From NCBI GenBank assembly GCA_020630495.1, contig JAHDBH010000005.1:7317-71316 (forward strand): a DNA stretch of 64,000 nucleotides, read 5' to 3'. Position numbers and translations under genes: made by a program. Positions 1-64,000 of this stretch are shown piece by piece (within the stretch, counting starts at the first letter, position 1; the number at the start of each line of letters is the position of its first letter). The notes under the pieces are model-generated. The model saw only the letters and a program-made list of their open reading frames with translations. It was not told where the DNA came from and made no database searches. The stretch is from Saprospiraceae bacterium. GTDB lineage: Bacteria > Bacteroidota > Bacteroidia > Chitinophagales > Saprospiraceae.

Positions 1-1345
1 ACGGCAAATACCTCTCCCAATACTTCTTCAGTACAGGTATGCTCAGCACGTACAGATATATCAATGGTATGAAATTAAAGAGTCCACGTTTGTATCCCGC
101 TTTGATATAGTTGCCCGTGATACGCTCTCCATTGAAGTTGTCAATCTGATAGTAGATAGCTATGTATCCAAGCCAACTTACGACGATAATGCCGAGGAGT
201 GCTGTGAAAGCCTTAAATCTACGAGTGATCAGACTAACTACTAGTCCCAACAAAGCGACATACATCGATACACCGTAGAATCTCGTCTCCGTGGTCGTGT
301 CCCATATGTCGCTCATCATAACGCTAATCTTCTTGGTGTCGATGAATATACGATATTGAAAAGGTTGCTTAAGTGTTGATGATTGTAGGATGTGAGATAT
401 GTACATTTCCCATAGTACGTAGATAGTCAGTGGGATGGCAAATATGGCTATGGTCTTAATCCTTCGATCGCGGATCAGCTGTGGTATGACAAAGATCATC
501 ATAGCAAGCAAGAATACGATCGTTTCGCTTCTAAGCCATAGACCAAAGCCAAATAGTAGACAGCTCAAGAGTAGATGTCGAAAGTTGCTGGTCTTCAGAT
601 ATTGTAAGCCAAAGTAAACTCCCCCAAAAGAGTAGACAAGCATCGGTACATTGGTCATGGAGAGTGAACTCGCCGCTAGTATCTCTGGTGTGTATAGCAC
701 CAGAATCGTGAAGAGCATAGCCATCATCGAATTAGTGTACTGCGCTGCGGCTTGATAGAAGGCAAGTATAAAACTTACCCATAGTAGATAATTGCACAGT
801 TTTCCTGAACTATCACCCATGGCGTAAAACAGTGCATTGATACTAGGAATTAACGGGGGATAGACCATCCTGGCACTGGCAACCGATGGTGATTGGTGAT
901 ATATGCTGGGATTAAATGTTTGCTCCACAGACATTTGAACTGCGACAAAGTCATAACCCGTAATGGTGTCATAGGCCGCAGGAGGCCAGAAAGCGCCCTT
1001 GGCAAATACGAATATCAAAGTGACTGTGATAATAGTGAAGCATATATACCATGATATTCCGTGAGTAAGGCAATCACGTACGAGGCTCATGCTAGGTGGA
1101 TCTAGTGTGCTATGACGCCAGACGTAAGTTCCGCATAGTCCTATAAGGAGTACACACATGCCTATAGCACTCCACACACAGAAAGGTATCCCAACAAGAT
1201 TGAACAAAAGACCAAGAATAGAAACCGATCCAAATGCAACAGGTATGGCGTATGATAGCTTCGCTACTAGATCAATCTGAGGAGTAATGGCCTCAAGTAG
1301 GAGATAGCCGGCTAATACGCTGATTATGATAAATACTATACTCAT
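1..1345 (-). CDS. Polytopic membrane protein, GT-C glycosyltransferase-like (3' end outside window)
   Basis: This gene is absent from the supplied ORF track because it runs off the left edge without a stop. Reading the minus strand from the ATG at 1345 gives about 448 uninterrupted codons. The product has many hydrophobic segments, for example CVWSAIGMCVLLIGLCG and FTIITVTLIFVFAKG. An acidic loop (AAYDTITGYDF) is followed by a YPPLIPSINALFYAMG stretch. That arrangement resembles GT-C fold enzymes of the PMT/ArnT type, which transfer sugars from lipid-linked donors on the periplasmic side of the inner membrane. It starts 5 bp after the stop of the small membrane protein upstream, so the two are probably co-transcribed. 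The coding call is firm; the enzyme class is an inference from topology and could also be an O-antigen polymerase-like protein. Confidence 0.75.
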   Translation of the reverse strand, partial: MSIVFIIISVLAGYLLLEAITPQIDLVAKLSYAIPVAFGSVSILGLLFNLVGIPFCVWSAIGMCVLLIGLCGTYVWRHSTLDPPSMSLVRDCLTHGISWYICFTIITVTLIFVFAKGAFWPPAAYDTITGYDFVAVQMSVEQTFNPSIYHQSPSVASARMVYPPLIPSINALFYAMGDSSGKLCNYLLWVSFILAFYQAAAQYTNSMMAMLFTILVLYTPEILAASSLSMTNVPMLVYSFGGVYFGLQYLKTSNFRHLLLSCLLFGFGLWLRSETIVFLLAMMIFVIPQLIRDRRIKTIAIFAIPLTIYVLWEMYISHILQSSTLKQPFQYRIFIDTKKISVMMSDIWDTTTETRFYGVSMYVALLGLVVSLITRRFKAFTALLGIIVVSWLGYIAIYYQIDNFNGERITGNYIKAGYKRGLFNFIPLIYLYVLSIPVLKKYWERYLP

Positions 1346-1350
1346 TGATT

Positions 1351-1932
1351 TTACTTGAGGGCTATGATGAGATTGTCTGGTTTGTTGGATGGTGGCGAGG
1401 GGACATATTGATAGCCCCAGCCATTGACGATTCCTACATGTGTAATGTCTGTTTTATTTTGATCTGATAATTCATTTTCGTAAATGACCTTACGTGGGTA
1501 TATGAAATTACTGATCCATACGCGATTGGCTATCGTAGCGCTTTTGTTGCCACTGGCAAACTGATTATTAGTCGTGCTGCTGAGAAGTGTTTCTTTGGAC
1601 GGCAATAGGATGACAGCATCTTCTTGAGTCTGCTCTTTGATGTACATGGCATATTGATGATTTATACCAAGCTTCGCTGTGATGCGCTCCTTGTCCGTGA
1701 GGGTTTTGTATTTTTTAAAGTAGCTAAGGTTGTTTTTGATATGAGTATTCACAATCCACTCATATGCAGGTATCTTATGATAAAGGACTAGTGCTATGAG
1801 ACTGATTAATGCGAGGCATATGATCTCTCTTAGCCAAGTGGCTTCTATTACCTTGGCTGGATTTGATGTTTTTTGGTTGCTGGATTTTTTGGTGGATGTC
1901 CTGGTTTTTTTGGTCTTTTTTTGCTTCTTCAT
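1351..1932 (-). CDS. Membrane-anchored protein of unknown function, GT-C neighbour
   Basis: The protein has 193 residues. Its first 28 residues are extremely basic (MKKQKKTKKTRTSTKKS), followed by one membrane segment near residues 35-54 and a periplasmic domain of about 135 residues with no family I recognise. The basic leader predicts a cytoplasmic N-terminus. It sits 5 bp upstream of the GT-C-like gene and reads in the same direction, so it may be an accessory subunit of that enzyme. The ATG at 1932 is the natural start because it begins the basic leader. Nothing in the sequence suggests catalysis. Confidence 0.7.
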   Translation of the reverse strand: MKKQKKTKKTRTSTKKSSNQKTSNPAKVIEATWLREIICLALISLIALVLYHKIPAYEWIVNTHIKNNLSYFKKYKTLTDKERITAKLGINHQYAMYIKEQTQEDAVILLPSKETLLSSTTNNQFASGNKSATIANRVWISNFIYPRKVIYENELSDQNKTDITHVGIVNGWGYQYVPSPPSNKPDNLIIALK

Positions 1933-2285
1933 GGGGCATGTGATTTGATGGTATCGTGCCTTATTGGATTACTGCTGTGCTGTAACTGATCGCATATAGA
2001 CTAGTGTGGGTCTTAGGTCACTTGGGATATGTGCCAGAGAGGATAAGTAGTCAGCTGCTCCTTTGATGCTCTGCAGGGGTGATGAGAGCCTATTTGCTGG
2101 TATGATTTTTTACGGTTCTTTGAGATCTATTTTTCATATTAGTTCTTCTTTACTTGCTCAGCTTTACAGTATTGCCAATGGATAACGTATATATCATCCT
2201 CTTGCAAAGTGTATCGATGAAAAGGAAGCCTTAGCTAGCTATATGCTCAGATCCTGCTGACTGTGACAGTGATACTGATATTTTT
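1933..2285. other. Intergenic gap of 353 bp without a recognisable gene
   Basis: This gap separates the glycosyltransferase stop from the start of the basic membrane protein, both on the minus strand. It is A+T rich. I see no long reading frame, RNA gene or convincing terminator. The octamer TGATGGTA at 1946-1953 (minus strand TACCATCA) is a weak partial match to the -7 elements seen elsewhere in the window. Confidence 0.5.
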
Positions 2286-3308
2286 TCATTTATAATAGTT
2301 TTTCCCAAACCCTTCGGCTTCTTCTCTTCCTATCATCCACTGTAGCAGGCCACTTGCAGTACCACATGCATAGGCAAATACCTGGAGGGGCAGTAGAAAT
2401 GCTGCCATGAGGCCGATTTTCGGACTTTTATATATCGTGGTAGCTTGAGCAAAAGCGATCATGCATATTATGAATGCAAAGAGAGTACACCAGACGAGCA
2501 TTTGGGCGAAAGCCCCCGAAAATACAGCACCCAGCAAGCAAAGCATATAAATACATACAAGTACGAGAGGCATGAAAGCGATCAACTTCATGAACTCAGG
2601 ATACTTGCGTCCCAGATTAATTCGTGCCACGCCCCAGTTAAATATCTGTTTGAAAAATCGCTTGAGACTTGTGCGGCGCTTATGATATACGTAGGCATCT
2701 GGTATGAGGCCAACCTTATACCCAGCAGCATAGATGCGCATACTCAGATCCATATCTTGACCGTGGCGGAGTCTGTTCATGCCACCTATATCAGCAAATA
2801 TCTTACGGTGAATGCCCATATTGAAGCTTCGAGGATAGTACTTCGTGACACTGGTGGCACTACCTCGTGTGCCGCCGCTACCGAGAAAGCTAGTCATGGT
2901 ATAATTGATGGCCTTGAGGAAATCTGAAAAGTCTGGATGATAAGTATCTGGACCACCAAAGGCCTCATACTCATGTTGCGTCACAGCTTTATCTATTATA
3001 TCCAGATAGTCTACAGGAAACATACAGTCACTGTCAATGAAGATGTAATATGTGCCACGGGCCTGGCGCATACCATAATTGCGTGCCTCACCAGGGCCCT
3101 GATTCTTTTGCTTGAGATATACTAGAGACAATTCTGATGTGTAATCATCAATGTACTGCTCGGTGCCATCCGTGCTGCCATCATCCACGATGACGATCTC
3201 AAATGCTGATCGGGGGAAGTTAAGCAGCTCTGCGGAGGCCAGTAGCTCCTGGAGCTCATCCTTGCGATTATATGTCGCTACGATAATACTATACTTCAGC
3301 GATTCCAC
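2286..3308 (-). CDS. Family 2 glycosyltransferase with C-terminal membrane segments
   Basis: This 340-residue inverting glycosyltransferase carries the GT-A nucleotide-sugar signature. The N-terminal strand is YSIIVATYNRKDEL, followed by VDDGSTDGT near residue 41, the DSD metal-binding triad near residue 93 and the GQDMDLSMR acidic motif near residue 185. Three hydrophobic helices after residue 240 anchor it in the inner membrane. It probably adds a sugar to a lipid-linked intermediate for surface polysaccharide. The start is a GTG at 3308. A -7-like TACTTTTG box ends only six bases upstream, so the transcript may have almost no leader. It is divergent from the UDP-sugar dehydrogenase. The acceptor and the sugar cannot be read from the sequence. 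Confidence 0.92.
   Translation of the reverse strand: MESLKYSIIVATYNRKDELQELLASAELLNFPRSAFEIVIVDDGSTDGTEQYIDDYTSELSLVYLKQKNQGPGEARNYGMRQARGTYYIFIDSDCMFPVDYLDIIDKAVTQHEYEAFGGPDTYHPDFSDFLKAINYTMTSFLGSGGTRGSATSVTKYYPRSFNMGIHRKIFADIGGMNRLRHGQDMDLSMRIYAAGYKVGLIPDAYVYHKRRTSLKRFFKQIFNWGVARINLGRKYPEFMKLIAFMPLVLVCIYMLCLLGAVFSGAFAQMLVWCTLFAFIICMIAFAQATTIYKSPKIGLMAAFLLPLQVFAYACGTASGLLQWMIGREEAEGFGKNYYK
2499..2515 (+). repeat. GAAA mini-hairpin copy 1 (stem GGGC/GCCC)
   Basis: CATTT is followed by GGGC, a GAAA loop and GCCC. It lies antisense inside the glycosyltransferase gene. See the main finding on this dispersed element. Confidence 0.8.
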
Positions 3309-3313
3309 TAGGC

Positions 3314-3321
3314 CAAAAGTA
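3314..3321 (-). promoter_or_regulatory. Bacteroidota -7 element TACTTTTG for the glycosyltransferase
   Basis: The minus strand reads TACTTTTG, a full match to TAnnTTTG, directly upstream of the GTG start at 3308. No clear -33 TTTG is visible. It lies head to head with the box for the dehydrogenase in a gap of about 60 bp. Confidence 0.45.
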
Positions 3322-3342
3322 CCAGATGTAGGTCTCGAACTG

Positions 3343-3350
3343 TAGCTTTG
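3343..3350 (+). promoter_or_regulatory. Bacteroidota -7 element TAGCTTTG for the UDP-sugar dehydrogenase
   Basis: TAGCTTTG matches TAnnTTTG exactly and lies 17 bases before the ATG at 3368, which predicts a leader of roughly ten bases. No convincing -33 element was found. Confidence 0.5.
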
Positions 3351-3367
3351 TATTAAGTAAATTTACT

Positions 3368-4642
3368 ATGCGTAAAGATGAAATTGTAATAGGCGCGGTG
3401 GGACTGGGCTACGTAGGCCTGCCCATAGCTCTCGAACTTGCTAAGAAGTTCCCGGTCATTGGCTTTGATATCAATGAGGAAAAGCTCGATGTCATGCGGT
3501 CCGGTAAGGACCCTAATGATGAACTGTCCTCTGCGGACTTCCTCGGGTGCGACATCACATTCACATCAGACAGTAATGATCTCAAGTCGGCCAATGTCTA
3601 TATCGTAGCTGTACCTACGCCTGTGACAAGATTTAATGTCCCGGATCTCAATCCTCTACAAGCTGCAAGTAAGACAGTGGGGTCTGTGCTATCTGATGGT
3701 GACTATGTGATCTACGAGTCCACAGTATATCCAGGTTGCACAGAGGAGGACTGTGTTCCTATACTCTCAGAAGAATCTGGACTCACATATCCAGAGCAGT
3801 TCCACGTGGGATACTCTCCAGAGCGTATCAATCCAGGTGATAAAGTTCACACTCTGACCAATACGGTGAAGGTGGTATCTGCCGATAGCGCGGAGGCACT
3901 CAGCTTTGTAGCCGAGCTGTACGAATCGATCATCACCGCGGGTGTCCATCGTGCGACGAGCATCCGCGTAGCAGAGGCTTGCAAGATCATAGAAAACACG
4001 CAGCGCGATGTGAATATCGCTCTCATGAACGAACTATCACTCATATTTGACAGAGCGGGTATCAACACTTCAGATGTCCTTGAAGCTGCTGGGACAAAGT
4101 GGAATTTTCTCAAGTTTTATCCTGGCCTGGTAGGAGGACACTGTATCGGCGTAGATCCATATTACCTCACACATAAGTCCATCGAACTAGGATACACCCC
4201 TGAGATGATTCTTACTGGTCGCAAGATCAACGATAATCTCTCTAAGCATGTAGCCAAGAAAGCAGTGCTCATGATCAGTGATCAAGGGGTGCCGATTAAC
4301 AAATCTCGAGCACTGGTGATGGGCATTACATTCAAGGAGGACGTCAGCGACATCCGCAACAGTAAAGTGGTTGATGTGGTCAAGGAGCTCGAAAGCTACG
4401 GGGTAGAGGTTGATATTACAGATCCACACGCAGACTCCTCGAGCTTACATAGGAGCTATGGACTGGAGCTCAAGGAGCCCTCGGGTAAATATGACTGTAT
4501 CTTGCTCGCTGTAAAGCATGAGAGTTATCTCGCTCTAGACGAGTCGTACTTCAAGCACTTATCTCGAGGCCAAGGCGCGCTTATGGACATCAAGAGCCTC
4601 TACACTGGCAAGATCAGTGATATGCTTTACTGGACTCTCTAG
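3368..4642 (+). CDS. tviB: UDP-N-acetylhexosamine 6-dehydrogenase (TviB/WbpA/WbpO type)
   Basis: The protein has 424 residues. It oxidises the C6 hydroxyl of a UDP-sugar to the uronic acid using two NAD+. The N-terminal Rossmann motif is GLGYVGLPIA near residue 12. ESTVYPGCTEE is typical of the UDP-GlcNAc/GalNAc branch. The catalytic cysteine is Cys259 in GGHCIGVDPYYL. The C-terminal domain contains GITFKEDVSDIRNSK. The length fits the family. It supplies an acidic sugar for capsule, O-antigen or exopolysaccharide, in keeping with the neighbouring glycosyltransferase genes. Whether the substrate is the gluco or galacto epimer is not decidable here. The ATG at 3368 follows a good -7 box. Confidence 0.92.
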   Translation: MRKDEIVIGAVGLGYVGLPIALELAKKFPVIGFDINEEKLDVMRSGKDPNDELSSADFLGCDITFTSDSNDLKSANVYIVAVPTPVTRFNVPDLNPLQAASKTVGSVLSDGDYVIYESTVYPGCTEEDCVPILSEESGLTYPEQFHVGYSPERINPGDKVHTLTNTVKVVSADSAEALSFVAELYESIITAGVHRATSIRVAEACKIIENTQRDVNIALMNELSLIFDRAGINTSDVLEAAGTKWNFLKFYPGLVGGHCIGVDPYYLTHKSIELGYTPEMILTGRKINDNLSKHVAKKAVLMISDQGVPINKSRALVMGITFKEDVSDIRNSKVVDVVKELESYGVEVDITDPHADSSSLHRSYGLELKEPSGKYDCILLAVKHESYLALDESYFKHLSRGQGALMDIKSLYTGKISDMLYWTL

Positions 4643-4690
4643 CTTGAGCTAATATCCATCTCATCTATTACAGATGTAGCACGCTCAGGC

Positions 4691-5416
4691 TTATTCACCC
4701 TTGCTGACATCGCTGGCACCAGATGTACTCACTTCGACTGCTGATGGTTTGCCGTAGTATTCTAGATCAGAGCTTCCGCTCAGACCACCGTGGATCTTCC
4801 CGTCAGCCATGACACTGATGTCACTGGCACCGCTAGCGTGTACGCTGGCTGTGTGGGTAGATAGTTTCTTGGCCATCACATCGCTACTTCCGCTGGAGTG
4901 GATCTTGAGATCGTCACACTTGCCACCTACAGTCATATCGGTCGCACCGCTAGCTTTGATCACTACATTCTTAGCATTGATATTATCCGCGTAGATATTG
5001 CAGGCGCCACTGCCCGATATAGACAGAGTTTCTGACTTAAAGTCTCCTTTGACCCACAGGTCACAGGCTCCAGAGACATCCAGCTTATGGAAATCAGGTG
5101 TATAGATATTGACTATGAGTTCTTTGTATTTTCTCAGATTAGCCTCTGTCTTGATTACAAGCGCACCGTTCTTTACGTCCGTCTTGACATATTCTATGAT
5201 GTTTTCGTCAGTGGTGACTTCCACCCGGTGCTCATTTGCTTTGTGGATATATACGTCTACCGCACCGCCTACACTCACCTCGGCGAATGTGCTGATGTCG
5301 CGCTCTTCGGTCACCAGCACACCATTACCTTTTACAGAAGGACCTTTTTTATACCACTGAGCTTGAGCAGAGGTGAAGCCGAGTACGAGGAGCGAGAGGA
5401 CAAAAATCTTTTTCAT
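4691..5416 (-). CDS. Secreted head-GIN (DUF2807) domain protein
   Basis: The ORF track starts too early. The proper start is the ATG at 5416, which gives a signal peptide (MKKIFVLSLLVLGFTSAQAQ) and a 241-residue protein. The mature part carries a series of SGSGA / SGASD / SGSSD motifs spaced by roughly 20 residues, the hallmark of DUF2807 proteins, which are predicted to form a beta-helix. The family is common in Bacteroidota envelopes, but its role is unknown. No lipobox cysteine follows the signal peptide, so it is predicted to be periplasmic or exported. It is divergent from pdhB. Confidence 0.88.
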   Translation of the reverse strand: MKKIFVLSLLVLGFTSAQAQWYKKGPSVKGNGVLVTEERDISTFAEVSVGGAVDVYIHKANEHRVEVTTDENIIEYVKTDVKNGALVIKTEANLRKYKELIVNIYTPDFHKLDVSGACDLWVKGDFKSETLSISGSGACNIYADNINAKNVVIKASGATDMTVGGKCDDLKIHSSGSSDVMAKKLSTHTASVHASGASDISVMADGKIHGGLSGSSDLEYYGKPSAVEVSTSGASDVSKGE

Positions 5417-5473
5417 GAAAACTGTTTTGTGATGTTTGATGTAGTAACGGAGCTCACTGGCCAAAAGTTACAA

Positions 5474-5481
5474 TACCTTTG
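5474..5481 (+). promoter_or_regulatory. Bacteroidota -7 element TACCTTTG for pdhB
   Basis: TACCTTTG matches TAnnTTTG exactly. The TTG used as a start by the ORF track lies inside this box, so translation more likely begins at the ATG at 5503, 21 bases after it. Confidence 0.5.
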
Positions 5482-5502
5482 ACACAAAATATACAAGACT
5501 GC

Positions 5503-6489
5503 ATGTCACGAGTAATTACACTAAGAGAAGCCCTGGGAGAGGCAATGTCAGAAGAGATGAGGAGAGACAAGAGCGTATTCCTCATGGGTGAGGAAGTCGC
5601 CGAGTACAATGGCGCCTACAAAGTATCCAAGGGGATGCTAGATGAATTTGGTCCTAAGCGAGTGATTGACACACCCATCGCTGAGCTTGGGTTTGCTGGT
5701 ATAGGTGTGGGTGCCGCTATGAATGGCCTTCGTCCCATAGTGGAGTTTATGACATGGAATTTTGCGGTGCTGGCTTTTGACCAGATCGTGAACAATGCCG
5801 CTAAGACGCTCAGCCAGTCGGCTGGTGATTTTAGCTGTCCTATTGTATTCAGGGGGCCATCAGGCTCTGCAGGTCAGCTTGCGCAGCAGCACTCCCAGAC
5901 TTTTGAGAGCTGGCTCGCTAACTGCCCTGGCCTCAAGGTGATATCCTGTGTAGATCCAGCAGATGCCAAGGGCTTACTCAAGTCAGCGATCAGAGATAAT
6001 GATCCAGTCTGTGTCATGGAGTCTGAGTCGCTCTATGGTCTCAAGGGTGAAGTGCCCACAGATGACTACACGGTGCCCATAGGTAAAGCAGCTATCCGCC
6101 GCGAAGGCACAGATGTCACGCTGGTCTCCTATAATAAGATGATGGAAGTGACCAAGTCTGCCGCAGAAGAACTCGCTAAAGAAGGCATCTCCGCCGAGGT
6201 AATCGACCTGCGTACCATCAGACCGCTGGACTATGATACTATCATTCAATCTGTAAAGAAGACAAATCGCCTGGTAGTAATCGATGAGTCATGGCCTTTT
6301 GCCGGTGTGTCTTCAGAAGTCGCTTATAGCGTACAGCGCATGGCATTTGATTATCTGGATGCGCCTGTGATCCGTGTCAATGCTGAAGATACCAGCCTGC
6401 CTTATGCTAAGCCTCTTGTGGATGCATGGCTCCCAAGCGTCGCCAAGGTCGTGAAGGCCGTCAAGGAAGTCGCCTATCGCCCAGCTTAG
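5503..6489 (+). CDS. pdhB: Pyruvate dehydrogenase E1 component, beta subunit
   Basis: The protein has 328 residues from the ATG at 5503, where family homology begins (MSRVITLREALGEAMSEEM). With the alpha subunit it forms the thiamine-diphosphate E1 that decarboxylates pyruvate for acetyl-CoA synthesis. Recognisable blocks are FLMGEEVAEYNGAYKVSKG, TPIAELGFAGIGVGAA, GPSGSAGQLAQQHSQ and the C-terminal transketolase-like domain with DLRTIRPLDYDTI. The alpha and E2 genes are not in this window, so the subunit is encoded away from its partners here. A branched-chain 2-oxoacid E1 beta is the main alternative. It overlaps the convergent ribD stop by four bases. Confidence 0.9.
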   Translation: MSRVITLREALGEAMSEEMRRDKSVFLMGEEVAEYNGAYKVSKGMLDEFGPKRVIDTPIAELGFAGIGVGAAMNGLRPIVEFMTWNFAVLAFDQIVNNAAKTLSQSAGDFSCPIVFRGPSGSAGQLAQQHSQTFESWLANCPGLKVISCVDPADAKGLLKSAIRDNDPVCVMESESLYGLKGEVPTDDYTVPIGKAAIRREGTDVTLVSYNKMMEVTKSAAEELAKEGISAEVIDLRTIRPLDYDTIIQSVKKTNRLVVIDESWPFAGVSSEVAYSVQRMAFDYLDAPVIRVNAEDTSLPYAKPLVDAWLPSVAKVVKAVKEVAYRPA

Positions 6490-7520
6490 AAAGTCGCTCT
6501 CTGGTAATAACTGACTATATCAGAGCCGCATGTCTCTTGATGTGATGGTGTACTGGGAGGCATAGGTGCTTCTAAGCCGCCATGCAGGGCTTTTGGACTC
6601 CGAGCAACTGCTGCTAGATCCCATAGCTCCTCTGCGATGATACTCGCTAGGATCTGTCGACCGCCCTCTATCATGAGCGTGTAGATACCATGATCCCATA
6701 GCAGTGCGAGCAGGGATTTCCAGTTCCACTTTGATGCATCAAGATAGATCTGATGGACTGCTGATGACGCGTGCAATGTCTCGCTTACAGAGCTGATGAG
6801 CAGAGTAGGCCGCCCATCTAGAAACACTTGTAGATCCGCAGCGAGTCTTCCCTGACGATCAAGGATGACGCGTAGTGGATCAGGACCAGATGCATAGCGA
6901 GTAGTGAGAGATGGGTCGTCTATGCGAGCGGTATCTGTTCCCACGAGTATTGCTTGATAAGTGCTTCTCCATTGATGGGCCTTTCGGCCAAATGCGTCTC
7001 CACTGATCCAGATGCTCTGATCCTTGATTCCCATATATCCATCAGAGGAGACGGCATACTTGAGAAAGACAAATGGCCTCTGCTCTGTCTGCCATATATA
7101 GAACGGGTAGATGATCCGTTTGGCGTCATTTGCCAGACATGGCATGATCACTTCCACACCAGCCTCTTCTAGCACCTTACTTCCTGATCCATGCACATGA
7201 GGATTGGGGTCTGCGGTACCTATGACGACCCTAGCTATGCCCGCAGCGAGTATGGCCTGGCTACAAGGTCCTGTGCGACCATGATGATTGCAAGGCTCCA
7301 AGGTCACATACATGGTAGCATGAGTCAGCAGATGACGATTGACGGCGTGTACGCTTCTGAGCGCCATGACCTCTGCATGTGCACTTCCAGGACGATGATG
7401 ATGGCCCTCGCCGATGATGCGATCACCGCAGACGATCACTGCGCCTACAGGGGGATTGGGAGCCGTGTCTCTGCCGAGAGAAGCAAGAGCTAGTGCTCTA
7501 TGCATGTATCTCTCATCCAT
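6486..7520 (-). CDS. ribD: Bifunctional riboflavin biosynthesis deaminase/reductase RibD
   Basis: The ORF track extends 42 codons too far. The family begins MDERYMHRALALASLG at 7520, giving 344 residues. The N-terminal cytidine-deaminase-like domain holds the zinc site: HAEVMAL and EPCNHHGRTGPC. It deaminates the pyrimidine formed by GTP cyclohydrolase II. The C-terminal domain (SSDGYMGIKDQ onward, then LVGTDTARIDDPSLTTR and MIEGGRQILAS) reduces the ribosyl side chain with NADPH. It lies eight bases downstream of the cysteine desulfurase and probably shares its transcript. A mini-hairpin copy occurs within it in sense orientation. Confidence 0.95.
   Translation of the reverse strand: MDERYMHRALALASLGRDTAPNPPVGAVIVCGDRIIGEGHHHRPGSAHAEVMALRSVHAVNRHLLTHATMYVTLEPCNHHGRTGPCSQAILAAGIARVVIGTADPNPHVHGSGSKVLEEAGVEVIMPCLANDAKRIIYPFYIWQTEQRPFVFLKYAVSSDGYMGIKDQSIWISGDAFGRKAHQWRSTYQAILVGTDTARIDDPSLTTRYASGPDPLRVILDRQGRLAADLQVFLDGRPTLLISSVSETLHASSAVHQIYLDASKWNWKSLLALLWDHGIYTLMIEGGRQILASIIAEELWDLAAVARSPKALHGGLEAPMPPSTPSHQETCGSDIVSYYQRATF
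6978..6994 (-). repeat. GAAA mini-hairpin copy 2 (stem GGCC/GGCC)
   Basis: On the minus strand CATTT is followed by GGCC, GAAA and GGCC. It is in sense orientation within ribD. Confidence 0.8.
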
Positions 7521-7528
7521 GGGGCTGA

Positions 7529-8674
7529 TCACACTACAGGGCTTGCTTCTCTGAGGATATTGGTGAGTGCTGTGACTGTTTGGTCGATCTCGTCGGTGGT
7601 ATTGAGATGAGAGAAGGAGAATCTCACTGCAGTGCGCTCCGAGCACTCACCCATTGCTTTGAGTACGTGGCTGCCCGTCTGGCTTCCTGAGCTGCAGGCA
7701 CTGCCACCACTGACACAGATCCCTGCAATATCGAGCAGCATGAGCAGTGTGCTTGACCTACTATTGGGGGCAAAGGAGATATTGGCCACTCTTGGATTGG
7801 ATAGTTTGCTTTCGCCAGCTACAACCTTGGCAGTAGGAAATACCTCTTTGATGAGGTCGAGAAAGTAGTTTTTATTTCTCAGCAACTGTGCATATCGCTC
7901 GTCCAGTTCACTTTCTGCGAGTTCTAATGCTTTTGCGAGTCCAGCGATGCCATAGAGGTTCTCTGTACCAGCTCGCATAGTACGCTCTTGACTACCTCCG
8001 TGGATCCAGCTTTTGATCGACAGATCACCATTGATGTATATAAATCCTGCTCCCTTGGGTCCGTAAAATTTGTGGGCAGATCCAGTCAAGAAATCGATTG
8101 GAATCTTACTTACATCTATGCGGAAGTGACCCACAGTCTGGATGGTATCTGTGTGGAAATACGCACCGTGTTCTTTCACCAGGGCCGAGACCTGATGCAG
8201 ATCGATCATAGCACCGGTTTCATTGTTGCTGTGCATGAGCGATACGAGCGTCGGTGTATCGCTCGTAGATAGGAGATCACTCAACTGATCCAGATCTACG
8301 GCAGTCTGCGGATGGTAATCTAGTAGGATGACCTCAGTACCGCAGTTCTCTGCCAGATCCTCCAATGTGTGGAGTACGCAGTGGTGCTCCATACCGCTAC
8401 TGATGATGCGCTTGACTCCAAGATCACGGACGGCACACTTGAGTGCCATATTGTTGCTTTCTGTACCGCCACTTGTGAAAAACACCTCGCCTACAGAAGC
8501 TGTGAGGTAATTGGCTACCACTTTACGTGCTTTCTCTATGAGGACTCGGCTTTGTCTACCTGCGGCGTGTATGGAGGAGGGATTGCCATGATAGTCCTTG
8601 AGCACGGCGATCATTTCCTCTTTTACAGCGGGTAGGATGGGGGTGGTGGCGGCATTGTCTAGATAGATGCTCAT
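7529..8674 (-). CDS. Cysteine desulfurase (IscS/NifS class V aminotransferase)
   Basis: This 381-residue PLP enzyme converts cysteine to alanine and passes the sulfur to scaffold or tRNA-thiolation proteins. The start YLDNAATTP is diagnostic. The PLP lysine lies in TGSAHKFYGPKG, and the persulfide cysteine lies in SGGSACSSGSQTG, within the mobile loop of group I enzymes. EHHCVLHTLE supplies the PLP-stacking histidine. The start overlaps the glmM stop by four bases (ATGA), which implies translational coupling. With fdx, iscX and hscA elsewhere in the window it may serve Fe-S assembly. A dedicated tRNA-thiolation role is possible because no iscU lies beside it. Confidence 0.92.
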   Translation of the reverse strand: MSIYLDNAATTPILPAVKEEMIAVLKDYHGNPSSIHAAGRQSRVLIEKARKVVANYLTASVGEVFFTSGGTESNNMALKCAVRDLGVKRIISSGMEHHCVLHTLEDLAENCGTEVILLDYHPQTAVDLDQLSDLLSTSDTPTLVSLMHSNNETGAMIDLHQVSALVKEHGAYFHTDTIQTVGHFRIDVSKIPIDFLTGSAHKFYGPKGAGFIYINGDLSIKSWIHGGSQERTMRAGTENLYGIAGLAKALELAESELDERYAQLLRNKNYFLDLIKEVFPTAKVVAGESKLSNPRVANISFAPNSRSSTLLMLLDIAGICVSGGSACSSGSQTGSHVLKAMGECSERTAVRFSFSHLNTTDEIDQTVTALTNILREASPVV

Positions 8675-10059
8675 AGCGATGCGATAGTTTCATCTAAGAT
8701 ACGTAAGTATTTGTTACCTAAGCTGTCCGCGGATTCGGGACTTGTAGATTCTGTATACACTCTGATGATGGGTTCTGTATTGGATCTTCTGAGGTGTACC
8801 CAGCCTTCCTCGAGATCGATTTTGAGGCCGTCAGCTTGATTTAGGGTATTCTGATCTTCCCGAGAAGCGATCTTTTCTAGCACTTGCTGCACATCCAGAC
8901 CATCGTCATAGCTGCACTTGAGCTTTGCCATGTAATAGTCCTGATAGCTTGCTCGTAGTTCTTTCAATGATTTGCCACTACTCGCCATGTAAGATAGGAC
9001 CAGGGCGATTCCTGCTAGCGCATCACGACCGTAGTGGAGCTCTGGCAGGATCACGCCTCCATTTCCCTCACCGCCTATTGGCGCTCGGACTTCTTTCATT
9101 TTAGCGACTACATGAGCTTCGCCCACTTGGCTCGCGTGATGCTCATAGCCGTGAGCTCTGGTCACATCTCGTAGTGCACGACTAGAGGACATGTTGCTGA
9201 CGGTATCGCCACTCCGATGACTTAGCACATAGTCTGCTACTGTGACTAGAGTATATTCTTCACCAATCATGTTGCCGTCTGCATCGATCAGAGCTAAGCG
9301 ATCTACATCAGGATCTACGATGATGCCCAGATCGTAGTCGCCAGATTTCATGGCGGCTATGCTCTCTTGCAGATGGACGGCTAGGGGTTCGGGATTGTGA
9401 GCAAACTCGCCCATATGCTCCGCATTGAGTAAGGTGTATTTGCAGCCTAGTCGGTCTAGGAGTGCAGGTATGGATATGGCACCAGTACTATTGATACAGT
9501 CCACAAGTACGTGATAGGCACGTTCAGCTATTTCATTCGCTTTTACCAGATCCTTCAGGTCCATGATCTGATCTATGTGATAATTGATAGCATCGTCTAC
9601 TTCTGTGTAGGTGCCCAGGTCATCTACAGCGGCAAATTGCATGGAGCGATCTCGGGCGATGGAGTAGATCTCATCGCCATCTGCCGCAGAGAGAAATTCG
9701 CCCTTGTGATTTAGTAATTTGAGGGCATTCCATTGTCGTGGATTGTGGCTAGCTGTAAGTATGATGCCACCAGCGGCCTGCTGGTGTGTGACATACATCT
9801 CTATAGTAGGTGTAGTGGATAAGCCAGCGTCTATGACATCGATGCCCATACTCTGTAGCACAGTACATACGAGCCTGGATACGAGCTCTCCACTGAGTCT
9901 GCCATCTCTACCTATGACTACCTTCTTACCTTTGCCACTATTGATGATCCACTGGGCGTAAGCTGCGGTACACTCTGTGATGTCTACAGCTGTCAAACTA
10001 CGGTTGTACTTGCCACCGACAATGCCGCGGATACCACTGACTGACTTGATGAGGCTCAT
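8671..10059 (-). CDS. glmM: Phosphoglucosamine mutase (alpha-D-phosphohexomutase family)
   Basis: The protein has 462 residues from the ATG at 10059 (MSLIKSVSGIRGIVGG). The track start 53 codons upstream lacks homology. The phosphoserine loop is TASHNPRQWNALK, the metal loop is DPDVDRLAL, the sugar-specificity loop is GEGNGGVI, and the phosphate-binding C-terminus is RRSNTEPIIRVY. It interconverts glucosamine 6- and 1-phosphate for UDP-GlcNAc, hence peptidoglycan and LPS. Phosphomannomutase activity is an alternative because the family is promiscuous. A TACATTTG -7 box lies about 60 bases upstream. Confidence 0.9.
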   Translation of the reverse strand: MSLIKSVSGIRGIVGGKYNRSLTAVDITECTAAYAQWIINSGKGKKVVIGRDGRLSGELVSRLVCTVLQSMGIDVIDAGLSTTPTIEMYVTHQQAAGGIILTASHNPRQWNALKLLNHKGEFLSAADGDEIYSIARDRSMQFAAVDDLGTYTEVDDAINYHIDQIMDLKDLVKANEIAERAYHVLVDCINSTGAISIPALLDRLGCKYTLLNAEHMGEFAHNPEPLAVHLQESIAAMKSGDYDLGIIVDPDVDRLALIDADGNMIGEEYTLVTVADYVLSHRSGDTVSNMSSSRALRDVTRAHGYEHHASQVGEAHVVAKMKEVRAPIGGEGNGGVILPELHYGRDALAGIALVLSYMASSGKSLKELRASYQDYYMAKLKCSYDDGLDVQQVLEKIASREDQNTLNQADGLKIDLEEGWVHLRRSNTEPIIRVYTESTSPESADSLGNKYLRILDETIASL

Positions 10060-10119
10060 GCTATGAGGTGAATCTGGTAGGTAATTTATTGCACGTTCAA
10101 TGGGTCTGATGACCGCGGA

Positions 10120-10127
10120 CAAATGTA
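10120..10127 (-). promoter_or_regulatory. Bacteroidota -7 element TACATTTG for glmM
   Basis: The minus strand reads TACATTTG, a full match to TAnnTTTG, in the gap between glmM and the divergent methyltransferase. It would drive glmM, the desulfurase and ribD. Confidence 0.4.
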
Positions 10128-10173
10128 GCACTTTCGGCTGCATCTGTTCTGTAAAGAATAGAAGAGTATATCT

Positions 10174-10905
10174 ATGGCAGATTGGTTTGAAGATTGGTTT
10201 GACAGTGAGTATTATCACCTGCTATATGCACATAGGGATGAGACGGAGGCGAGACGATTTCTGGAAGATCTCGTTGCATCACTCAGTCCATCACCAGATG
10301 CGATGATGCTAGATCTAGCGTGTGGTAAGGGTCGGCATACACGGACGCTTGCAGCTATGGGATATGATGTGATCGGAGTAGATCTGAGTCCATCGAGCAT
10401 ACTTTACGCTCAGCAGTACGAGACGGAGAGATTGCGATTTTTTACGCACGATATGCGCCTTATATTCAGACCTGAGTACTTTGACTATGTCTTTAATTTC
10501 TTCACCAGCTTTGGATACTTTGAGCATGATGATGATCATTCCAAGGCTATTGAGAGTATCGCTCATTCGCTGAAGCCGGGTGGCGTATTTCTCATAGATT
10601 ATTTGAATTCTCCGCGAGTCGCATCGCAGCTTGTATTTCACGATGAGATCACTCGGGAGGGTGTTCACTTTGACATGAAGCGGGCACTCCTCGCGGGATA
10701 CTTTGTCAAGGACATTACTATCACTGATGGTGATCAAGTGATGACGCATCAGGAGCGAGTACGAGCCTTTGAGCTAGAAGACTTGACTCTGATGATAGAA
10801 GATGCTGGGATGACGGTTGAGAAGGTCTATGGTGACTATGATCTGTCTACCTATGATAGGTCCAGCTCCTCGCGCATGATCATCCAAGCTCGCAGGTCAT
10901 CTTGA
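10174..10905 (+). CDS. Class I SAM-dependent methyltransferase
   Basis: This 243-residue protein has a Rossmann-like methyltransferase core. Motif I is LDLACGKGRHTRTLA near residue 47, the acidic end of strand 2 is GVDLSPSS, motif IV is FDYVFNFFTSFGYF, and the post-motif segment is SLKPGGVFLIDY. The group is close to proteins annotated as methyltransferase domain 25, which act on small molecules; the substrate is unknown. It starts the plus-strand run methyltransferase-PAP2-ZIP, each overlapping the next by a few bases. That suggests one transcript but not a shared pathway. Confidence 0.88.
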   Translation: MADWFEDWFDSEYYHLLYAHRDETEARRFLEDLVASLSPSPDAMMLDLACGKGRHTRTLAAMGYDVIGVDLSPSSILYAQQYETERLRFFTHDMRLIFRPEYFDYVFNFFTSFGYFEHDDDHSKAIESIAHSLKPGGVFLIDYLNSPRVASQLVFHDEITREGVHFDMKRALLAGYFVKDITITDGDQVMTHQERVRAFELEDLTLMIEDAGMTVEKVYGDYDLSTYDRSSSSRMIIQARRSS

Positions 10906-11483
10906 GCATAGATGAGCAGATATTTCATTGGATCAACACTGGCTGGACGAGTGATGTGCTAGATGCAGTAGCGCCATGGCTGCGTGAAGCGGAGCACTGG
11001 ATACCGCTTTACCTCGTCATCGCTGCGTACATGATCTTGCGATATCGTAAGCGCGCTTTGCCAGCGATAGCAGCTATACTTCTGTGTTTTGGTCTTACGG
11101 ATGTGATCAGTAGCCGAGTACTGAAGCCGCTGGTGGAGCGACCTCGACCATGTCACGTCATGGTGGAAGATGCGATAGAGCTGAGAGTTCATTGTGGCAG
11201 TGGATACAGCTTTACTAGTAGTCATGCGACCAATCACTTTGGCTTTGCCACGATACTTACCATGCTGCTAGCGACTGGAGTCAGTCGTAGGGTACTGCTT
11301 GGGAGCGCATCTTTCCTATGGGCGGGTAGCATTTCACTATCACAGGTATATGTAGGCGTGCACTATCCTTTGGACATAGTAGCGGGAGCAGTATTGGGTA
11401 CAATATTAGCCTTGCTGGTGCATCATATTTATATCACTTTTACGCCTTCATCATGGCTGATGAGGCCTAGACTTTCTGTGTGA
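10902..11483 (+). CDS. PAP2-family membrane phosphatase
   Basis: This 193-residue integral membrane protein carries the three PAP2 signatures: KPLVERPRP, the SSHATNHFG block in place of PSGH, and SQVYVGVHYPLD with the catalytic histidine and aspartate. Such enzymes dephosphorylate lipid substrates such as undecaprenyl diphosphate, phosphatidylglycerol phosphate or lipid A at the periplasmic face. The start is a TTG overlapping the previous stop by four bases; no in-frame ATG fits. The substrate is not decidable. Confidence 0.88.
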   Translation: MSIDEQIFHWINTGWTSDVLDAVAPWLREAEHWIPLYLVIAAYMILRYRKRALPAIAAILLCFGLTDVISSRVLKPLVERPRPCHVMVEDAIELRVHCGSGYSFTSSHATNHFGFATILTMLLATGVSRRVLLGSASFLWAGSISLSQVYVGVHYPLDIVAGAVLGTILALLVHHIYITFTPSSWLMRPRLSV

Positions 11484-12214
11484 ATCCAGCTATTTCTATT
11501 CTTCTTCTCATTGGTATCGTCGTCCTCGGCGGTCTGCTGGCACAGTGGTTGCCATGGTCTGAGCATAAGTCCTTGTGGAAGCAGCGAGTCATTCCATTTA
11601 CAGGTGCCTTTCTACTCGGAGTAGTGATCCTTCATATTTTTCCCGAGGTGTATCACGGTACGGAGCGTACAGTAGCACTTTTTGTATTGTTAGGATTTGG
11701 GATTCAGATAGTCTTGGATGTATTCTCCAAAGGGATAGAGCATGGCCATATTCATATCCAGTCCGATCATATGTCTAAGCAAGTGACAAGTATTCTGCTC
11801 GCGCTGAGTGTACATGCTTTTCTAGAAGGATTGCCTCTGAGTAGTGGTAGCGAGTCATTGCATCAGCATGACCATCATCACAGTTATCTCTGGGCGGTAG
11901 TGTTTCACAAGTTGCCTGCGGCCTTTACTCTTGCGACGATGCTGCGTATGATCTATCGTAAAAGTATAAAGGGCTGGCTGCTCTTGCTCGTCTTTGCCGT
12001 CATGACACCACTCGGGCAGCTTGTAGGTATTTGGATAGATATATCAAGCTCCGCCTACGCTTACATCATGGCCCTTGTGGCAGGCAGTCTACTGCACGTG
12101 TCTACTACGATCATATTTGAAATAGACTCTAAGGGATCTCACGACATATCGCTAGATCGATTAGCGGCCATAGCTCTAGGGCTACTGGTAGCTTATCTAT
12201 CTATAGCACTTTAA
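11480..12214 (+). CDS. ZIP-family metal transporter
   Basis: This 244-residue polytopic protein begins with a GTG overlapping the PAP2 stop. It shows ZIP features: GAFLLGVVILHIFPEVY in helix 2, a histidine-rich cytoplasmic loop (EHGHIHI), the metal-binding helix 4 SVHAFLEGLPL, and helix 5 AVVFHKLPAAFTL. ZIP proteins import zinc or other divalent metals down a gradient. A second histidine cluster (HQHDHHH) lies between helices 4 and 5 and may sense metal. Some family members work in the efflux direction, so the direction is inferred. Confidence 0.9.
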   Translation: MNPAISILLLIGIVVLGGLLAQWLPWSEHKSLWKQRVIPFTGAFLLGVVILHIFPEVYHGTERTVALFVLLGFGIQIVLDVFSKGIEHGHIHIQSDHMSKQVTSILLALSVHAFLEGLPLSSGSESLHQHDHHHSYLWAVVFHKLPAAFTLATMLRMIYRKSIKGWLLLLVFAVMTPLGQLVGIWIDISSSAYAYIMALVAGSLLHVSTTIIFEIDSKGSHDISLDRLAAIALGLLVAYLSIAL

Positions 12215-12234
12215 TACACTCTACGCTTACACTT

Positions 12235-13116
12235 ATGAATGTACTCGACGGTAAAGGACTCGCCACACAGATCAAAGCAGAGATTGCGCTCAAAGTGGAG
12301 GCAATGGTGGCCCAAGGAAAGCGACGACCTCACCTTGCGGCTGTCTTAGTGGGAGATGATCCCGCTAGCCACGTCTATGTGCGCAATAAGGTAAGGAGCT
12401 GCGAGAAGTCAGGCTTTGAGTCTACGCTCGTGCGACTTCCAAATACTGTGACACAGCAGGAACTGATGCAAAAGATCCATGAGCTCAATGCAGACGATAC
12501 CATAGATGGATTCATAGTCCAGCTGCCCTTGCCAAAGCACATTGATGACGAGGCAGTCACTCTTGCCATCGATTATCGCAAGGATGTAGATGGCTTTCAT
12601 CCGATGAATTTTGGCCGCATGGCTCTTGGCTTGAGTTGCTATGTGCCAGCTACACCGCTTGGTATCATCACCATGCTAGAGCGATATGGTGTGGAGACCT
12701 CAGGTAAGTCGTGCGCAGTCATAGGTAGAAGTAATATCGTAGGTACTCCGATCAGCATTCTTCTATCACGAAAGGCGCTTGTAGGTAATGCCACAGTGAC
12801 TCTGGTGCATAGCCGCAGCAAGGGCGCCGCCGAGATTCTCAAGCAGAGCGATATCATCATAGCCGCCATAGGTATACCGCATTACCTCACGGCAGACCTG
12901 GTGAAGGAAGGTGCTGTAGTCATAGACGTAGGTATCAATCGGGTAGAAGATCCTGCGGCTAAGCGCGGATACAGGCTGGTGGGTGATGTAGACTATGGGG
13001 CTGTAGCGCCCAAATGCTCCTACATCACACCTGTCCCTGGAGGAGTAGGCCCCATGACCGTGACAGCGCTCCTGATGAATACTCTCAAGGCGGCGACTCA
13101 CGAAATATATAAGTGA
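12235..13116 (+). CDS. folD: Methylenetetrahydrofolate dehydrogenase/cyclohydrolase FolD
   Basis: The protein has 293 residues. It interconverts methylene-, methenyl- and 10-formyl-tetrahydrofolate, feeding purine and formyl-methionine synthesis. The catalytic YVRNKVRSCEK block, GFIVQLPLPKHI, the NADP site VIGRSNIVGTPIS and the C-terminal PVPGGVGPMTVTAL are all intact. The length is normal. It is followed by prmA with a stop/start overlap, so the two genes are translationally coupled. Confidence 0.97.
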   Translation: MNVLDGKGLATQIKAEIALKVEAMVAQGKRRPHLAAVLVGDDPASHVYVRNKVRSCEKSGFESTLVRLPNTVTQQELMQKIHELNADDTIDGFIVQLPLPKHIDDEAVTLAIDYRKDVDGFHPMNFGRMALGLSCYVPATPLGIITMLERYGVETSGKSCAVIGRSNIVGTPISILLSRKALVGNATVTLVHSRSKGAAEILKQSDIIIAAIGIPHYLTADLVKEGAVVIDVGINRVEDPAAKRGYRLVGDVDYGAVAPKCSYITPVPGGVGPMTVTALLMNTLKAATHEIYK

Positions 13117-13949
13117 TGTCTTCCATCGCACACTATGTTACTCTAGAGGCTTCGGCAGCTCATGCAGACCTACTAGCTCATGCGGCCTACTTGGCTTGTG
13201 CGGGTACTCAAGAGACGGATGACTTTGTGCATGTGTTTTTTGAAGGGGAGGCATACGATCAAGAGGCCAAGGCATGGACTGCGCTTCTAGAGCAGATGGA
13301 TATAAGCTATTGCCTGTATTGTATGATTCCTCGCAACTGGAATCAAGCCTGGGAAGACAGTTTTCAGCCTGTACAGATCGGCGATATCTGCCGTATCAGA
13401 GCGAGCTTTCATGATCAGGTCGATCAGGATGACGTGCATGAGATCATAGTGGATCCTAAGATGGCATTTGGTACAGGTCATCATGAGACTACTAGTATGA
13501 TGATTGCTCAGATGTCTAAAATTGATCTAGCTGATAAGACAGTGCTGGACTATGGCTGTGGTACAGGTGTGCTCGCCATCTTCGCTGAGATGCGTGGAGC
13601 TCGATCCATAGACGCGATCGACTATGATATACACTCTTACGATAGCACCTCAGAAAATGCCCAGCTCAATCGGTGTAAATCCATCCAGGCTTATCATGGC
13701 GATCTGGAAGTAGCTCCTGCAGATACCTATGAGCTAATCTTAGCTAATATCAACCGAGGAGTCCTAGAAAAGCGAATCCCCGATCTATGTAATATGCTTG
13801 AGCCAAATGGTCAGTTACTGATCTCTGGCATCCTACTCACTGATTACAGCCTGATACGTGAAGTGGCGAGAAAGACAGATCTGCGACTGGATAGCGTGGA
13901 GCTCACAGGTGATTGGCTTTGCATGGTCTGGACTAGGATAGATGCGTAG
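13116..13949 (+). CDS. prmA: Ribosomal protein L11 methyltransferase
   Basis: The protein has 277 residues. PrmA methylates lysines and the N-terminus of L11. The segment WNQAWEDSFQPVQIGD precedes the signature DPKMAFGTGHHETTSMM; motif I is LDYGCGTGVLAI. LANINRGVLE takes the place of the usual ANI motif. The ATG at 13116 overlaps the folD stop (TGATG); the GTG three bases earlier is also possible. Divergent Bacteroidota PrmA proteins have exactly this length. Confidence 0.92.
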   Translation: MSSIAHYVTLEASAAHADLLAHAAYLACAGTQETDDFVHVFFEGEAYDQEAKAWTALLEQMDISYCLYCMIPRNWNQAWEDSFQPVQIGDICRIRASFHDQVDQDDVHEIIVDPKMAFGTGHHETTSMMIAQMSKIDLADKTVLDYGCGTGVLAIFAEMRGARSIDAIDYDIHSYDSTSENAQLNRCKSIQAYHGDLEVAPADTYELILANINRGVLEKRIPDLCNMLEPNGQLLISGILLTDYSLIREVARKTDLRLDSVELTGDWLCMVWTRIDA

Positions 13950-14088
13950 AGCGCTTGCGACTGCTACACCTATGGCTTGATTTACTGGCTGTGGTCCAGT
14001 AGATGCCTTGTGTAGGATTGTTTTCTGTCGTGGTAAGGCACCATCGTGCAATACGTTGAGGAACCATAAGTGCGATCCTTGGATGCCT

Positions 14089-14667
14089 CTACACAGTGAT
14101 CCTGTGGACAGCGAGATGCTCTGCCAGCTGTGCCAGTGGCAAGCCTACGATATTAGTATATGATCCTTCTATACGTGTCACTCGTGCATGGCCGATCCAG
14201 TCCTGTATGCCATAGCCACCCGCCTTGTCATAGGGTCTATACGTGCTGATATAGTATTCCAGATCCGCTTTGCTGAGATTCATCATAGTGACATTGGTCT
14301 CGCAGGAGAACTGCTGGTGATCCATTCCGAGTCGTATGCTTACACCTGTGATGACTTGGTGGCATTTGCCCGACAGGGCTCTCAACATCTCGCTAGCCTC
14401 AGTAGCATCAGCTGGCTTAGCATAGCTCACACCATCGAGAAGTACCATTGTATCTGCTGCTATGATGATTGCCTCACTATATAGCTGCTGTGCAGCGAGC
14501 GACTTACGCGCGGCGATGTCCTCTGCCCATTGCGCTGGTGCCAATCGTGGATCGGGCGTCTCGTCTATATCAGCAGCGCGTACCGTAAAGTCGCCGCATA
14601 TCATGGCCAGTAGCTCGCGTCGCCGAGGTGACTGAGAGGCGAGGATGATGGGATACTTATATGTCAT
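14089..14667 (-). CDS. maf: Maf-family nucleotide pyrophosphatase
   Basis: The protein has 192 residues from the ATG at 14667, where ASQSPRRREL follows. Other family blocks are IAADTMVLLDG and YDKAGGYGIQDW. Maf proteins hydrolyse non-canonical or selected NTPs, dTTP and UTP in the YhdE branch, and were linked to septum control. YDKAGGYGIQ suggests the dTTP/UTP branch, but specificity is inferred. Its start overlaps the stop of the UbiA gene by four bases. It is the last gene of the fdx-iscX-kdsC-ubiA-maf run. Confidence 0.93.
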   Translation of the reverse strand: MTYKYPIILASQSPRRRELLAMICGDFTVRAADIDETPDPRLAPAQWAEDIAARKSLAAQQLYSEAIIIAADTMVLLDGVSYAKPADATEASEMLRALSGKCHQVITGVSIRLGMDHQQFSCETNVTMMNLSKADLEYYISTYRPYDKAGGYGIQDWIGHARVTRIEGSYTNIVGLPLAQLAEHLAVHRITV

Positions 14668-15572
14668 AGTGGTACGTATACTAGGAGCAAAAGGAAGAGT
14701 AGGGCCATGAACATAGCATGCTTGGTCCACATACTGGCCTTGGCATATTCAAAGGCAGTACGTGCCCTCCAGCCGTAGATCCACGCGATACCCATAGGCA
14801 CTAGTATAAAGCATATCAGATACATGCCGTGTAGGCCATTACCAGCGCTGAGGAGTATGCCTACCAGATACATCACCGCCGCGAAGATGATCGCAAGCCA
14901 TATTCCTGCTATGACTCGTGCTTGAGCTTCTCCTACGACCACGGGAAGTGTATGCTGTCCTACTTGTCGGTCACCAGGTAGATCTTCGAGATCTTTGATG
15001 ATTTCTCTGTAGAGAGTCACAGCAAATGCCAGCCCGACGTAGCATACTATCCAGTCTGTGGTCCCTGCTGGCAGGAGTGTCAGATCACCGAGTGAATCCG
15101 CCACCTGCACGGGTAACCACACCACATAAGCGCATAGGGCGGCAATCATGATATTTCCAAGTAGCGGTATCCCTTGACCGTAAGCATTGTACAGATACAA
15201 TACTAGTACTACGACGAGTGCGGTAGGAATTGGCCATATCAAGCGGTAGTAAATGCATGTGATGACCGCCAAGATCACGGCGACTGCAACAAGACCCCAT
15301 ATGAGCTTGCGAGCGCTAGATTCTGTGACCTTGTGACCTATCATCCGAGTCTGTGGATTGTTGATCTCGTCGGCAAGCTGGTCCTTGAGGTCATTGTGTG
15401 CATATCCTGCCCCAGCTATCATGCTGATAATGAGGCTGATGATAGATGCTAGTGGAAGTGAAAATTGAAGTGTAGATGTGCTGGCATCTTCTAGATAGAT
15501 CTGGATGATGCAGACGGTAGCCGTCATCACGAAAAGATTGGGCAGTCTGAGGAGCCGTATCGTATGGATCAT
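14664..15572 (-). CDS. UbiA-superfamily prenyltransferase
   Basis: This 302-residue membrane protein has about eight or nine helices. The first prenyl-diphosphate motif is NDLKDQLADE (NDxxDxxxD) near residue 57. The second is KDLEDLPGDRQVG near residue 185. Homologues in Bacteroidota are usually annotated as geranylgeranylglycerol-phosphate geranylgeranyltransferase-like; their true acceptor is unknown. It is less likely to be MenA, although no other menA is visible in the window. The ATG at 15572 lies one base after the kdsC stop. Confidence 0.88.
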   Translation of the reverse strand: MIHTIRLLRLPNLFVMTATVCIIQIYLEDASTSTLQFSLPLASIISLIISMIAGAGYAHNDLKDQLADEINNPQTRMIGHKVTESSARKLIWGLVAVAVILAVITCIYYRLIWPIPTALVVVLVLYLYNAYGQGIPLLGNIMIAALCAYVVWLPVQVADSLGDLTLLPAGTTDWIVCYVGLAFAVTLYREIIKDLEDLPGDRQVGQHTLPVVVGEAQARVIAGIWLAIIFAAVMYLVGILLSAGNGLHGMYLICFILVPMGIAWIYGWRARTAFEYAKASMWTKHAMFMALLFLLLLVYVPL

Positions 15573-15573
15573 A

Positions 15574-16077
15574 CTACCAGAGATTCTTGGCCTTGAGGAC
15601 ATGCTCGCAGAGCAGTCGCACGCAACCCTTGCCACCAGGTGTCTCCAGCACCACATCAGCAGCTTCGCGGACTTCTGTGGCAGCATCGGCTGGGCAAGCA
15701 CCTATACCTGCCGCTTGGATACACTTGATATCTAGGATGTCATCCCCTATGTACAGCACATCATCAGCGGAAATGTCACGTCTGGCAAGTATGTCTTGCA
15801 TGATCGGAAGCTTGTCATGAGCTTGCAAGTGTACTTCCTGAGCTCCCAGAGCGAGAAATCGATCTCGGACGCCGAGCGAACTTCCGCCTGTGATGATATA
15901 GATTTCCACACCACTCTTGATGGCTCGGCGGAGGGCATAGCCATCCCGCACATTCATCTGGCGGAGATATTCGCCTGATTCAGTAAGTAGGATAGTACCA
16001 TCAGTAAATACACCATCTACGTCCATCACAAGAGCTCGTGTGGTCGCTAAGCGGCGGTGGTAGTCTGAGTCTGTCAT
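15574..16077 (-). CDS. kdsC: 3-deoxy-D-manno-octulosonate 8-phosphate phosphatase
   Basis: The protein has 167 residues from the ATG at 16077; the track adds 56 unsupported codons. It is a C0-type HAD hydrolase lacking a cap domain. The nucleophile motif is MDVDGVFTDG, motif II is ITGGSS, and motif IV is YIGDDILDIKC. It removes phosphate from KDO-8-P on the way to LPS inner core. Active KdsC is a tetramer whose neighbours close the active site, which fits the capless length. It lies one base from iscX and one from ubiA. Confidence 0.93.
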   Translation of the reverse strand: MTDSDYHRRLATTRALVMDVDGVFTDGTILLTESGEYLRQMNVRDGYALRRAIKSGVEIYIITGGSSLGVRDRFLALGAQEVHLQAHDKLPIMQDILARRDISADDVLYIGDDILDIKCIQAAGIGACPADAATEVREAADVVLETPGGKGCVRLLCEHVLKAKNLW

Positions 16078-16078
16078 C

Positions 16079-16324
16079 CTACTGATTGTCTCTCCACTCG
16101 TAGACCCACTTAGCTTGGATGAGCTCCAGATGGCTCTCGCTGCTTTGATCGCGCGTGCCTTCAAAGTTGTCAATCTCCAAGATCCAAGAGAGCAGATCTG
16201 TAAATCTGATGCGATAGATCTTGCTCTCTCCAAAGTCATCTCCAAATCTCTCGTAGAGTTTCATCGCTATATCCTCATGATCTGTCCAGTGGATAGGAAA
16301 GTCGTCTATGTCCTCAAATCCCAT
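16079..16324 (-). CDS. iscX: Fe-S cluster assembly protein IscX
   Basis: This 81-residue acidic protein matches the IscX pattern: IHWTDHEDIAMKLYERFGDD, then IRFTDLLSWILEIDNFEG and a C-terminal helix. IscX binds IscS and iron and tunes Fe-S assembly in enterobacteria. The adjacent ferredoxin, ending six bases upstream, reproduces the fdx-iscX order of the E. coli isc operon, which strengthens the call. It is slightly longer than E. coli IscX because of an insertion between the two blocks. Confidence 0.88.
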   Translation of the reverse strand: MGFEDIDDFPIHWTDHEDIAMKLYERFGDDFGESKIYRIRFTDLLSWILEIDNFEGTRDQSSESHLELIQAKWVYEWRDNQ

Positions 16325-16330
16325 ATGCGT

Positions 16331-16672
16331 CTAGTGTTCGTGTCCTATGATTTGTGATTGATCGGGTATCTCGACTTCTATGACGGCGTCCTCGTCCAGT
16401 ATGATGCACTGGCAGCCTAGTCGAGATTCAAGTCTAGGGTCTATAGCTCGATCTATGAAGTCCTCCTCCTTATCTGAGATCTCCTCCAGTACGTCCTCGC
16501 CCTGGTGGACGTATACATGACATGTGCTGCATGCGCATACACCACCACAGTTATGATTGAGATGGACGTCGTGGTCCTCTGTAATCTCCAGGATGCTGTA
16601 TCCTTTGAAGTCTCCAGAGACTTCCTTGGACTTTATCGACTTATCCTGAAAAGTAAATACTATTTTCGCCAT
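16331..16672 (-). CDS. fdx: ISC-type 2Fe-2S ferredoxin
   Basis: This 113-residue adrenodoxin-type ferredoxin has four cluster cysteines in CGGVCACSTCHVYV and LGCQC. The acidic stretch EEISDKEEDFID between them is the usual partner-recognition surface. It donates electrons for Fe-S assembly. It is the first gene of a five-gene minus-strand run with gaps of 6, 1 and 1 base and a final 4-base overlap. A second, paralogous ferredoxin occurs at 46041. Confidence 0.93.
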   Translation of the reverse strand: MAKIVFTFQDKSIKSKEVSGDFKGYSILEITEDHDVHLNHNCGGVCACSTCHVYVHQGEDVLEEISDKEEDFIDRAIDPRLESRLGCQCIILDEDAVIEVEIPDQSQIIGHEH

Positions 16673-16701
16673 GTAGAGCCTTATAATTTATGCTCAGAAC
16701 A

Positions 16702-16717
16702 GCACCTAGCGGGGTGC
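16702..16717 (+). other. Small hairpin in the fdx/AAA divergent gap
   Basis: GCACC and GGTGC can pair around a six-base loop within the 146-bp divergent region. It could be an operator or leader hairpin, or chance; the stem is only five base pairs. Confidence 0.2.
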
Positions 16718-16818
16718 AGTTCACCGATATGAATGGTCTGCGGCGTCTCAAGAGCCGCTGACGCTGCCTAAGTCACTAAATAATAGCTAATTTTCGCTCG
16801 TAAAAGTAGCGTCTACAG

Positions 16819-19458
16819 ATGGAAGAAGTACAGAAACAATCAACGAGCAAGACCTACCGCTTCAAAGAACTTAAGGTTTACAGCAGCACCGAGTGGCTAG
16901 CTGATAATCAGAAGAAGTATCGTCAGGTCTTTGATAGGTATGACACGAGCTATATCTATGCCGAGCTGTCATTTGTCAACAAGCTCTACGATGAAGAGTC
17001 GTGGGAGGTCAATGTGCAGCTCAAGTGCTACGAGCAAGCTAGCACCAATCGAGAGATCTGTGCGCTCAATGTGCAGCGTAAGATCAGCAAGCACGAGCAC
17101 ATCTCCTTTGTCAGGGAGGGCTGGGGCAATAAGAAAGAAGGGGTCTTCTGGAAGAAGGGTACCTACTTCTGGGAAGCCTATATCGACGGATCCTTGGTCG
17201 CGACGAAGTATTTCTACGTGGAGGATCAGGGTGAATTTGGCATAGAGCCAAATGAAACCTACGTCAAAGTCAAATCGCTCAAGACCTATGAGGGACAATA
17301 CGATGATGTAAACGAAGATGACCGAAAATACTATAGTGTCTACAGCTCAGATGAGACTCGCTATATCTATACGGAGATCCTTCTGGCTAATCTCAATCTG
17401 GAGCAGAAGTGGCACTGTGAGCTCTTTGTAAAGTTCTACAATGAAGCTCGCGAGCTCAAAGGCCAGGTAGTGCGCCTCAATAAAGTCGAGGAAGGACAAG
17501 AATATATCCGAGTATCTGCGGGCTGGGGCAGTAATATCAAGGGGAGTTGGAGATATGGGGCGTATACCTGTGAAATCATCTTCATGGACCGGCTGCTGGC
17601 TACGGTCCCATTTGAGGTAGATGAAGACTATGAGGATGGATATCCTATGGTCAGACTCCCTGGAGAGCCCTATCCCAAGATTCTCATCAATGAAGAGACT
17701 GAGAAAGAATCCTTTGATGAGCTCATGAGTAAGATGGATCGACTGATAGGACTCGAGGAGATCAAAAGCAAGATACGCGATCAAGCTAAGTACATCCAGT
17801 TTGTCAAGTTGCGCAAGGACAGAGGCTTCAAGGAAGAAGAAGACATCAACGTACACAGTGTCTTTATAGGAAACCCTGGCACAGGCAAGACGACCGTAGC
17901 GCGTATGCTCGGTAAGATCTATCGTGAGATGGGTGTGCTCACACGTGGACACGTGGTGGATGTAGATCGCGTGGATCTGGTAGGCGAGTACATAGGACAG
18001 ACAGCACCAAAAGTCAAAGCAGTCCTAGAGAAAGCAGCTGGCGGAGTACTATTTATCGATGAGGCTTACAGTCTTGCAAGGGCTAAGGATGATAGCAAGG
18101 ACTTTGGTAGAGAAGTGATAGAGATGCTCGTCAAGGAGATGAGTGACGGATCAGGTGATATGGTCGTAGTAGTGGCGGGCTACCCTCAGGAGATGAAGAC
18201 TTTTCTTGACAGTAATCCTGGGTTGAAGTCAAGATTTAAGCTCTACTACGAGTTTCCCGATTATTTGCCAGATGAGCTCATGCTGATCACACAGTACGCC
18301 TGTCAGGACAGAGAAGTCACCCTATCACCAGAGGCAGAAGAAGCCTTGAGACTCATTGTGACCAATTCATTCAGAGATAGAGATCGCAGCTTTGGCAATG
18401 CTCGCTTCATCAATGATCTAGTGGAGAAGGCCAAGATTAATCTGGGACTGCGAGTGATGCAGGCAGAGGACCCAGAGAGCCTAGGCCGAGAAGCTCTGAG
18501 TACCATATTGCCTTCTGATATAGATGGGGTAAACATCGCATTTGCGCGAAAGCGCCTACGCCTACCCATAGATCAGGCCCTGCTCGACGAAGCTCTCGCA
18601 GAGCTAGATGATATGATCGGAATGTCGCAGATCAAGAAGGATATCAAGGAAACCGCACGACTGGTGAGATATCATCTCGAGTCAGGAAAAGATGTGCTCA
18701 ATCGCTTCTATCTGCACTCGCTCTTCGTGGGAAATCCGGGCACTGGTAAGACGACCGTGGCACGTATATTGACTAAAATATACAAGGCCCTCGGCATCCT
18801 TGAGCGCGGGCATATGATCGAAACCGATCGACAAGGTCTGGTAGCTGGATACGTAGGGCAGACGGCGATCAAGACAGCCGAGCGGATAGACGAGGCCAAT
18901 GGTGGCGTGCTCTTTATTGATGAAGCCTACGCACTCAATCGCCAGACGTCGAGTATGGGTGATTTTGGGGATGAAGCCGTGCAGACACTACTCAAGCGCA
19001 TGGAAGATCAGCGCGGGGAGTTCTTTGTCTTTGCAGCCGGATATCCAGACAATATGGAGGCATTCCTCAAGATGAATCCTGGTCTCAGCTCCAGATTTGA
19101 TCGCACCTTCCAGTTTGATGATTACAGCGCAGCAGAGCTGCATGAAATCGCGGTGCTCATGCTCAGCAAACAAGATCTGCGACTCAGTCCAGAGGCGAGC
19201 GAGCACCTGCAGCGTTATATCAATTATATCCATGTCTATAGGGATAAGTACTTTGGTAATGCTCGAGTGATAAGAAAGCTCGTTGACGACCTCATGAAGC
19301 AGCAAAATCTTCGCCTGGCGGATGTCTCGGTCGAGGAGCGAGACTCCATAGATCCACTACTGATCACAGCGGATGATGTAGCATTCTTTGAGACGGACAA
19401 GTACAAGTCTGGATTTGACAAGCGCGGCATAGGCTTCCGCAAAGCCTCTCAGCGCTGA
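16819..19458 (+). CDS. Double AAA+ ATPase (CbbX/SpoVK-like) with duplicated N-terminal domain
   Basis: This 879-residue protein has four parts. Two related domains of about 120 residues occupy roughly 8-140 and 150-275. Both end in a W-x-x-G-x-Y/F-x-x-E pattern before a strand such as FYVEDQG or FEVDED. They are followed by two CbbX-type AAA+ modules at about 300-560 and 590-850. Both modules have GNPGTGKTTVAR (near 350 and 637), a DEAY Walker B box (VLFIDEAY) and FGNAR with the sensor arginine. CbbX-like ATPases remodel other proteins, for example Rubisco or type VII secretion components. The target here is unknown; the N-terminal pair probably binds it. It starts an operon with a YdjM-like protein and BioY. 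Confidence 0.9.
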   Translation: MEEVQKQSTSKTYRFKELKVYSSTEWLADNQKKYRQVFDRYDTSYIYAELSFVNKLYDEESWEVNVQLKCYEQASTNREICALNVQRKISKHEHISFVREGWGNKKEGVFWKKGTYFWEAYIDGSLVATKYFYVEDQGEFGIEPNETYVKVKSLKTYEGQYDDVNEDDRKYYSVYSSDETRYIYTEILLANLNLEQKWHCELFVKFYNEARELKGQVVRLNKVEEGQEYIRVSAGWGSNIKGSWRYGAYTCEIIFMDRLLATVPFEVDEDYEDGYPMVRLPGEPYPKILINEETEKESFDELMSKMDRLIGLEEIKSKIRDQAKYIQFVKLRKDRGFKEEEDINVHSVFIGNPGTGKTTVARMLGKIYREMGVLTRGHVVDVDRVDLVGEYIGQTAPKVKAVLEKAAGGVLFIDEAYSLARAKDDSKDFGREVIEMLVKEMSDGSGDMVVVVAGYPQEMKTFLDSNPGLKSRFKLYYEFPDYLPDELMLITQYACQDREVTLSPEAEEALRLIVTNSFRDRDRSFGNARFINDLVEKAKINLGLRVMQAEDPESLGREALSTILPSDIDGVNIAFARKRLRLPIDQALLDEALAELDDMIGMSQIKKDIKETARLVRYHLESGKDVLNRFYLHSLFVGNPGTGKTTVARILTKIYKALGILERGHMIETDRQGLVAGYVGQTAIKTAERIDEANGGVLFIDEAYALNRQTSSMGDFGDEAVQTLLKRMEDQRGEFFVFAAGYPDNMEAFLKMNPGLSSRFDRTFQFDDYSAAELHEIAVLMLSKQDLRLSPEASEHLQRYINYIHVYRDKYFGNARVIRKLVDDLMKQQNLRLADVSVEERDSIDPLLITADDVAFFETDKYKSGFDKRGIGFRKASQR
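18539..18555 (+). repeat. GAAA mini-hairpin copy 3 (stem GCGC/GCGC)
   Basis: CATTT is followed by GCGC, GAAA and GCGC. It is in sense orientation in the linker between the two AAA+ modules. Confidence 0.8.
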
Positions 19459-20003
19459 TGGCCTCAGCATTTGCTCATGCTGTGGTAGCGGCGGCAGGCT
19501 ATGCGGCCGTACGTCAGGATTACATGAAGGGGACCGTCTTGGCACTAGGCATCTTCTGTGCCGTGATGCCTGATCTGGACGTGATTGCATTTTCCTTTGG
19601 TATTCCCTATGAGCACATGCTGGGACACCGCGGAGCTACGCATTCGTTGTTGTTTGGGGTGTTTTGGGGTGTACTACTGGCTGGGATCGTCCATGGTCGA
19701 CTGCCGGCATCACAGAGGCGCATGATAGCGCTATTCTATATAGGCTGTACGATCTCACATGGCATAGTCGACGCCTTCACCACGGGTGGTAGAGGCATAG
19801 GATTTTTGATACCATTTACGGACGAGCGCTATTTTGCGCCGTGGAGATATATCAAAGTCAGCTCGATACACTGGGAGCGATTTTTCAGCGATCACGGACT
19901 GCGTGTACTGCAGAATGAACTATGGACTGTCATGCTACCAGCTGTGGTGCTTTCACTGTTAGTAATAGTCCTGCGTAGGCTACTACGGCAGCCTAGGGTA
20001 TGA
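19458..20003 (+). CDS. YdjM-like membrane-bound metal-dependent hydrolase
   Basis: This 181-residue integral membrane protein overlaps the AAA+ stop by one base (TGATG). It has the YdjM/DUF457 layout: PDLDVIAF in helix 2, then HRGATHSLLFG and CTISHGIVDAFTTGG, with histidines and aspartates that could bind metal. E. coli YdjM is a LexA-regulated inner-membrane protein. The biochemical role is not established, and nothing here links it firmly to the AAA+ protein beyond co-transcription. Confidence 0.85.
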   Translation: MASAFAHAVVAAAGYAAVRQDYMKGTVLALGIFCAVMPDLDVIAFSFGIPYEHMLGHRGATHSLLFGVFWGVLLAGIVHGRLPASQRRMIALFYIGCTISHGIVDAFTTGGRGIGFLIPFTDERYFAPWRYIKVSSIHWERFFSDHGLRVLQNELWTVMLPAVVLSLLVIVLRRLLRQPRV

Positions 20004-20494
20004 GCTATCTGAAGGTCATAGCAGCCCTTGGCTTGCTGGTGCTGAGTAGCAAAATAGAACTTGATGTCGGCTTACCATATATGAGTTTTTCCCTGCAGTC
20101 CCTGGTGCTGATCATGCTATGTCCAGCGCTGGGAGTCGCGAGATGCTGCCTAATCGTAATATCCTACTTGCTGATGGGCTGGGCAGGCTTGCCAGTTTTT
20201 TCTTCTAGTCCAGGTGGTGTAGATTTATTACAGAGTCCAGGCCTAGGATATCTACTCGGCTTCCTTCCAGCGGCTCTCATTCCAGGGCACCCTGTCACAT
20301 GGTGGCGGTCGCTGATGGAGATGATGGCGGCGCACGTGCTTATCTTACTATGCGGCTCCATGGGCTTGGTCATATTACTAGATATCACTATATCACGAGC
20401 ACTGATAGACGGAGCGCTGGTGTTTACGCCTGGGGCGATGATCAAGTCTGTACTTGGTGCGACATTAGTGAGTCTTCTGGCACGCTGGACCTGA
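20000..20494 (+). CDS. bioY: BioY-family biotin transporter S component
   Basis: This 164-residue polytopic protein begins at an ATG overlapping the previous stop by four bases. SFSLQSLVLIMLCPALG, the GLPVF loop and GYLLGFLPAALI are the BioY signature. It imports biotin, either alone or with a shared ECF ATPase module that is not in this window. It is a little shorter than the usual 180-190 residues at the N-terminus. It ends four bases before the convergent methyltransferase stop. Confidence 0.85.
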   Translation: MSYLKVIAALGLLVLSSKIELDVGLPYMSFSLQSLVLIMLCPALGVARCCLIVISYLLMGWAGLPVFSSSPGGVDLLQSPGLGYLLGFLPAALIPGHPVTWWRSLMEMMAAHVLILLCGSMGLVILLDITISRALIDGALVFTPGAMIKSVLGATLVSLLARWT

Positions 20495-20498
20495 TCAG

Positions 20499-21323
20499 CT
20501 ACCATCCTAGGGTCCATGGTTTCCACCGACTATCGATGATCGCCATAGACTCATCTCGCATGATGCGTGGATCGGTCATGATGATACCGTAGTGATAGAG
20601 ATCCAGACATATCGTAGAGCGGCCAAATATTTCTGCCCGGAAATCATCATCACACAGTTGCCTCCACGCTCGTGTCATATCATGTGACCAGTAGATGTCG
20701 TCATAGATGATGAGGGCGCTTTCGCGCAAATGTCTCTGTAGACGAGTCGTCAGACGCAGCATGGCTTCGCCACGATGATCGCCATCGATAAGGACCAGAT
20801 CAAAGCTCTCTGCGTCAAGGCTATCTATGTAACTGTAGAAGGTGTCAGTAACAAATCGCGGCTCTCGCAGACCCAGACGAGCTATCGCTGCGCGAGCCAT
20901 CTTGGTCGCAGCTGCCTGTCCATCCACAGAGACCATATGACTTGCTGGTCGGGCGTGACGGAGATAGCAGGTGCTTACACCGCAGCCCGTGCCCAACTCG
21001 AGTATGGACTCTGCCTTGATCCACTGTGAGAGATGATGCAGGAGATGCGCGCGGTAGGGCGTAGTACGGATGAGCCGAAAGAGAGCTGAGACCTTTCTGG
21101 TATGGCTAGGGCGACTGGAAGGCGCGCCAAGATCCTTCCATTCCACTTGAGAGTCATCTCTTGAGAGATCCTCGAAGCTCCTTTGGAGACTGGCGTATTG
21201 CATTCTTGTAGATGTCCTGTAAGCCGCATTCTTCATCATATCATACACCATGGGACTGTGGATGGAATGTATGGTACGGGATTTGAAGTAGTAGGAGAGA
21301 AGTGAGGTCAACTTGCTGATCAT
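20499..21323 (-). CDS. Class I SAM-dependent O-methyltransferase-like protein
   Basis: The protein has 274 residues from the ATG at 21323. The segment IHSIHSPMVYDM at residue 19 is typical of a Bacteroidota methyltransferase group starting with a HSP motif. Motif I is ESILELGTGCGVSTCYL, followed by VSVDGQ and LVLIDGDHRGEAML, an aspartate-rich motif like catechol O-methyltransferases. The substrate is unknown. A TACCTTCT -7-like box lies 16 bases upstream. Confidence 0.85.
   Translation of the reverse strand: MISKLTSLLSYYFKSRTIHSIHSPMVYDMMKNAAYRTSTRMQYASLQRSFEDLSRDDSQVEWKDLGAPSSRPSHTRKVSALFRLIRTTPYRAHLLHHLSQWIKAESILELGTGCGVSTCYLRHARPASHMVSVDGQAAATKMARAAIARLGLREPRFVTDTFYSYIDSLDAESFDLVLIDGDHRGEAMLRLTTRLQRHLRESALIIYDDIYWSHDMTRAWRQLCDDDFRAEIFGRSTICLDLYHYGIIMTDPRIMRDESMAIIDSRWKPWTLGW
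20716..20732 (-). repeat. GAAA mini-hairpin copy 4 (stem GCGC/GCGC)
   Basis: On the minus strand CATTT precedes GCGC, GAAA and GCGC. It is sense to the methyltransferase, in a different reading frame from copy 3 (it encodes HLRES rather than AFARK). Confidence 0.8.
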
Positions 21324-21338
21324 TGCTATAATGTGATG

Positions 21339-21346
21339 AGAAGGTA
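21339..21346 (-). promoter_or_regulatory. Possible -7 element TACCTTCT for the methyltransferase
   Basis: The minus strand reads TACCTTCT, two changes from TAnnTTTG, just upstream of the 21323 start. It resembles the TACCTTCA and TACCTTTA boxes before other genes here. Confidence 0.3.
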
Positions 21347-21405
21347 AGCCAAGCGTCACAGCTACTGACTACATATTGATAACTTTACTTGATCAGACCT
21401 ACGAC

Positions 21406-24246
21406 GTGAAAACACTACTACAACTATTCTTTCTGATATGGATATTTGCTCCAGGTCTTACTGGGCAGATAGGCTTTGTCAAAAGTACTGATCAGCTTGG
21501 TCTGCCCAAGACTAATAGTGGATTGCCCGTTGCTATCGCAGATATCAATGGAGACTTCCTAGATGATATCATCGTAGTGCGCAATCAGAATGATCTCGTC
21601 GTACTGGTCAATCGCGGCAGCGGTGCGGGATTTGATGAGTGGTCTATAGGTGAAGCCAATAGTACAGCTACCTGGAGCATTGCTGTAGGAGATGTCAACA
21701 ACGATGGATTTTCAGATATCCTAGTCTCTGGGACATTTGAGAAGCCCAATCTAGTCTACGGGGCACGAGATACCGCTGATATAATAGTCGTGGATCTGCC
21801 CCTGTCAAGTCTCTTTGCACAGACATCCACTATGTATGACATCAACAATGATGGGTGGCTTGATATAGTCATCTGCAATCTGCTTGGGACTAATCGTGTC
21901 CTCGAGAACAAAGGCGATGGCACATTCAAATTTAACAACACATGGCTCAACTTCTCTACCATACCGCTTTCAGATAACTCCGGAAGTCGAGGTGCCGTGT
22001 GGTCAGACATCGACTGGGACGGCGATGCCGATCTCTATCTGTCCAAAGCCGATCTAGAAGAGCCTGATCCTAGTGCGCCCACAAGAGTTAATCAACTCTT
22101 TGTTAATGATAATCAGATTTTCTTTGATCTGGCAGAGTATACTGGGCTAGACGCAGGAGATCTTACACTAGCCACGGACTTTGGAGACATGGACAATGAT
22201 GGCGACCTAGATTGTATCATGGTACAAGCCAATCAGCCAGCCAAAGTCTATGAGAATCAGGACAACATCAACTTCGCTGATCTGACCAGCTTTACGGGAA
22301 TTGACTTCAGAGACTTTTGCACGCAAGTGAAGCTCGTAGATTTTGACAATGACACAGATCTAGACCTTATCACAGCGGGCGAAGAAGTGTTTTTTTACGA
22401 GAACCAGGGTGGATTTGATTTTGACGAGCGACGGGACGTACTAGATATATTTCCTTATGGCTCTTTCTCTCTCGGTGATATCAATGATGATGGATTCATA
22501 GACGTCTATACATCCTACACGGCATTTCTTAATAGTCCTACCATTCGTCCTGATGCCCTTTGGCTCAATCAGGGTAATGACAATCACTACATCACCGTAG
22601 GCCTGCTGGGAGATGAGAGTAATAATAAAGGTATAGGCGCGAGACTAGAACTCAAGGGCCCATGGGGTACACAGATCAGAGAGATCAGGAGTGGAGAGTC
22701 ATTTGGAATTCAGAATTCACTCAATGCACACTTTGGCCTAGGAGAAGCCGATAAAGCAGACTCACTGATCATCTACTGGCCTAGTGGTACTGTAGACCGT
22801 CATCCCTTGGTAGCGGCTGATAATTTTTACTTTGCTCACGAGGGTGGGTGTCTCAGTCCTCGCTTTGACATAGAGATGACGGGGAACGTAAAATTTTGTG
22901 CAGGTGATAGTGTGATACTCACGAGCATCTCAGCGGATGCATATCTCTGGTCTACAGGTGAAACGGCTAGGTCTATAGTGGTCAAGGAATCAGGACAGTA
23001 TAGTGTGATCACACGGCAGAGCAGTGGATGCGAGAGGCTCAGTGATGTGGTCTATGTAGATGTGGATCCAGACGATACTCCTGAGCTCATCTTCATGGCT
23101 GGAGGTACTCAGAACTGCGACGGCACAGCTGTCATACTTGCTACCCGTGAGCCAGCCAGCAGCTACACTTGGTCCACTGGGGCCTCTGGGCCACAGATTC
23201 TATTGACTAATGGAGGTACATACAGTGTGACCACAGAAGGAACGTGTGCAGAGTGGGAGAGTGAGCCTATAGATATTACTTTTTACAGCAGGCCAGATGC
23301 TCCAGCTGTCACAGGTGACACAGTACGACCAGCTGGTAAAGCCGTGCTCATGGCGACTGGAGAAAATCCACAGTGGTATGATGATGACTCGACTGTAGAG
23401 CTACTGGAAGAAGGACCTGTATATGAGACTAAGCCGCTGTTCAGTAGCGAGTTCTACTATGTATCAGACAAGAGAAGTCATCGCCGAGCTGCAAAGTCAG
23501 TGGGTGAGATTGAGCATACGGGTGATTCCAAGTACAACTTTTCTGAGCTCAATGCACGGATGCTCTTTGATGCCTTCCAAGATATCGTTCTTGACGAAAT
23601 CACCTGCTATACAGATTTCCCCGGGGTCAGACGTCTGATCCTTCTTGACAATGAGTTTACGGTACTCCGAGAGCACTTTATCAATATGAGCGTAGGCGCC
23701 AATGAGGTCAATCTCAGCTGGGATATCCCTGCAGGCGTCAACTACTCCATCACCACAGATACACTTTTCAACATCGCAAATCAGGGCAACAAAAACCCCA
23801 TGCTATGGCGATCCAACACCGATGATATCTCCTATCCCTATGAGCTAGATGACGTGGTGAGTATCAAAAAATCTAGCGTTGTTGATCGAGGATTCTATTA
23901 TTTCTATGACTGGAAGGTGCGACCTGCAGATGTGCAGTGCGAATCGAGTGTGCGTACACCTGTGAGGGCTGTGGTGGAACTTGGGACAAGCACCAGAGAT
24001 TTACTCTATGAGCAAGTAGCGATATTTCCTGTCCCAGCGAGCGACTTCCTTACCATTGCTTCTCTGCCAGCTGGACATAGAGGGGAGCTAACTCTAGTAT
24101 CTCAATTGGGGGTCATAGCTCTGCGCGAACAGATAGCAGGAGACCGACACCAGCTCGATCTGAGTCATCTAGTCAGTGGAAGCTACTTCTTACACATTTC
24201 GTCAGGAGAATCTCAGATGGTGCAGCAAATCATCATACATAGATGA
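21406..24246 (+). CDS. Secreted CRTAC1/ASPIC-UnbV protein with FG-GAP repeats and T9SS sorting domain (paralogue A)
   Basis: I prefer the GTG at 21406, which opens a good signal peptide (MKTLLQLFFLIWIF), over the track's upstream TTG. This gives 946 residues. At least seven calcium-binding D-x-N/D-x-D-G repeats follow, such as DINGDFLDD and DVNNDGFSD, and should form an FG-GAP beta-propeller. An ASPIC/UnbV domain follows near 405-475 (RSGESFGIQNSLNAHFGLG). Two Ig/PKD-like segments with LWSTGE and TWSTGA come next, then a beta-sandwich module seen in T9SS substrates. The type A sorting domain (FPVPASDFLTIASL to QIIIHR) implies export by type IX secretion to the surface. Its ligand is unknown. 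Confidence 0.88.
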   Translation: MKTLLQLFFLIWIFAPGLTGQIGFVKSTDQLGLPKTNSGLPVAIADINGDFLDDIIVVRNQNDLVVLVNRGSGAGFDEWSIGEANSTATWSIAVGDVNNDGFSDILVSGTFEKPNLVYGARDTADIIVVDLPLSSLFAQTSTMYDINNDGWLDIVICNLLGTNRVLENKGDGTFKFNNTWLNFSTIPLSDNSGSRGAVWSDIDWDGDADLYLSKADLEEPDPSAPTRVNQLFVNDNQIFFDLAEYTGLDAGDLTLATDFGDMDNDGDLDCIMVQANQPAKVYENQDNINFADLTSFTGIDFRDFCTQVKLVDFDNDTDLDLITAGEEVFFYENQGGFDFDERRDVLDIFPYGSFSLGDINDDGFIDVYTSYTAFLNSPTIRPDALWLNQGNDNHYITVGLLGDESNNKGIGARLELKGPWGTQIREIRSGESFGIQNSLNAHFGLGEADKADSLIIYWPSGTVDRHPLVAADNFYFAHEGGCLSPRFDIEMTGNVKFCAGDSVILTSISADAYLWSTGETARSIVVKESGQYSVITRQSSGCERLSDVVYVDVDPDDTPELIFMAGGTQNCDGTAVILATREPASSYTWSTGASGPQILLTNGGTYSVTTEGTCAEWESEPIDITFYSRPDAPAVTGDTVRPAGKAVLMATGENPQWYDDDSTVELLEEGPVYETKPLFSSEFYYVSDKRSHRRAAKSVGEIEHTGDSKYNFSELNARMLFDAFQDIVLDEITCYTDFPGVRRLILLDNEFTVLREHFINMSVGANEVNLSWDIPAGVNYSITTDTLFNIANQGNKNPMLWRSNTDDISYPYELDDVVSIKKSSVVDRGFYYFYDWKVRPADVQCESSVRTPVRAVVELGTSTRDLLYEQVAIFPVPASDFLTIASLPAGHRGELTLVSQLGVIALREQIAGDRHQLDLSHLVSGSYFLHISSGESQMVQQIIIHR

Positions 24247-24250
24247 TCAT

Positions 24251-27091
24251 ATGCCGGCGCCTAGACATCTTAGTACATATCTCGCTTTAGCATCTTTCTG
24301 GGTATGCATCAGTGTACATGGCCAGCTTGACTTTGTCAAGGCGTCAGATCTGGTGCAGGAGACTACAAGTGGTGTGGCGCTGTGCGTCACAGATGTCAAT
24401 GGTGATCTACTCGATGATATCATCAGCTTTCATCAGGCAAGGACGCTGCATGTAAGATTGCAGAGACCATCTGGTCAGGGCTTTGAATTTATAGAGCATA
24501 TGGGGCTTATAGATCGACTTTGGTCGGTCGCCGCTGGAGACATAGATCAGGATGGACATATAGACCTGCTCATAGGTGAGCAGGCTGATGAAAGCAAAGT
24601 CATATGGGGCCCATTATATCTCGAGTCTACACCTGAGATTACTTTGCTACCAGGGGAGATATTCTTTGCACAGGGTGCTAATCTCGTAGACCTAGATCAG
24701 GATGGACTGCTCGATGTCTTCATATGTAATGACAATGGTCTCAATCGTCTCTGGCGATATGATGGGGAAAGAAGCTTTACGCCACAGCCAGACTGGATTG
24801 ACTTCCGTACAGTTCCCTTATCAGATAATAGCGGTAGCTATGCAGCTCTGTGGAGCGATCTTGATGATGATGGTGATACCGATCTTTACATCAGCAGATG
24901 CCGCGTAGGAGTCACAGATCCCGCTGATCCTAGACGGATCAATCAGTACTACGAGAGAATAGGCGATGTAGACTATATAGAGAGAGCATCCTCACTTGAG
25001 CTCGTCCTGGGAGAGCAAAGCTGGGCGGCAGATGCTGCAGATCTAGATGCTGATGGTGATAAGGATATGCTTGTGATCAATCATGATGGCCCGAGCTCGC
25101 TCCTGAGCTATGGGGATGGTACTTGGACAGATGAAAGCGCTGGCTCAGGCGTAGATGTAGATGGCCTGCCGGTACAGGTGGTCCTTCAAGACTATGATCT
25201 GGACGGCGACGTGGATATACTTAGCACAGGTCAGCAGGCGCAGTATTTCAGCAACCTGGGATCACTGAGATTTCAAGAGAGCGCATTATCTGGTCTTATG
25301 GATCATCCCGTAAGCATGGCGGTAGGTGATCTCAACGGAGATGGAATCCTAGACCTGTACGTCAGTTACCCCGAGCTCTTCAATGATCCGAGTGACCGAC
25401 CTGATGAAATACTCTATGGTACACTGTCCAGTGATCATCACTGGTCCATACTTCAGCTAGAGATCGCTGATGGCGTCCCCGCCGTAGGAGCAGCGGTAGA
25501 GTACTACGGAGACTGGGGCATCATCTCTAGAGAGCTGCGCAGCGGACATAGCTACGGCATACAAAACAGTCTCGCGGTACATGCTGGACTAGGTACTCAT
25601 GATCAGATAGATAGCATCCATGTCCTATGGCCTGATGGAAGTACAGAAGTACTATATGATGTCATCACAGATAAGCGATACCTAGTCGTACAAGGTCTAT
25701 GCAGCACCATAGCGGATAGAATAGAGTCTGGTGATTATCTCACGGCATGCACAGGCGATACAGTGTCCCTACTTGCAAGTGTAATGGGTGATGTGGTCTG
25801 GTCTGACGGAGTCCAAAGCGCTGCCAGAGATGTAGTGGATGATGCTCTGCTATCTGCACGTGTGACCTCCGATGACGGTTGTATCACTGTGCTTGGGCCA
25901 AGCTATGTAGACTTTGATCCAGATGAATTACCCACTATCCAGGTACTTACAGGCGAGATCCCGGCCTGCGCTGGGGATAGAATAGTCCTCGGAGTGGATC
26001 AAACTGCTCGCTCATATGCCTGGAGCACAGGAGACACATCGGCAACTATCGTCATCAGTGAAGATGATGTGATCTTGGTCTCTACAGAAGGCACATGTAC
26101 AGATTGGCTCAGCGAGCCTATAGAAATTAGTTTTCTAGAAGAGCCTATGCTGCGGATTCCCGAGCTTGATAGCTTTGATGTAGGAGATGATGTGATGATA
26201 TTTATCGATTCGCCAGATTCGATACAGTGGTATAGGTCAGATACATCTCTCGCAGCGGTATTTGCTGGTAACAGCGTCTCTATAGATTCTATCCTATCAG
26301 ATACCAGCATCTGGGTAGAGAGCTGCGTGTACGAGATCACGGCGATTGTCTCTGGTGGCGAAGCGGAGCATAGAGGCAGCACTCAGTATCACTTTGATGG
26401 ATTGAATGCTTCTATGTTTTTTGACTGTCATGAGGATGCTGTACTGCATGATGTGAGTGTGATGACTGATTTTGCTGGTCGTCGTGCTGTAGAATTGTGG
26501 CAGGGAGCAGATCGCATTTTCACGAAAGTGATTGACATCCCTGTAGGATCCACACGACTTCCACTGGATTGGTCCATACCAGCAGGTAGCGACTATCGCC
26601 TCACCACTTCCCGATCCCAAAACATTGAAGTATTTGGAGTAGCAAGCCCTAGACTATGGCGAAATCCCTCCCTTGCAGTGGAGTATCCCTATAGCATCGG
26701 AGACATAGCCACTATTACGACCAGCTCTCAGAATGAACTAGGATACTACTATTTCTATGACTGGCGCATGAGTGCACAGCCCGTGGCCTGCTGCACAGAC
26801 AGAGAGGAGATCCGAGTGGATGTACGACGCATCGTGTCCGTCAATCCAGAGTATCTAAGCGATCTGAAAATTTTTCCAATTCCAGCGAATCATGAGCTCC
26901 ATATCTCATCTGATCTGGATATAGTCCTCGTAGAGATAGCAGGGCCTACAGGTAGCACCTGGAAGGTGAAAGCCACAGATCGTCGAGACTTATCTCTCGA
27001 TATCGCAGGCTGGAGTAGTGGTGTCTATCAACTCAGAATCTTGCGGGCTGATGGAACGTCCGAGTCTCGCTCGGTGATTATCTCTCGATAG
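24251..27091 (+). CDS. Secreted CRTAC1/ASPIC-UnbV protein with FG-GAP repeats and T9SS sorting domain (paralogue B)
   Basis: The ATG at 24251 gives a signal peptide (LSTYLALASFWVCISVHG) and again exactly 946 residues; the track start lies inside paralogue A. Domain order is the same: calcium-binding repeats (DVNGDLLDD, DLDDDGDTD, DLDADGDKD), ASPIC/UnbV (RSGHSYGIQNSLAVHAGLG), two segments with VWSDG and AWSTGD, the beta-sandwich module and a C-terminal sorting domain beginning IFPIPANHELHIS. It begins four bases after paralogue A, so the pair arose by tandem duplication and is co-transcribed. Sequences have diverged substantially, so the event is not recent. It overlaps the convergent GlsB-type gene by 14 bases. 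Confidence 0.9.
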   Translation: MPAPRHLSTYLALASFWVCISVHGQLDFVKASDLVQETTSGVALCVTDVNGDLLDDIISFHQARTLHVRLQRPSGQGFEFIEHMGLIDRLWSVAAGDIDQDGHIDLLIGEQADESKVIWGPLYLESTPEITLLPGEIFFAQGANLVDLDQDGLLDVFICNDNGLNRLWRYDGERSFTPQPDWIDFRTVPLSDNSGSYAALWSDLDDDGDTDLYISRCRVGVTDPADPRRINQYYERIGDVDYIERASSLELVLGEQSWAADAADLDADGDKDMLVINHDGPSSLLSYGDGTWTDESAGSGVDVDGLPVQVVLQDYDLDGDVDILSTGQQAQYFSNLGSLRFQESALSGLMDHPVSMAVGDLNGDGILDLYVSYPELFNDPSDRPDEILYGTLSSDHHWSILQLEIADGVPAVGAAVEYYGDWGIISRELRSGHSYGIQNSLAVHAGLGTHDQIDSIHVLWPDGSTEVLYDVITDKRYLVVQGLCSTIADRIESGDYLTACTGDTVSLLASVMGDVVWSDGVQSAARDVVDDALLSARVTSDDGCITVLGPSYVDFDPDELPTIQVLTGEIPACAGDRIVLGVDQTARSYAWSTGDTSATIVISEDDVILVSTEGTCTDWLSEPIEISFLEEPMLRIPELDSFDVGDDVMIFIDSPDSIQWYRSDTSLAAVFAGNSVSIDSILSDTSIWVESCVYEITAIVSGGEAEHRGSTQYHFDGLNASMFFDCHEDAVLHDVSVMTDFAGRRAVELWQGADRIFTKVIDIPVGSTRLPLDWSIPAGSDYRLTTSRSQNIEVFGVASPRLWRNPSLAVEYPYSIGDIATITTSSQNELGYYYFYDWRMSAQPVACCTDREEIRVDVRRIVSVNPEYLSDLKIFPIPANHELHISSDLDIVLVEIAGPTGSTWKVKATDRRDLSLDIAGWSSGVYQLRILRADGTSESRSVIISR
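26515..26531 (+). repeat. GAAA mini-hairpin copy 5 (stem TCAC/GTGA)
   Basis: CATTT is followed by TCAC, GAAA and GTGA. This copy has the most divergent stem and shows that the position after CATTT need not be G. Confidence 0.7.
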
Positions 27092-27413
27092 GATCTCTGC
27101 CGCGCTTCCCTTGCACCACCTTAGCAATCAATAAGATAAGCACCGCTCCTATGATAGCGCTGACGAGCATACCTATAAAGTCCTCCGGAAACTGAAAGCC
27201 AAATGTATCCGTAAGCATCTGCGTAATATGCTTACCGGGTGTCATCCCGAGTAGCTTAAAGATATATCCACCCACCACGGCACCTGCGATGCCTAGTAAT
27301 GTGCTGATCAGAAAGTTAAACTGTCCACGCTTGACGATGCGTGATGCTATACTGCCTGCGAGTACGCCTACGATGATCATGATGATCAGGGCTTTAAAAT
27401 CTACGCCTTCCAT
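27078..27413 (-). CDS. GlsB/YeaQ/YmgE-family small membrane protein
   Basis: The protein has 111 residues from the ATG at 27413. The track start at 27482 would lie inside the tRNA gene. It has the glycine-rich transmembrane pattern of the family: IIMIIVGVLAGSIASRIVKR, LGIAGAVVGGYIF and a final helix LVSAIIGAVLILLIAKVV. Family members are called transglycosylase-associated or stress-response proteins; function is unknown. An insertion of about 20 residues between helices 2 and 3 makes it longer than E. coli YeaQ. Its 3' end overlaps paralogue B. Confidence 0.85.
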   Translation of the reverse strand: MEGVDFKALIIMIIVGVLAGSIASRIVKRGQFNFLISTLLGIAGAVVGGYIFKLLGMTPGKHITQMLTDTFGFQFPEDFIGMLVSAIIGAVLILLIAKVVQGKRGRDPIER

Positions 27414-27440
27414 AGGATGTAACTCATAGGATAAAAAATG

Positions 27441-27515
27441 GGTGGCTAACCGGAATCGAACCGGCGACCTCTGGAACCACAATCCAGCGCTCTAACCGAC
27501 TGAGCTATAGCCACC
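27441..27515 (-). tRNA. tRNA-His (anticodon GTG)
   Basis: The minus strand folds into a full cloverleaf. The acceptor stem is GTGGCTA/TAGCCAC, the D arm contains GCTCAGTCGGTTAGAGC, the anticodon arm is CTGGA-TTGTGGT-TCCAG with anticodon GTG, and the T arm is GCCGG-TTCGATT-CCGGT. A genomically encoded extra G pairs with C73, as expected for tRNA-His. CCA is not encoded. Confidence 0.95.
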
Positions 27516-27620
27516 AAAAAATGCGACAGCAAAGATAGGCACTCCGCCAAATTTTTTTATCATGCTTACCCAGCTATTTTATAAAGCTATGTCAGGCTGT
27601 AGCAACGATGCTATGTCTCA

Positions 27621-28463
27621 CTACTGCTCCTGAGGATCTCCCTGGAGCGTAAATTCCCTCGTGACTGGGAGTAGAGGAATATCTGTCTTGGCTCCATCCT
27701 TGGGGATGAGGGATAGGGTGATGCTGTTCTTGCCTAGACCAAGACCCTCTATGAAGTATGGCTTCCACTCATCGAGTACCATTTTAGCTCGATCATTGAT
27801 GATCATGCGTATATCGTAGTCCTTGCCTATCTCGGCATTGATGGCATAGAAGTCCAGCATGACATGCTTTGTTTCTTTTTCGCCCACATAAGTGCCTTTG
27901 GGTCTAGAGTAGAAGAGCATAGGGTCCGTGATGGGTTCACGATCTACGATGCTGCCATCTTTGACCATGATTTTCTCCGCCACATGCGCAGCATCCGTCT
28001 TGATGCTTTCATGATATGATCTACTGAGAAATGCTAGTAAGTAATGCTCTCCATCGCTGATTTTGTGCTCAAATGTGCTCTCGTACTTGGCGGCGTATGG
28101 CTCATTGTCTATGATGAGATGGATATGCTGACCCTTCGCAGAGTTCGCACACATCTTGGAGGCTGCGTCAGAGGTCTGAGAACCTAGGACATAGTCACTC
28201 TCCGATAGCCTAAATTCAAATTTCCCATCCTTGTAGTCGTATCCGATGATCCTCGCGTCAGGGAAGCTTGGGCTTTCTTGAAATTCTCTCAGTGTATACC
28301 CCTGTGTGGTAGTGATGACATCACCTGGTGGCACAGCTTCGCTGGACTCTATCTTAGTCTCTGATGCAGTAGGTGTACCGTCCACTCGGTCATCAGCATT
28401 CCTTTCGGCCTCGCTGCAAGATAGTAGACAAATTGCACACAGCATAAATATGATAAATTTCAT
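27621..28463 (-). CDS. Lipoprotein with DUF4399-like domain
   Basis: The protein has 280 residues from the ATG at 28463, which opens a lipoprotein signal (FIIFMLCAICLLSC); the track adds 35 codons without support. The mature part contains GQHIHLIIDNEPY, GEHYLLAFLSRSYHES and LLPVTREFTLQ. The first two blocks resemble the DUF4399-like domain of Bacteroidota proteins often annotated as phosphopeptide-binding; no function is established. The lipobox cysteine predicts anchoring in the periplasmic or outer membrane. It is divergent from the sigma factor gene. Confidence 0.8.
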   Translation of the reverse strand: MKFIIFMLCAICLLSCSEAERNADDRVDGTPTASETKIESSEAVPPGDVITTTQGYTLREFQESPSFPDARIIGYDYKDGKFEFRLSESDYVLGSQTSDAASKMCANSAKGQHIHLIIDNEPYAAKYESTFEHKISDGEHYLLAFLSRSYHESIKTDAAHVAEKIMVKDGSIVDREPITDPMLFYSRPKGTYVGEKETKHVMLDFYAINAEIGKDYDIRMIINDRAKMVLDEWKPYFIEGLGLGKNSITLSLIPKDGAKTDIPLLPVTREFTLQGDPQEQ

Positions 28464-28491
28464 GATCAACAGTTTTAAGTAAATACTATTA

Positions 28492-28499
28492 TAAAGGTA
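28492..28499 (-). promoter_or_regulatory. Possible -7 element TACCTTTA for the lipoprotein
   Basis: The minus strand reads TACCTTTA, one change from TAnnTTTG, about 30 bases before the lipoprotein ATG at 28463. Confidence 0.3.
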
Positions 28500-28542
28500 G
28501 ACGCTCGCCCACCACTTTTCACTAAATGTAACTCTCAGCCTC

Positions 28543-29049
28543 TTGTTGCAAAAGACCTCTGGTTTCAAACAATTGTTCTATCAGCACTATGAGTCTCTGT
28601 GCATTACCGCTTATAGGTATGTCCAAGATCGACAGAGTGCCGAGGATGTGGTGCAGGATGTATTCATCAAGCTGTGGTCTCAGCGCAGTAAGCTGAGTGA
28701 TGTAGATAATCTAGAGGCGTATATGCGCCGAAGTACCGTGAATGCTTCCCTCAATTATCTAAAGAAGCATAGCCGGATGCAGTACACTGACGATGACGAA
28801 TCACTGGATAGAGTCTCCTCAGGGCCGCCAGCAGACTCATCTGATGCTGAGCATAAGACAGCGATGGTGAGAAATGCCATACAGTCCCTACCAGAGAGAT
28901 GTCGTCTTATATTTACCATGAGTAGATACGATGGTCTCAGCTATCAAGAGATCGCAGACAATCTAGATCTTTCCATCAAGACCGTAGAAAACCAAGTCTC
29001 CAAGGCCCTTAAAGTCCTCAGAGAATCACTTAAAAGTCTTAAAACGTAA
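28543..29049 (+). CDS. ECF sigma factor, FecI-like
   Basis: This 168-residue sigma factor has region 2 (YRYVQDRQSAEDVVQDVFIKLW) and region 4 (LPERCRLIFTMSRYDGLSYQEIADNLDLSIKTVENQVSKALKVL). The only suitable start is a TTG at 28543. With the FecR-like gene and the TonB receptor carrying an N-terminal signalling domain downstream, it forms a cell-surface signalling unit that activates outer-membrane uptake genes when the receptor is occupied. The target promoters are not identifiable by eye. Confidence 0.9.
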   Translation: MLQKTSGFKQLFYQHYESLCITAYRYVQDRQSAEDVVQDVFIKLWSQRSKLSDVDNLEAYMRRSTVNASLNYLKKHSRMQYTDDDESLDRVSSGPPADSSDAEHKTAMVRNAIQSLPERCRLIFTMSRYDGLSYQEIADNLDLSIKTVENQVSKALKVLRESLKSLKT

Positions 29050-29104
29050 GATGCGCGCCATTTATCTGAGTCTGGTAAGTCATGGCATAGGGGTATCGCA
29101 TAGT

Positions 29105-29112
29105 TACCTTTG
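29105..29112 (+). promoter_or_regulatory. Bacteroidota -7 element TACCTTTG before fecR
   Basis: TACCTTTG matches TAnnTTTG and includes the TTG proposed as the fecR start. If it is a promoter, translation would begin at the GTG at 29146 instead, and fecR could be transcribed separately from the sigma factor. Confidence 0.4.
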
Positions 29113-30036
29113 TCTAGAGAGCAAGAACATATCCTACATCTCATCGTGAACACTGACAATCATACTCCCTGGGACCCCACTCCCGATTTTACCGCCGCAG
29201 AGCTACAAGCTATCTACGAGGCTACCGCTGATGTACAGCCTATGCCTTCAGTAGATCTAGACGCAGCATGGGAGTCCTTTCGGACAAATGCCTCTGTAGA
29301 CAGACATCCTCAGCGCATCTGGTTAAAAATTGCCGCCAGCCTCTTGATACTCATCACTGTAGGTCTCGCGAGCACCACATGGGCCTCCCGCGATGGTTAT
29401 CAATATGTGGAAGCTAAGCAGACACAGTCTCTTACGCTACCTGATAAGAGTGAGGTATCCCTCAAAAAATCGAGCAAGATCAGCTATCCAAAGAGATTTG
29501 GTAAGGAGCGGCTCGTATCACTAGAGGGTGAAGCATTTTTTGATATTGAAAAGGCTGCAGATCCGTTCATCGTTTCGGCAGGAGATGTCAAGGTAACCGT
29601 GCTTGGTACTGAGTTCCTCGTACGAGAGTCTGATGCAGGCGATGTGGATGTTGCTGTGCGTGAGGGAAAAGTACGTGTAGAAAGCCCTGATGGCTCTGTG
29701 GTAATTCTCACGGCAGGTGATAAAGTGAGCTACAGTAAAGATTCTGCTACGCTTGGCGACAAGACACCCTCCGCCCAGGAGTGGTCATGGGCTAGTGGTC
29801 AGCTAGTATTTATGGATGAGCCGCTCAGCAAAGTCATCGATGCTATCTCAGAGCACTACGATGTAGAGATTACTCTAGGCAAGAGCAGGATGCTTGATTG
29901 CCCCTTCACAAGTTCGCTTCCGATCAAGGATGCCAAGATCGAGGATCTGCTTCAAAGCATAGCTCTGGTGATGGACATGAAGGTCAAGTCACAGTCGAGC
30001 TCATCTTTCCACTTATCTGGTGGCTACTGCAAGTAG
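29110..30036 (+). CDS. FecR-family anti-sigma factor
   Basis: The protein has 308 residues from the TTG at 29110, or 296 from the GTG at 29146; the overlapping -7 box favours the second. A cytoplasmic N-terminal region is followed by one membrane helix (ASLLILITVGLAS near 78-91), then the periplasmic FecR domain (LPDKSEVSLKKSSKISYPKRF, LEGEAFFDIEK, VTVLGTEFLVRE, VREGKVRVES). The DUF4974-like C-terminal domain follows (FMDEPLSKVIDAISEHYDVEI). It holds the ECF sigma inactive until signalled by the TonB receptor. The gene carries an antisense mini-hairpin copy. Confidence 0.9.
   Translation: MSREQEHILHLIVNTDNHTPWDPTPDFTAAELQAIYEATADVQPMPSVDLDAAWESFRTNASVDRHPQRIWLKIAASLLILITVGLASTTWASRDGYQYVEAKQTQSLTLPDKSEVSLKKSSKISYPKRFGKERLVSLEGEAFFDIEKAADPFIVSAGDVKVTVLGTEFLVRESDAGDVDVAVREGKVRVESPDGSVVILTAGDKVSYSKDSATLGDKTPSAQEWSWASGQLVFMDEPLSKVIDAISEHYDVEITLGKSRMLDCPFTSSLPIKDAKIEDLLQSIALVMDMKVKSQSSSSFHLSGGYCK
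29274..29290 (-). repeat. GAAA mini-hairpin copy 6 (stem GTCC/GGAC)
   Basis: On the minus strand CATTT precedes GTCC, GAAA and GGAC, antisense to fecR. The 17-mer is identical to copy 9 in menE although the genes are unrelated. Confidence 0.8.
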
Positions 30037-30118
30037 ATCGTCTGTGCGCATGTAATCATCTTGCGTCCCTCTAGAGCAAGCTACTGCATAGGATCTGCTG
30101 AGGGCTCATAAAATTTTG

Positions 30119-32776
30119 ATGCACCTTTGGAGCATGAGTGTTTCACGCTTATATGCTGTATTCCTTATCGTGATCTTGGTCTGTGTAGGTGGTCTAGTAT
30201 CGGCACAGCAAGCGGCTGACGCTCCCATAGATTTCAGCGCTACAGAGGAGGAGCTTTCCTCGGTCATCTTGCGGCTGAGTCAAGAGTCTGGTGTAAATAT
30301 CGCTTACTCCAGCAAGAGTCTTCCTGATATACCCAGTGTCAGCTACAGCGCCAGTGGCAAGTCAACCATTGATATCCTCTCAGATCTACTATCAGGACAG
30401 GGATTTGCCATAGAGCGCGTGGGAAGCGGTCTAGTACTCATACCAGTGGTGGATATCAATAATACCTACGTCATCAGCGGCTATGTCAAGAATGTATCTA
30501 CAGGTGAAAGCCTCGTAAATGCTCATATCGTAGATCTGGCCTCGCAGCGCGGCAGTTTTACCAATGACTTTGGATTTTTTACATTGCGCCTGCGCAGGGG
30601 AGATCGTGACCTGAGCATCAGCTATCTCGGCTATGCAGAGGAGCTCCGCACAGTAGAACTAGAGGAGGACGAGTTCATCACATTCCAGTTGACCCCTAGT
30701 GTAGAGCTATCGGAGGTGGTCATATACGGTCGAGAATACTGGCAAGTATGGGAGCAATCTACTAATGCTCGCAACGTGCCTATCACAGGTCTGCGGTCTA
30801 TGACATCTCTAGGCGGCAGCGCCGATCCTATGCGATATACGCTGAGTCTTGCTGGGGTAAGTAGTAGTGCAGATGGCGTGGGCGGTATATCTGTACGCGG
30901 TGCTGATCAGCAGCACAATCTCTTCTTGATGGACGGTGTGAAAGTCTATAATCCTACTCATCTCAATGGCTTGATAAGTCTCTTCGGCGATAGATATATT
31001 AAGAGCGCACGCTTCTACAAGACTGCTGGACCCGCACGCTACCAAGGGGCTCTTGCCTCCGTGCTAGATGTACGTACACATGACGGAAATCGCAAATCGT
31101 GGAATTTTCACGCGGATGCTGATTTACTATCCGGAGCTCTCACTGCCGAGGGCCCCTTACAGCAAGATAAAAGTAGCCTAGTGATGAGCGCGAGATATGG
31201 TTGGGTGCAGCCTTTCGTACGGCAGAGCGCCCGCGCAAGTGAGGAGGTCCGTGATCTCGAGGTAGGATTTCATGACTTATTTCTTAAGACCAGCTTTACA
31301 GTAGGGCCTCGGTCAGATCTTTTCTTTATGTTCTACTCTGGTGGCGACACATACAGTAATGACCGCAGCAGTGTCTTTCTAGGAGAATCTACGCGTATCA
31401 CAGCAGAAGATTTTACCCAGCTATCATGGGGTAATCGACTAGCCAGTGCCAGATGGGCGCAGCGATTCAGTCGACAGTCATTTGGTCGCTTGACCTTGAG
31501 CTATAGCGCTTATGAGCAAGAGTTTGCTGAGAGCGAAATCACGATAGATAGAGATAGAGTGACAGGTGATCTTCTAGGTAGGTCGCAGTTGTCCACAGAC
31601 GGACTGTCAGAGATAGAAGATATAGGACTACAATATGATCTTGAAGTGGATATAGAGGGTGCTCAGCGCTTGGCCATGGGCGTACAGCTGGTGCGACACT
31701 CCTTTGCTCCTGGTCTCCTCACACGTACTGCTAATGGCACAGATCTAGACCCCATAGACATAGAAGTCATACGGGCTGAAAACGAGTCCTATGATTTCAC
31801 GGAGCTGGCAGCATATCTTGAGGACGAATGGTCATGGGATGACCAATTGACAGTGCAGCTCGGGATCAATGCATCATTATTTCCCGTGGGTAGCAAGCGT
31901 CACTGGCAGTTCAATCCAAGAGTAAATCTGGACTGGAGGATCAGTGAGAAGATAAGTCTATACGCCAATGCGAGTCGCGCTAGCCAGTATTTTCATTTAC
32001 TGCAGACGTCGTCTTTTGGACTGCCATCAGACTCATGGGTGCCGCTTACAGAAGACATTGCACCACAGACATCATGGACGCTGGGTGGATCTATCAATTT
32101 TCTGCTGGGTGATCATCAGATCAATCTGGGAGGATACTATCGCCAGCTCAGAGATCTCGTAACTCTACGAGAAGGTAGTATAGCAGGCATCAGAGGTGTG
32201 GTAAATATAGATCGCTGGGAATCTCTCATCGCTGTGGGCGAAGGAGAAGGACGCGGCCTGGAGCTCGAGTGGCTCAAGAGCGGTCGCAAGCTACGATGGA
32301 CACTTAGCTATACATTCAGCGAATCTACCAGGAAATTCGATGAGATCAACAGAGGGAGAACATTCTTTGATGATCAGGATAGGCCTCATCGCTTACAGGC
32401 GCAGGTGCTTTACAGACTGAGCGGCAGGCTAGAGCTCTCCTCGGCACTGCAGTGGATGACTGGTACTCCCTATACATTTCCTGTAGGTGAGCAGGTCATA
32501 GTGGATCCCGAGACGGGTACCATCGTGAGACTTCCGATTATCGAGTCTCGAAATGGCGTCCGACTGCCTGATTACAGGCGCATAGATATGGGGGTGAATT
32601 ACCGAGTGAGCAGGGATAAAGTCGAACATTTGTTACATCTAGGTGTCTATAATTTGACAAATGCTCAGAATCCTCTGTACATCAGATACGTTGCGCAGCA
32701 GGATAGAGAGACCAGATTCACTCAGCTTTCGCTGATTCCGCTGACTCCAAGTCTTCGATATTCTGTGAGTTTTTAG
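30119..32776 (+). CDS. TonB-dependent receptor with N-terminal STN signalling domain
   Basis: This protein has 885 residues from the ATG at 30119; the ATG at 30134 is an equally good start for the signal peptide (LYAVFLIVILVCVGG). After cleavage come an STN domain (about 38-115, LSSVILRLSQESGVNIAYS), a CarboxypepD-reg-like domain (ISGYVKNVSTGESLVNAHI), the plug (GGISVRGADQQHNLFLMDGVKVYNPTHLNG) and a 22-strand barrel ending in YSVSF with a terminal aromatic. The STN domain connects it to the FecR protein encoded upstream. A DUF4249 lipoprotein follows, a common pairing. The substrate is unknown. Confidence 0.92.
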   Translation: MHLWSMSVSRLYAVFLIVILVCVGGLVSAQQAADAPIDFSATEEELSSVILRLSQESGVNIAYSSKSLPDIPSVSYSASGKSTIDILSDLLSGQGFAIERVGSGLVLIPVVDINNTYVISGYVKNVSTGESLVNAHIVDLASQRGSFTNDFGFFTLRLRRGDRDLSISYLGYAEELRTVELEEDEFITFQLTPSVELSEVVIYGREYWQVWEQSTNARNVPITGLRSMTSLGGSADPMRYTLSLAGVSSSADGVGGISVRGADQQHNLFLMDGVKVYNPTHLNGLISLFGDRYIKSARFYKTAGPARYQGALASVLDVRTHDGNRKSWNFHADADLLSGALTAEGPLQQDKSSLVMSARYGWVQPFVRQSARASEEVRDLEVGFHDLFLKTSFTVGPRSDLFFMFYSGGDTYSNDRSSVFLGESTRITAEDFTQLSWGNRLASARWAQRFSRQSFGRLTLSYSAYEQEFAESEITIDRDRVTGDLLGRSQLSTDGLSEIEDIGLQYDLEVDIEGAQRLAMGVQLVRHSFAPGLLTRTANGTDLDPIDIEVIRAENESYDFTELAAYLEDEWSWDDQLTVQLGINASLFPVGSKRHWQFNPRVNLDWRISEKISLYANASRASQYFHLLQTSSFGLPSDSWVPLTEDIAPQTSWTLGGSINFLLGDHQINLGGYYRQLRDLVTLREGSIAGIRGVVNIDRWESLIAVGEGEGRGLELEWLKSGRKLRWTLSYTFSESTRKFDEINRGRTFFDDQDRPHRLQAQVLYRLSGRLELSSALQWMTGTPYTFPVGEQVIVDPETGTIVRLPIIESRNGVRLPDYRRIDMGVNYRVSRDKVEHLLHLGVYNLTNAQNPLYIRYVAQQDRETRFTQLSLIPLTPSLRYSVSF

Positions 32777-32835
32777 TTAGATAGGTGTACTATATGAGCT
32801 AGCAAGCTTAATTTTAGCCCAAAGCCCTTGTAGTC

Positions 32836-33768
32836 GTGCGTGCATCACATGTATTTTTCATCATTTTCGTTGCCATCCTGACTGGATGCGAAGAGTCTTA
32901 CGATCCGCAGATCGAGCTAGATGAAAAGATGGTGGTGTTCTCTGATATAGCGCCCGATCGACCCATATCTCTAGGACTTACCAAGTCGATCTTGAGCACA
33001 GAGCATCCTCATGCCATACGTGACGCGGTGGTGACCTTTAGTAGTCCTAGTACTCGAGTGACCATGGATCTGGTAGATGTAGATCCTGATGATCCCAATG
33101 CACCTAGCTACATGAGTCCTGCTGCACCACTAGTGCCTGGAGAGTTACTTACGCTAGACATACAGCATGACGTGCTGCCTGATGTAAGTGCGAGCACCAC
33201 CATCCCACCAGTGATATGCCTCGATGAGCATTCTTTGGTGCTGATTGATCTGGAGACTTTGCCAAGTGGAAAATCATATTACACCTACCGAGCCAGCTAC
33301 AATGTGTCTACGGATATAGATAGAGACGTGAGAGGTCTACAGCTTATCGCATTTGCCCGAAAGGGCCAAAAAACTGTCAGCTCTGTAGGTGATACGATTC
33401 TCATATCGCATCAGGAGCAGCTACGTGTGCCTACCTCAGCTCTGAGATACTCTGATGAGTACGAGAAAGATTTCGCCCAGGGCGTGATCATATCAGCAGA
33501 GAATGTCCGTGCTCTCGACGGTAAATTGGAGCTAGAATTCACCTTGATGACCAGGGACTGGAAGGATGTACTTGTCAGTATAGGACTAGAGCTGCGCTCA
33601 CTGTCAGACGAGTACTATCACTATCACAGACAGCTGTCTAGAGCGCTCAGCAGCGGCCGCATGGACAATGTCTATCAGGTGCCAGTGACAGATGAGTCAA
33701 ATGTGAAGTCTGGCTACGGCAGCTTTGCTGCGTACAATTATTGCCAAGACGAGATCTCTGTCCGCTAA
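32836..33768 (+). CDS. DUF4249-type lipoprotein partner of the TonB receptor
   Basis: The protein has 310 residues starting at a GTG. The signal sequence ends in the lipobox ILTGC, then the beta-rich DUF4249 domain (EKMVVFSDIAPDRPISLGLTKS, AVVTFSS, TTIPP). DUF4249 genes regularly follow TonB receptors in Bacteroidota, as here, and are thought to sit on the receptor like SusD proteins, but this is unproven. The gap to the receptor is 59 bp. A mini-hairpin copy encodes FARKGQK. Confidence 0.85.
   Translation: MRASHVFFIIFVAILTGCEESYDPQIELDEKMVVFSDIAPDRPISLGLTKSILSTEHPHAIRDAVVTFSSPSTRVTMDLVDVDPDDPNAPSYMSPAAPLVPGELLTLDIQHDVLPDVSASTTIPPVICLDEHSLVLIDLETLPSGKSYYTYRASYNVSTDIDRDVRGLQLIAFARKGQKTVSSVGDTILISHQEQLRVPTSALRYSDEYEKDFAQGVIISAENVRALDGKLELEFTLMTRDWKDVLVSIGLELRSLSDEYYHYHRQLSRALSSGRMDNVYQVPVTDESNVKSGYGSFAAYNYCQDEISVR
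33350..33366 (+). repeat. GAAA mini-hairpin copy 7 (stem GCCC/GGGC)
   Basis: CATTT precedes GCCC, GAAA and GGGC, sense to the DUF4249 gene. With copy 11 it shares 23 identical bases, extending to CAAAAA downstream. Confidence 0.8.
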
Positions 33769-34035
33769 TTCATTTCGCCATTTTTTTTCACTGCGTCTCT
33801 CACCACGAGTCAGTGAGACAGTTGACCTTGCTGTAGAACTCGCATGATAGTGCTGATCAGGACTTGAAAATTACGAGCGAGAATGAGCATGCCTTTCTGA
33901 CAAATCATGGATAGACTCTGGCTTTACCCCTAGTCCTGTGACTAAGATCGCAAACATTCTGTGCTCTCAATTTCCAAAGCAAGCATCATGAGTCACATAG
34001 CTCAGTCCATGCGTGATACTACATTGAGGTGGGCC

Positions 34036-35091
34036 TCATTGATCAGGTGCTTTGTCTTCCTTGACTGGCTCAGCGGGATCATCCTCGGGTAGCGTGTAAT
34101 TCTTGCTTTTCTTACCAAATACACTCACGTTGACATATCGCTTAGGATTGAGTCGAAAGTCTTGTAGCAATAAGCTCAGCTCTGTGCTTGTTTCGTTCAG
34201 ATTATTGTACAGGCTGCGATCGTTCATCATGAGGCCTAGCGTGCCATCATTGCCGTCGAGCTTGGTCAGTATGCTGTTGAGATTGTCTACAGTCGCACTG
34301 CTGTTTTCGATGGTAGTTTCTAGAGTGCCTACGGCGTCTTTGATGCTACTCAGAGATTCGTCTGTGAGGCTCAGTGTCTTATCGAGGTCAAGTCCTTTAA
34401 GACTTGTGGAGAAGCTGCTCATATTTCTTATCATGGTTCCCATTTCTTCCTCATTATCAGCGAGCGTAGTTGTGATTTTATTGAGATTTCGCAGTGATAC
34501 TCCGAGCTGAGCGGTGATGGCTCCGAGGTCACTGTCGAGTTGGGATGTGATGCTAGCAAGATTAGAAGTGATGGTGCCTAGATCTCCGAGATTCAGCGAG
34601 CTCGAGTCACCTCCCATGGCGCCGCCGACGGCTTCTTTGACTCTGCTCGTGATATCTTCTATGTTGTCATCGCCGAGCATACTCTCTATGAGTCCCTTAT
34701 TTTCTCCTCTCAGAAAATCGCCATCCTCAGCACAGTTATCTCCGTTGCACGGACCGTCGTACACCAGATAGAGCTCCTTTCCTCCTACGATGGATGTGCT
34801 ACGGATAGCAGCGATTGCATCCTTGGGTATGCGATATTGGCTTTCGATGATCATCTCTACGATGATGCGCTCGTTAGTCTCTGGATCCAGATATACATCT
34901 GTGACTGTTCCTACTTGTAGTCCACGTATCAGCACAGGGCTGCTCGAAGTGAGCTTGTCTACCTGAGAGTAGCTCGCATAGAATGTATTGTCGGTAGTCA
35001 AGAGATTTTGTCCCTTGATGAATTTATAGCCCCAGATGGATAGGGCAATGATGATGATGGCAAATATGCCGATTTTCAATTCCTTTGTCAT
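34036..35091 (-). CDS. MCE/MlaD-family lipid-transport protein
   Basis: This 351-residue protein has one N-terminal membrane anchor (ELKIGIFAIIIIALSIWGYKF) followed by the MCE domain (SQVDKLTSSSPVLIRGLQVGTVTDVYLDPE, IRSTSIVGGKELYLVY) and a long helical region rich in SxxxLxxL repeats. MCE proteins form hexameric rings that shuttle lipids between inner and outer membranes. No MlaE or MlaF gene adjoins it in the window. The helical region may form a tube-like coiled coil as in PqiB or YebT. It is divergent from the LptD-like gene. Confidence 0.9.
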   Translation of the reverse strand: MTKELKIGIFAIIIIALSIWGYKFIKGQNLLTTDNTFYASYSQVDKLTSSSPVLIRGLQVGTVTDVYLDPETNERIIVEMIIESQYRIPKDAIAAIRSTSIVGGKELYLVYDGPCNGDNCAEDGDFLRGENKGLIESMLGDDNIEDITSRVKEAVGGAMGGDSSSLNLGDLGTITSNLASITSQLDSDLGAITAQLGVSLRNLNKITTTLADNEEEMGTMIRNMSSFSTSLKGLDLDKTLSLTDESLSSIKDAVGTLETTIENSSATVDNLNSILTKLDGNDGTLGLMMNDRSLYNNLNETSTELSLLLQDFRLNPKRYVNVSVFGKKSKNYTLPEDDPAEPVKEDKAPDQ

Positions 35092-35321
35092 GTGATCTCA
35101 ATCTTTGAACTGCTAAGGTCTGCTTTTCAAAATTGTTTACTTGTAAAGTGCTGCAAGGTGCGAGCTTACATGCTATCCACGGTATGGGCATTTCCCATGT
35201 GAAGTTGCTCAGAGATGGTGAGGAGGTCATGGTGCATGGAGGTGTCAGATGTTAAAGTTCCTCGCCTACGGGGATATTTGCACGTCTACTGGAATATAGA
35301 AGTCTCTATCCCCGTTTGCCT

Positions 35322-38009
35322 ATGGTCATGCGCCCTTATCATCTGATTCTCCTCCTGCTGCCTGTCTGCTCTCTGGCTCAGATACCGGATACCGTGGTGA
35401 GTCAAGAGCTGAGCGTACTGTCGAGGGCTATGTCAGATAGTATATCTCTACCGATCGGCACCCCGGGAACTGCTGATGTACTGGATGATGAAGTGATCAG
35501 CTACAGCAGAGATACGGCCTACCTAGATGCTACCGGTAAGCAACTTCATCTCAAAGGTGATGCACGGGTACAGTATCAAGGCAGCGAGCTCAGAGCGGAT
35601 TATATTATCGTGGATCTAGAGAAGAGCATAGCCACGGCACAGGGCTTGCCAGACAGCACAGGCAAGATGGCGGGTCTACCTATATTTAATAAAGAGGGTA
35701 GAGAATTCACGGCAGAGAGGATCACATTTAACTTCAAGACAGAAAAAGGTAAGATCACAGATATACGCACGCGTGAGCAGGATATCTATATCCTTGGTGA
35801 GGATACTAAGTATGTGAGTGCTGGCTCGGAAGGGTCGATAGAAGACGGCGACGCTGTCTACATCAAGAATGGGGAATTTACCACTTGCGACCACCCAGAA
35901 CCACACTATGCGCTTAAGTCCACCAAGATCAAGACTGTGCTAGATAAAGTCGCCGTCACAGGCCCTGCTAATCTACAGATCAGCAGAGTGCCTACACCAG
36001 TGTGGTTGCCTTTTGGGTTTTTTCCTCTGACCAGTGCAGAGTCAAGCGGTCTCATCTTTCCTCGGGACTATGAGTATAGCGAAGAACTTGGATTTGGCCT
36101 GAGAAATATCGGATACTATTTCCCGATTAATGATCAGATGGACCTTACCTTGACCACGGATATCTATTTCAATGGCACATTCGCTGCCAGGACAAATTAC
36201 CGGTATAAGAAGCGATACAAATACAACGGTGGATTAAATCTCAGCTTTCGCAGCCAAAATCAGGAAGTGATCATCAATGATACTCTTGGCAATAGACGTA
36301 TCAATAGCTTCGGTGTCACCTGGAGACATGCACAGGATGCCAAGGCGCATCCTACCAGATCATTTAGCGGTGATATAAATTTTCAAACCAACAATAATGC
36401 ACGACGTACCTATAATGATGCCCGCTCGGTATCTAATAATATCGTCAGGTCCAATGTGAACTTCACCCAACGCTTTCCTGGAAAACCTTATAGTTTTTCT
36501 GCTAGTCTCAATCATTCTCAAAATAACAACACACGCGAAGTATCGATAACTTTTCCTCAGCTAGATTTCCGTATGCAGCGCATATTTCCTCTCAAGCGCA
36601 AGAAGCGTATAGGTCCTGAGAAGTGGTACGAGAAGACTAGTTTCCAATATAGTGCCAATGCTAAGAATCGATTCATTGCCTCTGATTCCACCTTATTTAC
36701 GGAGCAGACACTGCGTGACGCGCGATTTGGATTACAACATAGTGCTAACACCCAGCTCAACTTAAAGGTATTTAAGTACTTTACATTCACGCCATCTATA
36801 GACTACGAGGAGACTTATTTTTCTCATACCCGACTACAGACGCTGTCTGATGAGCTGGTAGTAGACGTCACACGGGACACTCTCATAGATGGAAGCGTGG
36901 TCACGACACGCGATACGACATTCGGCGTGTTGACAGATATGGTCGATCCTGGTATCGCTGCGTACAGAGATGTCAGCTTGCGAGCGAGTCTGAATACACA
37001 GCTCTTCGGCACCTTACAGTTCAAGAAGGGCTGGCTACGAGGTATCCGTCACAGTATCCGTCCTAATGTCTCCTTCACTTACAGACCCGATCAGACTACA
37101 GAACAGCGAGACTACGAGCGTCGCGTATTGACAGATCTGCGACCTGAATTTGCAGACACGCTCGTCTACAACAAATTTCGTCTGGATAATCAGCTCTACA
37201 ATGTCAATCCCGTAGACAAGCAGATGTCCCTGGGATATGGTGTAAGTAATAATATCGAGGCCAAGTACTGGTCTAAGAAAGACTCCAGCTTTAAGAAGCT
37301 AAAGCTGATCAACAATCTCAATTTTAGCGGAAGCTACAACTTTGCCGCTGACTCGCTCAATTTTTCTAATCTTGCTGGAGGTGGAAGTACCACACTGCTT
37401 AAGGGGGTCAGTACCATCACTTATCGTGCCAGCTGGAGCTACTACGCTCTGGGCGAAAATGGTAGACCCATCGATAGACTGTACTACCAGACGACTGGTA
37501 AGCCGCTTCGATTTGCGGGTGCCACCGTAGGAGTGCGGACATCCATTAATGCCCGTACACTTAAGGCACTCTTTAAGAAAGATGAAGGCGATAGGAGTAG
37601 CGCCTCTAGAAATTCCACATCAAGACGCGGAGCACCCAAACAGGATGATCTGGTAAGCCTTCTTCAGGGTCTGTCCCTAGAGCACAATTACAGCGTGGCA
37701 TGGATAGCTGGTCAGGATAGCACCACCTCAGAAGTACGGACTAATATCCTGAGCTGCCGCATCAGTAGATTGCAGGTCACACCCAACTGGAATCTGAGAG
37801 TAGGAAACATAGGCTATAATTTTCTGCGTGATCAGCTCACGTTCCCAGATTTTGGTGTGTATCGCGATTTGCATTGTTGGGAGCTGGGTATGGATTGGCA
37901 GCCATTTAGGGGCACATTTAACTTTTATATCAGGGTCAAACCATCTTCCTTCTCCTTCCTCAATCTACCGTATAGAAGAAATAATGTTGACGGGCCGCTC
38001 AATTTCTAG
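35322..38009 (+). CDS. LptD-like outer membrane LPS assembly protein
   Basis: The protein has 895 residues from the ATG at 35322 (the ATG at 35328 is also suitable). A signal peptide is followed by an OstA/LptA-like periplasmic domain at about 60-230 (SRDTAYLDATGKQLHLKGDARVQYQG) and a large barrel (TPVWLPFGFFPL, YFPINDQMDLTLTTDIYFNG). In Bacteroidota this protein takes the LptD role, inserting LPS into the outer leaflet. Its stop overlaps the menD stop by four bases, and the neighbouring MCE gene fits an envelope-lipid context. The partner LptE is not in this window. Confidence 0.85.
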   Translation: MVMRPYHLILLLLPVCSLAQIPDTVVSQELSVLSRAMSDSISLPIGTPGTADVLDDEVISYSRDTAYLDATGKQLHLKGDARVQYQGSELRADYIIVDLEKSIATAQGLPDSTGKMAGLPIFNKEGREFTAERITFNFKTEKGKITDIRTREQDIYILGEDTKYVSAGSEGSIEDGDAVYIKNGEFTTCDHPEPHYALKSTKIKTVLDKVAVTGPANLQISRVPTPVWLPFGFFPLTSAESSGLIFPRDYEYSEELGFGLRNIGYYFPINDQMDLTLTTDIYFNGTFAARTNYRYKKRYKYNGGLNLSFRSQNQEVIINDTLGNRRINSFGVTWRHAQDAKAHPTRSFSGDINFQTNNNARRTYNDARSVSNNIVRSNVNFTQRFPGKPYSFSASLNHSQNNNTREVSITFPQLDFRMQRIFPLKRKKRIGPEKWYEKTSFQYSANAKNRFIASDSTLFTEQTLRDARFGLQHSANTQLNLKVFKYFTFTPSIDYEETYFSHTRLQTLSDELVVDVTRDTLIDGSVVTTRDTTFGVLTDMVDPGIAAYRDVSLRASLNTQLFGTLQFKKGWLRGIRHSIRPNVSFTYRPDQTTEQRDYERRVLTDLRPEFADTLVYNKFRLDNQLYNVNPVDKQMSLGYGVSNNIEAKYWSKKDSSFKKLKLINNLNFSGSYNFAADSLNFSNLAGGGSTTLLKGVSTITYRASWSYYALGENGRPIDRLYYQTTGKPLRFAGATVGVRTSINARTLKALFKKDEGDRSSASRNSTSRRGAPKQDDLVSLLQGLSLEHNYSVAWIAGQDSTTSEVRTNILSCRISRLQVTPNWNLRVGNIGYNFLRDQLTFPDFGVYRDLHCWELGMDWQPFRGTFNFYIRVKPSSFSFLNLPYRRNNVDGPLNF

Positions 38010-39718
38010 CGTGACCCACGATAAAGAGCACTGAAATATGCCTTGAGGTACTTTTCGCTCATCACATGCTGAGTATCCATCTCGAGTAGGGCACACTGAT
38101 CTACTTCTTCATAGAGCCATGTGAGACCTTCACTAGTGGAGACCGAGCTGTCACACTTTCGATAGTTTATCTTGTGATGATCACATAGTTGTCTAGCATC
38201 TCGCTTATGCGCTGTGACAAAGTAGTCTTCCAGTTGATCGGTCGTATCTGGACCATCAATGATGCGAAAGATGCCACCGCCGCCATTATTGACTAGGATA
38301 ATCCGTAGATTCTGAGGGAGATAATGGTGCCAGTAGGCATTGCTGTCATAGAAGAAACTGATGTCTCCAGTGAGCAAAGTGACAATCCTATCTGGCGCAG
38401 CGATGGCCGCACCCACGGCTGTAGAACTAGATCCGTCTATGCCGCTCACGCCGCGATTTGATCGAAAGATCACATCCTCCTTCTGGGAGAACAGTTGCGC
38501 ATACCGCACAGGGCTACTATTTGCCAGGTGTACTTCTCCATCTGCTGGAATCGCCTGGAATATCAGATGCATAGCGCACATATCACACCAGTCTATAGTC
38601 CTGAGATGCTCCACGTGGACTGACTCAAGTAATTGATGACGGTCATACCAACTCAGACCATAGTCCGCTTCAGAACTCACAGCCGGCATCGATCTGATCT
38701 CCTCTAGGATTATAGAGTACTGATAGGCGAGCAAGGCTGTCAGTTTTTGATATCGATCTTTCCCAGGGATCTCGTTGGTAATTTGCCAGTGCTCACAATC
38801 AGGCGCCTCTTGCAGAAATTTTCTGAGCTTTTTACTGATGATAGCTTGCCCAAGAGTGAGTAATAGATGGGGATAGTAATCTGCAATCTCGCTTTTATCA
38901 AGGGACATGAGGAAGCGGTCTATGCATGGAATGCCTATATCGGATGGGACATTGGATGTGCACTCAGTCAGGATGACCACTGATGGGTCTTCTGATATAG
39001 ATCGCAATAGATCCCATAGTAGTGGGTCAGGCTCTAGCTGCCCTACCACGATCATCTTGCGCGCATGGGTGCTCCATGTCTGCGCTAGACCGTGCTCAGC
39101 TAGGACTGAAGGGATAGCTGATCCACTAGTCGATGCATATCTACGCATGACCTTCACATCTGCGAAGTCGTAGTCTTGGGTGTGCTCATAAAGAGGTTCA
39201 TGAAACGGAACATTGATATGCACAGGCCCAGGCGTATGTGCCCGAGCAGTGATGAGAGCCTCATTGATCATGCGATCTATATGCCACAGGTCTGTGGGGG
39301 AATGTGGCTCGGATGGAAGCTGATAGCTCGCTTTGATGTAGTTATTGTAGACATTTCTTTGATCCATTGATTGGCCAGCTCCCTGATCTATCCAGGCCTC
39401 AGGTCTATCTGCCGTGATGACCAGTAGGGGTATGCCTTGATGATAGGCTTCTACGATGGCGGGGGCATAATTGATAGCTGCACTGCCAGATGTACATGCA
39501 ATAGCGACTGTCTCACCAGTAGTCAGAGCCATGCCCATGGCTATGAATGCAGCTGCTCTCTCATCAGGAACGACTCTGCACTCGATCTCCTGGATAGCAT
39601 GGAAAGCAATGACCAAAGGGGCATTACGCGATCCAGGAGAGAATACCATTTGCCTCACGCCATGGCGCGAGGCTATATAAGCGAGTCGCTGCGCAGTGTC
39701 CTTCTTGCTGTACTTCAT
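38006..39718 (-). CDS. menD: 2-succinyl-5-enolpyruvyl-6-hydroxy-3-cyclohexene-1-carboxylate synthase
   Basis: The protein has 570 residues from the ATG at 39718; the track's 43 extra codons lack homology. This thiamine-diphosphate enzyme joins isochorismate and 2-oxoglutarate in menaquinone synthesis. Blocks seen are VFSPGSRNAPLVIAF, CTSGSAAINYAPAIVEAY, the ThDP glutamate region VPDERAAAFIAMG, and the C-terminal cofactor segment LLTGDISFFYDSNAY with LVNNGGGGIF. Its start overlaps the menF stop by four bases, so it is the last gene of the menC-E-F-D run. Confidence 0.96.
   Translation of the reverse strand: MKYSKKDTAQRLAYIASRHGVRQMVFSPGSRNAPLVIAFHAIQEIECRVVPDERAAAFIAMGMALTTGETVAIACTSGSAAINYAPAIVEAYHQGIPLLVITADRPEAWIDQGAGQSMDQRNVYNNYIKASYQLPSEPHSPTDLWHIDRMINEALITARAHTPGPVHINVPFHEPLYEHTQDYDFADVKVMRRYASTSGSAIPSVLAEHGLAQTWSTHARKMIVVGQLEPDPLLWDLLRSISEDPSVVILTECTSNVPSDIGIPCIDRFLMSLDKSEIADYYPHLLLTLGQAIISKKLRKFLQEAPDCEHWQITNEIPGKDRYQKLTALLAYQYSIILEEIRSMPAVSSEADYGLSWYDRHQLLESVHVEHLRTIDWCDMCAMHLIFQAIPADGEVHLANSSPVRYAQLFSQKEDVIFRSNRGVSGIDGSSSTAVGAAIAAPDRIVTLLTGDISFFYDSNAYWHHYLPQNLRIILVNNGGGGIFRIIDGPDTTDQLEDYFVTAHKRDARQLCDHHKINYRKCDSSVSTSEGLTWLYEEVDQCALLEMDTQHVMSEKYLKAYFSALYRGSR
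38455..38471 (+). repeat. GAAA mini-hairpin copy 8 (stem GATC/GATC, flank GATTT)
   Basis: GATTT precedes GATC, GAAA and GATC, antisense to menD. The first flank base differs from the CATTT consensus but the stem is perfect. Confidence 0.65.
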
Positions 39719-40668
39719 ACTTCTATAGCGCTCATGATGGATCTTGATTTGAGCACAGTTTCGTGCCATTCGTCTTCGGGTACAGACATGGTATTGATGC
39801 CACCTCCTACATGGACATCTACAGCATCTCGGTAGAGTCTTGCACATCGTAGGATGACATACGCCTCTGATCGATAGGGATTCTCGATATGCATGTAGCC
39901 GCAGTAAAGTTCGCGATCGTGCTTTTCTACCTGGTCTATGATTCGCCGCGCATCGATCAGAGGTAAGCCGCAGATCGCAGGGGTAGGATGCAGTGCAGAT
40001 AATATGCTCTCCATGTCCGCTTCAGACTTGATCGATATATCAGTGCAGAGATGTGCCACAGAGCCCGCTCGCCTCGTATAGAGCGCTGATGTCTCGTAGA
40101 GCCAGTGCTCCTTATCGCATAGGGCCGTAATATAGTTAGCGACTACGGCCTGTTCTTGCAGTTCTTTTTCACTCCAGGAGATGAGCTCAGACTCCTGCCA
40201 TGATCGAGTGCCGGCTAGAGCCATAGTACTATACAGGGCACCACGCTTACGCAGGAGGAGCTCTGGAGATGCGCATAGCCAGCTTCCGTGAGCGGATGTA
40301 TGTAGATGAAATACGCACGCAGTCGGCAGCGTCGATCTGAGTCTCTCGAGTGCCGCCTGGACATCTTGCACGCATCTATGCACGCGATGTACACGCGATA
40401 GCACGACCTTGTCAGCGCCACCAGCTTGGAGGGCTGTGATGACCTCATCTACTAGCTCAGCATATTCTGTAGCTGTAGCTAGGTGCCTTACTGGTGCTTT
40501 GTCGAGATCATGTGGCTTGATTTCCTCGAGCGAGATGGGAGTCATGTCATAGCACGTAGTCTTTCCATTCCAGTCGCAGAGGCGCAGGGCTCCTGCTCGC
40601 GACTGAGCTAGGCAATAGGCTGAGAAACCATCCTGATCAGGGTATGATATGATGAGAGATTCTGTCAT
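39715..40668 (-). CDS. menF: Isochorismate synthase (short form)
   Basis: This 317-residue chorismate-utilising enzyme converts chorismate to isochorismate for menaquinone. It shows KVVLSRVHRVH, GSWLCASPELLL, MALAGTRSW, LHPTPAICGLP and VHVGGGINTMSVPEDEWHET. The last three are the substrate and magnesium-binding regions of the family. It is noticeably shorter than EntC or MenF (about 390-430), with loss from the N-terminal half; the catalytic core looks intact. It is the third gene of the menC-E-F-D run. Confidence 0.9.
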   Translation of the reverse strand: MTESLIISYPDQDGFSAYCLAQSRAGALRLCDWNGKTTCYDMTPISLEEIKPHDLDKAPVRHLATATEYAELVDEVITALQAGGADKVVLSRVHRVHRCVQDVQAALERLRSTLPTACVFHLHTSAHGSWLCASPELLLRKRGALYSTMALAGTRSWQESELISWSEKELQEQAVVANYITALCDKEHWLYETSALYTRRAGSVAHLCTDISIKSEADMESILSALHPTPAICGLPLIDARRIIDQVEKHDRELYCGYMHIENPYRSEAYVILRCARLYRDAVDVHVGGGINTMSVPEDEWHETVLKSRSIMSAIEV

Positions 40669-40688
40669 ACGATGTGTCGCATAGGCAG

Positions 40689-41711
40689 CTAGTGGATGTG
40701 GATTATCTGAGCGTCTGGATATGCATCTGGACGTGTGATGAGTTTCTCTGTAGGGGTAAATTTCATGGTGGTTATATAGTATTTTCGAGGGCGTAGGGTC
40801 CTTTCGGACAAATGCTGCTGTACTCGCAGTGCGTCATCTGCGCTCTCTACGTATAGGACTGGAATCGCTGTATACTCGGGATCCTCTTGCCTGGCTATGA
40901 AATAATTGCCCTCCACGAGAGGTTCTATGACTCGTTCTAGGGTTTCTGGATGAATCTTGAGACCGCCCATATTGATAACGCGATCTGCTCTACCTAGGAG
41001 AGAAAAGCTTGTGCAACTATGTAGATCGACTATATCCGTCGTCACATAGTCGCCACAGATAGGATCATGCACCACGAGCGCGTCTTGGCTAGTGCTACTA
41101 AAAGTTACCCCATCCAAAGCTTCGAACACCTCGTCTGTCACAGCAGATCTGTAAGCTACATGGGTGAGCGTCTCTGTCATACCATAGGTCTCGAAGCATT
41201 GTGTAGTTGTGCTAGACAAGGTGTCTCGCAATCCTGTACTGATCCGAGAACCACCTATGATCATCTTTTCAATCTGCTTCATAGCGCCATATGCCGCGAG
41301 GTGTCTTACCTGCAGTGGGATACACGCAGCAAAGTCGATTTTCCATGACTCATCTATGGGAAGCTTCGTCTTTGGCTCTAGACAGTAGAGTATCCACTTA
41401 TGCTCTATGGCCCGGTAGATCATCATGCGTCCAGCTACATATCGCACAGGTAAGCAGAGTAGAGCATGACGACAAAGCTCTAGCTCAAAGCATTGTACAG
41501 TTCTATGGGAACTCTCCTGGATCATCGCTCGAGTGCGCAGAACTGTCTGCGGTGAGCCCGTGCTCCCACTAGTGGTAAAGCTGAACTCATCTGACCCTTG
41601 AGATAGGTAGTCGTGTACGCAGTGGATTATAGCCTGCTGCCACTCTTGAGGATAGTCTCCTAGTAATCCATCGATATATGCTGGACTCAGCAGGGAGCAA
41701 TCTATGATCAT
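40689..41711 (-). CDS. menE: o-Succinylbenzoate-CoA ligase-like AMP-forming enzyme
   Basis: This 340-residue adenylate-forming enzyme activates o-succinylbenzoate with CoA. The P-loop is FTTSGSTGSPQTVLRT, the A5-like motif is FETYGMTETLTHVAY, and the A8 hinge is LLGRADRVINMGGLKIHPE. The C-terminal A10 lysine is in TPTEKLITR. It is much shorter than the 450-500 residues of proteobacterial MenE, as in other Bacteroidota. Its start overlaps the menC stop by four bases. Confidence 0.9.
   Translation of the reverse strand: MIIDCSLLSPAYIDGLLGDYPQEWQQAIIHCVHDYLSQGSDEFSFTTSGSTGSPQTVLRTRAMIQESSHRTVQCFELELCRHALLCLPVRYVAGRMMIYRAIEHKWILYCLEPKTKLPIDESWKIDFAACIPLQVRHLAAYGAMKQIEKMIIGGSRISTGLRDTLSSTTTQCFETYGMTETLTHVAYRSAVTDEVFEALDGVTFSSTSQDALVVHDPICGDYVTTDIVDLHSCTSFSLLGRADRVINMGGLKIHPETLERVIEPLVEGNYFIARQEDPEYTAIPVLYVESADDALRVQQHLSERTLRPRKYYITTMKFTPTEKLITRPDAYPDAQIIHIH
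40798..40814 (-). repeat. GAAA mini-hairpin copy 9 (stem GTCC/GGAC)
   Basis: On the minus strand CATTT precedes GTCC, GAAA and GGAC, sense to menE, encoding HLSERT. The 17-mer is identical to copy 6. Confidence 0.8.
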
Positions 41712-42724
41712 AGCGATGTACTAGAGTGGATTTCTGATAAGTTCCACACATCACTGCTCTGGTATCTCAAGTGTCCATCAGCTATGTACATGGGTGAACT
41801 GATATTATTAGTGAAGAGCTGACCAGTTCCTAGGCCTTGGTACATGCCTTGTGGAATGGTCAGTGTGCTGACCCACTTTGCGATATGATAGAGGCCGACA
41901 TTAGACTCTAGCGCTGAAGTAACCCACCAGCCTATTCCTAGAGATTCTGCAGCTGCTATCCATCGTTCACTTGCAGCCACACCGCCGAGGAAACTGGGTT
42001 TTATGACTATATACTGCGGCATGATCTTGCTCAGAGCACACTTGGGGTCATCATCTCTCATAGCTATAAGCTCCTCGTCTAGCGCTATGGGCACCGGGCT
42101 GATAGTACAGAGTTCTGCCATATCATCTATATGGCCTGGCGGGATGGGTTGTTCTATACTGTGTATCTGTAGCTGTGCGAGAGTGTCAAGTAGTCTCAGT
42201 AGACCTTGTTTTTCTGAGGATCGTCCAGAGAATGCACCATTGGCATCCACACGTATCTGGATATCCGTGGCTGGATATTCTGATCGCAACTTATACAGTA
42301 TATCTAGCTCATCAGAGAGATCTATGGCGCCGATCTTTATTTTGATGCATCGATAGTTTTCGACTAGCTTTTGGCGGACACGCCTCTTCATAGTCTCATA
42401 ATCGCCCATCCATACCAGACCATTGATGGCGATGCCTTGTCCATCCTGCATCCACGTCGTACTGGCTTCTAGGCTCCAGTCTTGATAGCACTCTTTTGCC
42501 ATGGCAGCGGCGGGACTGATGCTGATGAGCTCCTGTATGCTGTGATCTGAGCGCATGTATGATGCCGCATCTGAGAAGGGATCAGGGCTCAGCCCATCGA
42601 TATATGAGTACTCGCCTATATGCTCCAGATCATCGCTAAGTATGTAGTAGCTTGGCTTTTCCAGCAGGACTCCTCGGGAGGTTCCAGCAGGAAATGAAAA
42701 CTTCAGATTTCTCTTACGGATCAC
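41708..42724 (-). CDS. menC: o-Succinylbenzoate synthase
   Basis: This 338-residue enolase-superfamily enzyme starts at a GTG and dehydrates the MenD/MenH product. The first catalytic lysine pair is in CIKIKIGAID. Metal ligands are in RVDANGAF (Asp), IEQPIPP (Glu) and ALDEELI (Asp/Glu), and the second lysine is in VIKPSFLGG. The N-terminal SFPAGTSRGVLLEKPSYYI loop is typical of Bacteroidota MenC. It is the first gene of the run, followed by menE, menF and menD. menB, menA and menH are not in the window. Confidence 0.93.
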   Translation of the reverse strand: MIRKRNLKFSFPAGTSRGVLLEKPSYYILSDDLEHIGEYSYIDGLSPDPFSDAASYMRSDHSIQELISISPAAAMAKECYQDWSLEASTTWMQDGQGIAINGLVWMGDYETMKRRVRQKLVENYRCIKIKIGAIDLSDELDILYKLRSEYPATDIQIRVDANGAFSGRSSEKQGLLRLLDTLAQLQIHSIEQPIPPGHIDDMAELCTISPVPIALDEELIAMRDDDPKCALSKIMPQYIVIKPSFLGGVAASERWIAAAESLGIGWWVTSALESNVGLYHIAKWVSTLTIPQGMYQGLGTGQLFTNNISSPMYIADGHLRYQSSDVWNLSEIHSSTSL

Positions 42725-42835
42725 ACTTTATAGAACAGTTGGTACGGTGCAAGGTTTTAGCTCTGTGTATCTGAAGTGTAAGCTTCTGATGGGATGAGCT
42801 CCCGTGAGTGTGAGAACTTCTGATAATATTGCGGC

Positions 42836-45800
42836 ATGTCTGTATCGAGTTTACCATTTTCAACGAGTAATACCTACCTGAAGGCAGTACGACGGATTCA
42901 GCGCCGTGCCGCATGGGGGTCATTCATCATGGCCGTATTGATTGCCGTGATATACTCTATCATGATGGAGGAGTCCTATCGATACGTAGAGGTGTTTTTG
43001 TTGGCGATAGTCAATTTTGGCGCATGTCTGATATTCCACTACACAGGTAAGCGCCAGTGGGAATTTATCACGAGTGTCTATGGTCTGATACCGTTGATAT
43101 TCTATGTTCAGTTAGCCTATCCCGAGATTAAGTTAGAATTTCTCTTTGCTATCGGAGCTGTCATCAAGATTCTCATTTATAAGCACGACCGTGAGCGTAT
43201 CACCGTACCGTACGCCCTGCTTATCTCTGTGGTGATATATATGATTGTGGTGCAGTATGTGATACCGTTTCCGCCATTTGTGCCGCGCGAAAATCAAGAA
43301 TTTACTGAAGCCTTTGTCGCCATATTCGGCGCTGTATCACTGGTACAGGTTTCCTACTGGGTCTATCATGTAGGTGAGCAAGAGCGTATGGAACTCAGAC
43401 GCTCTCTGGTCCAGTATCAATCATTCTATCTGAAGAGCTCTGATGGACTGTTGTCTGCGGACTATGAGAGTGGCAAAGTCATAGCGGCCAACAATTCTCT
43501 CTTGCATATGCTGGGTGGAGAGACACTATGTGAAAATCTTACTGTGAATGCCATATTCCAGGACGTGACGAATGCACAGGACCTAGAGGAGATGTGGAAT
43601 TCCCGATCAGACCCCAATGCGTCATTGCAAGTTCATTGTGAGAGGCGAGATGGTCGATCATTCCAAGCGCAAGTGATAGGATTCTATAGGAGCGATGACG
43701 GCGTCGTCTCGCTAGGTGTACGAGATGTGGAGAAGGAGATACGCTACATGCAAGAGCTCGAGCGTGGCGAGCGTCGCTTCAGGAGTCTGGTAGATTCCAT
43801 TCCCTCTGGTATACTCGCACTGGACAGTAGTGGTCAGGTGGTGTTTAATTCAGCTACAGCCAGAAGTATTCTAGGATATCATGGAGATGAGCCAGTAGGA
43901 CTTAACTGGCACGATATCGTAGCCGAAACGGATCGCGCCAACACCGATCTGGCGCTGGTGGACAACCATCCGAGAGGAGTTATCAACTACTACACGCGAT
44001 TTATGCTTTCTGATGGTGAGTCGATCGATGTGATGTGTCGTGTGACAAGAATTGCCGATGTTGCCATCCAGGGAGAGTACCTGGCGGTATTCACTGATAT
44101 CACCTCCGAAACCGCTACTCAAAAAGAGCTAGCTAGGACGGCCTCTTACCTCCAAGGCCTCCTCGCAGCAACACCGAGTGAGATTCTTATACTCAATGCT
44201 GACTACCAAGTGCAGCTCTACAATGAAGCCTCGCGTGAGCGCTATCTGCGGATGTATGGCGTAGTGCTAGATCTAGATAAGCGCTTGTCTCATAAGCGAT
44301 ACGATCGCATACCATCAGACTACAAGCAAAATTTCATAGAGTCTCAGAAACGTGGCGCCTACCAGGTGGAGCTCGATGACGAAGACAAGCAAGGTCGTCC
44401 TGCTAGATATCAAGCAGTTTACCTTACCATACGCAATGCATTTGAGATCATAGGATATCTGGAAATAAGACGAGATATCACAGAATTACTGAAGAGAGAG
44501 CGAGAGCTGGAATCCAGTAGAACATCCTACAAATCGATATTTCAAAATAGCTCAGATGGCATCATCATTTTGGATTCTGATTGCAAAACTGTAATGGATG
44601 CTAATGAAAGAGCTAGGGAGTTACTAAAGCTATCCTCTGACAAAGTACTGATCGGAAGTGATCTCACAGAGTATCTTGATATAGATAGCACATCAAGTTC
44701 ATCCAATGCCTTAGATACATCCTATCCTGGAACATTTGGACAGTTACAACACTATCAGACACCCTCAGGAGAATACTTCTGGTATGAGCTGAAGCTCATT
44801 GAAACAGAGATTGATGATAAGAAAAATTATATCTGCTTCTTGGTAGATGTAGACAGACGGTACAGACTCCTATCAGAGAATATTGAAAAAAATCAACTGC
44901 TTGAAAATTTCATGTCCATCTCCAGACTGGGAATTGATATCATAGAAATTCTGGAAGTCACGGGCAATGGACCCAGAGGTGTAGTACAGTATCGCAATGA
45001 TAATATGAGGCGCTATCTGAAGAGTAGGGGTGCAAGTAAGCTTTTTGGACAAGGTGATCTACTCTTTGATTTTGAGGCAGAGCCCAGTGATCTTTCGATG
45101 GAGTACCAGAATATCGCACTAGAGCTTGATGAAGATGGGTTTTCTGAAGCGGAATTGCAGATGGAAATCGATGGTGAACAGCTGATATTTAGATGTCGAC
45201 TCCAGCTCATCACGCTAAGGGACAAAGTGATATTCATCAGAGTGCTAGAAGATGTATCAGAGCGAGTCCATCAGGAGCGTGAGATCAAGCGTCAGATGGC
45301 ACTCCTAGATCAGACCAATGTGACCCTAGAAAAGTACATCGAGTCAAATCTGCAACTAGAAAACTTTGCTTACATTGCCTCTCACGATCTGCGAGCACCT
45401 CTCAGAGCAATCATGAGTTTTTCTAATCTTCTGGATGAGAAGTATCGATCAGGGATGGATGCCAAGGCGCAGACGTATCTCGACATTATCAAGCGTAGCT
45501 CAATCAATATGCTCGCTTTTATTGATGATTTGCTTCTCTTTTCTAGAGTCAATACCCAGGATCTGCAGATAGAGAGCTTTGAAGCCTACTCGCTGCAGTC
45601 CGTGTTGCATGAGGAGTTTGATCATGCGATCGTAGACAAGCGCGGATCGCTGCAGTTTCATGGCTGGAATGAAGTGCTTCTAGGAGATAAGACCAAGCTT
45701 AAGATCGTCTTACAAAATCTCATAAGCAACGCCATAAAGTTCTGCAAAGTAGACGTGCCACCAGAGATTCACTGCAAACTAGAGAGGACAGGTAGTGCCT

Positions 45801-46048
45801 ACGTCATCACTGTATCGGATAATGGCATAGGCTTTGAAGAAAAGTATCGTGAAAAGATCTTTCAGATATTTGAAAAGCTTCATTCTCATGACAAATACGA
45901 GGGCACAGGTCTTGGACTCGCCATTAGCTCCAAAATCGTAAAAAAACATAAGGGCAGTATCACTGTTTCGAGTGTGCCTGATGCCGGAACTACCTTTACC
46001 ATCACGATTGATGAAAAACTCCTAAATACGTCGCCAGCAAGTGCCTAG
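42836..46048 (+). CDS. Membrane-bound multi-PAS sensor histidine kinase
   Basis: This protein has 1070 residues. Six membrane helices occupy about residues 25-190 with short loops. At least four PAS-like modules follow (about 195-310, 315-430, 440-560, 570-690), and a fifth weaker one lies before the kinase core. The H-box FAYIASHDLRAPLRAI places the phosphoacceptor at His850; the N-box is QNLISNAIKFC and the G-boxes are VSDNGIGFEE and GTGLGLAISSKIV. It senses an unknown intracellular or membrane cue. Its last eight bases overlap a ferredoxin gene, and two response regulators lie downstream, so it probably acts with them. Confidence 0.93.
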   Translation: MSVSSLPFSTSNTYLKAVRRIQRRAAWGSFIMAVLIAVIYSIMMEESYRYVEVFLLAIVNFGACLIFHYTGKRQWEFITSVYGLIPLIFYVQLAYPEIKLEFLFAIGAVIKILIYKHDRERITVPYALLISVVIYMIVVQYVIPFPPFVPRENQEFTEAFVAIFGAVSLVQVSYWVYHVGEQERMELRRSLVQYQSFYLKSSDGLLSADYESGKVIAANNSLLHMLGGETLCENLTVNAIFQDVTNAQDLEEMWNSRSDPNASLQVHCERRDGRSFQAQVIGFYRSDDGVVSLGVRDVEKEIRYMQELERGERRFRSLVDSIPSGILALDSSGQVVFNSATARSILGYHGDEPVGLNWHDIVAETDRANTDLALVDNHPRGVINYYTRFMLSDGESIDVMCRVTRIADVAIQGEYLAVFTDITSETATQKELARTASYLQGLLAATPSEILILNADYQVQLYNEASRERYLRMYGVVLDLDKRLSHKRYDRIPSDYKQNFIESQKRGAYQVELDDEDKQGRPARYQAVYLTIRNAFEIIGYLEIRRDITELLKRERELESSRTSYKSIFQNSSDGIIILDSDCKTVMDANERARELLKLSSDKVLIGSDLTEYLDIDSTSSSSNALDTSYPGTFGQLQHYQTPSGEYFWYELKLIETEIDDKKNYICFLVDVDRRYRLLSENIEKNQLLENFMSISRLGIDIIEILEVTGNGPRGVVQYRNDNMRRYLKSRGASKLFGQGDLLFDFEAEPSDLSMEYQNIALELDEDGFSEAELQMEIDGEQLIFRCRLQLITLRDKVIFIRVLEDVSERVHQEREIKRQMALLDQTNVTLEKYIESNLQLENFAYIASHDLRAPLRAIMSFSNLLDEKYRSGMDAKAQTYLDIIKRSSINMLAFIDDLLLFSRVNTQDLQIESFEAYSLQSVLHEEFDHAIVDKRGSLQFHGWNEVLLGDKTKLKIVLQNLISNAIKFCKVDVPPEIHCKLERTGSAYVITVSDNGIGFEEKYREKIFQIFEKLHSHDKYEGTGLGLAISSKIVKKHKGSITVSSVPDAGTTFTITIDEKLLNTSPASA

Positions 46049-46382
46049 AGATATCACCATATACGTAGAAGATCGGGAGGGTGCGCAGCACTCCTTAGTC
46101 ACTCCTACTGATGTAGATCTCAATCTTATGGAACTGTGCAAGGCTTATGCACTGCCCGTAGAAGGGATCTGTGGAGGTATGGCACTGTGTGCTTCTTGCC
46201 ATGTCTACATCACTTCAGATCATGAGCTCGACGAGCCCAGTGACTCCGAAGAGGATATGCTAGATCAAGCATTCTTCGTAGAGGATCATAGTCGCTTAGC
46301 CTGCCAGATAAAAATTACACCAGACATAGATGAGCTCAAGTGTATCTTGGCGCCTGTGGACTCCGATACCATAAGTATATAA
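46041..46382 (+). CDS. 2Fe-2S ferredoxin (adrenodoxin type)
   Basis: The 113-residue protein starts at a GTG inside the histidine kinase gene. Cluster cysteines are in CGGMALCASCHVYI and ACQI, with the acidic helix SEEDMLDQAFF between them. It is paralogous to the fdx gene at 16331 but differs through most of its length. The overlap with the kinase gene and nine-base gap to fumarylacetoacetase show co-transcription. Its partner could be an oxygenase in tyrosine or phenylalanine breakdown encoded elsewhere, or the PAS sensor; both are inferences. Confidence 0.9.
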   Translation: MPRDITIYVEDREGAQHSLVTPTDVDLNLMELCKAYALPVEGICGGMALCASCHVYITSDHELDEPSDSEEDMLDQAFFVEDHSRLACQIKITPDIDELKCILAPVDSDTISI

Positions 46383-46391
46383 ATTGATGAC

Positions 46392-47639
46392 ATGCACAAT
46401 TGCTGGATAGAATATGACCATACATCAGACTTTAGTCTTTATAATCTTCCCTACGGAGTCTTTAGATATGACGGAAGGTATGGAGTAGGGGTCGCTATCG
46501 GTGATCAAGTCATAGACATGACAGCCGTGGCTCATATAGAGCAATTCCAGCAGGAGCTGAAGATACCAGCAGAGGTATTTGCACGTCCAGTGCTCAATGA
46601 CTACATCGCTCAAGGCCCTGCCAAGCATCGCGAAGTCAGAAAATATCTGACACGCGAGCTCACTGATGTTCAGTCTTATCTACGAGATCATCAGGTACTC
46701 CTTTCTCAGAGCGATGTCGAGATGGTACTGCCTGTACGAGTGCCAAATTATACGGACTTCTACTCTTCTAGAGATCACGCCACCAATGTCGGCAAGATGT
46801 TTAGAGATCCTGAGAATGCTCTATTGCCCAATTGGCTGCATATGCCCGTAGCCTACCACGGACGGGCGAGTAGCATAGTGGTGAGTGGTACGGATCTGCA
46901 CAGACCCTGTGGCCAGCAGATGCCCAAGGACGCGGAGACTCCCGTATACGGACCATGTCGACTCCTCGACTTTGAGTTGGAGATGGCCTTCATCATCGGT
47001 AAAGCCAACGAACTAGGCAGACCTATCAGTACGGCAGATGCTGATGATCATATATTCGGATTGGTCTTGTTCAATGACTGGTCAGCCCGAGACATACAGA
47101 AGTGGGAATATGTTCCTCTCGGACCATTTCTGGGCAAAAACTGGGGCAGCTCAGTCAGTCCGTGGGTCGTGCCACTGGACGCTATAGAGAAGTTTCGCGT
47201 ACCAGGTCCGGCTCAGTCACCAGAGGTATTGCCATATCTCAAGTATGAGGGGGATCGCCACTACGATATATCCCTTGAGGTCGCTATACAGCCTGATGAC
47301 ATGGATGAGACTACGATAGTGCGTAGTAACTACAGACACCTTTACTGGAACATGGCCCAGCAGCTGGCACACCATACGATAAATGGTTGCAATATGCAGA
47401 TAGGGGACATGCTAGCTTCTGGCACCATCAGCGGCCCGACGGAGTCCTCCTTTGGATCTATGCTCGAACTCAGCTGGGCTGGAAAGAAAGACGTAGAACT
47501 AGTAGGTGGACAGAAGCGGAAGTTTATCCACGACGGTGATCGCGTGATCATGCGGGCTTTCGCCCAAAATAATGATTGCAGAGTCGGATTTGGAGAAGTA
47601 CGAACCAAGATATTGCCCTCACATAAAACCAAAAGTTGA
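46392..47639 (+). CDS. fahA: Fumarylacetoacetase
   Basis: This 415-residue enzyme performs the last step of tyrosine catabolism, hydrolysing fumarylacetoacetate to fumarate and acetoacetate. The N-terminal SH3-like domain starts FSLYNLPYGVF. Catalytic and metal-binding blocks are DFYSSRDHATNVGKMFR, PVAYHGRASSIVVSG, LDFELEMAFIIGK and LFNDWSARDIQKWEYVPLGPF. The C-terminal core has GDMLASGTISGP. Length and spacing are those of the eukaryotic-type FAH. It sits between a ferredoxin and a response regulator, an unusual place for a catabolic gene. Confidence 0.96.
   Translation: MHNCWIEYDHTSDFSLYNLPYGVFRYDGRYGVGVAIGDQVIDMTAVAHIEQFQQELKIPAEVFARPVLNDYIAQGPAKHREVRKYLTRELTDVQSYLRDHQVLLSQSDVEMVLPVRVPNYTDFYSSRDHATNVGKMFRDPENALLPNWLHMPVAYHGRASSIVVSGTDLHRPCGQQMPKDAETPVYGPCRLLDFELEMAFIIGKANELGRPISTADADDHIFGLVLFNDWSARDIQKWEYVPLGPFLGKNWGSSVSPWVVPLDAIEKFRVPGPAQSPEVLPYLKYEGDRHYDISLEVAIQPDDMDETTIVRSNYRHLYWNMAQQLAHHTINGCNMQIGDMLASGTISGPTESSFGSMLELSWAGKKDVELVGGQKRKFIHDGDRVIMRAFAQNNDCRVGFGEVRTKILPSHKTKS
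47554..47570 (-). repeat. GAAA mini-hairpin copy 10 (stem GGGC/GCCC, flank ATTTT)
   Basis: On the minus strand ATTTT precedes GGGC, GAAA and GCCC, antisense to fahA. The flank departs from CATTT, the stem is perfect. Confidence 0.65.
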
Positions 47640-47640
47640 T

Positions 47641-48579
47641 ATGACGAAGAGAATATTAATCATCGATGATTACGAATCTGATAGAATGCTCTATAAAGAA
47701 TATCTCGATGACCAGGGATATGAATTTATGGAAGCCAGTGATGGAGACGAAGCATCGCAGCTCCTCACACGCCAGGTGCCAGACGTGATTTTGCTGGATT
47801 GGCAAATGCCAAAGATGAATGGCTTAGAGTTGCTCAAGGAGATTGATCAGCAATTTGACATCAAGGGCACGCCAGTCATTATGATCACAGGTATGCAACA
47901 AGAAGAAGTGCGCAAGCAAGCCTTTGATCACGGCAGTGTAGACTTTCTTTCTAAGCCGGTGGATCAGACCGATCTTCAAGTCCGTGTGAAAAGGGCAATG
48001 GAGTCCTCTGAGGCGTACATGGGCCTCAAGAGTAAGATAGGCAAGGTCAATGAACTCAACAAAAAGGTAGAAATCCAGAAATCTGAGATTGCTAAACTCC
48101 AGCAGATAGTAGGCAGTGCCGAAGGTAATCTCAGCGAGGCTTCTCAACTAGCCTCCATGCAGCTCATTGCCTATGAGTCAGATCACCAGAGTATCCAGAA
48201 TCAACTCAGAGACCTACTTACTCTGATAGAGTCGCTGGTCACGCATGCTGAGTCAGACTCACATCTGAGAGCCAAAGCTCTAGAGCTCCAATCTAGGATG
48301 TCAGAGCTAAGTAGACAGGATATAGGCTGGAAAGGTATGCAGGTATACGCCCAGAAGGTCTTCCCAGGCCTTCTCCCGAAGCTGCAGCTCAAGTACCCCG
48401 GCCTTACTGTACAGGATATCAAGCACTGCATCTATGTCAAGATGGGCATGAATACAGCCACTGTCAGTGAAATGCTCGGAGTCAGTGAAAAATCCATCAC
48501 AGTCATCAGAGATCGAATCAGAAGCAAATTTGATCTTCAGCTAGATGATAGCCTTACAGAGTATATAGCTCAATTGTAA
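47641..48579 (+). CDS. Response regulator with coiled coil and C-terminal HTH-like domain
   Basis: The protein has 312 residues from the ATG at 47641, one base after fahA. A CheY-like receiver occupies about 1-120, with phosphoacceptor Asp53 in LLDWQMPKMNG and the lysine in FLSKPVD. A coiled-coil linker of about 125-180 follows, then an extended helical segment. The C-terminal helix-turn-helix-like segment (HCIYVKMGMNTATVSEMLGVSEKSITVIRDRIRSKF) resembles LuxR/sigma-4 DNA-binding helices. It likely controls transcription in response to the upstream kinase. Confidence 0.88.
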   Translation: MTKRILIIDDYESDRMLYKEYLDDQGYEFMEASDGDEASQLLTRQVPDVILLDWQMPKMNGLELLKEIDQQFDIKGTPVIMITGMQQEEVRKQAFDHGSVDFLSKPVDQTDLQVRVKRAMESSEAYMGLKSKIGKVNELNKKVEIQKSEIAKLQQIVGSAEGNLSEASQLASMQLIAYESDHQSIQNQLRDLLTLIESLVTHAESDSHLRAKALELQSRMSELSRQDIGWKGMQVYAQKVFPGLLPKLQLKYPGLTVQDIKHCIYVKMGMNTATVSEMLGVSEKSITVIRDRIRSKFDLQLDDSLTEYIAQL

Positions 48580-48638
48580 TTCAATTACACTTTTTGTCAG
48601 GAATTTGAATCTTGGGCTAAAATATCATTCGGGTTAGT

Positions 48639-48646
48639 TACCTTTA
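48639..48646 (+). promoter_or_regulatory. Possible -7 element TACCTTTA for the second response regulator
   Basis: TACCTTTA lies 15 bases (start to start) before the ATG at 48654, one change from TAnnTTTG. It would give this gene its own short-leader transcript. Confidence 0.3.
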
Positions 48647-48653
48647 TATCATC

Positions 48654-49121
48654 ATGGAGCAAATTTTAGTAGTCGATGATAATCCAGGTGACATCCTCTT
48701 GATTATCGAAGCGCTGAATACAAGTCAAAGACCAGAGCTTTCTATCCACGTCCTCAGTGATGGATCAGAAGTCCTGCCATACCTCCGAGAGAGAGACTTT
48801 GAGGTAGATCTTATCTTCATGGATATGGCTACACCCAAGGTCTCTGGCACAGAGTTGCTGTCATCGATTTCTGCCGAGACATCTCAGGGCTGTCCACCCA
48901 TCATAGCGTGGTCGTCTGATATCGAACATGAAGATCCTGAGCGGCTCGCGCACATCTACGACGCTGGAGCTAATACCATCGTAGCTAAGCCGATGTACTT
49001 CTTGGAGTTGCAATCTGTGGTGCATCGAGTACTAGATTACTGGCTCGAGATAGCCCTCATCCCATGCGTAGCTGACATGAATACTAAGAGGACGCTAAGC
49101 GCTTCAGTGAAGCAGAAGTAG
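48654..49121 (+). CDS. Single-domain response regulator (Rcp1-like)
   Basis: This 155-residue receiver-only protein has acidic residues VDDNPGD, phosphoacceptor Asp57 in FMDMATPKVSG, the serine in AWSSD and lysine in VAKPM. The NPGD after the acidic pair and the helix 2 position are like Rcp1-type phytochrome partners. It lacks an output domain, so it may act as a phosphate sink or a diffusible partner. It may receive phosphate from the kinase at 42836. Confidence 0.9.
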   Translation: MEQILVVDDNPGDILLIIEALNTSQRPELSIHVLSDGSEVLPYLRERDFEVDLIFMDMATPKVSGTELLSSISAETSQGCPPIIAWSSDIEHEDPERLAHIYDAGANTIVAKPMYFLELQSVVHRVLDYWLEIALIPCVADMNTKRTLSASVKQK

Positions 49122-49137
49122 TAAGGGAAATCTTGAC

Positions 49138-49434
49138 CTAGCTGAGTAAGTCCTTGAGCTTCATAGCTAGAGCCATATCACCCTTTACCTTGATCTTACC
49201 TGTCATGACGGCCATCATAGGATTGAGCTCGCCTTTCACTGTCTTGAGAAAGCTATCCATACTCATAGCTATAGTGCAATCGGCATCTTCATCTACGCCT
49301 CGCACTTGGTTTTCGCTACCCGTGCCATCTACTATGACTGGCTCATCATCAATCATGAGCTTGAGTTTCTTGCCTATAGCAGGTACTGATGAGGCTCTGG
49401 AAGCAAATTCTTTGCGTATATCTGATATGTCCAT
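49138..49434 (-). CDS. SCP2-type sterol-carrier/lipid-binding protein
   Basis: This 98-residue protein consists of a single SCP2 domain: FASRASSVPAIGKKLKLMIDDEPVIVD, DCTIAMSMDSFLKTVKGELNPMMAVMTGKIKVKGDMALAMKL. SCP2 folds bind fatty acyl or other lipophilic ligands. The C-terminal block (GELNPMMAVMTGKIKVKGD) is well conserved in the family. The ligand is not known in this organism. A possible TACATTTA -7 box is upstream at 49460-49467. Confidence 0.88.
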   Translation of the reverse strand: MDISDIRKEFASRASSVPAIGKKLKLMIDDEPVIVDGTGSENQVRGVDEDADCTIAMSMDSFLKTVKGELNPMMAVMTGKIKVKGDMALAMKLKDLLS

Positions 49435-49493
49435 GTGTAGTGCGAGTATATGTGTTGAGTAAATGTAAGATCTATTGAGATGATGGATGGGAT

Positions 49494-50243
49494 TTATAGC
49501 TCAAAATCATGTGGACTCCTGCCTATGTCTGCTGGAGCATCTCCCGATGCAAGATCTTGGATAAACTCTATATCCTTGCCAGCTATACTGTGTACCGTGG
49601 ATATCCATGCTCCACTGTCGATCTGCTTCCAGCCAGACCAGCTCGATGCCATGCCGCCTACTGGAATGATACTTACCCACATACGCCACTCGTAGGGTCG
49701 ACCATTTTCATCCAAGAGATAGACATAACTGTCTCCTGGGGTCACCCCACCAGAGTCGTGCGTGACTTTCAGACCCTCTTTGCCATCATCGAGCTGTACT
49801 ACTGATAGAGTCACACCAGGATCGCGGATCTTCTCTATAGGCTGTAGCCAGTAGCTATCATTACACCAGATGCTCCAGGCATGATCGTAGGCGTCTGCGG
49901 CTGCATCACCACTGAGCTCTTCACCACCAGAGAAGGCCGTATATTCCTGAGTCTTAGTTCTTAGCCTGACTTCTTTATCTTCCCATTCTATGATGACCAC
50001 ATCATCTTCTCTATTCCAGGCGTACTTATTCCTTCCAGTGAAGTTCCATGATACGTACTTGGTTGCGGCCCAGGCGTCCTGATTGACTGCAGCTTCCATG
50101 CGCTGGGCCATGCTCTCGGCCGATTTGTCTACTGTATCCGTAGGTAGAGGCTTATGCAGGATCATTCCCCAGATTAACAGGCCTATCGCTATCAGGGCAA
50201 GTGCGCTAAGCGTAAAGATGAGGACACGCTTTAGTAGTTTCAT
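49494..50243 (-). CDS. Membrane-anchored periplasmic protein of unknown function
   Basis: The protein has 249 residues from the ATG at 50243. One N-terminal helix (RVLIFTLSALALIAIGLLIWGMIL) anchors a soluble domain rich in tryptophan (WAATKYVSWNF, WNREDDVVIIEWEDKEV, AWSIWCNDSYWLQP, EWRMWVSIIPVGGM). This pattern resembles uncharacterised Bacteroidota proteins, some of which have a LolA-like fold, but I do not recognise a named family. Nothing shows catalysis. It is divergent from the TonB receptor gene. Confidence 0.75.
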   Translation of the reverse strand: MKLLKRVLIFTLSALALIAIGLLIWGMILHKPLPTDTVDKSAESMAQRMEAAVNQDAWAATKYVSWNFTGRNKYAWNREDDVVIIEWEDKEVRLRTKTQEYTAFSGGEELSGDAAADAYDHAWSIWCNDSYWLQPIEKIRDPGVTLSVVQLDDGKEGLKVTHDSGGVTPGDSYVYLLDENGRPYEWRMWVSIIPVGGMASSWSGWKQIDSGAWISTVHSIAGKDIEFIQDLASGDAPADIGRSPHDFEL

Positions 50244-50282
50244 GCTGAGTGAACATATCATATCAGCGATGGTTGGGAGAAG

Positions 50283-52691
50283 ATGCGAATAGCTGTATTT
50301 CTCTATAAGTTGATCCTAGTATGCAGTATCGGACTTTCCGCCACATTGGCCCATGCACAGTATCAGATTTCTGGACTTGTGCTATCTGACACTGATGAAG
50401 CAATAGCTTTTGCGACCATCTCACTATTCAATGCTCAAGACAGCGGCTATATCCGCAGTACAGATACCGATATGGATGGCGCCTTCGCTATACCATCTGA
50501 TTCTGGTAGCTTCTACTTGATGATTGACTATATCGGATACCAGACAGAGACGATCAGCGGTATCAATGTAATAGATGCTGATGTAGACCTCAGTACAGTG
50601 CGACTGGGCGCGGGTACTGTAGAGCTGGATGAGATCGTGGTGGAAGGAGAGAAAAGTACCGTCCAGTTTAATCTCGATAAGCGTGTCTACAATGTAGGCT
50701 CTGATATCAGCAATGCTGGTGGATCTGCAGAGGAAATCCTTGATAACTTGCCATCGGTCCAGGTGGACATAGATGGCACAGTGAGTCTCAGAGGTAGTAA
50801 TGGTGTCCGCATATTGATCAATGGAAAGCCCAGCGGTCTAGTAGGTCTAGAGGGTAGCAATGCCCTGCAGTCCATCCAGGCCAGTATGATCGAGAAGGTA
50901 GAGCTGATCACTAATCCTGGCGCTAAATATGAAGCCCAGGGAGAGGCTGGTATCATCAATATCATACTCAAGAAAGAAAAGAATGATGGTCTCAATGGCT
51001 CTTTTGACCTGGCTCTGGGCTACCCAGAGAATCTCAGTGCTGGAATCAATCTCAATTGGCGCAGGAAAAAATGGAATCTCTTTACCAATCTTGGCGGTAG
51101 ATATCGCAAGTCTCCAGGTAGAGGAAACACCTTTCAGCGCACCCTAAAGCCTGGAGCAGAAGAAATCTTTAGGAGTACAAGTACTAGAACACGCGAACAG
51201 CTCTCTGGGAGCTTCCAGTTTGGCACAGAGTACTTCCTTGATGATAAGAACACCTTTACCCTGAGCGGAATGTATCGCAAGGCGGATGGCAACAACTTCA
51301 CCAGTATCGTCTATCAAGATCTCGATGACATGGGCAATGTATTGAGAGAATCCATACGCACAGATCGCGAAGAGGAGCCCTCTGATGATATCGAGCTGCA
51401 GTACAACTGGACCAAAACATTTGCCCGAAAGGGCCAAAAACTTACTCTAGATGCTCAGTACGCGCTCAATGACGAGACGGAGAGATCTGAGTACAATGAG
51501 GCCATAGACAACTTTGCTGATGAGGTCCAGCAGCGCTCCACCAATACGCAGGACCAGTGGCGATGGCTACTGCAGTCAGACTATGTCCATCCTGTGAGTG
51601 AAGGTCGTGATCTGGAGATCGGTGTACGCGGTGAGCGCAGGCGCGTGAGCAACGATTTTACCGTAGAGCAACTGGATGATGAGCTCGGCTACCAGATCGT
51701 GGATGGTCTCAATGATGAGCTAGCCTATAAGGAAGCCGTCTACGCTGTCTATGGTACATACGCCGATGAAACGCACAAGCTCTCCTACAAGCTGGGCGCT
51801 CGCATGGAGTACACGGGCATCTCTACCGAGCTACTGGAGTCTGGCAGCGTAAATGAGCGGGAATACTACAGTCTCTTCCCGACAGCGCACTTGAGTTACA
51901 AGCTGGATGAATCCAATCAGCTGCAGGCGAGCTATTCACGACGGATCAGCAGACCGCGCTTCTGGTACTTGATGCCTTTTTTGACATTCAGTGATAGCAG
52001 AGTCAGATTTCAAGGTAATCCCGACCTCAATCCAGAGTTTACTAACTCAGGGGAACTGGGCTATCTGAGATTTTTTGATAAGGGTACCTTCCTTACATCG
52101 ATCTACTATCGTCATCGGACTGATGTAGTGGAGCGCGTCCGAGAAATAGATGAGGCTGGCATCACCTCTATCATTCCCGTCAATCTCTCCGTAGAAAATG
52201 CCATCGGAATAGAGATGAATGCCAATATCGAATTTTCTCCTTCACTCAGCTGGAATATTAATGGTAACTTTTATAATTCTCGCAGAGAAGGCGAATACAA
52301 GGGGCAGACTCTGACGGCAGAGGCCACCACATTCAGTGGAAGGACGATGATCTCCGCCAAGCTCAAGGATGGACTAGATCTACAGACTAGCTTCAATTAC
52401 CGTGCTCCGCGCAATACCACACAGGGTAGATCGCTGAGTTCTTACAGCTGGGATATGGGTGTGTCCAAGGATATATGGGACAAGAAAGGCACTATATCAT
52501 TCTCCATCCGTGACCTGCTCAATACACGCCTGCGTCGCTCCATAGTCGACACAGATGATCTATACTCTGAGAGTCTGATGCAATGGCGACCTCGGAGCTA
52601 TATCTTGCAGCTGAGTTATCGCCTGAGACAGCAGAAGAAACGTGGTCGCAGCACTGGCGGCGGCGCTATAGATGGTGGCGGAGAATTCTGA
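50283..52691 (+). CDS. TonB-dependent receptor/outer membrane beta-barrel protein
   Basis: The protein has 802 residues. Signal peptide MRIAVFLYKLILVCSIGLSA, then a CarboxypepD-reg-like domain (ISGLVLSDTDEAIAFATISL), a plug with VSLRGSNGVRILINGKPSGL, and a barrel of the OMP_b-brl_3 group ending RSYILQLSYRLR. There is no STN domain and no SusD-like partner. Such receptors import vitamins, siderophores or other small ligands using TonB. The C-terminus is rich in glycine rather than ending with the usual aromatic residue. Confidence 0.9.
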   Translation: MRIAVFLYKLILVCSIGLSATLAHAQYQISGLVLSDTDEAIAFATISLFNAQDSGYIRSTDTDMDGAFAIPSDSGSFYLMIDYIGYQTETISGINVIDADVDLSTVRLGAGTVELDEIVVEGEKSTVQFNLDKRVYNVGSDISNAGGSAEEILDNLPSVQVDIDGTVSLRGSNGVRILINGKPSGLVGLEGSNALQSIQASMIEKVELITNPGAKYEAQGEAGIINIILKKEKNDGLNGSFDLALGYPENLSAGINLNWRRKKWNLFTNLGGRYRKSPGRGNTFQRTLKPGAEEIFRSTSTRTREQLSGSFQFGTEYFLDDKNTFTLSGMYRKADGNNFTSIVYQDLDDMGNVLRESIRTDREEEPSDDIELQYNWTKTFARKGQKLTLDAQYALNDETERSEYNEAIDNFADEVQQRSTNTQDQWRWLLQSDYVHPVSEGRDLEIGVRGERRRVSNDFTVEQLDDELGYQIVDGLNDELAYKEAVYAVYGTYADETHKLSYKLGARMEYTGISTELLESGSVNEREYYSLFPTAHLSYKLDESNQLQASYSRRISRPRFWYLMPFLTFSDSRVRFQGNPDLNPEFTNSGELGYLRFFDKGTFLTSIYYRHRTDVVERVREIDEAGITSIIPVNLSVENAIGIEMNANIEFSPSLSWNINGNFYNSRREGEYKGQTLTAEATTFSGRTMISAKLKDGLDLQTSFNYRAPRNTTQGRSLSSYSWDMGVSKDIWDKKGTISFSIRDLLNTRLRRSIVDTDDLYSESLMQWRPRSYILQLSYRLRQQKKRGRSTGGGAIDGGGEF
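51418..51434 (+). repeat. GAAA mini-hairpin copy 11 (stem GCCC/GGGC)
   Basis: CATTT precedes GCCC, GAAA and GGGC, sense to the TonB receptor. It shares 23 identical bases with copy 7. Confidence 0.8.
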
Positions 52692-52735
52692 TGGAGAGTC
52701 TTATCTCTAAGTAGCTACCTAGATCTAGTGTGAAG

Positions 52736-52743
52736 TATCTTCG
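52736..52743 (+). promoter_or_regulatory. Possible -7 element TATCTTCG for the TerC-family gene
   Basis: TATCTTCG is one change from TAnnTTTG, 30 bases before the ATG at 52766. Confidence 0.25.
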
Positions 52744-52765
52744 CAGTTATAATCATAGGTAAATT

Positions 52766-53548
52766 ATGGAAAGTGTCTTCTCGGTAGAAAATCTTGTATC
52801 ACTCATAATGCTGATCATGCTTCAGGCTGTACTGGGATTTGATAATCTACTTTACATTTCGCTAGAGTCGGGTAGGGCGCCCGTAGAGAAGCAATCTTAT
52901 GTGCGCAAGATCGGTATAGGGCTTGCGATAGTGTTTCGCATAGCGCTGCTCTTTCTGCTGGTCACGCTCATAGATAAGATACAAGCGCCGCTCTTTGAGA
53001 TACATGGCGATAAGAGCTTCTATGGCGACTTTACACTGCATAGTCTGATCGTCCTCGGCGGAGGTGTATTCATCATATGGACAGCGACCAAAGAGATCTG
53101 GCATATGATGTCCCTGGAAGTGCATGATGATGTGAAGGAAAAGCCCAGATCTGTCAATTCTATCATCTTCATGATCATAGTGATGAATGTGGTATTCTCA
53201 TTTGACTCTATCCTCAGTGCCATGGCACTTACAGATGAGTTCTGGGTGATGGCAACGGCCATCGTCATAGGTGGTATCTTGATGATCTGGCTCAGTGAGA
53301 AGGTGAGCACCTTCCTCAAGAAAAATCGTCTCTATGAGGTGCTGGGACTCTTTATCCTCTTTGTAGTAGGGATCATGCTCCTCACAGAGGGAGGCCATCT
53401 AGCACATATGAAGATCCTGGGTAATCCGATCACACCTATGAGCAAGACGACATTTTACTTTGTGATCGTAGTACTGGTCGTCACAGATATAGTGCAGGGT
53501 CGCTATCAGAAGAAGCTCAATAGCGAGAAGCTGAGGGATGCTGCCTAA
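52766..53548 (+). CDS. TerC-family integral membrane protein
   Basis: This 260-residue polytopic protein has TerC features: LQAVLGFDNLLYIS in helix 1, VVFSFDSILSAMALTDE in helix 5, and further helices to the C-terminus. The paired acidic FD motifs in the membrane are thought to bind divalent cations. Family members function in manganese export or in tellurite-resistance complexes. Manganese homeostasis during secretion is a plausible role, inferred only. Confidence 0.9.
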   Translation: MESVFSVENLVSLIMLIMLQAVLGFDNLLYISLESGRAPVEKQSYVRKIGIGLAIVFRIALLFLLVTLIDKIQAPLFEIHGDKSFYGDFTLHSLIVLGGGVFIIWTATKEIWHMMSLEVHDDVKEKPRSVNSIIFMIIVMNVVFSFDSILSAMALTDEFWVMATAIVIGGILMIWLSEKVSTFLKKNRLYEVLGLFILFVVGIMLLTEGGHLAHMKILGNPITPMSKTTFYFVIVVLVVTDIVQGRYQKKLNSEKLRDAA

Positions 53549-53563
53549 GCTGACTCAGGCGGC
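53540..53563 (+). terminator. Possible hairpin between convergent stops of terC and hpf
   Basis: GCTGCCT and AGGCGGC can form a seven-pair stem with one G-T wobble and a ten-base loop, spanning the stops of both genes. Neither side has a T tract, so it would be a weak terminator. Confidence 0.25.
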
Positions 53564-53844
53564 TAGTCTTTGAAGAGGTTTTTCATCTGGCGCTTGGCAG
53601 ATTCCATGACATTTGAGATGAGTTTATTCATCTTGTCGCCCTTTTGCTTGACGACGACATCATGTCCAGGCACGCCCACACGCAGAGCGATGCGATAGGT
53701 CGTCACGCTACTTCCCTCTGATGTGATATGCACATCAGCATAGTCAATTTTGTCGTAGAAGCGTTCCAGTTTGGTCAGGCGATTCTCTATCTTCTCTGTA
53801 TATCTTGTACTTACCTCGGCTTGATTCTGGATGTTGATACGCAT
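53563..53844 (-). CDS. hpf: Ribosome hibernation factor HPF/RaiA (short form)
   Basis: This 93-residue protein is the single-domain HPF/RaiA fold: RINIQNQAEVSTRYTEKIENRLTKLERFYDKI, ADVHITSEG and VKQKGDKMNKLISNVMESAKRQMKNLF. It binds in the 30S decoding channel to stabilise idle ribosomes in stationary phase. Without the long C-terminal domain it would give 100S dimers only through another factor. The region upstream is a 421-bp gap. Confidence 0.88.
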   Translation of the reverse strand: MRINIQNQAEVSTRYTEKIENRLTKLERFYDKIDYADVHITSEGSSVTTYRIALRVGVPGHDVVVKQKGDKMNKLISNVMESAKRQMKNLFKD

Positions 53845-54265
53845 ACTGTGAGTTTAGATTGATTAGATATCAATAATAAGCAATTGCTCATTGTAAAGGT
53901 TCGTCTTGTGGCGGATATGAGTGACATCTCAGGATATGTTGATCGTGGCAGGGTAGGCCGATGGTCTAGTTAGTCAAGTGAATCAGAACGGTGGTTGGAT
54001 TCGCGAATAATCAAGACATATCGATTCGAATTAAATATTTATCACTTTTTTTGGAAATATGTTGCATATTTCGAGGTGTAGCAGTAGATTTGAACTTCGT
54101 AGGATTGTTGGCTGTCACGCATTCTTGTAGTAGTTATCTCTGAAGAAGTTTAGAATTCTGCTTTGACTGTCGAGTTGTAAATCACATCTATTTCCCAAGT
54201 ATGTCGCAGTTCAGATGCTGTGACAGCCATTTTTCTTCTCCTGCGGCTTCCCGTATCTTCACATC
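53845..54265. other. 421-bp intergenic region upstream of hpf and takP-like gene
   Basis: This is the largest gap in the window and lies between divergent genes. It is A+T rich, with a ten-base palindrome TAAATATTTA at 54032-54041 and another, AGCAATTGCT, at 53879-53888. GGCTGTCAC at 54110-54118 is perfectly complementary to GTGACAGCC at 54220-54228. The second arm is itself part of the dyad GCTGTGACAGC. No reading frame or RNA gene is convincing. Confidence 0.45.
54254..54261 (+). promoter_or_regulatory. Possible -7 element TATCTTCA for the TRAP binding protein
   Basis: TATCTTCA lies 12 bases (start to start) before the ATG at 54266, two changes from TAnnTTTG; the leader would be nearly absent. 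Confidence 0.25.
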
Positions 54266-55402
54266 ATGACTAAGCCTTCTAGACGTCGCTTTTTTGCAGC
54301 AGGCGCTGGTACCCTCATAGGGCTTCCGCTACTCATGCGTGGGCTGGGGCTTGGCGCCCAAAAGTCTACTAGGACTACCGACTCCATATCTCAAGAGTCA
54401 TACGAGTGGAAGATGGCCACCACATGGCCACCAGGATTTCCTGTACTCGGAGAAGGAGCTAGCTATCTTGCTGAGCTTATAGAGCACGCTAGTGGTGGAC
54501 GTATCCGCATCAAGGTATATGGAGCTGGAGAGCTGGTGCCAGCTTTGGGCTGCTTTGATGCCGTGCGGACAGGTGCTATAGAGATGGGAAGCGGAGCGAG
54601 TTACTACTGGGCGGGTAAGATGCCCGCGAGTCAGCTATTTGCTACGGTACCCTTTGGCATGAATGCGCAGCAAATGACGAGCTGGATCATCAGCGGTGGT
54701 GGCTACGAGCTGTGGCGCGAGCTGTACGCAGAGGTAGGCTTGGTGCCATTTCTAGGGGGAAACACAGGCGTGCAGATGGGAGGATGGTTTACTAAGGAGA
54801 TCAACACCATCGACGATCTCAAAGGCCTCAAGATGCGCATGCCAGGTCTGGGTGGCAAGGTCTTACAGAAGGCTGGAGGGACTGCCGTATTGCTCAGTGG
54901 TGGTGAGATCTACACAGGACTAGAGCGAGGCATCATCGATGCCACAGAGTGGATAGGTCCTTATCATGACTACACCATGGGATTCCATGAGATAGCCAAG
55001 TACTACTACACGCCTGGATGGCATGAGCCAGGTACGGCAATGGAGTTTTTTGTCAATAAGGAAGTCTATGATGCCCTACCGATGGATCTCCAGTCCATCC
55101 TAGAAGCGTGCTGTCATCAAGTGCATATGTGGATACTATCTGAGTTTGAGGCTCAGAATAGTCACTATCTCAATCTACTCCTCCAAGAGGGAGTAGAGCT
55201 CAGACAATTTCCAGAAGAAGTGCTGGATGTCCTGCGTGTACACGCTACCGCCGTGATGGATGAGTTGACAGCATCTGATGAGGCGTCTGATAGAATCTAC
55301 GCTTCCTATCAGGACTTTCACAATCGCATCCGCGGATGGAGCCGTAAGACAGAAGGCCTCTATCATAGCCTGCTTCAAGAATCTCCAGAGCAAGCTGGAT
55401 AG
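54266..55402 (+). CDS. TRAP transporter substrate-binding protein (TakP/DctP type)
   Basis: This 378-residue protein has a twin-arginine-like leader (SRRRFFAAGAGTL). Mature blocks WKMATTWPPGFPVLGEGA, IKVYGAGELVPALGCFDAVRTGAIEMG and ASYYWAGK match the TakP subgroup, whose members bind 2-oxo acids or related carboxylates with Na+. The conserved arginine in KMRMPGLGGKVL lies in the position used to hold the carboxylate. The permease genes are convergent, not co-directional, at 55497-57301. Exact substrate is not decidable. Confidence 0.9.
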   Translation: MTKPSRRRFFAAGAGTLIGLPLLMRGLGLGAQKSTRTTDSISQESYEWKMATTWPPGFPVLGEGASYLAELIEHASGGRIRIKVYGAGELVPALGCFDAVRTGAIEMGSGASYYWAGKMPASQLFATVPFGMNAQQMTSWIISGGGYELWRELYAEVGLVPFLGGNTGVQMGGWFTKEINTIDDLKGLKMRMPGLGGKVLQKAGGTAVLLSGGEIYTGLERGIIDATEWIGPYHDYTMGFHEIAKYYYTPGWHEPGTAMEFFVNKEVYDALPMDLQSILEACCHQVHMWILSEFEAQNSHYLNLLLQEGVELRQFPEEVLDVLRVHATAVMDELTASDEASDRIYASYQDFHNRIRGWSRKTEGLYHSLLQESPEQAG

Positions 55403-55496
55403 ACCTCTCGTTTGACGCACATGACATTTGCACGTAAGTGCCTAGATCCTCACGTTAAAGACGACCTAGAAGGGCTACAATACGGATCCTCATCTA

Positions 55497-56795
55497 CTAG
55501 AGGAGATAAATTATCTCTGGCCACACCATGAGAAGCACTAGAAAGAGAAGCTGGATACCAAGATAAGGCAAGACACCTCGGTAGATCTGCGCTGTGGTAA
55601 CTTCTGGCGGCGCGACACCCTTCAGATAAAACAGGGAGAAGCCAAATGGCGGGGTGAGGAAGCTCGTCTGTAGATTCATGGCAAGTAGTATGCCTATCCA
55701 CACCAGATCCATATCATACAAGACAAACAGGGGAGCCACTATCGGCACTATGATAAAGATGATCTCGATAAAATCAATAAAAAATCCAGCCACAAATACT
55801 AGCACCATGACGACCACCAGGAACATCCTCGGGCTCAGATCATGAGAGGAGATGACCTGCACGAGCAGCTCATCTCCGCCCAGTTCTCTAAAGACAAATC
55901 CAAAGCAGCTCGCTCCCATGAGTATCATAAATACCATCCCAGTGAGCAGTGTCGTCTCGCTACAGGCTTCTTGCAGCACTTTCAGGCTGAGCTGTCTCTG
56001 TACTGCGGCGAGTATGATGGCACCAGCTGCTCCTAGACCAGCCGCTTCTGTAGGGCTAGCGATACCGGCAAGTATAGAACCTAGCACTAGTGCTATGAGG
56101 AGTAGAGGCAACAGCCAAGCTAGTATCAATCGTCTGCCATATCCCGAGCGCTTATACTCGCTGAGAATCTCATCTGATAAAGACGGAGCCTCCTGCGGTC
56201 TCATCACGGATCTGGCGATGACATAGAATAAGTAGCAGACTACAAGGCCTATACCAGGCAACAATGCTGCACGAAAGAGTCTGCCCACAGAAACTTGAAG
56301 CACACTACCTAGTAGGACAAGAACAATGCTCGGCGGTATGATCTGCCCGAGCGTCCCACTAGCTACTATGGTACCGGTAGCGAGCTCTGGGCTGTATCCT
56401 CTGCGGAGCATGATAGGTAGGCTGATCAGTCCCATGGTGACTACGGTCGCACCCACGATTCCAGTGCTCGCAGCAAGCATACTACCCACTACGATCACGG
56501 CTATCGCCAATCCACCTGGTCGTCTGCCAAAAAGCGCCGCCGTAGTCTCGAGTAATCGCGCTGCAATCCCAGATTTCTCCAGCATCACTCCCATAAAGAC
56601 AAATAGCGGCACAGCTATCAAGACCTGATTGGTCATGATACTCATATAGCGTGTGGGTAGTATCTCGAGCGCTGTCCAGTCTATAAAGCAGAGAGCATAG
56701 ATGAGAGACAGCCCACCAAGTGTGTAGGCTACGGGATAGCCATACATCATCAGCAAGAAGAGGCTGATGAATAGTATGAGTGCTATGATTTCCAT
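55497..56795 (-). CDS. TRAP transporter large permease (DctM/TRAP-T large subunit)
   Basis: This 432-residue polytopic protein has about 12 helices. VFMGVMLEKSGIAARLLETTAALFG, GIVGATVVTMGLISLPIMLRRGY, GTLGQIIPPSIVLVLLG and the C-terminal LQTSFLTPPFGFSLFYLKGV are DctM hallmarks. It couples substrate entry to sodium. The start overlaps the small permease stop by 13 bases, so both genes are expressed together from the CNNM operon. Confidence 0.94.
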   Translation of the reverse strand: MEIIALILFISLFLLMMYGYPVAYTLGGLSLIYALCFIDWTALEILPTRYMSIMTNQVLIAVPLFVFMGVMLEKSGIAARLLETTAALFGRRPGGLAIAVIVVGSMLAASTGIVGATVVTMGLISLPIMLRRGYSPELATGTIVASGTLGQIIPPSIVLVLLGSVLQVSVGRLFRAALLPGIGLVVCYLFYVIARSVMRPQEAPSLSDEILSEYKRSGYGRRLILAWLLPLLLIALVLGSILAGIASPTEAAGLGAAGAIILAAVQRQLSLKVLQEACSETTLLTGMVFMILMGASCFGFVFRELGGDELLVQVISSHDLSPRMFLVVVMVLVFVAGFFIDFIEIIFIIVPIVAPLFVLYDMDLVWIGILLAMNLQTSFLTPPFGFSLFYLKGVAPPEVTTAQIYRGVLPYLGIQLLFLVLLMVWPEIIYLL

Positions 56796-57301
56796 GTGCG
56801 TGCTACGTCAGCGACATGTCTCAGGATATCCGCTATGGACTGGAGAAGTAGGGTGAAGAAGCAAATCGCCAAGACGGCTTTGAGCAGATAGAGTACTGGG
56901 ATCCCATCGGGATTGGGCGATCCCTCTCGCAGGAGAAAACTCGACCAGGCATATCGAGAACACAGGATGGTCATCACGAGGGACCACGGCAGGAGAAATA
57001 CGAGATGACCGACCAGATTTATCCTAGAGCGGTCTAGCTCGGTCAACTTATCATAGAAGAGGTCTACGCGGACATGTCTATCCTGCACATGGGTGTACGC
57101 AGCGGCTAGAAGAAATAGTACAGAGTAGATATACCACTCGGCCTCTATGATCCATGTGCTCGTGCTGCGTAGTAAGTATCGCCTCACCACGTCTATGCAT
57201 ACCACAGCGATTAAGAGTAGTACAGACCATGAGACTGTCTTGCCTATCCAAGCGTGAAATGAACTGATGCTCTGATGAAATCTGTAGATGACAGCGCGCA
57301 T
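56783..57301 (-). CDS. TRAP transporter small permease (DctQ-like)
   Basis: This 172-residue four-helix protein shows the pattern of DctQ: WSVLLLIAVVCIDVVRRYLL, TSTWIIEAEWYIYSVLFLLAAAYTHVQDRHVRVDLFYD, and two later helices. The EWY segment and HVRVD motif are characteristic. It begins nine bases after the CNNM gene ends. Confidence 0.9.
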   Translation of the reverse strand: MRAVIYRFHQSISSFHAWIGKTVSWSVLLLIAVVCIDVVRRYLLRSTSTWIIEAEWYIYSVLFLLAAAYTHVQDRHVRVDLFYDKLTELDRSRINLVGHLVFLLPWSLVMTILCSRYAWSSFLLREGSPNPDGIPVLYLLKAVLAICFFTLLLQSIADILRHVADVARTWKS

Positions 57302-57310
57302 CAGTTGCTA

Positions 57311-58402
57311 CTAAGAGGACTGTGTATCAGATAAGCGCTTCTTTCGCAGGCGCTGCCAGCGATCCTTAGCAAGTTTCTGCATATCCGCTGTGACATCCAT
57401 CTCATCCAGAATCTCTAGACCCAGCAGGGTCTCGATGATGTCTTCCATCGTGAGCACACCAGCCGTGCCGCCGTACTCATCCACCACTTGGGCGATATGC
57501 TCCTTGGTCCTGGTCATCTGGTCCAGGACCTTGGGTAGAAGGGCATTCTCCGTGATGACCATCATCTCACGTTTGATATCCTTGAGCTGTCGTGAATCAT
57601 TCTCCATCTGGATCAGGCTTGCAAGCATCTCGTCCTTGAGTACGTATCCAGTAAGTTCATCCATGCTACCGCTGTGGACTGGAATGCGACTGTAGCGCAG
57701 CACTGGATTAGCTTGGTAAAACTCTGTGATGGACATGTCCTCCTGGGCTGCCATCACCACAGTGCGCGGAGTCATCACGTCCTCCGCCGTGATGCTGTGG
57801 AAGTCCATGAGATTTTTAAAGATGCGGTTTTCATCCTCGCGTATGATACCAGACTCCATACCTATATCTGCAATAGCGCTGATATCTGATCGGCTCAGGA
57901 CACTTTTCTTCTTGTCTTTCTTCAGAGTACGAGTAATCAGCTGGCTCAGCATGACCAGAGGATAGAGAATGTAGATGACCACATTAAGACATCGCACAGT
58001 GAATCCAGTGAGACGCTTCCAGTAGTTGGCACCTATGGTCTTGGGTATGATCTCTGAGAGGATGAGTATAGCCAGCGTCATGATGACTGCCACTATAGTC
58101 TCATAGGACAGAGAGAATCTACCTGGTATGATGGTCATATCTCTATCAGGCCAGAGCTGCGCTGCAGAGGCACCTACACCTATAGCACCTACGGTATGGG
58201 CTATAGTATTGAGCGTGAGGATAGCCGCCAGAGGGCGGTCGATGTTGCTCTTAAACTTCACAAGAAGACGACTCACAGGAGTGTCATCCTTACTCATGAT
58301 CTGCGTGTATGCTGGCGTGATACTCAGTAGCACCGCCTCCCATACGGAGCAGAGAAACGAAAACACGATAGAGACTAGAAACCAGCCAATGAGCTGAGCC
58401 AT
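57311..58402 (-). CDS. CNNM (DUF21) transporter-like protein with CBS domains
   Basis: This 363-residue protein has a CNNM membrane domain at about 1-165 (SVWEAVLLSITPAYTQ, ILILSEIIPKTIGANYW) and a CBS pair at about 195-330 (SITAEDVMTPRTVVMAAQEDM, QVVDEYGGTAGVLTMEDIIETLLG). CNNM/CorB-like proteins export magnesium or other divalent ions, gated by nucleotides at the CBS pair. The C-terminal CorC/HlyC domain of longer homologues is absent. It heads the TRAP permease operon. A full TAAGTTTG -7 box lies 20 bases upstream. Confidence 0.9.
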   Translation of the reverse strand: MAQLIGWFLVSIVFSFLCSVWEAVLLSITPAYTQIMSKDDTPVSRLLVKFKSNIDRPLAAILTLNTIAHTVGAIGVGASAAQLWPDRDMTIIPGRFSLSYETIVAVIMTLAILILSEIIPKTIGANYWKRLTGFTVRCLNVVIYILYPLVMLSQLITRTLKKDKKKSVLSRSDISAIADIGMESGIIREDENRIFKNLMDFHSITAEDVMTPRTVVMAAQEDMSITEFYQANPVLRYSRIPVHSGSMDELTGYVLKDEMLASLIQMENDSRQLKDIKREMMVITENALLPKVLDQMTRTKEHIAQVVDEYGGTAGVLTMEDIIETLLGLEILDEMDVTADMQKLAKDRWQRLRKKRLSDTQSS

Positions 58403-58422
58403 ATACTTAGGATTAGTTACTG

Positions 58423-58430
58423 CAAACTTA
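58423..58430 (-). promoter_or_regulatory. Bacteroidota -7 element TAAGTTTG for the CNNM-TRAP operon
   Basis: The minus strand reads TAAGTTTG, a full match to TAnnTTTG, 28 bases (start to start) before the ATG at 58402. Confidence 0.45.
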
Positions 58431-58465
58431 CACTACACTCACGGATGCGTACTTGGAGATTATAG

Positions 58466-58473
58466 TACCTTCA
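58466..58473 (+). promoter_or_regulatory. Possible -7 element TACCTTCA for the methyltransferase
   Basis: TACCTTCA lies 15 bases (start to start) before the ATG at 58481, at the same distance as the TACCTTTA box before the response regulator at 48654. Confidence 0.3.
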
Positions 58474-58480
58474 TGAGCTG

Positions 58481-59149
58481 ATGAGAGTTGATCAAGCATT
58501 TGATGAGATGGCTCGAGACTATGACGAGCGGATCAGAAGGTATGTACCTCACTATGAGAGGCTCGTGCAGCACGCGGCAGACCTGCCTGCCACAGTCGTC
58601 AAGCGAGTAGTAGACCTAGGATCGGGTACGGGAGCTGTGATCAGCTCTTTGCTGAGCCAGAGCGATGAGCTATATATCACCGCTGTAGATGCATCGAGCG
58701 ATATGGTCGAGCTACTAGAAAGACGCTTCGCAGATCATCACATTGATTATCACAGGTCATGGTTCCAGGATCTAGATTTAGCTACCAGGTCATACGATCT
58801 AGCTACTGCCTGCATGAGTATACACCATCTGGATACTCAAGAGAAAGCAGATATATATGCCAAGCTCTATGACGCTCTCGCACCTGGTGGTCGCTTGCAG
58901 CTCAGTGATCTCATGATAGACAAGACGGATAGGGGACATGCCAGCTTTCTTGAGCTGTGGCAGCAGACTGTCATGCAACAGGGCGGCTCGCCTCAGGACT
59001 GGCGTGAGATCATGGAGCACTATGATGCCTATGACAGACCTGATGACTTATCCACTCACGAGACGCTGCTGCATGCTGCAGGATTCTCACGAGTAGAAGT
59101 CACATTCCAGCGAGGCTACTGGATCAGTCTACGTGCTCATAAAGACTGA
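58481..59149 (+). CDS. Class I SAM-dependent methyltransferase
   Basis: This 222-residue protein has motif I RVVDLGSGTGAVISSLL, AVDASSDMVELLE at the end of strand 2, ATACMSIHHLDTQEK as motif IV and LAPGGRLQLSDLMID as the post-motif. The group resembles ubiquinone/menaquinone or tRNA cmo5U-type small methyltransferases, but the substrate is unknown. Its 3' end overlaps the convergent WbqC gene by 21 bases. Confidence 0.88.
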   Translation: MRVDQAFDEMARDYDERIRRYVPHYERLVQHAADLPATVVKRVVDLGSGTGAVISSLLSQSDELYITAVDASSDMVELLERRFADHHIDYHRSWFQDLDLATRSYDLATACMSIHHLDTQEKADIYAKLYDALAPGGRLQLSDLMIDKTDRGHASFLELWQQTVMQQGGSPQDWREIMEHYDAYDRPDDLSTHETLLHAAGFSRVEVTFQRGYWISLRAHKD

Positions 59150-59713
59150 TGCGCTGATGAGATAGTCCGGCAGAGCTGGTCCTAAGTGAAATAATGCATC
59201 CAGCAGGCTGAGATCAGCGACAAACACTCTCCTGTCATCCCATATATGTGGATATGCTGGCAAACTCGCATAAGGTGATCTAGGACTTGATAGGCCTCGG
59301 GCATCATAAGTGACTGGGCCTGCATCCTGCTGATACTCGGCTTTCCAGCTGACATAGATGGGTAGTTCTAGTAGCTCTATGAGCAATTCATACTGTCTCT
59401 GCATCAAGTCAATGAGAAGATCCAGTGGTTCACGGTACATCTGCTCCAGCTCATCCCAGTAATGGTCAAAGTAAGGCGCAGATCCATAGGCAGTCTTGAG
59501 GCTTTTAAGATGATGATCGCGCCACGGCTCATGACGAGCGATGCGTAGCTCTCGGATCGGTGTCATCTGATGCTTGCCTTTGAGCAGTGGGATGGTGAGA
59601 GTCTGTACGCCGTTGGGTCCGTGGATGCGACATCGATTGATGTAACTACGCTTGTAGTAGTGATGGCTGATATCAAGTAAGATCTCTTGCTTCTCTGCAC
59701 ACATTGTCAGCAC
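59129..59713 (-). CDS. WbqC-family protein (N-terminus lacks an ordinary start codon)
   Basis: The open frame from the GTG at 59713 gives 194 residues. It has the WbqC motif HHYYKRSYINRCRIHGPNGVQTLTIPLLKGK. Family homology continues upstream in frame (KIIIEPHYWPCLSVLTM), to about 59752, and the frame stays open to a stop at 59804-59806. No ATG, GTG or TTG occurs in that stretch, so the true start may be a rare codon such as ATC or ATA, or a sequence change has removed the start. WbqC proteins are linked to polysaccharide or lipid-modification clusters; the reaction is not established. Confidence 0.75.
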   Translation of the reverse strand: MLTMCAEKQEILLDISHHYYKRSYINRCRIHGPNGVQTLTIPLLKGKHQMTPIRELRIARHEPWRDHHLKSLKTAYGSAPYFDHYWDELEQMYREPLDLLIDLMQRQYELLIELLELPIYVSWKAEYQQDAGPVTYDARGLSSPRSPYASLPAYPHIWDDRRVFVADLSLLDALFHLGPALPDYLISASVFMST

Positions 59714-60009
59714 AGAAAGGCAAGGCCAGTAGTGGGGCTCTATGATGATCTTATCAGACTTGACGACGCTTAATGTTGTGGCTCGGACAAATTTCTGTAT
59801 ATTTCACTTAGGGGTTGGTCTCTCACCGCATTGTCTATAGCATGACTTTTGATAGATAGCACGAGACTGCTGGCTTGTATTGCCTTGGAGCCAGGAGTGA
59901 ACATCTCTGTTATATAACTGTAAGTCCTTTAGTTTATGCCCCTTATCATTAAGCTTATGCTGGCTCAGATGCCACATTTGTTAGAAACCATCTATTGGAA
60001 ACATCATTT

Positions 60010-62544
60010 ATGAGAAAAATTGTCGCTCTTTTCTTAGGGTTTTTATTGTCTTGGAGCGCTTTCGCGCAAATGAACATCACCCTCACCGAATCTGATCTGC
60101 GGATCGATACCAGGTTGCCAGAGTTATTCACGGAGCACAGCCTGGTGCAGATGGACTACCTACAGGTCAGTCAGAGCCTGGATCCAGAAGAAGTAAGCCG
60201 CATGAGCTGGACTCTTCCTGATGGGAAGAAATGGGACATGGAATTATATCCATCCCAGATTGCGGCTGATGATCTGCTGGTAAGGATTATAGAGGCAAGT
60301 GGTGAGAAAGTGCAGATAGGTGCACAGGCTGTCGCATACTATGGTCGATTATCAGATGATATAGATAGTCACATACGACTCACGGTCAATGGGCCATTTA
60401 TCAGTGGCTATATCCAGACTAAGAAGCGCACTATGTTCATAGAGCCAGCCAGTGATCTGGATCAACGCATACCAGAGGGACACTACGCACTCTATGATGT
60501 ATCAGATATCAAAAATACAGGAGATGTCAAGTGTCACGCCACAGATGCGGAGCTAGAGCGAAGACGTATAGGCAATCCTGAAGAGCTGCCATCTGGCCAG
60601 CAACGCGGACCAGATGACTGCTTCACAGTAGAGCTAGCCGTCTATGCCGACTACGACTACTTCCTAGATGAGGGTAGTACCATAGGTGATGCCACTAATC
60701 AGATCATCGCCGTCATGAACACCGTAGCTCCAGAGTATGAATACAATGGCTCCAATAACTTTGAGTCAGGTGTCGAGTTTGAAATCGTGGAGATGGTGAT
60801 CAGCAGATGTGAGGCATGTGACATCATAGGTCCGTCTACGGATATAGGCTATTTGCTTAATCAGTTTACAGCGTGGTCGCCAGATGGTTTTAGGCTGTCT
60901 CATGACCTTGGCCAATACTGGACTGGGCGAAATCTGCCTGGTGGTACTATCGGCCTAGCTTGGGTCAATGCTGTATGCTCTAATGTGCGATATCATGTAC
61001 TGGAAAACTATTCCAATACCACCTGGCAACTGCGCGTGCTCACAGCCCACGAGATAGGGCACAATTTCTCTGCTAATCACGATGCAGGCGGATCTAATTT
61101 CATCATGGCGCCTAGCATCACTAATACTTCGACCTGGTCTACATTGAGTAAGAACACCGTAAATGCTAATCTGGACGTATACGCATCCACCTGTCTTGCA
61201 GACTGCGGATCTGACCCATGTCCTACCGTAGAGGACGTGGTGATATCGCAGATTACGACCACAGGATTCAGAATTACATACTCTGCCACACCTGATAATT
61301 CATATCGCATAAGAGTGCGTGAGCAAGGTGCGACCACATATTTAAGTACGCAGACCACCTCATCAGAGAATATCGTCATCAGCCCATCAGGATGGAATGA
61401 GTGCGGTATCTATGAGGTGTCTGTAGAAAATAATTGTGGAGGCGGCGATTATAGCGCACCAGTGATAGCACTGGTAGTCGCAGAAATAGATGCCTGCCCC
61501 TATTTTAATTCTCCAGCCGTGGGATATAAAGATGAGTCGTTAAACTTCGCTCATGTGGGCACTCCAGCTACGTCCTACCTCTGGACATTTGGCGATGGTG
61601 CTACCTCATCATCCGCCACTCCGTCTCACTCCTATACATCGGATGGAGTCTATACGGTGACGCTTGAAGTAAACGGTAATGGCGTGCAAGAATCAAAGAT
61701 TGTGACGGTCCTGCCAGATCTCAATCCGCCATATTTTCCCTCAGATGGTGGCAACTTTGGGACCAATCCTGATCACTTTGCCGCAGACTCGCCTGATGGA
61801 ATCCCAGCTTGGGAGAGAGGTGTACCAAGTGGTGCTCTGACCAATGATGGAGATGTATGGAAGACTGGACTTACCACTGATGCGCCAGAGCGACCCAATA
61901 CTAGTTATCTATACTCGCCAAGATTTAACTTCTCAGGAGAAGGTAACTATGATCTTTCACTACGGGTAGGGATGGATCGTCTCTTTGCTGTAGGGCCGTA
62001 TGGTCTGAGAATGCAGTATAGTCTAGATGATGGAGCCAGCTGGACTACGCTGGGCAACTGTGGCGAAAATGGTGACCCTGGTGTGAGCAACTGGTATGAG
62101 AGTGGTGGCTGCGGAGGTCAAGATATATTCAACACCATTTTCTCTGATAGAATCTCGTGGAACTTCGGTAATTTATCTGAGGTCAGAACATCGACTTACG
62201 ATCTCAATTTTCTGGAGGGAAATGCCTCGGTCTGCTTCAGATTTGAATATGCGAGTACCGTGGGATTTCCATCGAGCGCTTTTAGAGACGGATTCCTCCT
62301 AGACAATTTTACCATCAATTACGATGGAGACCCACCAGGCGATCCATGCGATGGATTTAATCTTACACTTGGCACGGCTGATTACCCTGGCACGTTCAAA
62401 GCCAAGAATACCATCACAGCAGGTGGCACGATATCTGGCGGCACGGTAATCCTAGAAGCTGAGAATGGCTTTGATATTCAGAATGGATTTGAGGTCCAGG
62501 TAGGTAGCACGCTAGAGATGAACATAGACCCGTGTGATCTGTAG
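60010..62544 (+). CDS. Secreted reprolysin-like metallopeptidase with PKD domain
   Basis: The protein has 844 residues from the ATG at 60010. A signal peptide (IVALFLGFLLSWSAFAQ) is followed by a propeptide-like region of about 170 residues. The metzincin catalytic domain carries the zinc site HEIGHNFSANHD near residue 347. A fibronectin-like segment, a PKD domain (YLWTFGDGATSSSATPSHSYTSDGVYTVTLEV, shown only in part by its FGDG and PSHSY blocks) and a beta-sandwich follow. The C-terminus ends in a coathanger-like repeat (IQNGFEVQVGSTLEMNIDPC) rather than a classical T9SS tail. It is probably an extracellular protease. Confidence 0.88.
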   Translation: MRKIVALFLGFLLSWSAFAQMNITLTESDLRIDTRLPELFTEHSLVQMDYLQVSQSLDPEEVSRMSWTLPDGKKWDMELYPSQIAADDLLVRIIEASGEKVQIGAQAVAYYGRLSDDIDSHIRLTVNGPFISGYIQTKKRTMFIEPASDLDQRIPEGHYALYDVSDIKNTGDVKCHATDAELERRRIGNPEELPSGQQRGPDDCFTVELAVYADYDYFLDEGSTIGDATNQIIAVMNTVAPEYEYNGSNNFESGVEFEIVEMVISRCEACDIIGPSTDIGYLLNQFTAWSPDGFRLSHDLGQYWTGRNLPGGTIGLAWVNAVCSNVRYHVLENYSNTTWQLRVLTAHEIGHNFSANHDAGGSNFIMAPSITNTSTWSTLSKNTVNANLDVYASTCLADCGSDPCPTVEDVVISQITTTGFRITYSATPDNSYRIRVREQGATTYLSTQTTSSENIVISPSGWNECGIYEVSVENNCGGGDYSAPVIALVVAEIDACPYFNSPAVGYKDESLNFAHVGTPATSYLWTFGDGATSSSATPSHSYTSDGVYTVTLEVNGNGVQESKIVTVLPDLNPPYFPSDGGNFGTNPDHFAADSPDGIPAWERGVPSGALTNDGDVWKTGLTTDAPERPNTSYLYSPRFNFSGEGNYDLSLRVGMDRLFAVGPYGLRMQYSLDDGASWTTLGNCGENGDPGVSNWYESGGCGGQDIFNTIFSDRISWNFGNLSEVRTSTYDLNFLEGNASVCFRFEYASTVGFPSSAFRDGFLLDNFTINYDGDPPGDPCDGFNLTLGTADYPGTFKAKNTITAGGTISGGTVILEAENGFDIQNGFEVQVGSTLEMNIDPCDL
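60056..60072 (-). repeat. GAAA mini-hairpin copy 12 (stem GCGC/GCGC)
   Basis: On the minus strand CATTT precedes GCGC, GAAA and GCGC, antisense to the start of the metallopeptidase gene, at the signal peptide cleavage region (SAFAQM). Confidence 0.8.
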
Positions 62545-62548
62545 CATA

Positions 62549-64000
62549 CTACTCGGCGCTGTCAATTCCCCTGCCCTGTAGAGAAGTCGCGATATGTACA
62601 TCCATCATTCTCTCTGCTATCGCTCGGGTATCTGCATCGTGCTGAGTGATAGCGGCTTGGATCTCATCAGCGGAGGAGTCCATGACTGCACGAAGCCGAG
62701 ATAGAGAATCGCTCAGCTGAGTAGCTTCATCGCTCGACAGATTTGCCGCATTTTGCTTGGCAAATTTCTCAGAAGCTTGGATGAGTAGTCGTAGTTCATT
62801 GATCGCCTCTAGTCTTTTTCTCAGAGCCACATCGGCTTCGGCATGCTGGAGAGAATCGAGGAGCATCTCCGCCATTTCCTCTTCTGACATACCGTAGGAT
62901 GGCTTGATCTTCACAGACTGTACCGTCATACTACGCAGTTCTGCGGCAGATACCTGTAAGATACCGTCTGCATCTAGGATAAATGATATTTCGATTTTGG
63001 GTATGCCTGCTGGCATGGGAGGTATGCCGCTGAGGACAAATTCGCCCAGCTTTCGATTATCATCCACAAGATCGCGCTCGCCCTGATAGACACTGATGCG
63101 CAGATTGACTTGGCCGTCTACGCTGGTGGTGTATTGCCGGCGTGCGGTATAGGGCACCTTCGTATTTCGCGGTATGATGGTGTCCATGAGTCGACCCATT
63201 GTCTCTATGCCGAGCGACAGAGGTGTCACGTCTAGCAGGAGCACATCTGGATTATTCCCAGCCAGGATGTCGGCTTGTACAGCTGCGCCTAGCGCTACAG
63301 CGGCATCGGGATCTAGACTGGTATCAGGCTTTCGCCCAAATGTCTTCTCGACCATATCCCGCACGAGAGGTACACGAGTACTGCCTCCTACAAGTAGTAC
63401 TTTGTCGATATCGCCTGCGGTAAGCTCTGCATCTGACAGGGCTTTTAAGCAAGATTCTATAGATCTCTCTATCATAGCCTTGATGAGACCATCGAAAGTC
63501 TTTCTGTCTAGCTTCAACTGCTGTCCACGAAAGCTTGATTCTGCCTCGCTTTTGAGCGAAAGCTCCCTCTTCACCTCCTCCGCCGCAATCCTCAATTCAC
63601 CGCGACCCTCCGCGTCTAGCTCTCCTAGATCGTACTGCTGCACCCAGTAGCTCATCACGGCCTCTTCCATGTCATCACCGCCGAGGTGCGTATCTCCTTG
63701 GGTGCTGAGCACTTCATAGACACCGGCATCTATCTCTAGGATGGTCACGTCAAATGTCCCACCACCGAGATCAAACACAGCCACTCGCTGACGATCATGA
63801 GCGCCTATACCTATGCCATGCGCGAGAGCTGCAGCGGTTGGCTCATTGATGATGCGGACGACATCGAGCCCGGCAAGCCTACCGGCATCTCGTGTGGCCT
63901 GGCGCTGTGAATCATTGAAGTATGCTGGAACTGTGATGACCGCTCTGTTCATCTCTTCTCCTGTGCTCTGCTTGACTACTTGTCGGAGATGCTTGAGTAT
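62549..64000 (-). CDS. hscA: Fe-S assembly chaperone HscA (5' end outside window)
   Basis: The last 483 codons of an Hsp70 are present, and the frame continues through the window edge ([16 protein letters not shown] before the track start). It has [45 protein letters not shown] and [12 protein letters not shown]. The substrate domain has [24 protein letters not shown], and the tail ([16 protein letters not shown]) is short like HscA, without the long acidic DnaK lid end. HscA releases clusters from IscU and works with HscB and ferredoxin. Two mini-hairpin copies lie inside it. Confidence 0.9.
63326..63342 (-). repeat. GAAA mini-hairpin copy 13 (stem GGGC/GCCT, G-U closing)
   Basis: On the minus strand CATTT precedes GGGC, GAAA and GCCT, sense to hscA. 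The outer pair is G-T, which would be a G-U wobble in hscA mRNA. Confidence 0.7.
63548..63564 (+). repeat. GAAA mini-hairpin copy 14 (stem GAGC/GCTC, flank CTTTT)
   Basis: CTTTT precedes GAGC, GAAA and GCTC, antisense to hscA and about 200 bases from copy 13 in the opposite orientation. The flank departs from CATTT, the stem is perfect. Confidence 0.6.

Follow-up and report, generated by a model that had tools for sequence, protein, structure and literature searches.

The Saprospiraceae genome that supplied the 64-kb window (the whole stretch of DNA that was analysed) is G000, a Saprospiraceae bacterium MAG of 3.53 Mb in 331 contigs, and it carries a dispersed 17-nt mini-hairpin that belongs neither with fixed-string signals nor with inserted palindromes. 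As far as we know, the short signals that recur throughout bacterial genomes (uptake sequences, Chi, KOPS, HIP1) have a fixed sequence, and hairpin repeats are inserted. No prior description of the element was found in the open literature, subscription papers and preprints lying outside that scope. The element follows the rule 5'-C(A/T)TTT-[K N N C]-G N (A/C) A-[G N' N' M]-3', with an unpaired T-tract 5' of a 4-bp stem, and CATTTGGGCGAAAGCCC is one form of it written out as a single strand. Its properties suggest a genome-wide tag that the cell recognizes by the fold which the DNA adopts when single-stranded.

A search with this rule returned 19 copies in the window. All 14 sites named in a preceding sequence-only reading exist, 13 of them as perfect 4-bp GAAA hairpins; at 63326 the outermost pair is G-T, and the one placed at 63548 in fact starts at 63549. 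Five copies (8010, 14363, 22314, 37320 and 55425) were added, four of them with full stems and all with GACA, GTAA, GCAA or GGAA as the loop. The copies are as follows.

2499..2515, plus strand: CATTT-GGGC-GAAA-GCCC; antisense in ORF 2286-3308(-); the aligned place in the congener G001 has an element too, with stem GCGC, the alignment being off by one residue
6978..6994, minus strand: CATTT-GGCC-GAAA-GGCC; sense in ORF 6486-7646(-)
8010..8026, plus strand: CTTTT-GATC-GACA-GATC; antisense in ORF 7529-8674(-); added
14363..14379, plus strand: CATTT-GCCC-GACA-GGGC; antisense in ORF 14089-14730(-); added
18539..18555, plus strand: CATTT-GCGC-GAAA-GCGC; sense in AAA-ATPase ORF 16819-19458(+)
20716..20732, minus strand: CATTT-GCGC-GAAA-GCGC; sense in ORF 20499-21359(-)
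22314..22330, plus strand: CTTTT-GCAC-GCAA-GTGA, outer pair unpaired; sense in ORF 21376-24246(+); added
26515..26531, plus strand: CATTT-TCAC-GAAA-GTGA; sense in ORF 24176-27091(+)
29274..29290, minus strand: CATTT-GTCC-GAAA-GGAC; antisense in ORF 29110-30036(+)
33350..33366, plus strand: CATTT-GCCC-GAAA-GGGC; sense in ORF 32836-33768(+)
37320..37336, plus strand: AATTT-TAGC-GGAA-GCTA; sense in ORF 35316-38009(+); added
38455..38471, plus strand: GATTT-GATC-GAAA-GATC; antisense in ORF 38006-39847(-)
40798..40814, minus strand: CATTT-GTCC-GAAA-GGAC; sense in ORF 40689-41711(-)
47554..47570, minus strand: ATTTT-GGGC-GAAA-GCCC; antisense in ORF 46392-47639(+); the same codons in G001 carry an element
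51418..51434, plus strand: CATTT-GCCC-GAAA-GGGC; sense in outer-membrane beta-barrel / TonB-receptor-like ORF 50283-52691(+)
55425..55441, plus strand: CATTT-GCAC-GTAA-GTGC; intergenic, between converging ORFs that end at 55402 and 55497; added
60056..60072, minus strand: CATTT-GCGC-GAAA-GCGC; antisense in ORF 59995-62544(+)
63326..63342, minus strand: CATTT-GGGC-GAAA-GCCT, outer G-T; sense in an HSP70 ORF (-) with its low-side start at 62549
63549..63565, plus strand: CTTTT-GAGC-GAAA-GCTC; antisense in the HSP70 ORF (-) that also carries the 63326 copy

The sole Rfam match in the window is a tRNA gene at 27441-27514 on the minus strand. At antisense copies the residues AFAQM or AFAQK are often encoded (window 2499-2515; L244 gene 19; L247 gene 8), and in some genes this resembles a signal-peptide end (AxAQ), a permissive spot for the element.

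The original description of the element as CATTT plus a GAAA-looped stem was right as to a conserved flank and loop, but the loop is G-N-(A/C)-A and not strictly GAAA, and the constant part of the flank is TTT. Among 288 TTT-preceded hairpins with a C-GNNA-G loop and a stem of at least 4 bp, the third loop base was A or C in 287; GAAA was the most frequent loop, followed by GACA, GGAA, GTAA, GCAA and GGCA, and GAGA, GCGA, GTGA and GGGA were essentially absent. The flank begins with C (about 69%), followed by A or T and the TTT tract. The stem opens with G or T and is, as a rule, four pairs long. TTT directly precedes 160 of the 161 GSGCGAAAGCSC strings in G000 and all 199 in G001. Upstream of the element, G001 favours C seven bases before TTT (126/274; loci L061-L100, L256-L275) and G000 favours G three bases before it. 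An apparent depletion of GSGC hairpins lacking TTT in the genus g1 did not survive a comparison that took in every stem and loop. The predicted folding energy of the 17-mers as DNA was -2.8 to -4.9 kcal/mol. Loops of the d(cGNNAg) type form a hyper-stable DNA class, to which the mini-hairpin d(GCGAAAGC) belongs; the element shares this loop class and its C-G closure, although the former is a biophysical motif and not a described genomic repeat.

Pairing was assessed at sites picked by flank and loop alone, with pairing ignored (n=95 in G000, n=192 in G001). From the inner to the outer position, complementary pairs were present at 94, 93 and 82 of the 95 sites in G000 and at 191, 178 and 127 of the 192 in G001, in which the outer pair is looser. 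Full stems were formed at 81/95 sites vs. 8.1 with partners shuffled in G000, and at 118/192 vs. 21.4 in G001; the distinct full stems numbered 21 and 19, respectively. Moreover, over 50 positions, at sites likewise taken without regard to pairing, the three stem pairs ranked first, second and third among all column pairs in both genomes. The covarying, compensated stems proposed earlier are therefore confirmed, and this unambiguous covariation shows that a folded strand matters. It likewise supports the proposal that what is recognized is a structure, conserved in its loop and 5' flank, and that recognition takes place at the DNA level, independently of protein sequence.

The copies lie far above chance, as had been claimed from a rough count. 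The window holds 11 CATTTNNNCGAAAG sites vs. 0.01 expected from dinucleotide shuffles; the whole of G000 holds 318 (157 forward, 161 reverse) vs. 3 for the reversed pattern, and G001, the sole congener compared, holds 432 vs. 3. For strict counts and context, G000 was covered over ~0.77 Mb and G001 over ~1.20 Mb; this gave 172 elements in 773 kb and 275 in 1,196 kb, about one per 4.5 kb. When synonymous codons were shuffled with each gene's protein sequence and codon usage held fixed, a mean of 2.4 elements (maximum 6) was obtained vs. 148 observed in G000, and 4.3 (maximum 10) vs. 246 in G001. Since these shuffles are low and the stems are far more complementary than shuffled partners, neither outcome named in advance as speaking against the element, counts no higher than in codon-preserving shuffles or stems no more complementary than loop and flank predict, was found. 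The chance that the element is an accident, a product of codon bias or a low-complexity artefact of one MAG is negligible; this reading is already refuted by the synonymous shuffles, the reversed controls and the occurrence of the element in a separate congener MAG and in other genera.

Called genes contain about 86% and 89% of the elements in the two genomes, with every frame and either orientation represented; since the calls were simply the longest ORFs, the intergenic figure is of limited accuracy. Within genes, 243 copies are antisense and 151 sense (62% antisense). This bears on the possibility that the element is a protein-binding or processing hairpin in mRNA. RNA would form the same hairpin, and GAAA is a common stable RNA tetraloop. 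A GNRA element would, however, present a GNRA loop on the sense strand, whereas here the loop is GN(A/C)A, with GACA common and the four variants listed above with G as third base essentially absent, antisense copies outnumber sense ones, and no Rfam match to the element was obtained in the window. The antisense excess and the non-GNRA loop rule point to DNA rather than RNA, and we consider an RNA element very unlikely.

We compared 65 elements with their reciprocal-best orthologues at an identity of at least 45%, some being counted against two partner genomes. At 57 of the 65 the alignment was gap-free. Gaps occurred at 8/65 elements vs. 3.5% at random places; their lengths and directions varied, and no consistent element-sized insertion was present in the orthologue alignments. 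In the 49 gap-free, unshared cases amino-acid identity was 0.44 within the element vs. 0.60 in the flanks (p=4e-5), and DNA alignments had a rewritten core between conserved flanks, the orthologous sites carrying scattered partial matches without clean block replacement. The element thus overwrites codons in place, with no insertion. At one element of G001 (L086 gene 6), the G000 and g229 orthologues are alike and G001 departs from them at the element's first two residues, so that in this case at least it is the bearer of the element that changed; in other cases the lower identity could instead mean that elements settled at tolerant residues. Five loci have an element common to G000 and G001, of which four align cleanly; in these four, all 18 same-residue codons are identical vs. 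444/1057 (42%) elsewhere, a figure inflated because the shared sites were chosen for carrying the element.

These observations bear directly on a REP-like miniature mobile element moved by a Y1 (RAYT) or other HUH transposase, a parallel that the sequence-only reading had drawn. REPs are mostly extragenic. They consist of a hairpin with a conserved 5' tag, as in the GTAG REPs, and RAYT reads them as single-stranded DNA (PMC3733652). The likeness is in this tag, here C(A/T)TTT instead of GTAG/CGTC; REPs, however, are 20-40 bp long and inserted, whereas the present elements are 17 nt, mostly intragenic and written in place, with no insertion footprint in orthologues and no Y1 transposase that tracks them. 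In a HUH search that covered Y1 only, Y1_Tnp was not found in G001 (99% complete, 432 copies), G551, G453, G615 or G545, and it was present in many element-free relatives. The sole match in G000 is a partial one, L134 (G000:C36:2809-3009). The absence of Y1 from several element-rich genomes together with the lack of insertions removes the REP/RAYT model as a mechanism, and we regard any such mobile element as even less probable than an RNA one. Palindromic repeats within genes are known in Rickettsia, whose RPEs are insertions (PMC3733652), whereas the elements here preserve gene length.

In-place origin would also follow from a selfish converter, a putative enzyme that writes or corrects hairpins by template switching or gene conversion with no net insertion. 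Consistent with it are the codon overwriting within conserved stretches, a patchy distribution, and the scarcity of intermediates with internal mismatches: full pairing was present at 58 of 77 flank-and-loop sites in G000, and a single internal mismatch at none. The scattered partial matches at orthologous sites do not resemble block replacement, and quasi-palindrome correction by itself would leave the letters of flank and loop unfixed. We know of no enzyme that writes hairpins in place, and such a converter appears distinctly improbable. An explanation outside those considered here has a smaller chance still, above that of an RNA element.

Among 396 genomes of the phylum, G000 alone stands out. 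When the TTTGSGCGAAAGCSC form was counted in 248 family genomes, it was high in g1 (160, 199) and in g229 (30-114). Moderate counts came from single members of g223 (25 vs. 3 in the control) and g251 (11 vs. 0), whereas g266, g41, g4, g290 and g281 had low counts that still exceeded the control, and most genera had none or almost none. The element was present in a fourth g229 genome as well. Abundance is therefore patchy, being high in two Saprospiraceae genera, lower in several and at background elsewhere in Bacteroidota. Other flanks with the same GSGC hairpin raised no further genus clearly above the reversed control among 130 family genomes. The bearers differ in dialect: G000 has CATTT with many stems, G001 has C(A/T)TTT with TGGC/GGGC, and g229 has TTT-GGGC/GGAC with GNAA loops. 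In some g229 copies (L104, L107, L291) the hairpin is followed by A-rich sequence whose pairing with the TTT tract lengthens the stem to 7-8 bp. Two g229 genomes have same-orientation pairs of copies, 73 bp apart in L310 (G551) and 39 bp apart in L288 (G654).

The arrangement along the chromosome is relevant to a directly selected chromosome-maintenance signal (Chi-like, or a replication-restart, repair or nucleoid site), which would be read as a hairpin wherever the cell's own chromosome becomes single-stranded. The same anatomy would serve it, and the density of Chi in E. coli is near that of one strict element per 4.5 kb. Spacing in G001 was somewhat more even than random (dispersion 0.59-0.73, p 0.0025-0.08), as would suit such a signal, with no significant departure from random in G000; gaps between neighbours were near random, without clustering or pairing of copies. 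The longest element-free stretch in the contigs examined was 14.6 kb, in G001, and contains a 2918-aa ORF (L074:2191-10947). The codon identity of the four shared elements also favours maintenance, subject to the choice of those sites. Chi-, KOPS- or primase-type signals, however, are expected to be oriented with replication, and the strand bias that had been suggested as worth seeking was not detected by GC skew in contigs: plus/minus copies for positive and negative skew were 56/55 and 29/32 in G000, and 80/90 and 52/53 in G001. Most related genera lack the element, which is odd for a housekeeping function. We judge a maintenance signal unlikely, although clearly more probable than a converter.

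The best explanation, which we advance tentatively, is that the element acts like a DNA uptake sequence, as a self tag read in the form of a folded single-stranded hairpin and spread by molecular drive. Such a fold-defined tag across the genome would be read in the single-stranded state by a putative structure-specific single-strand DNA-binding component, and the likeliest occasion for this is natural transformation or the period directly after it. Tagged DNA might be taken up, protected or recombined better than untagged DNA, and if it were so favoured, tags born by mutation inside genes would be propagated through biased recombination, the route proposed for uptake sequences, even where this was somewhat costly to the encoded protein. 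In this account we infer single-stranded DNA as the form read, the transformation setting, drive over direct selection, and a dedicated reader. The wider formulation, a structure-encoded genome-wide identity code with lineage dialects, in which the hairpin and not a string is recognized and which has been driven through Saprospiraceae genes, is more doubtful, although we place it above a maintenance signal.

High copy number, presence on both strands, intragenic position, orientation bias, dialects and patchy spread all fit uptake-like drive. In favour of the self tag we also count the covariation at sites unselected for pairing, the loop rule, the in-place origin, the lack of a GC-skew link and, in G001 but without significance in G000, the spacing. 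The DUS of Neisseria and the USS of Pasteurellaceae likewise occur in hundreds of copies on both strands, many intragenic, with lineage dialects and, in genes, one favoured orientation, the reverse complement (PMC2346458); they are fixed strings, whereas in the present element two to three stem pairs are free to vary as long as they stay complementary. HIP1 of cyanobacteria, discussed with orphan methyltransferases (PMC4390886), is similarly dispersed and lineage-specific, but is a fixed palindromic octamer, GCGATCGC, in contrast to varying letters with a kept fold.

Against the self tag, the uptake sequences described so far are fixed strings and are probably recognized in the duplex, a step at which a hairpin cannot easily form, and uptake-like drive leaves the need for a fold unexplained. 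Further, the shortage expected in foreign DNA was not apparent, with no clear fall in element density in genes of atypical codon usage or without orthologues. Viral contigs gave only 6 exact matches to one form, about chance by a rough estimate. We know of no competence described in Saprospiraceae. Competence genes, named earlier as worth looking for, do not track the element: ComEC (26/26) and DprA (18/18) were present in all relatives tested; being universal in the family, they neither support nor weaken the uptake reading. On the side of the uptake reading, Riemerella, also of the Bacteroidota, transforms with ComEC, DprA, ComF and RecA (PMC8459023).

The function of the element could yet prove to be a variant of DNA uptake or recombination signals. 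An element whose fold is kept and which is written in place across protein genes, altering the proteins there, lies outside both kinds known to us. It provides naturally occurring covariation data on a structure that appears to be formed by DNA and not by RNA, and it poses the testable question of whether bacteria read single-strand DNA folds as marks of identity or of maintenance.
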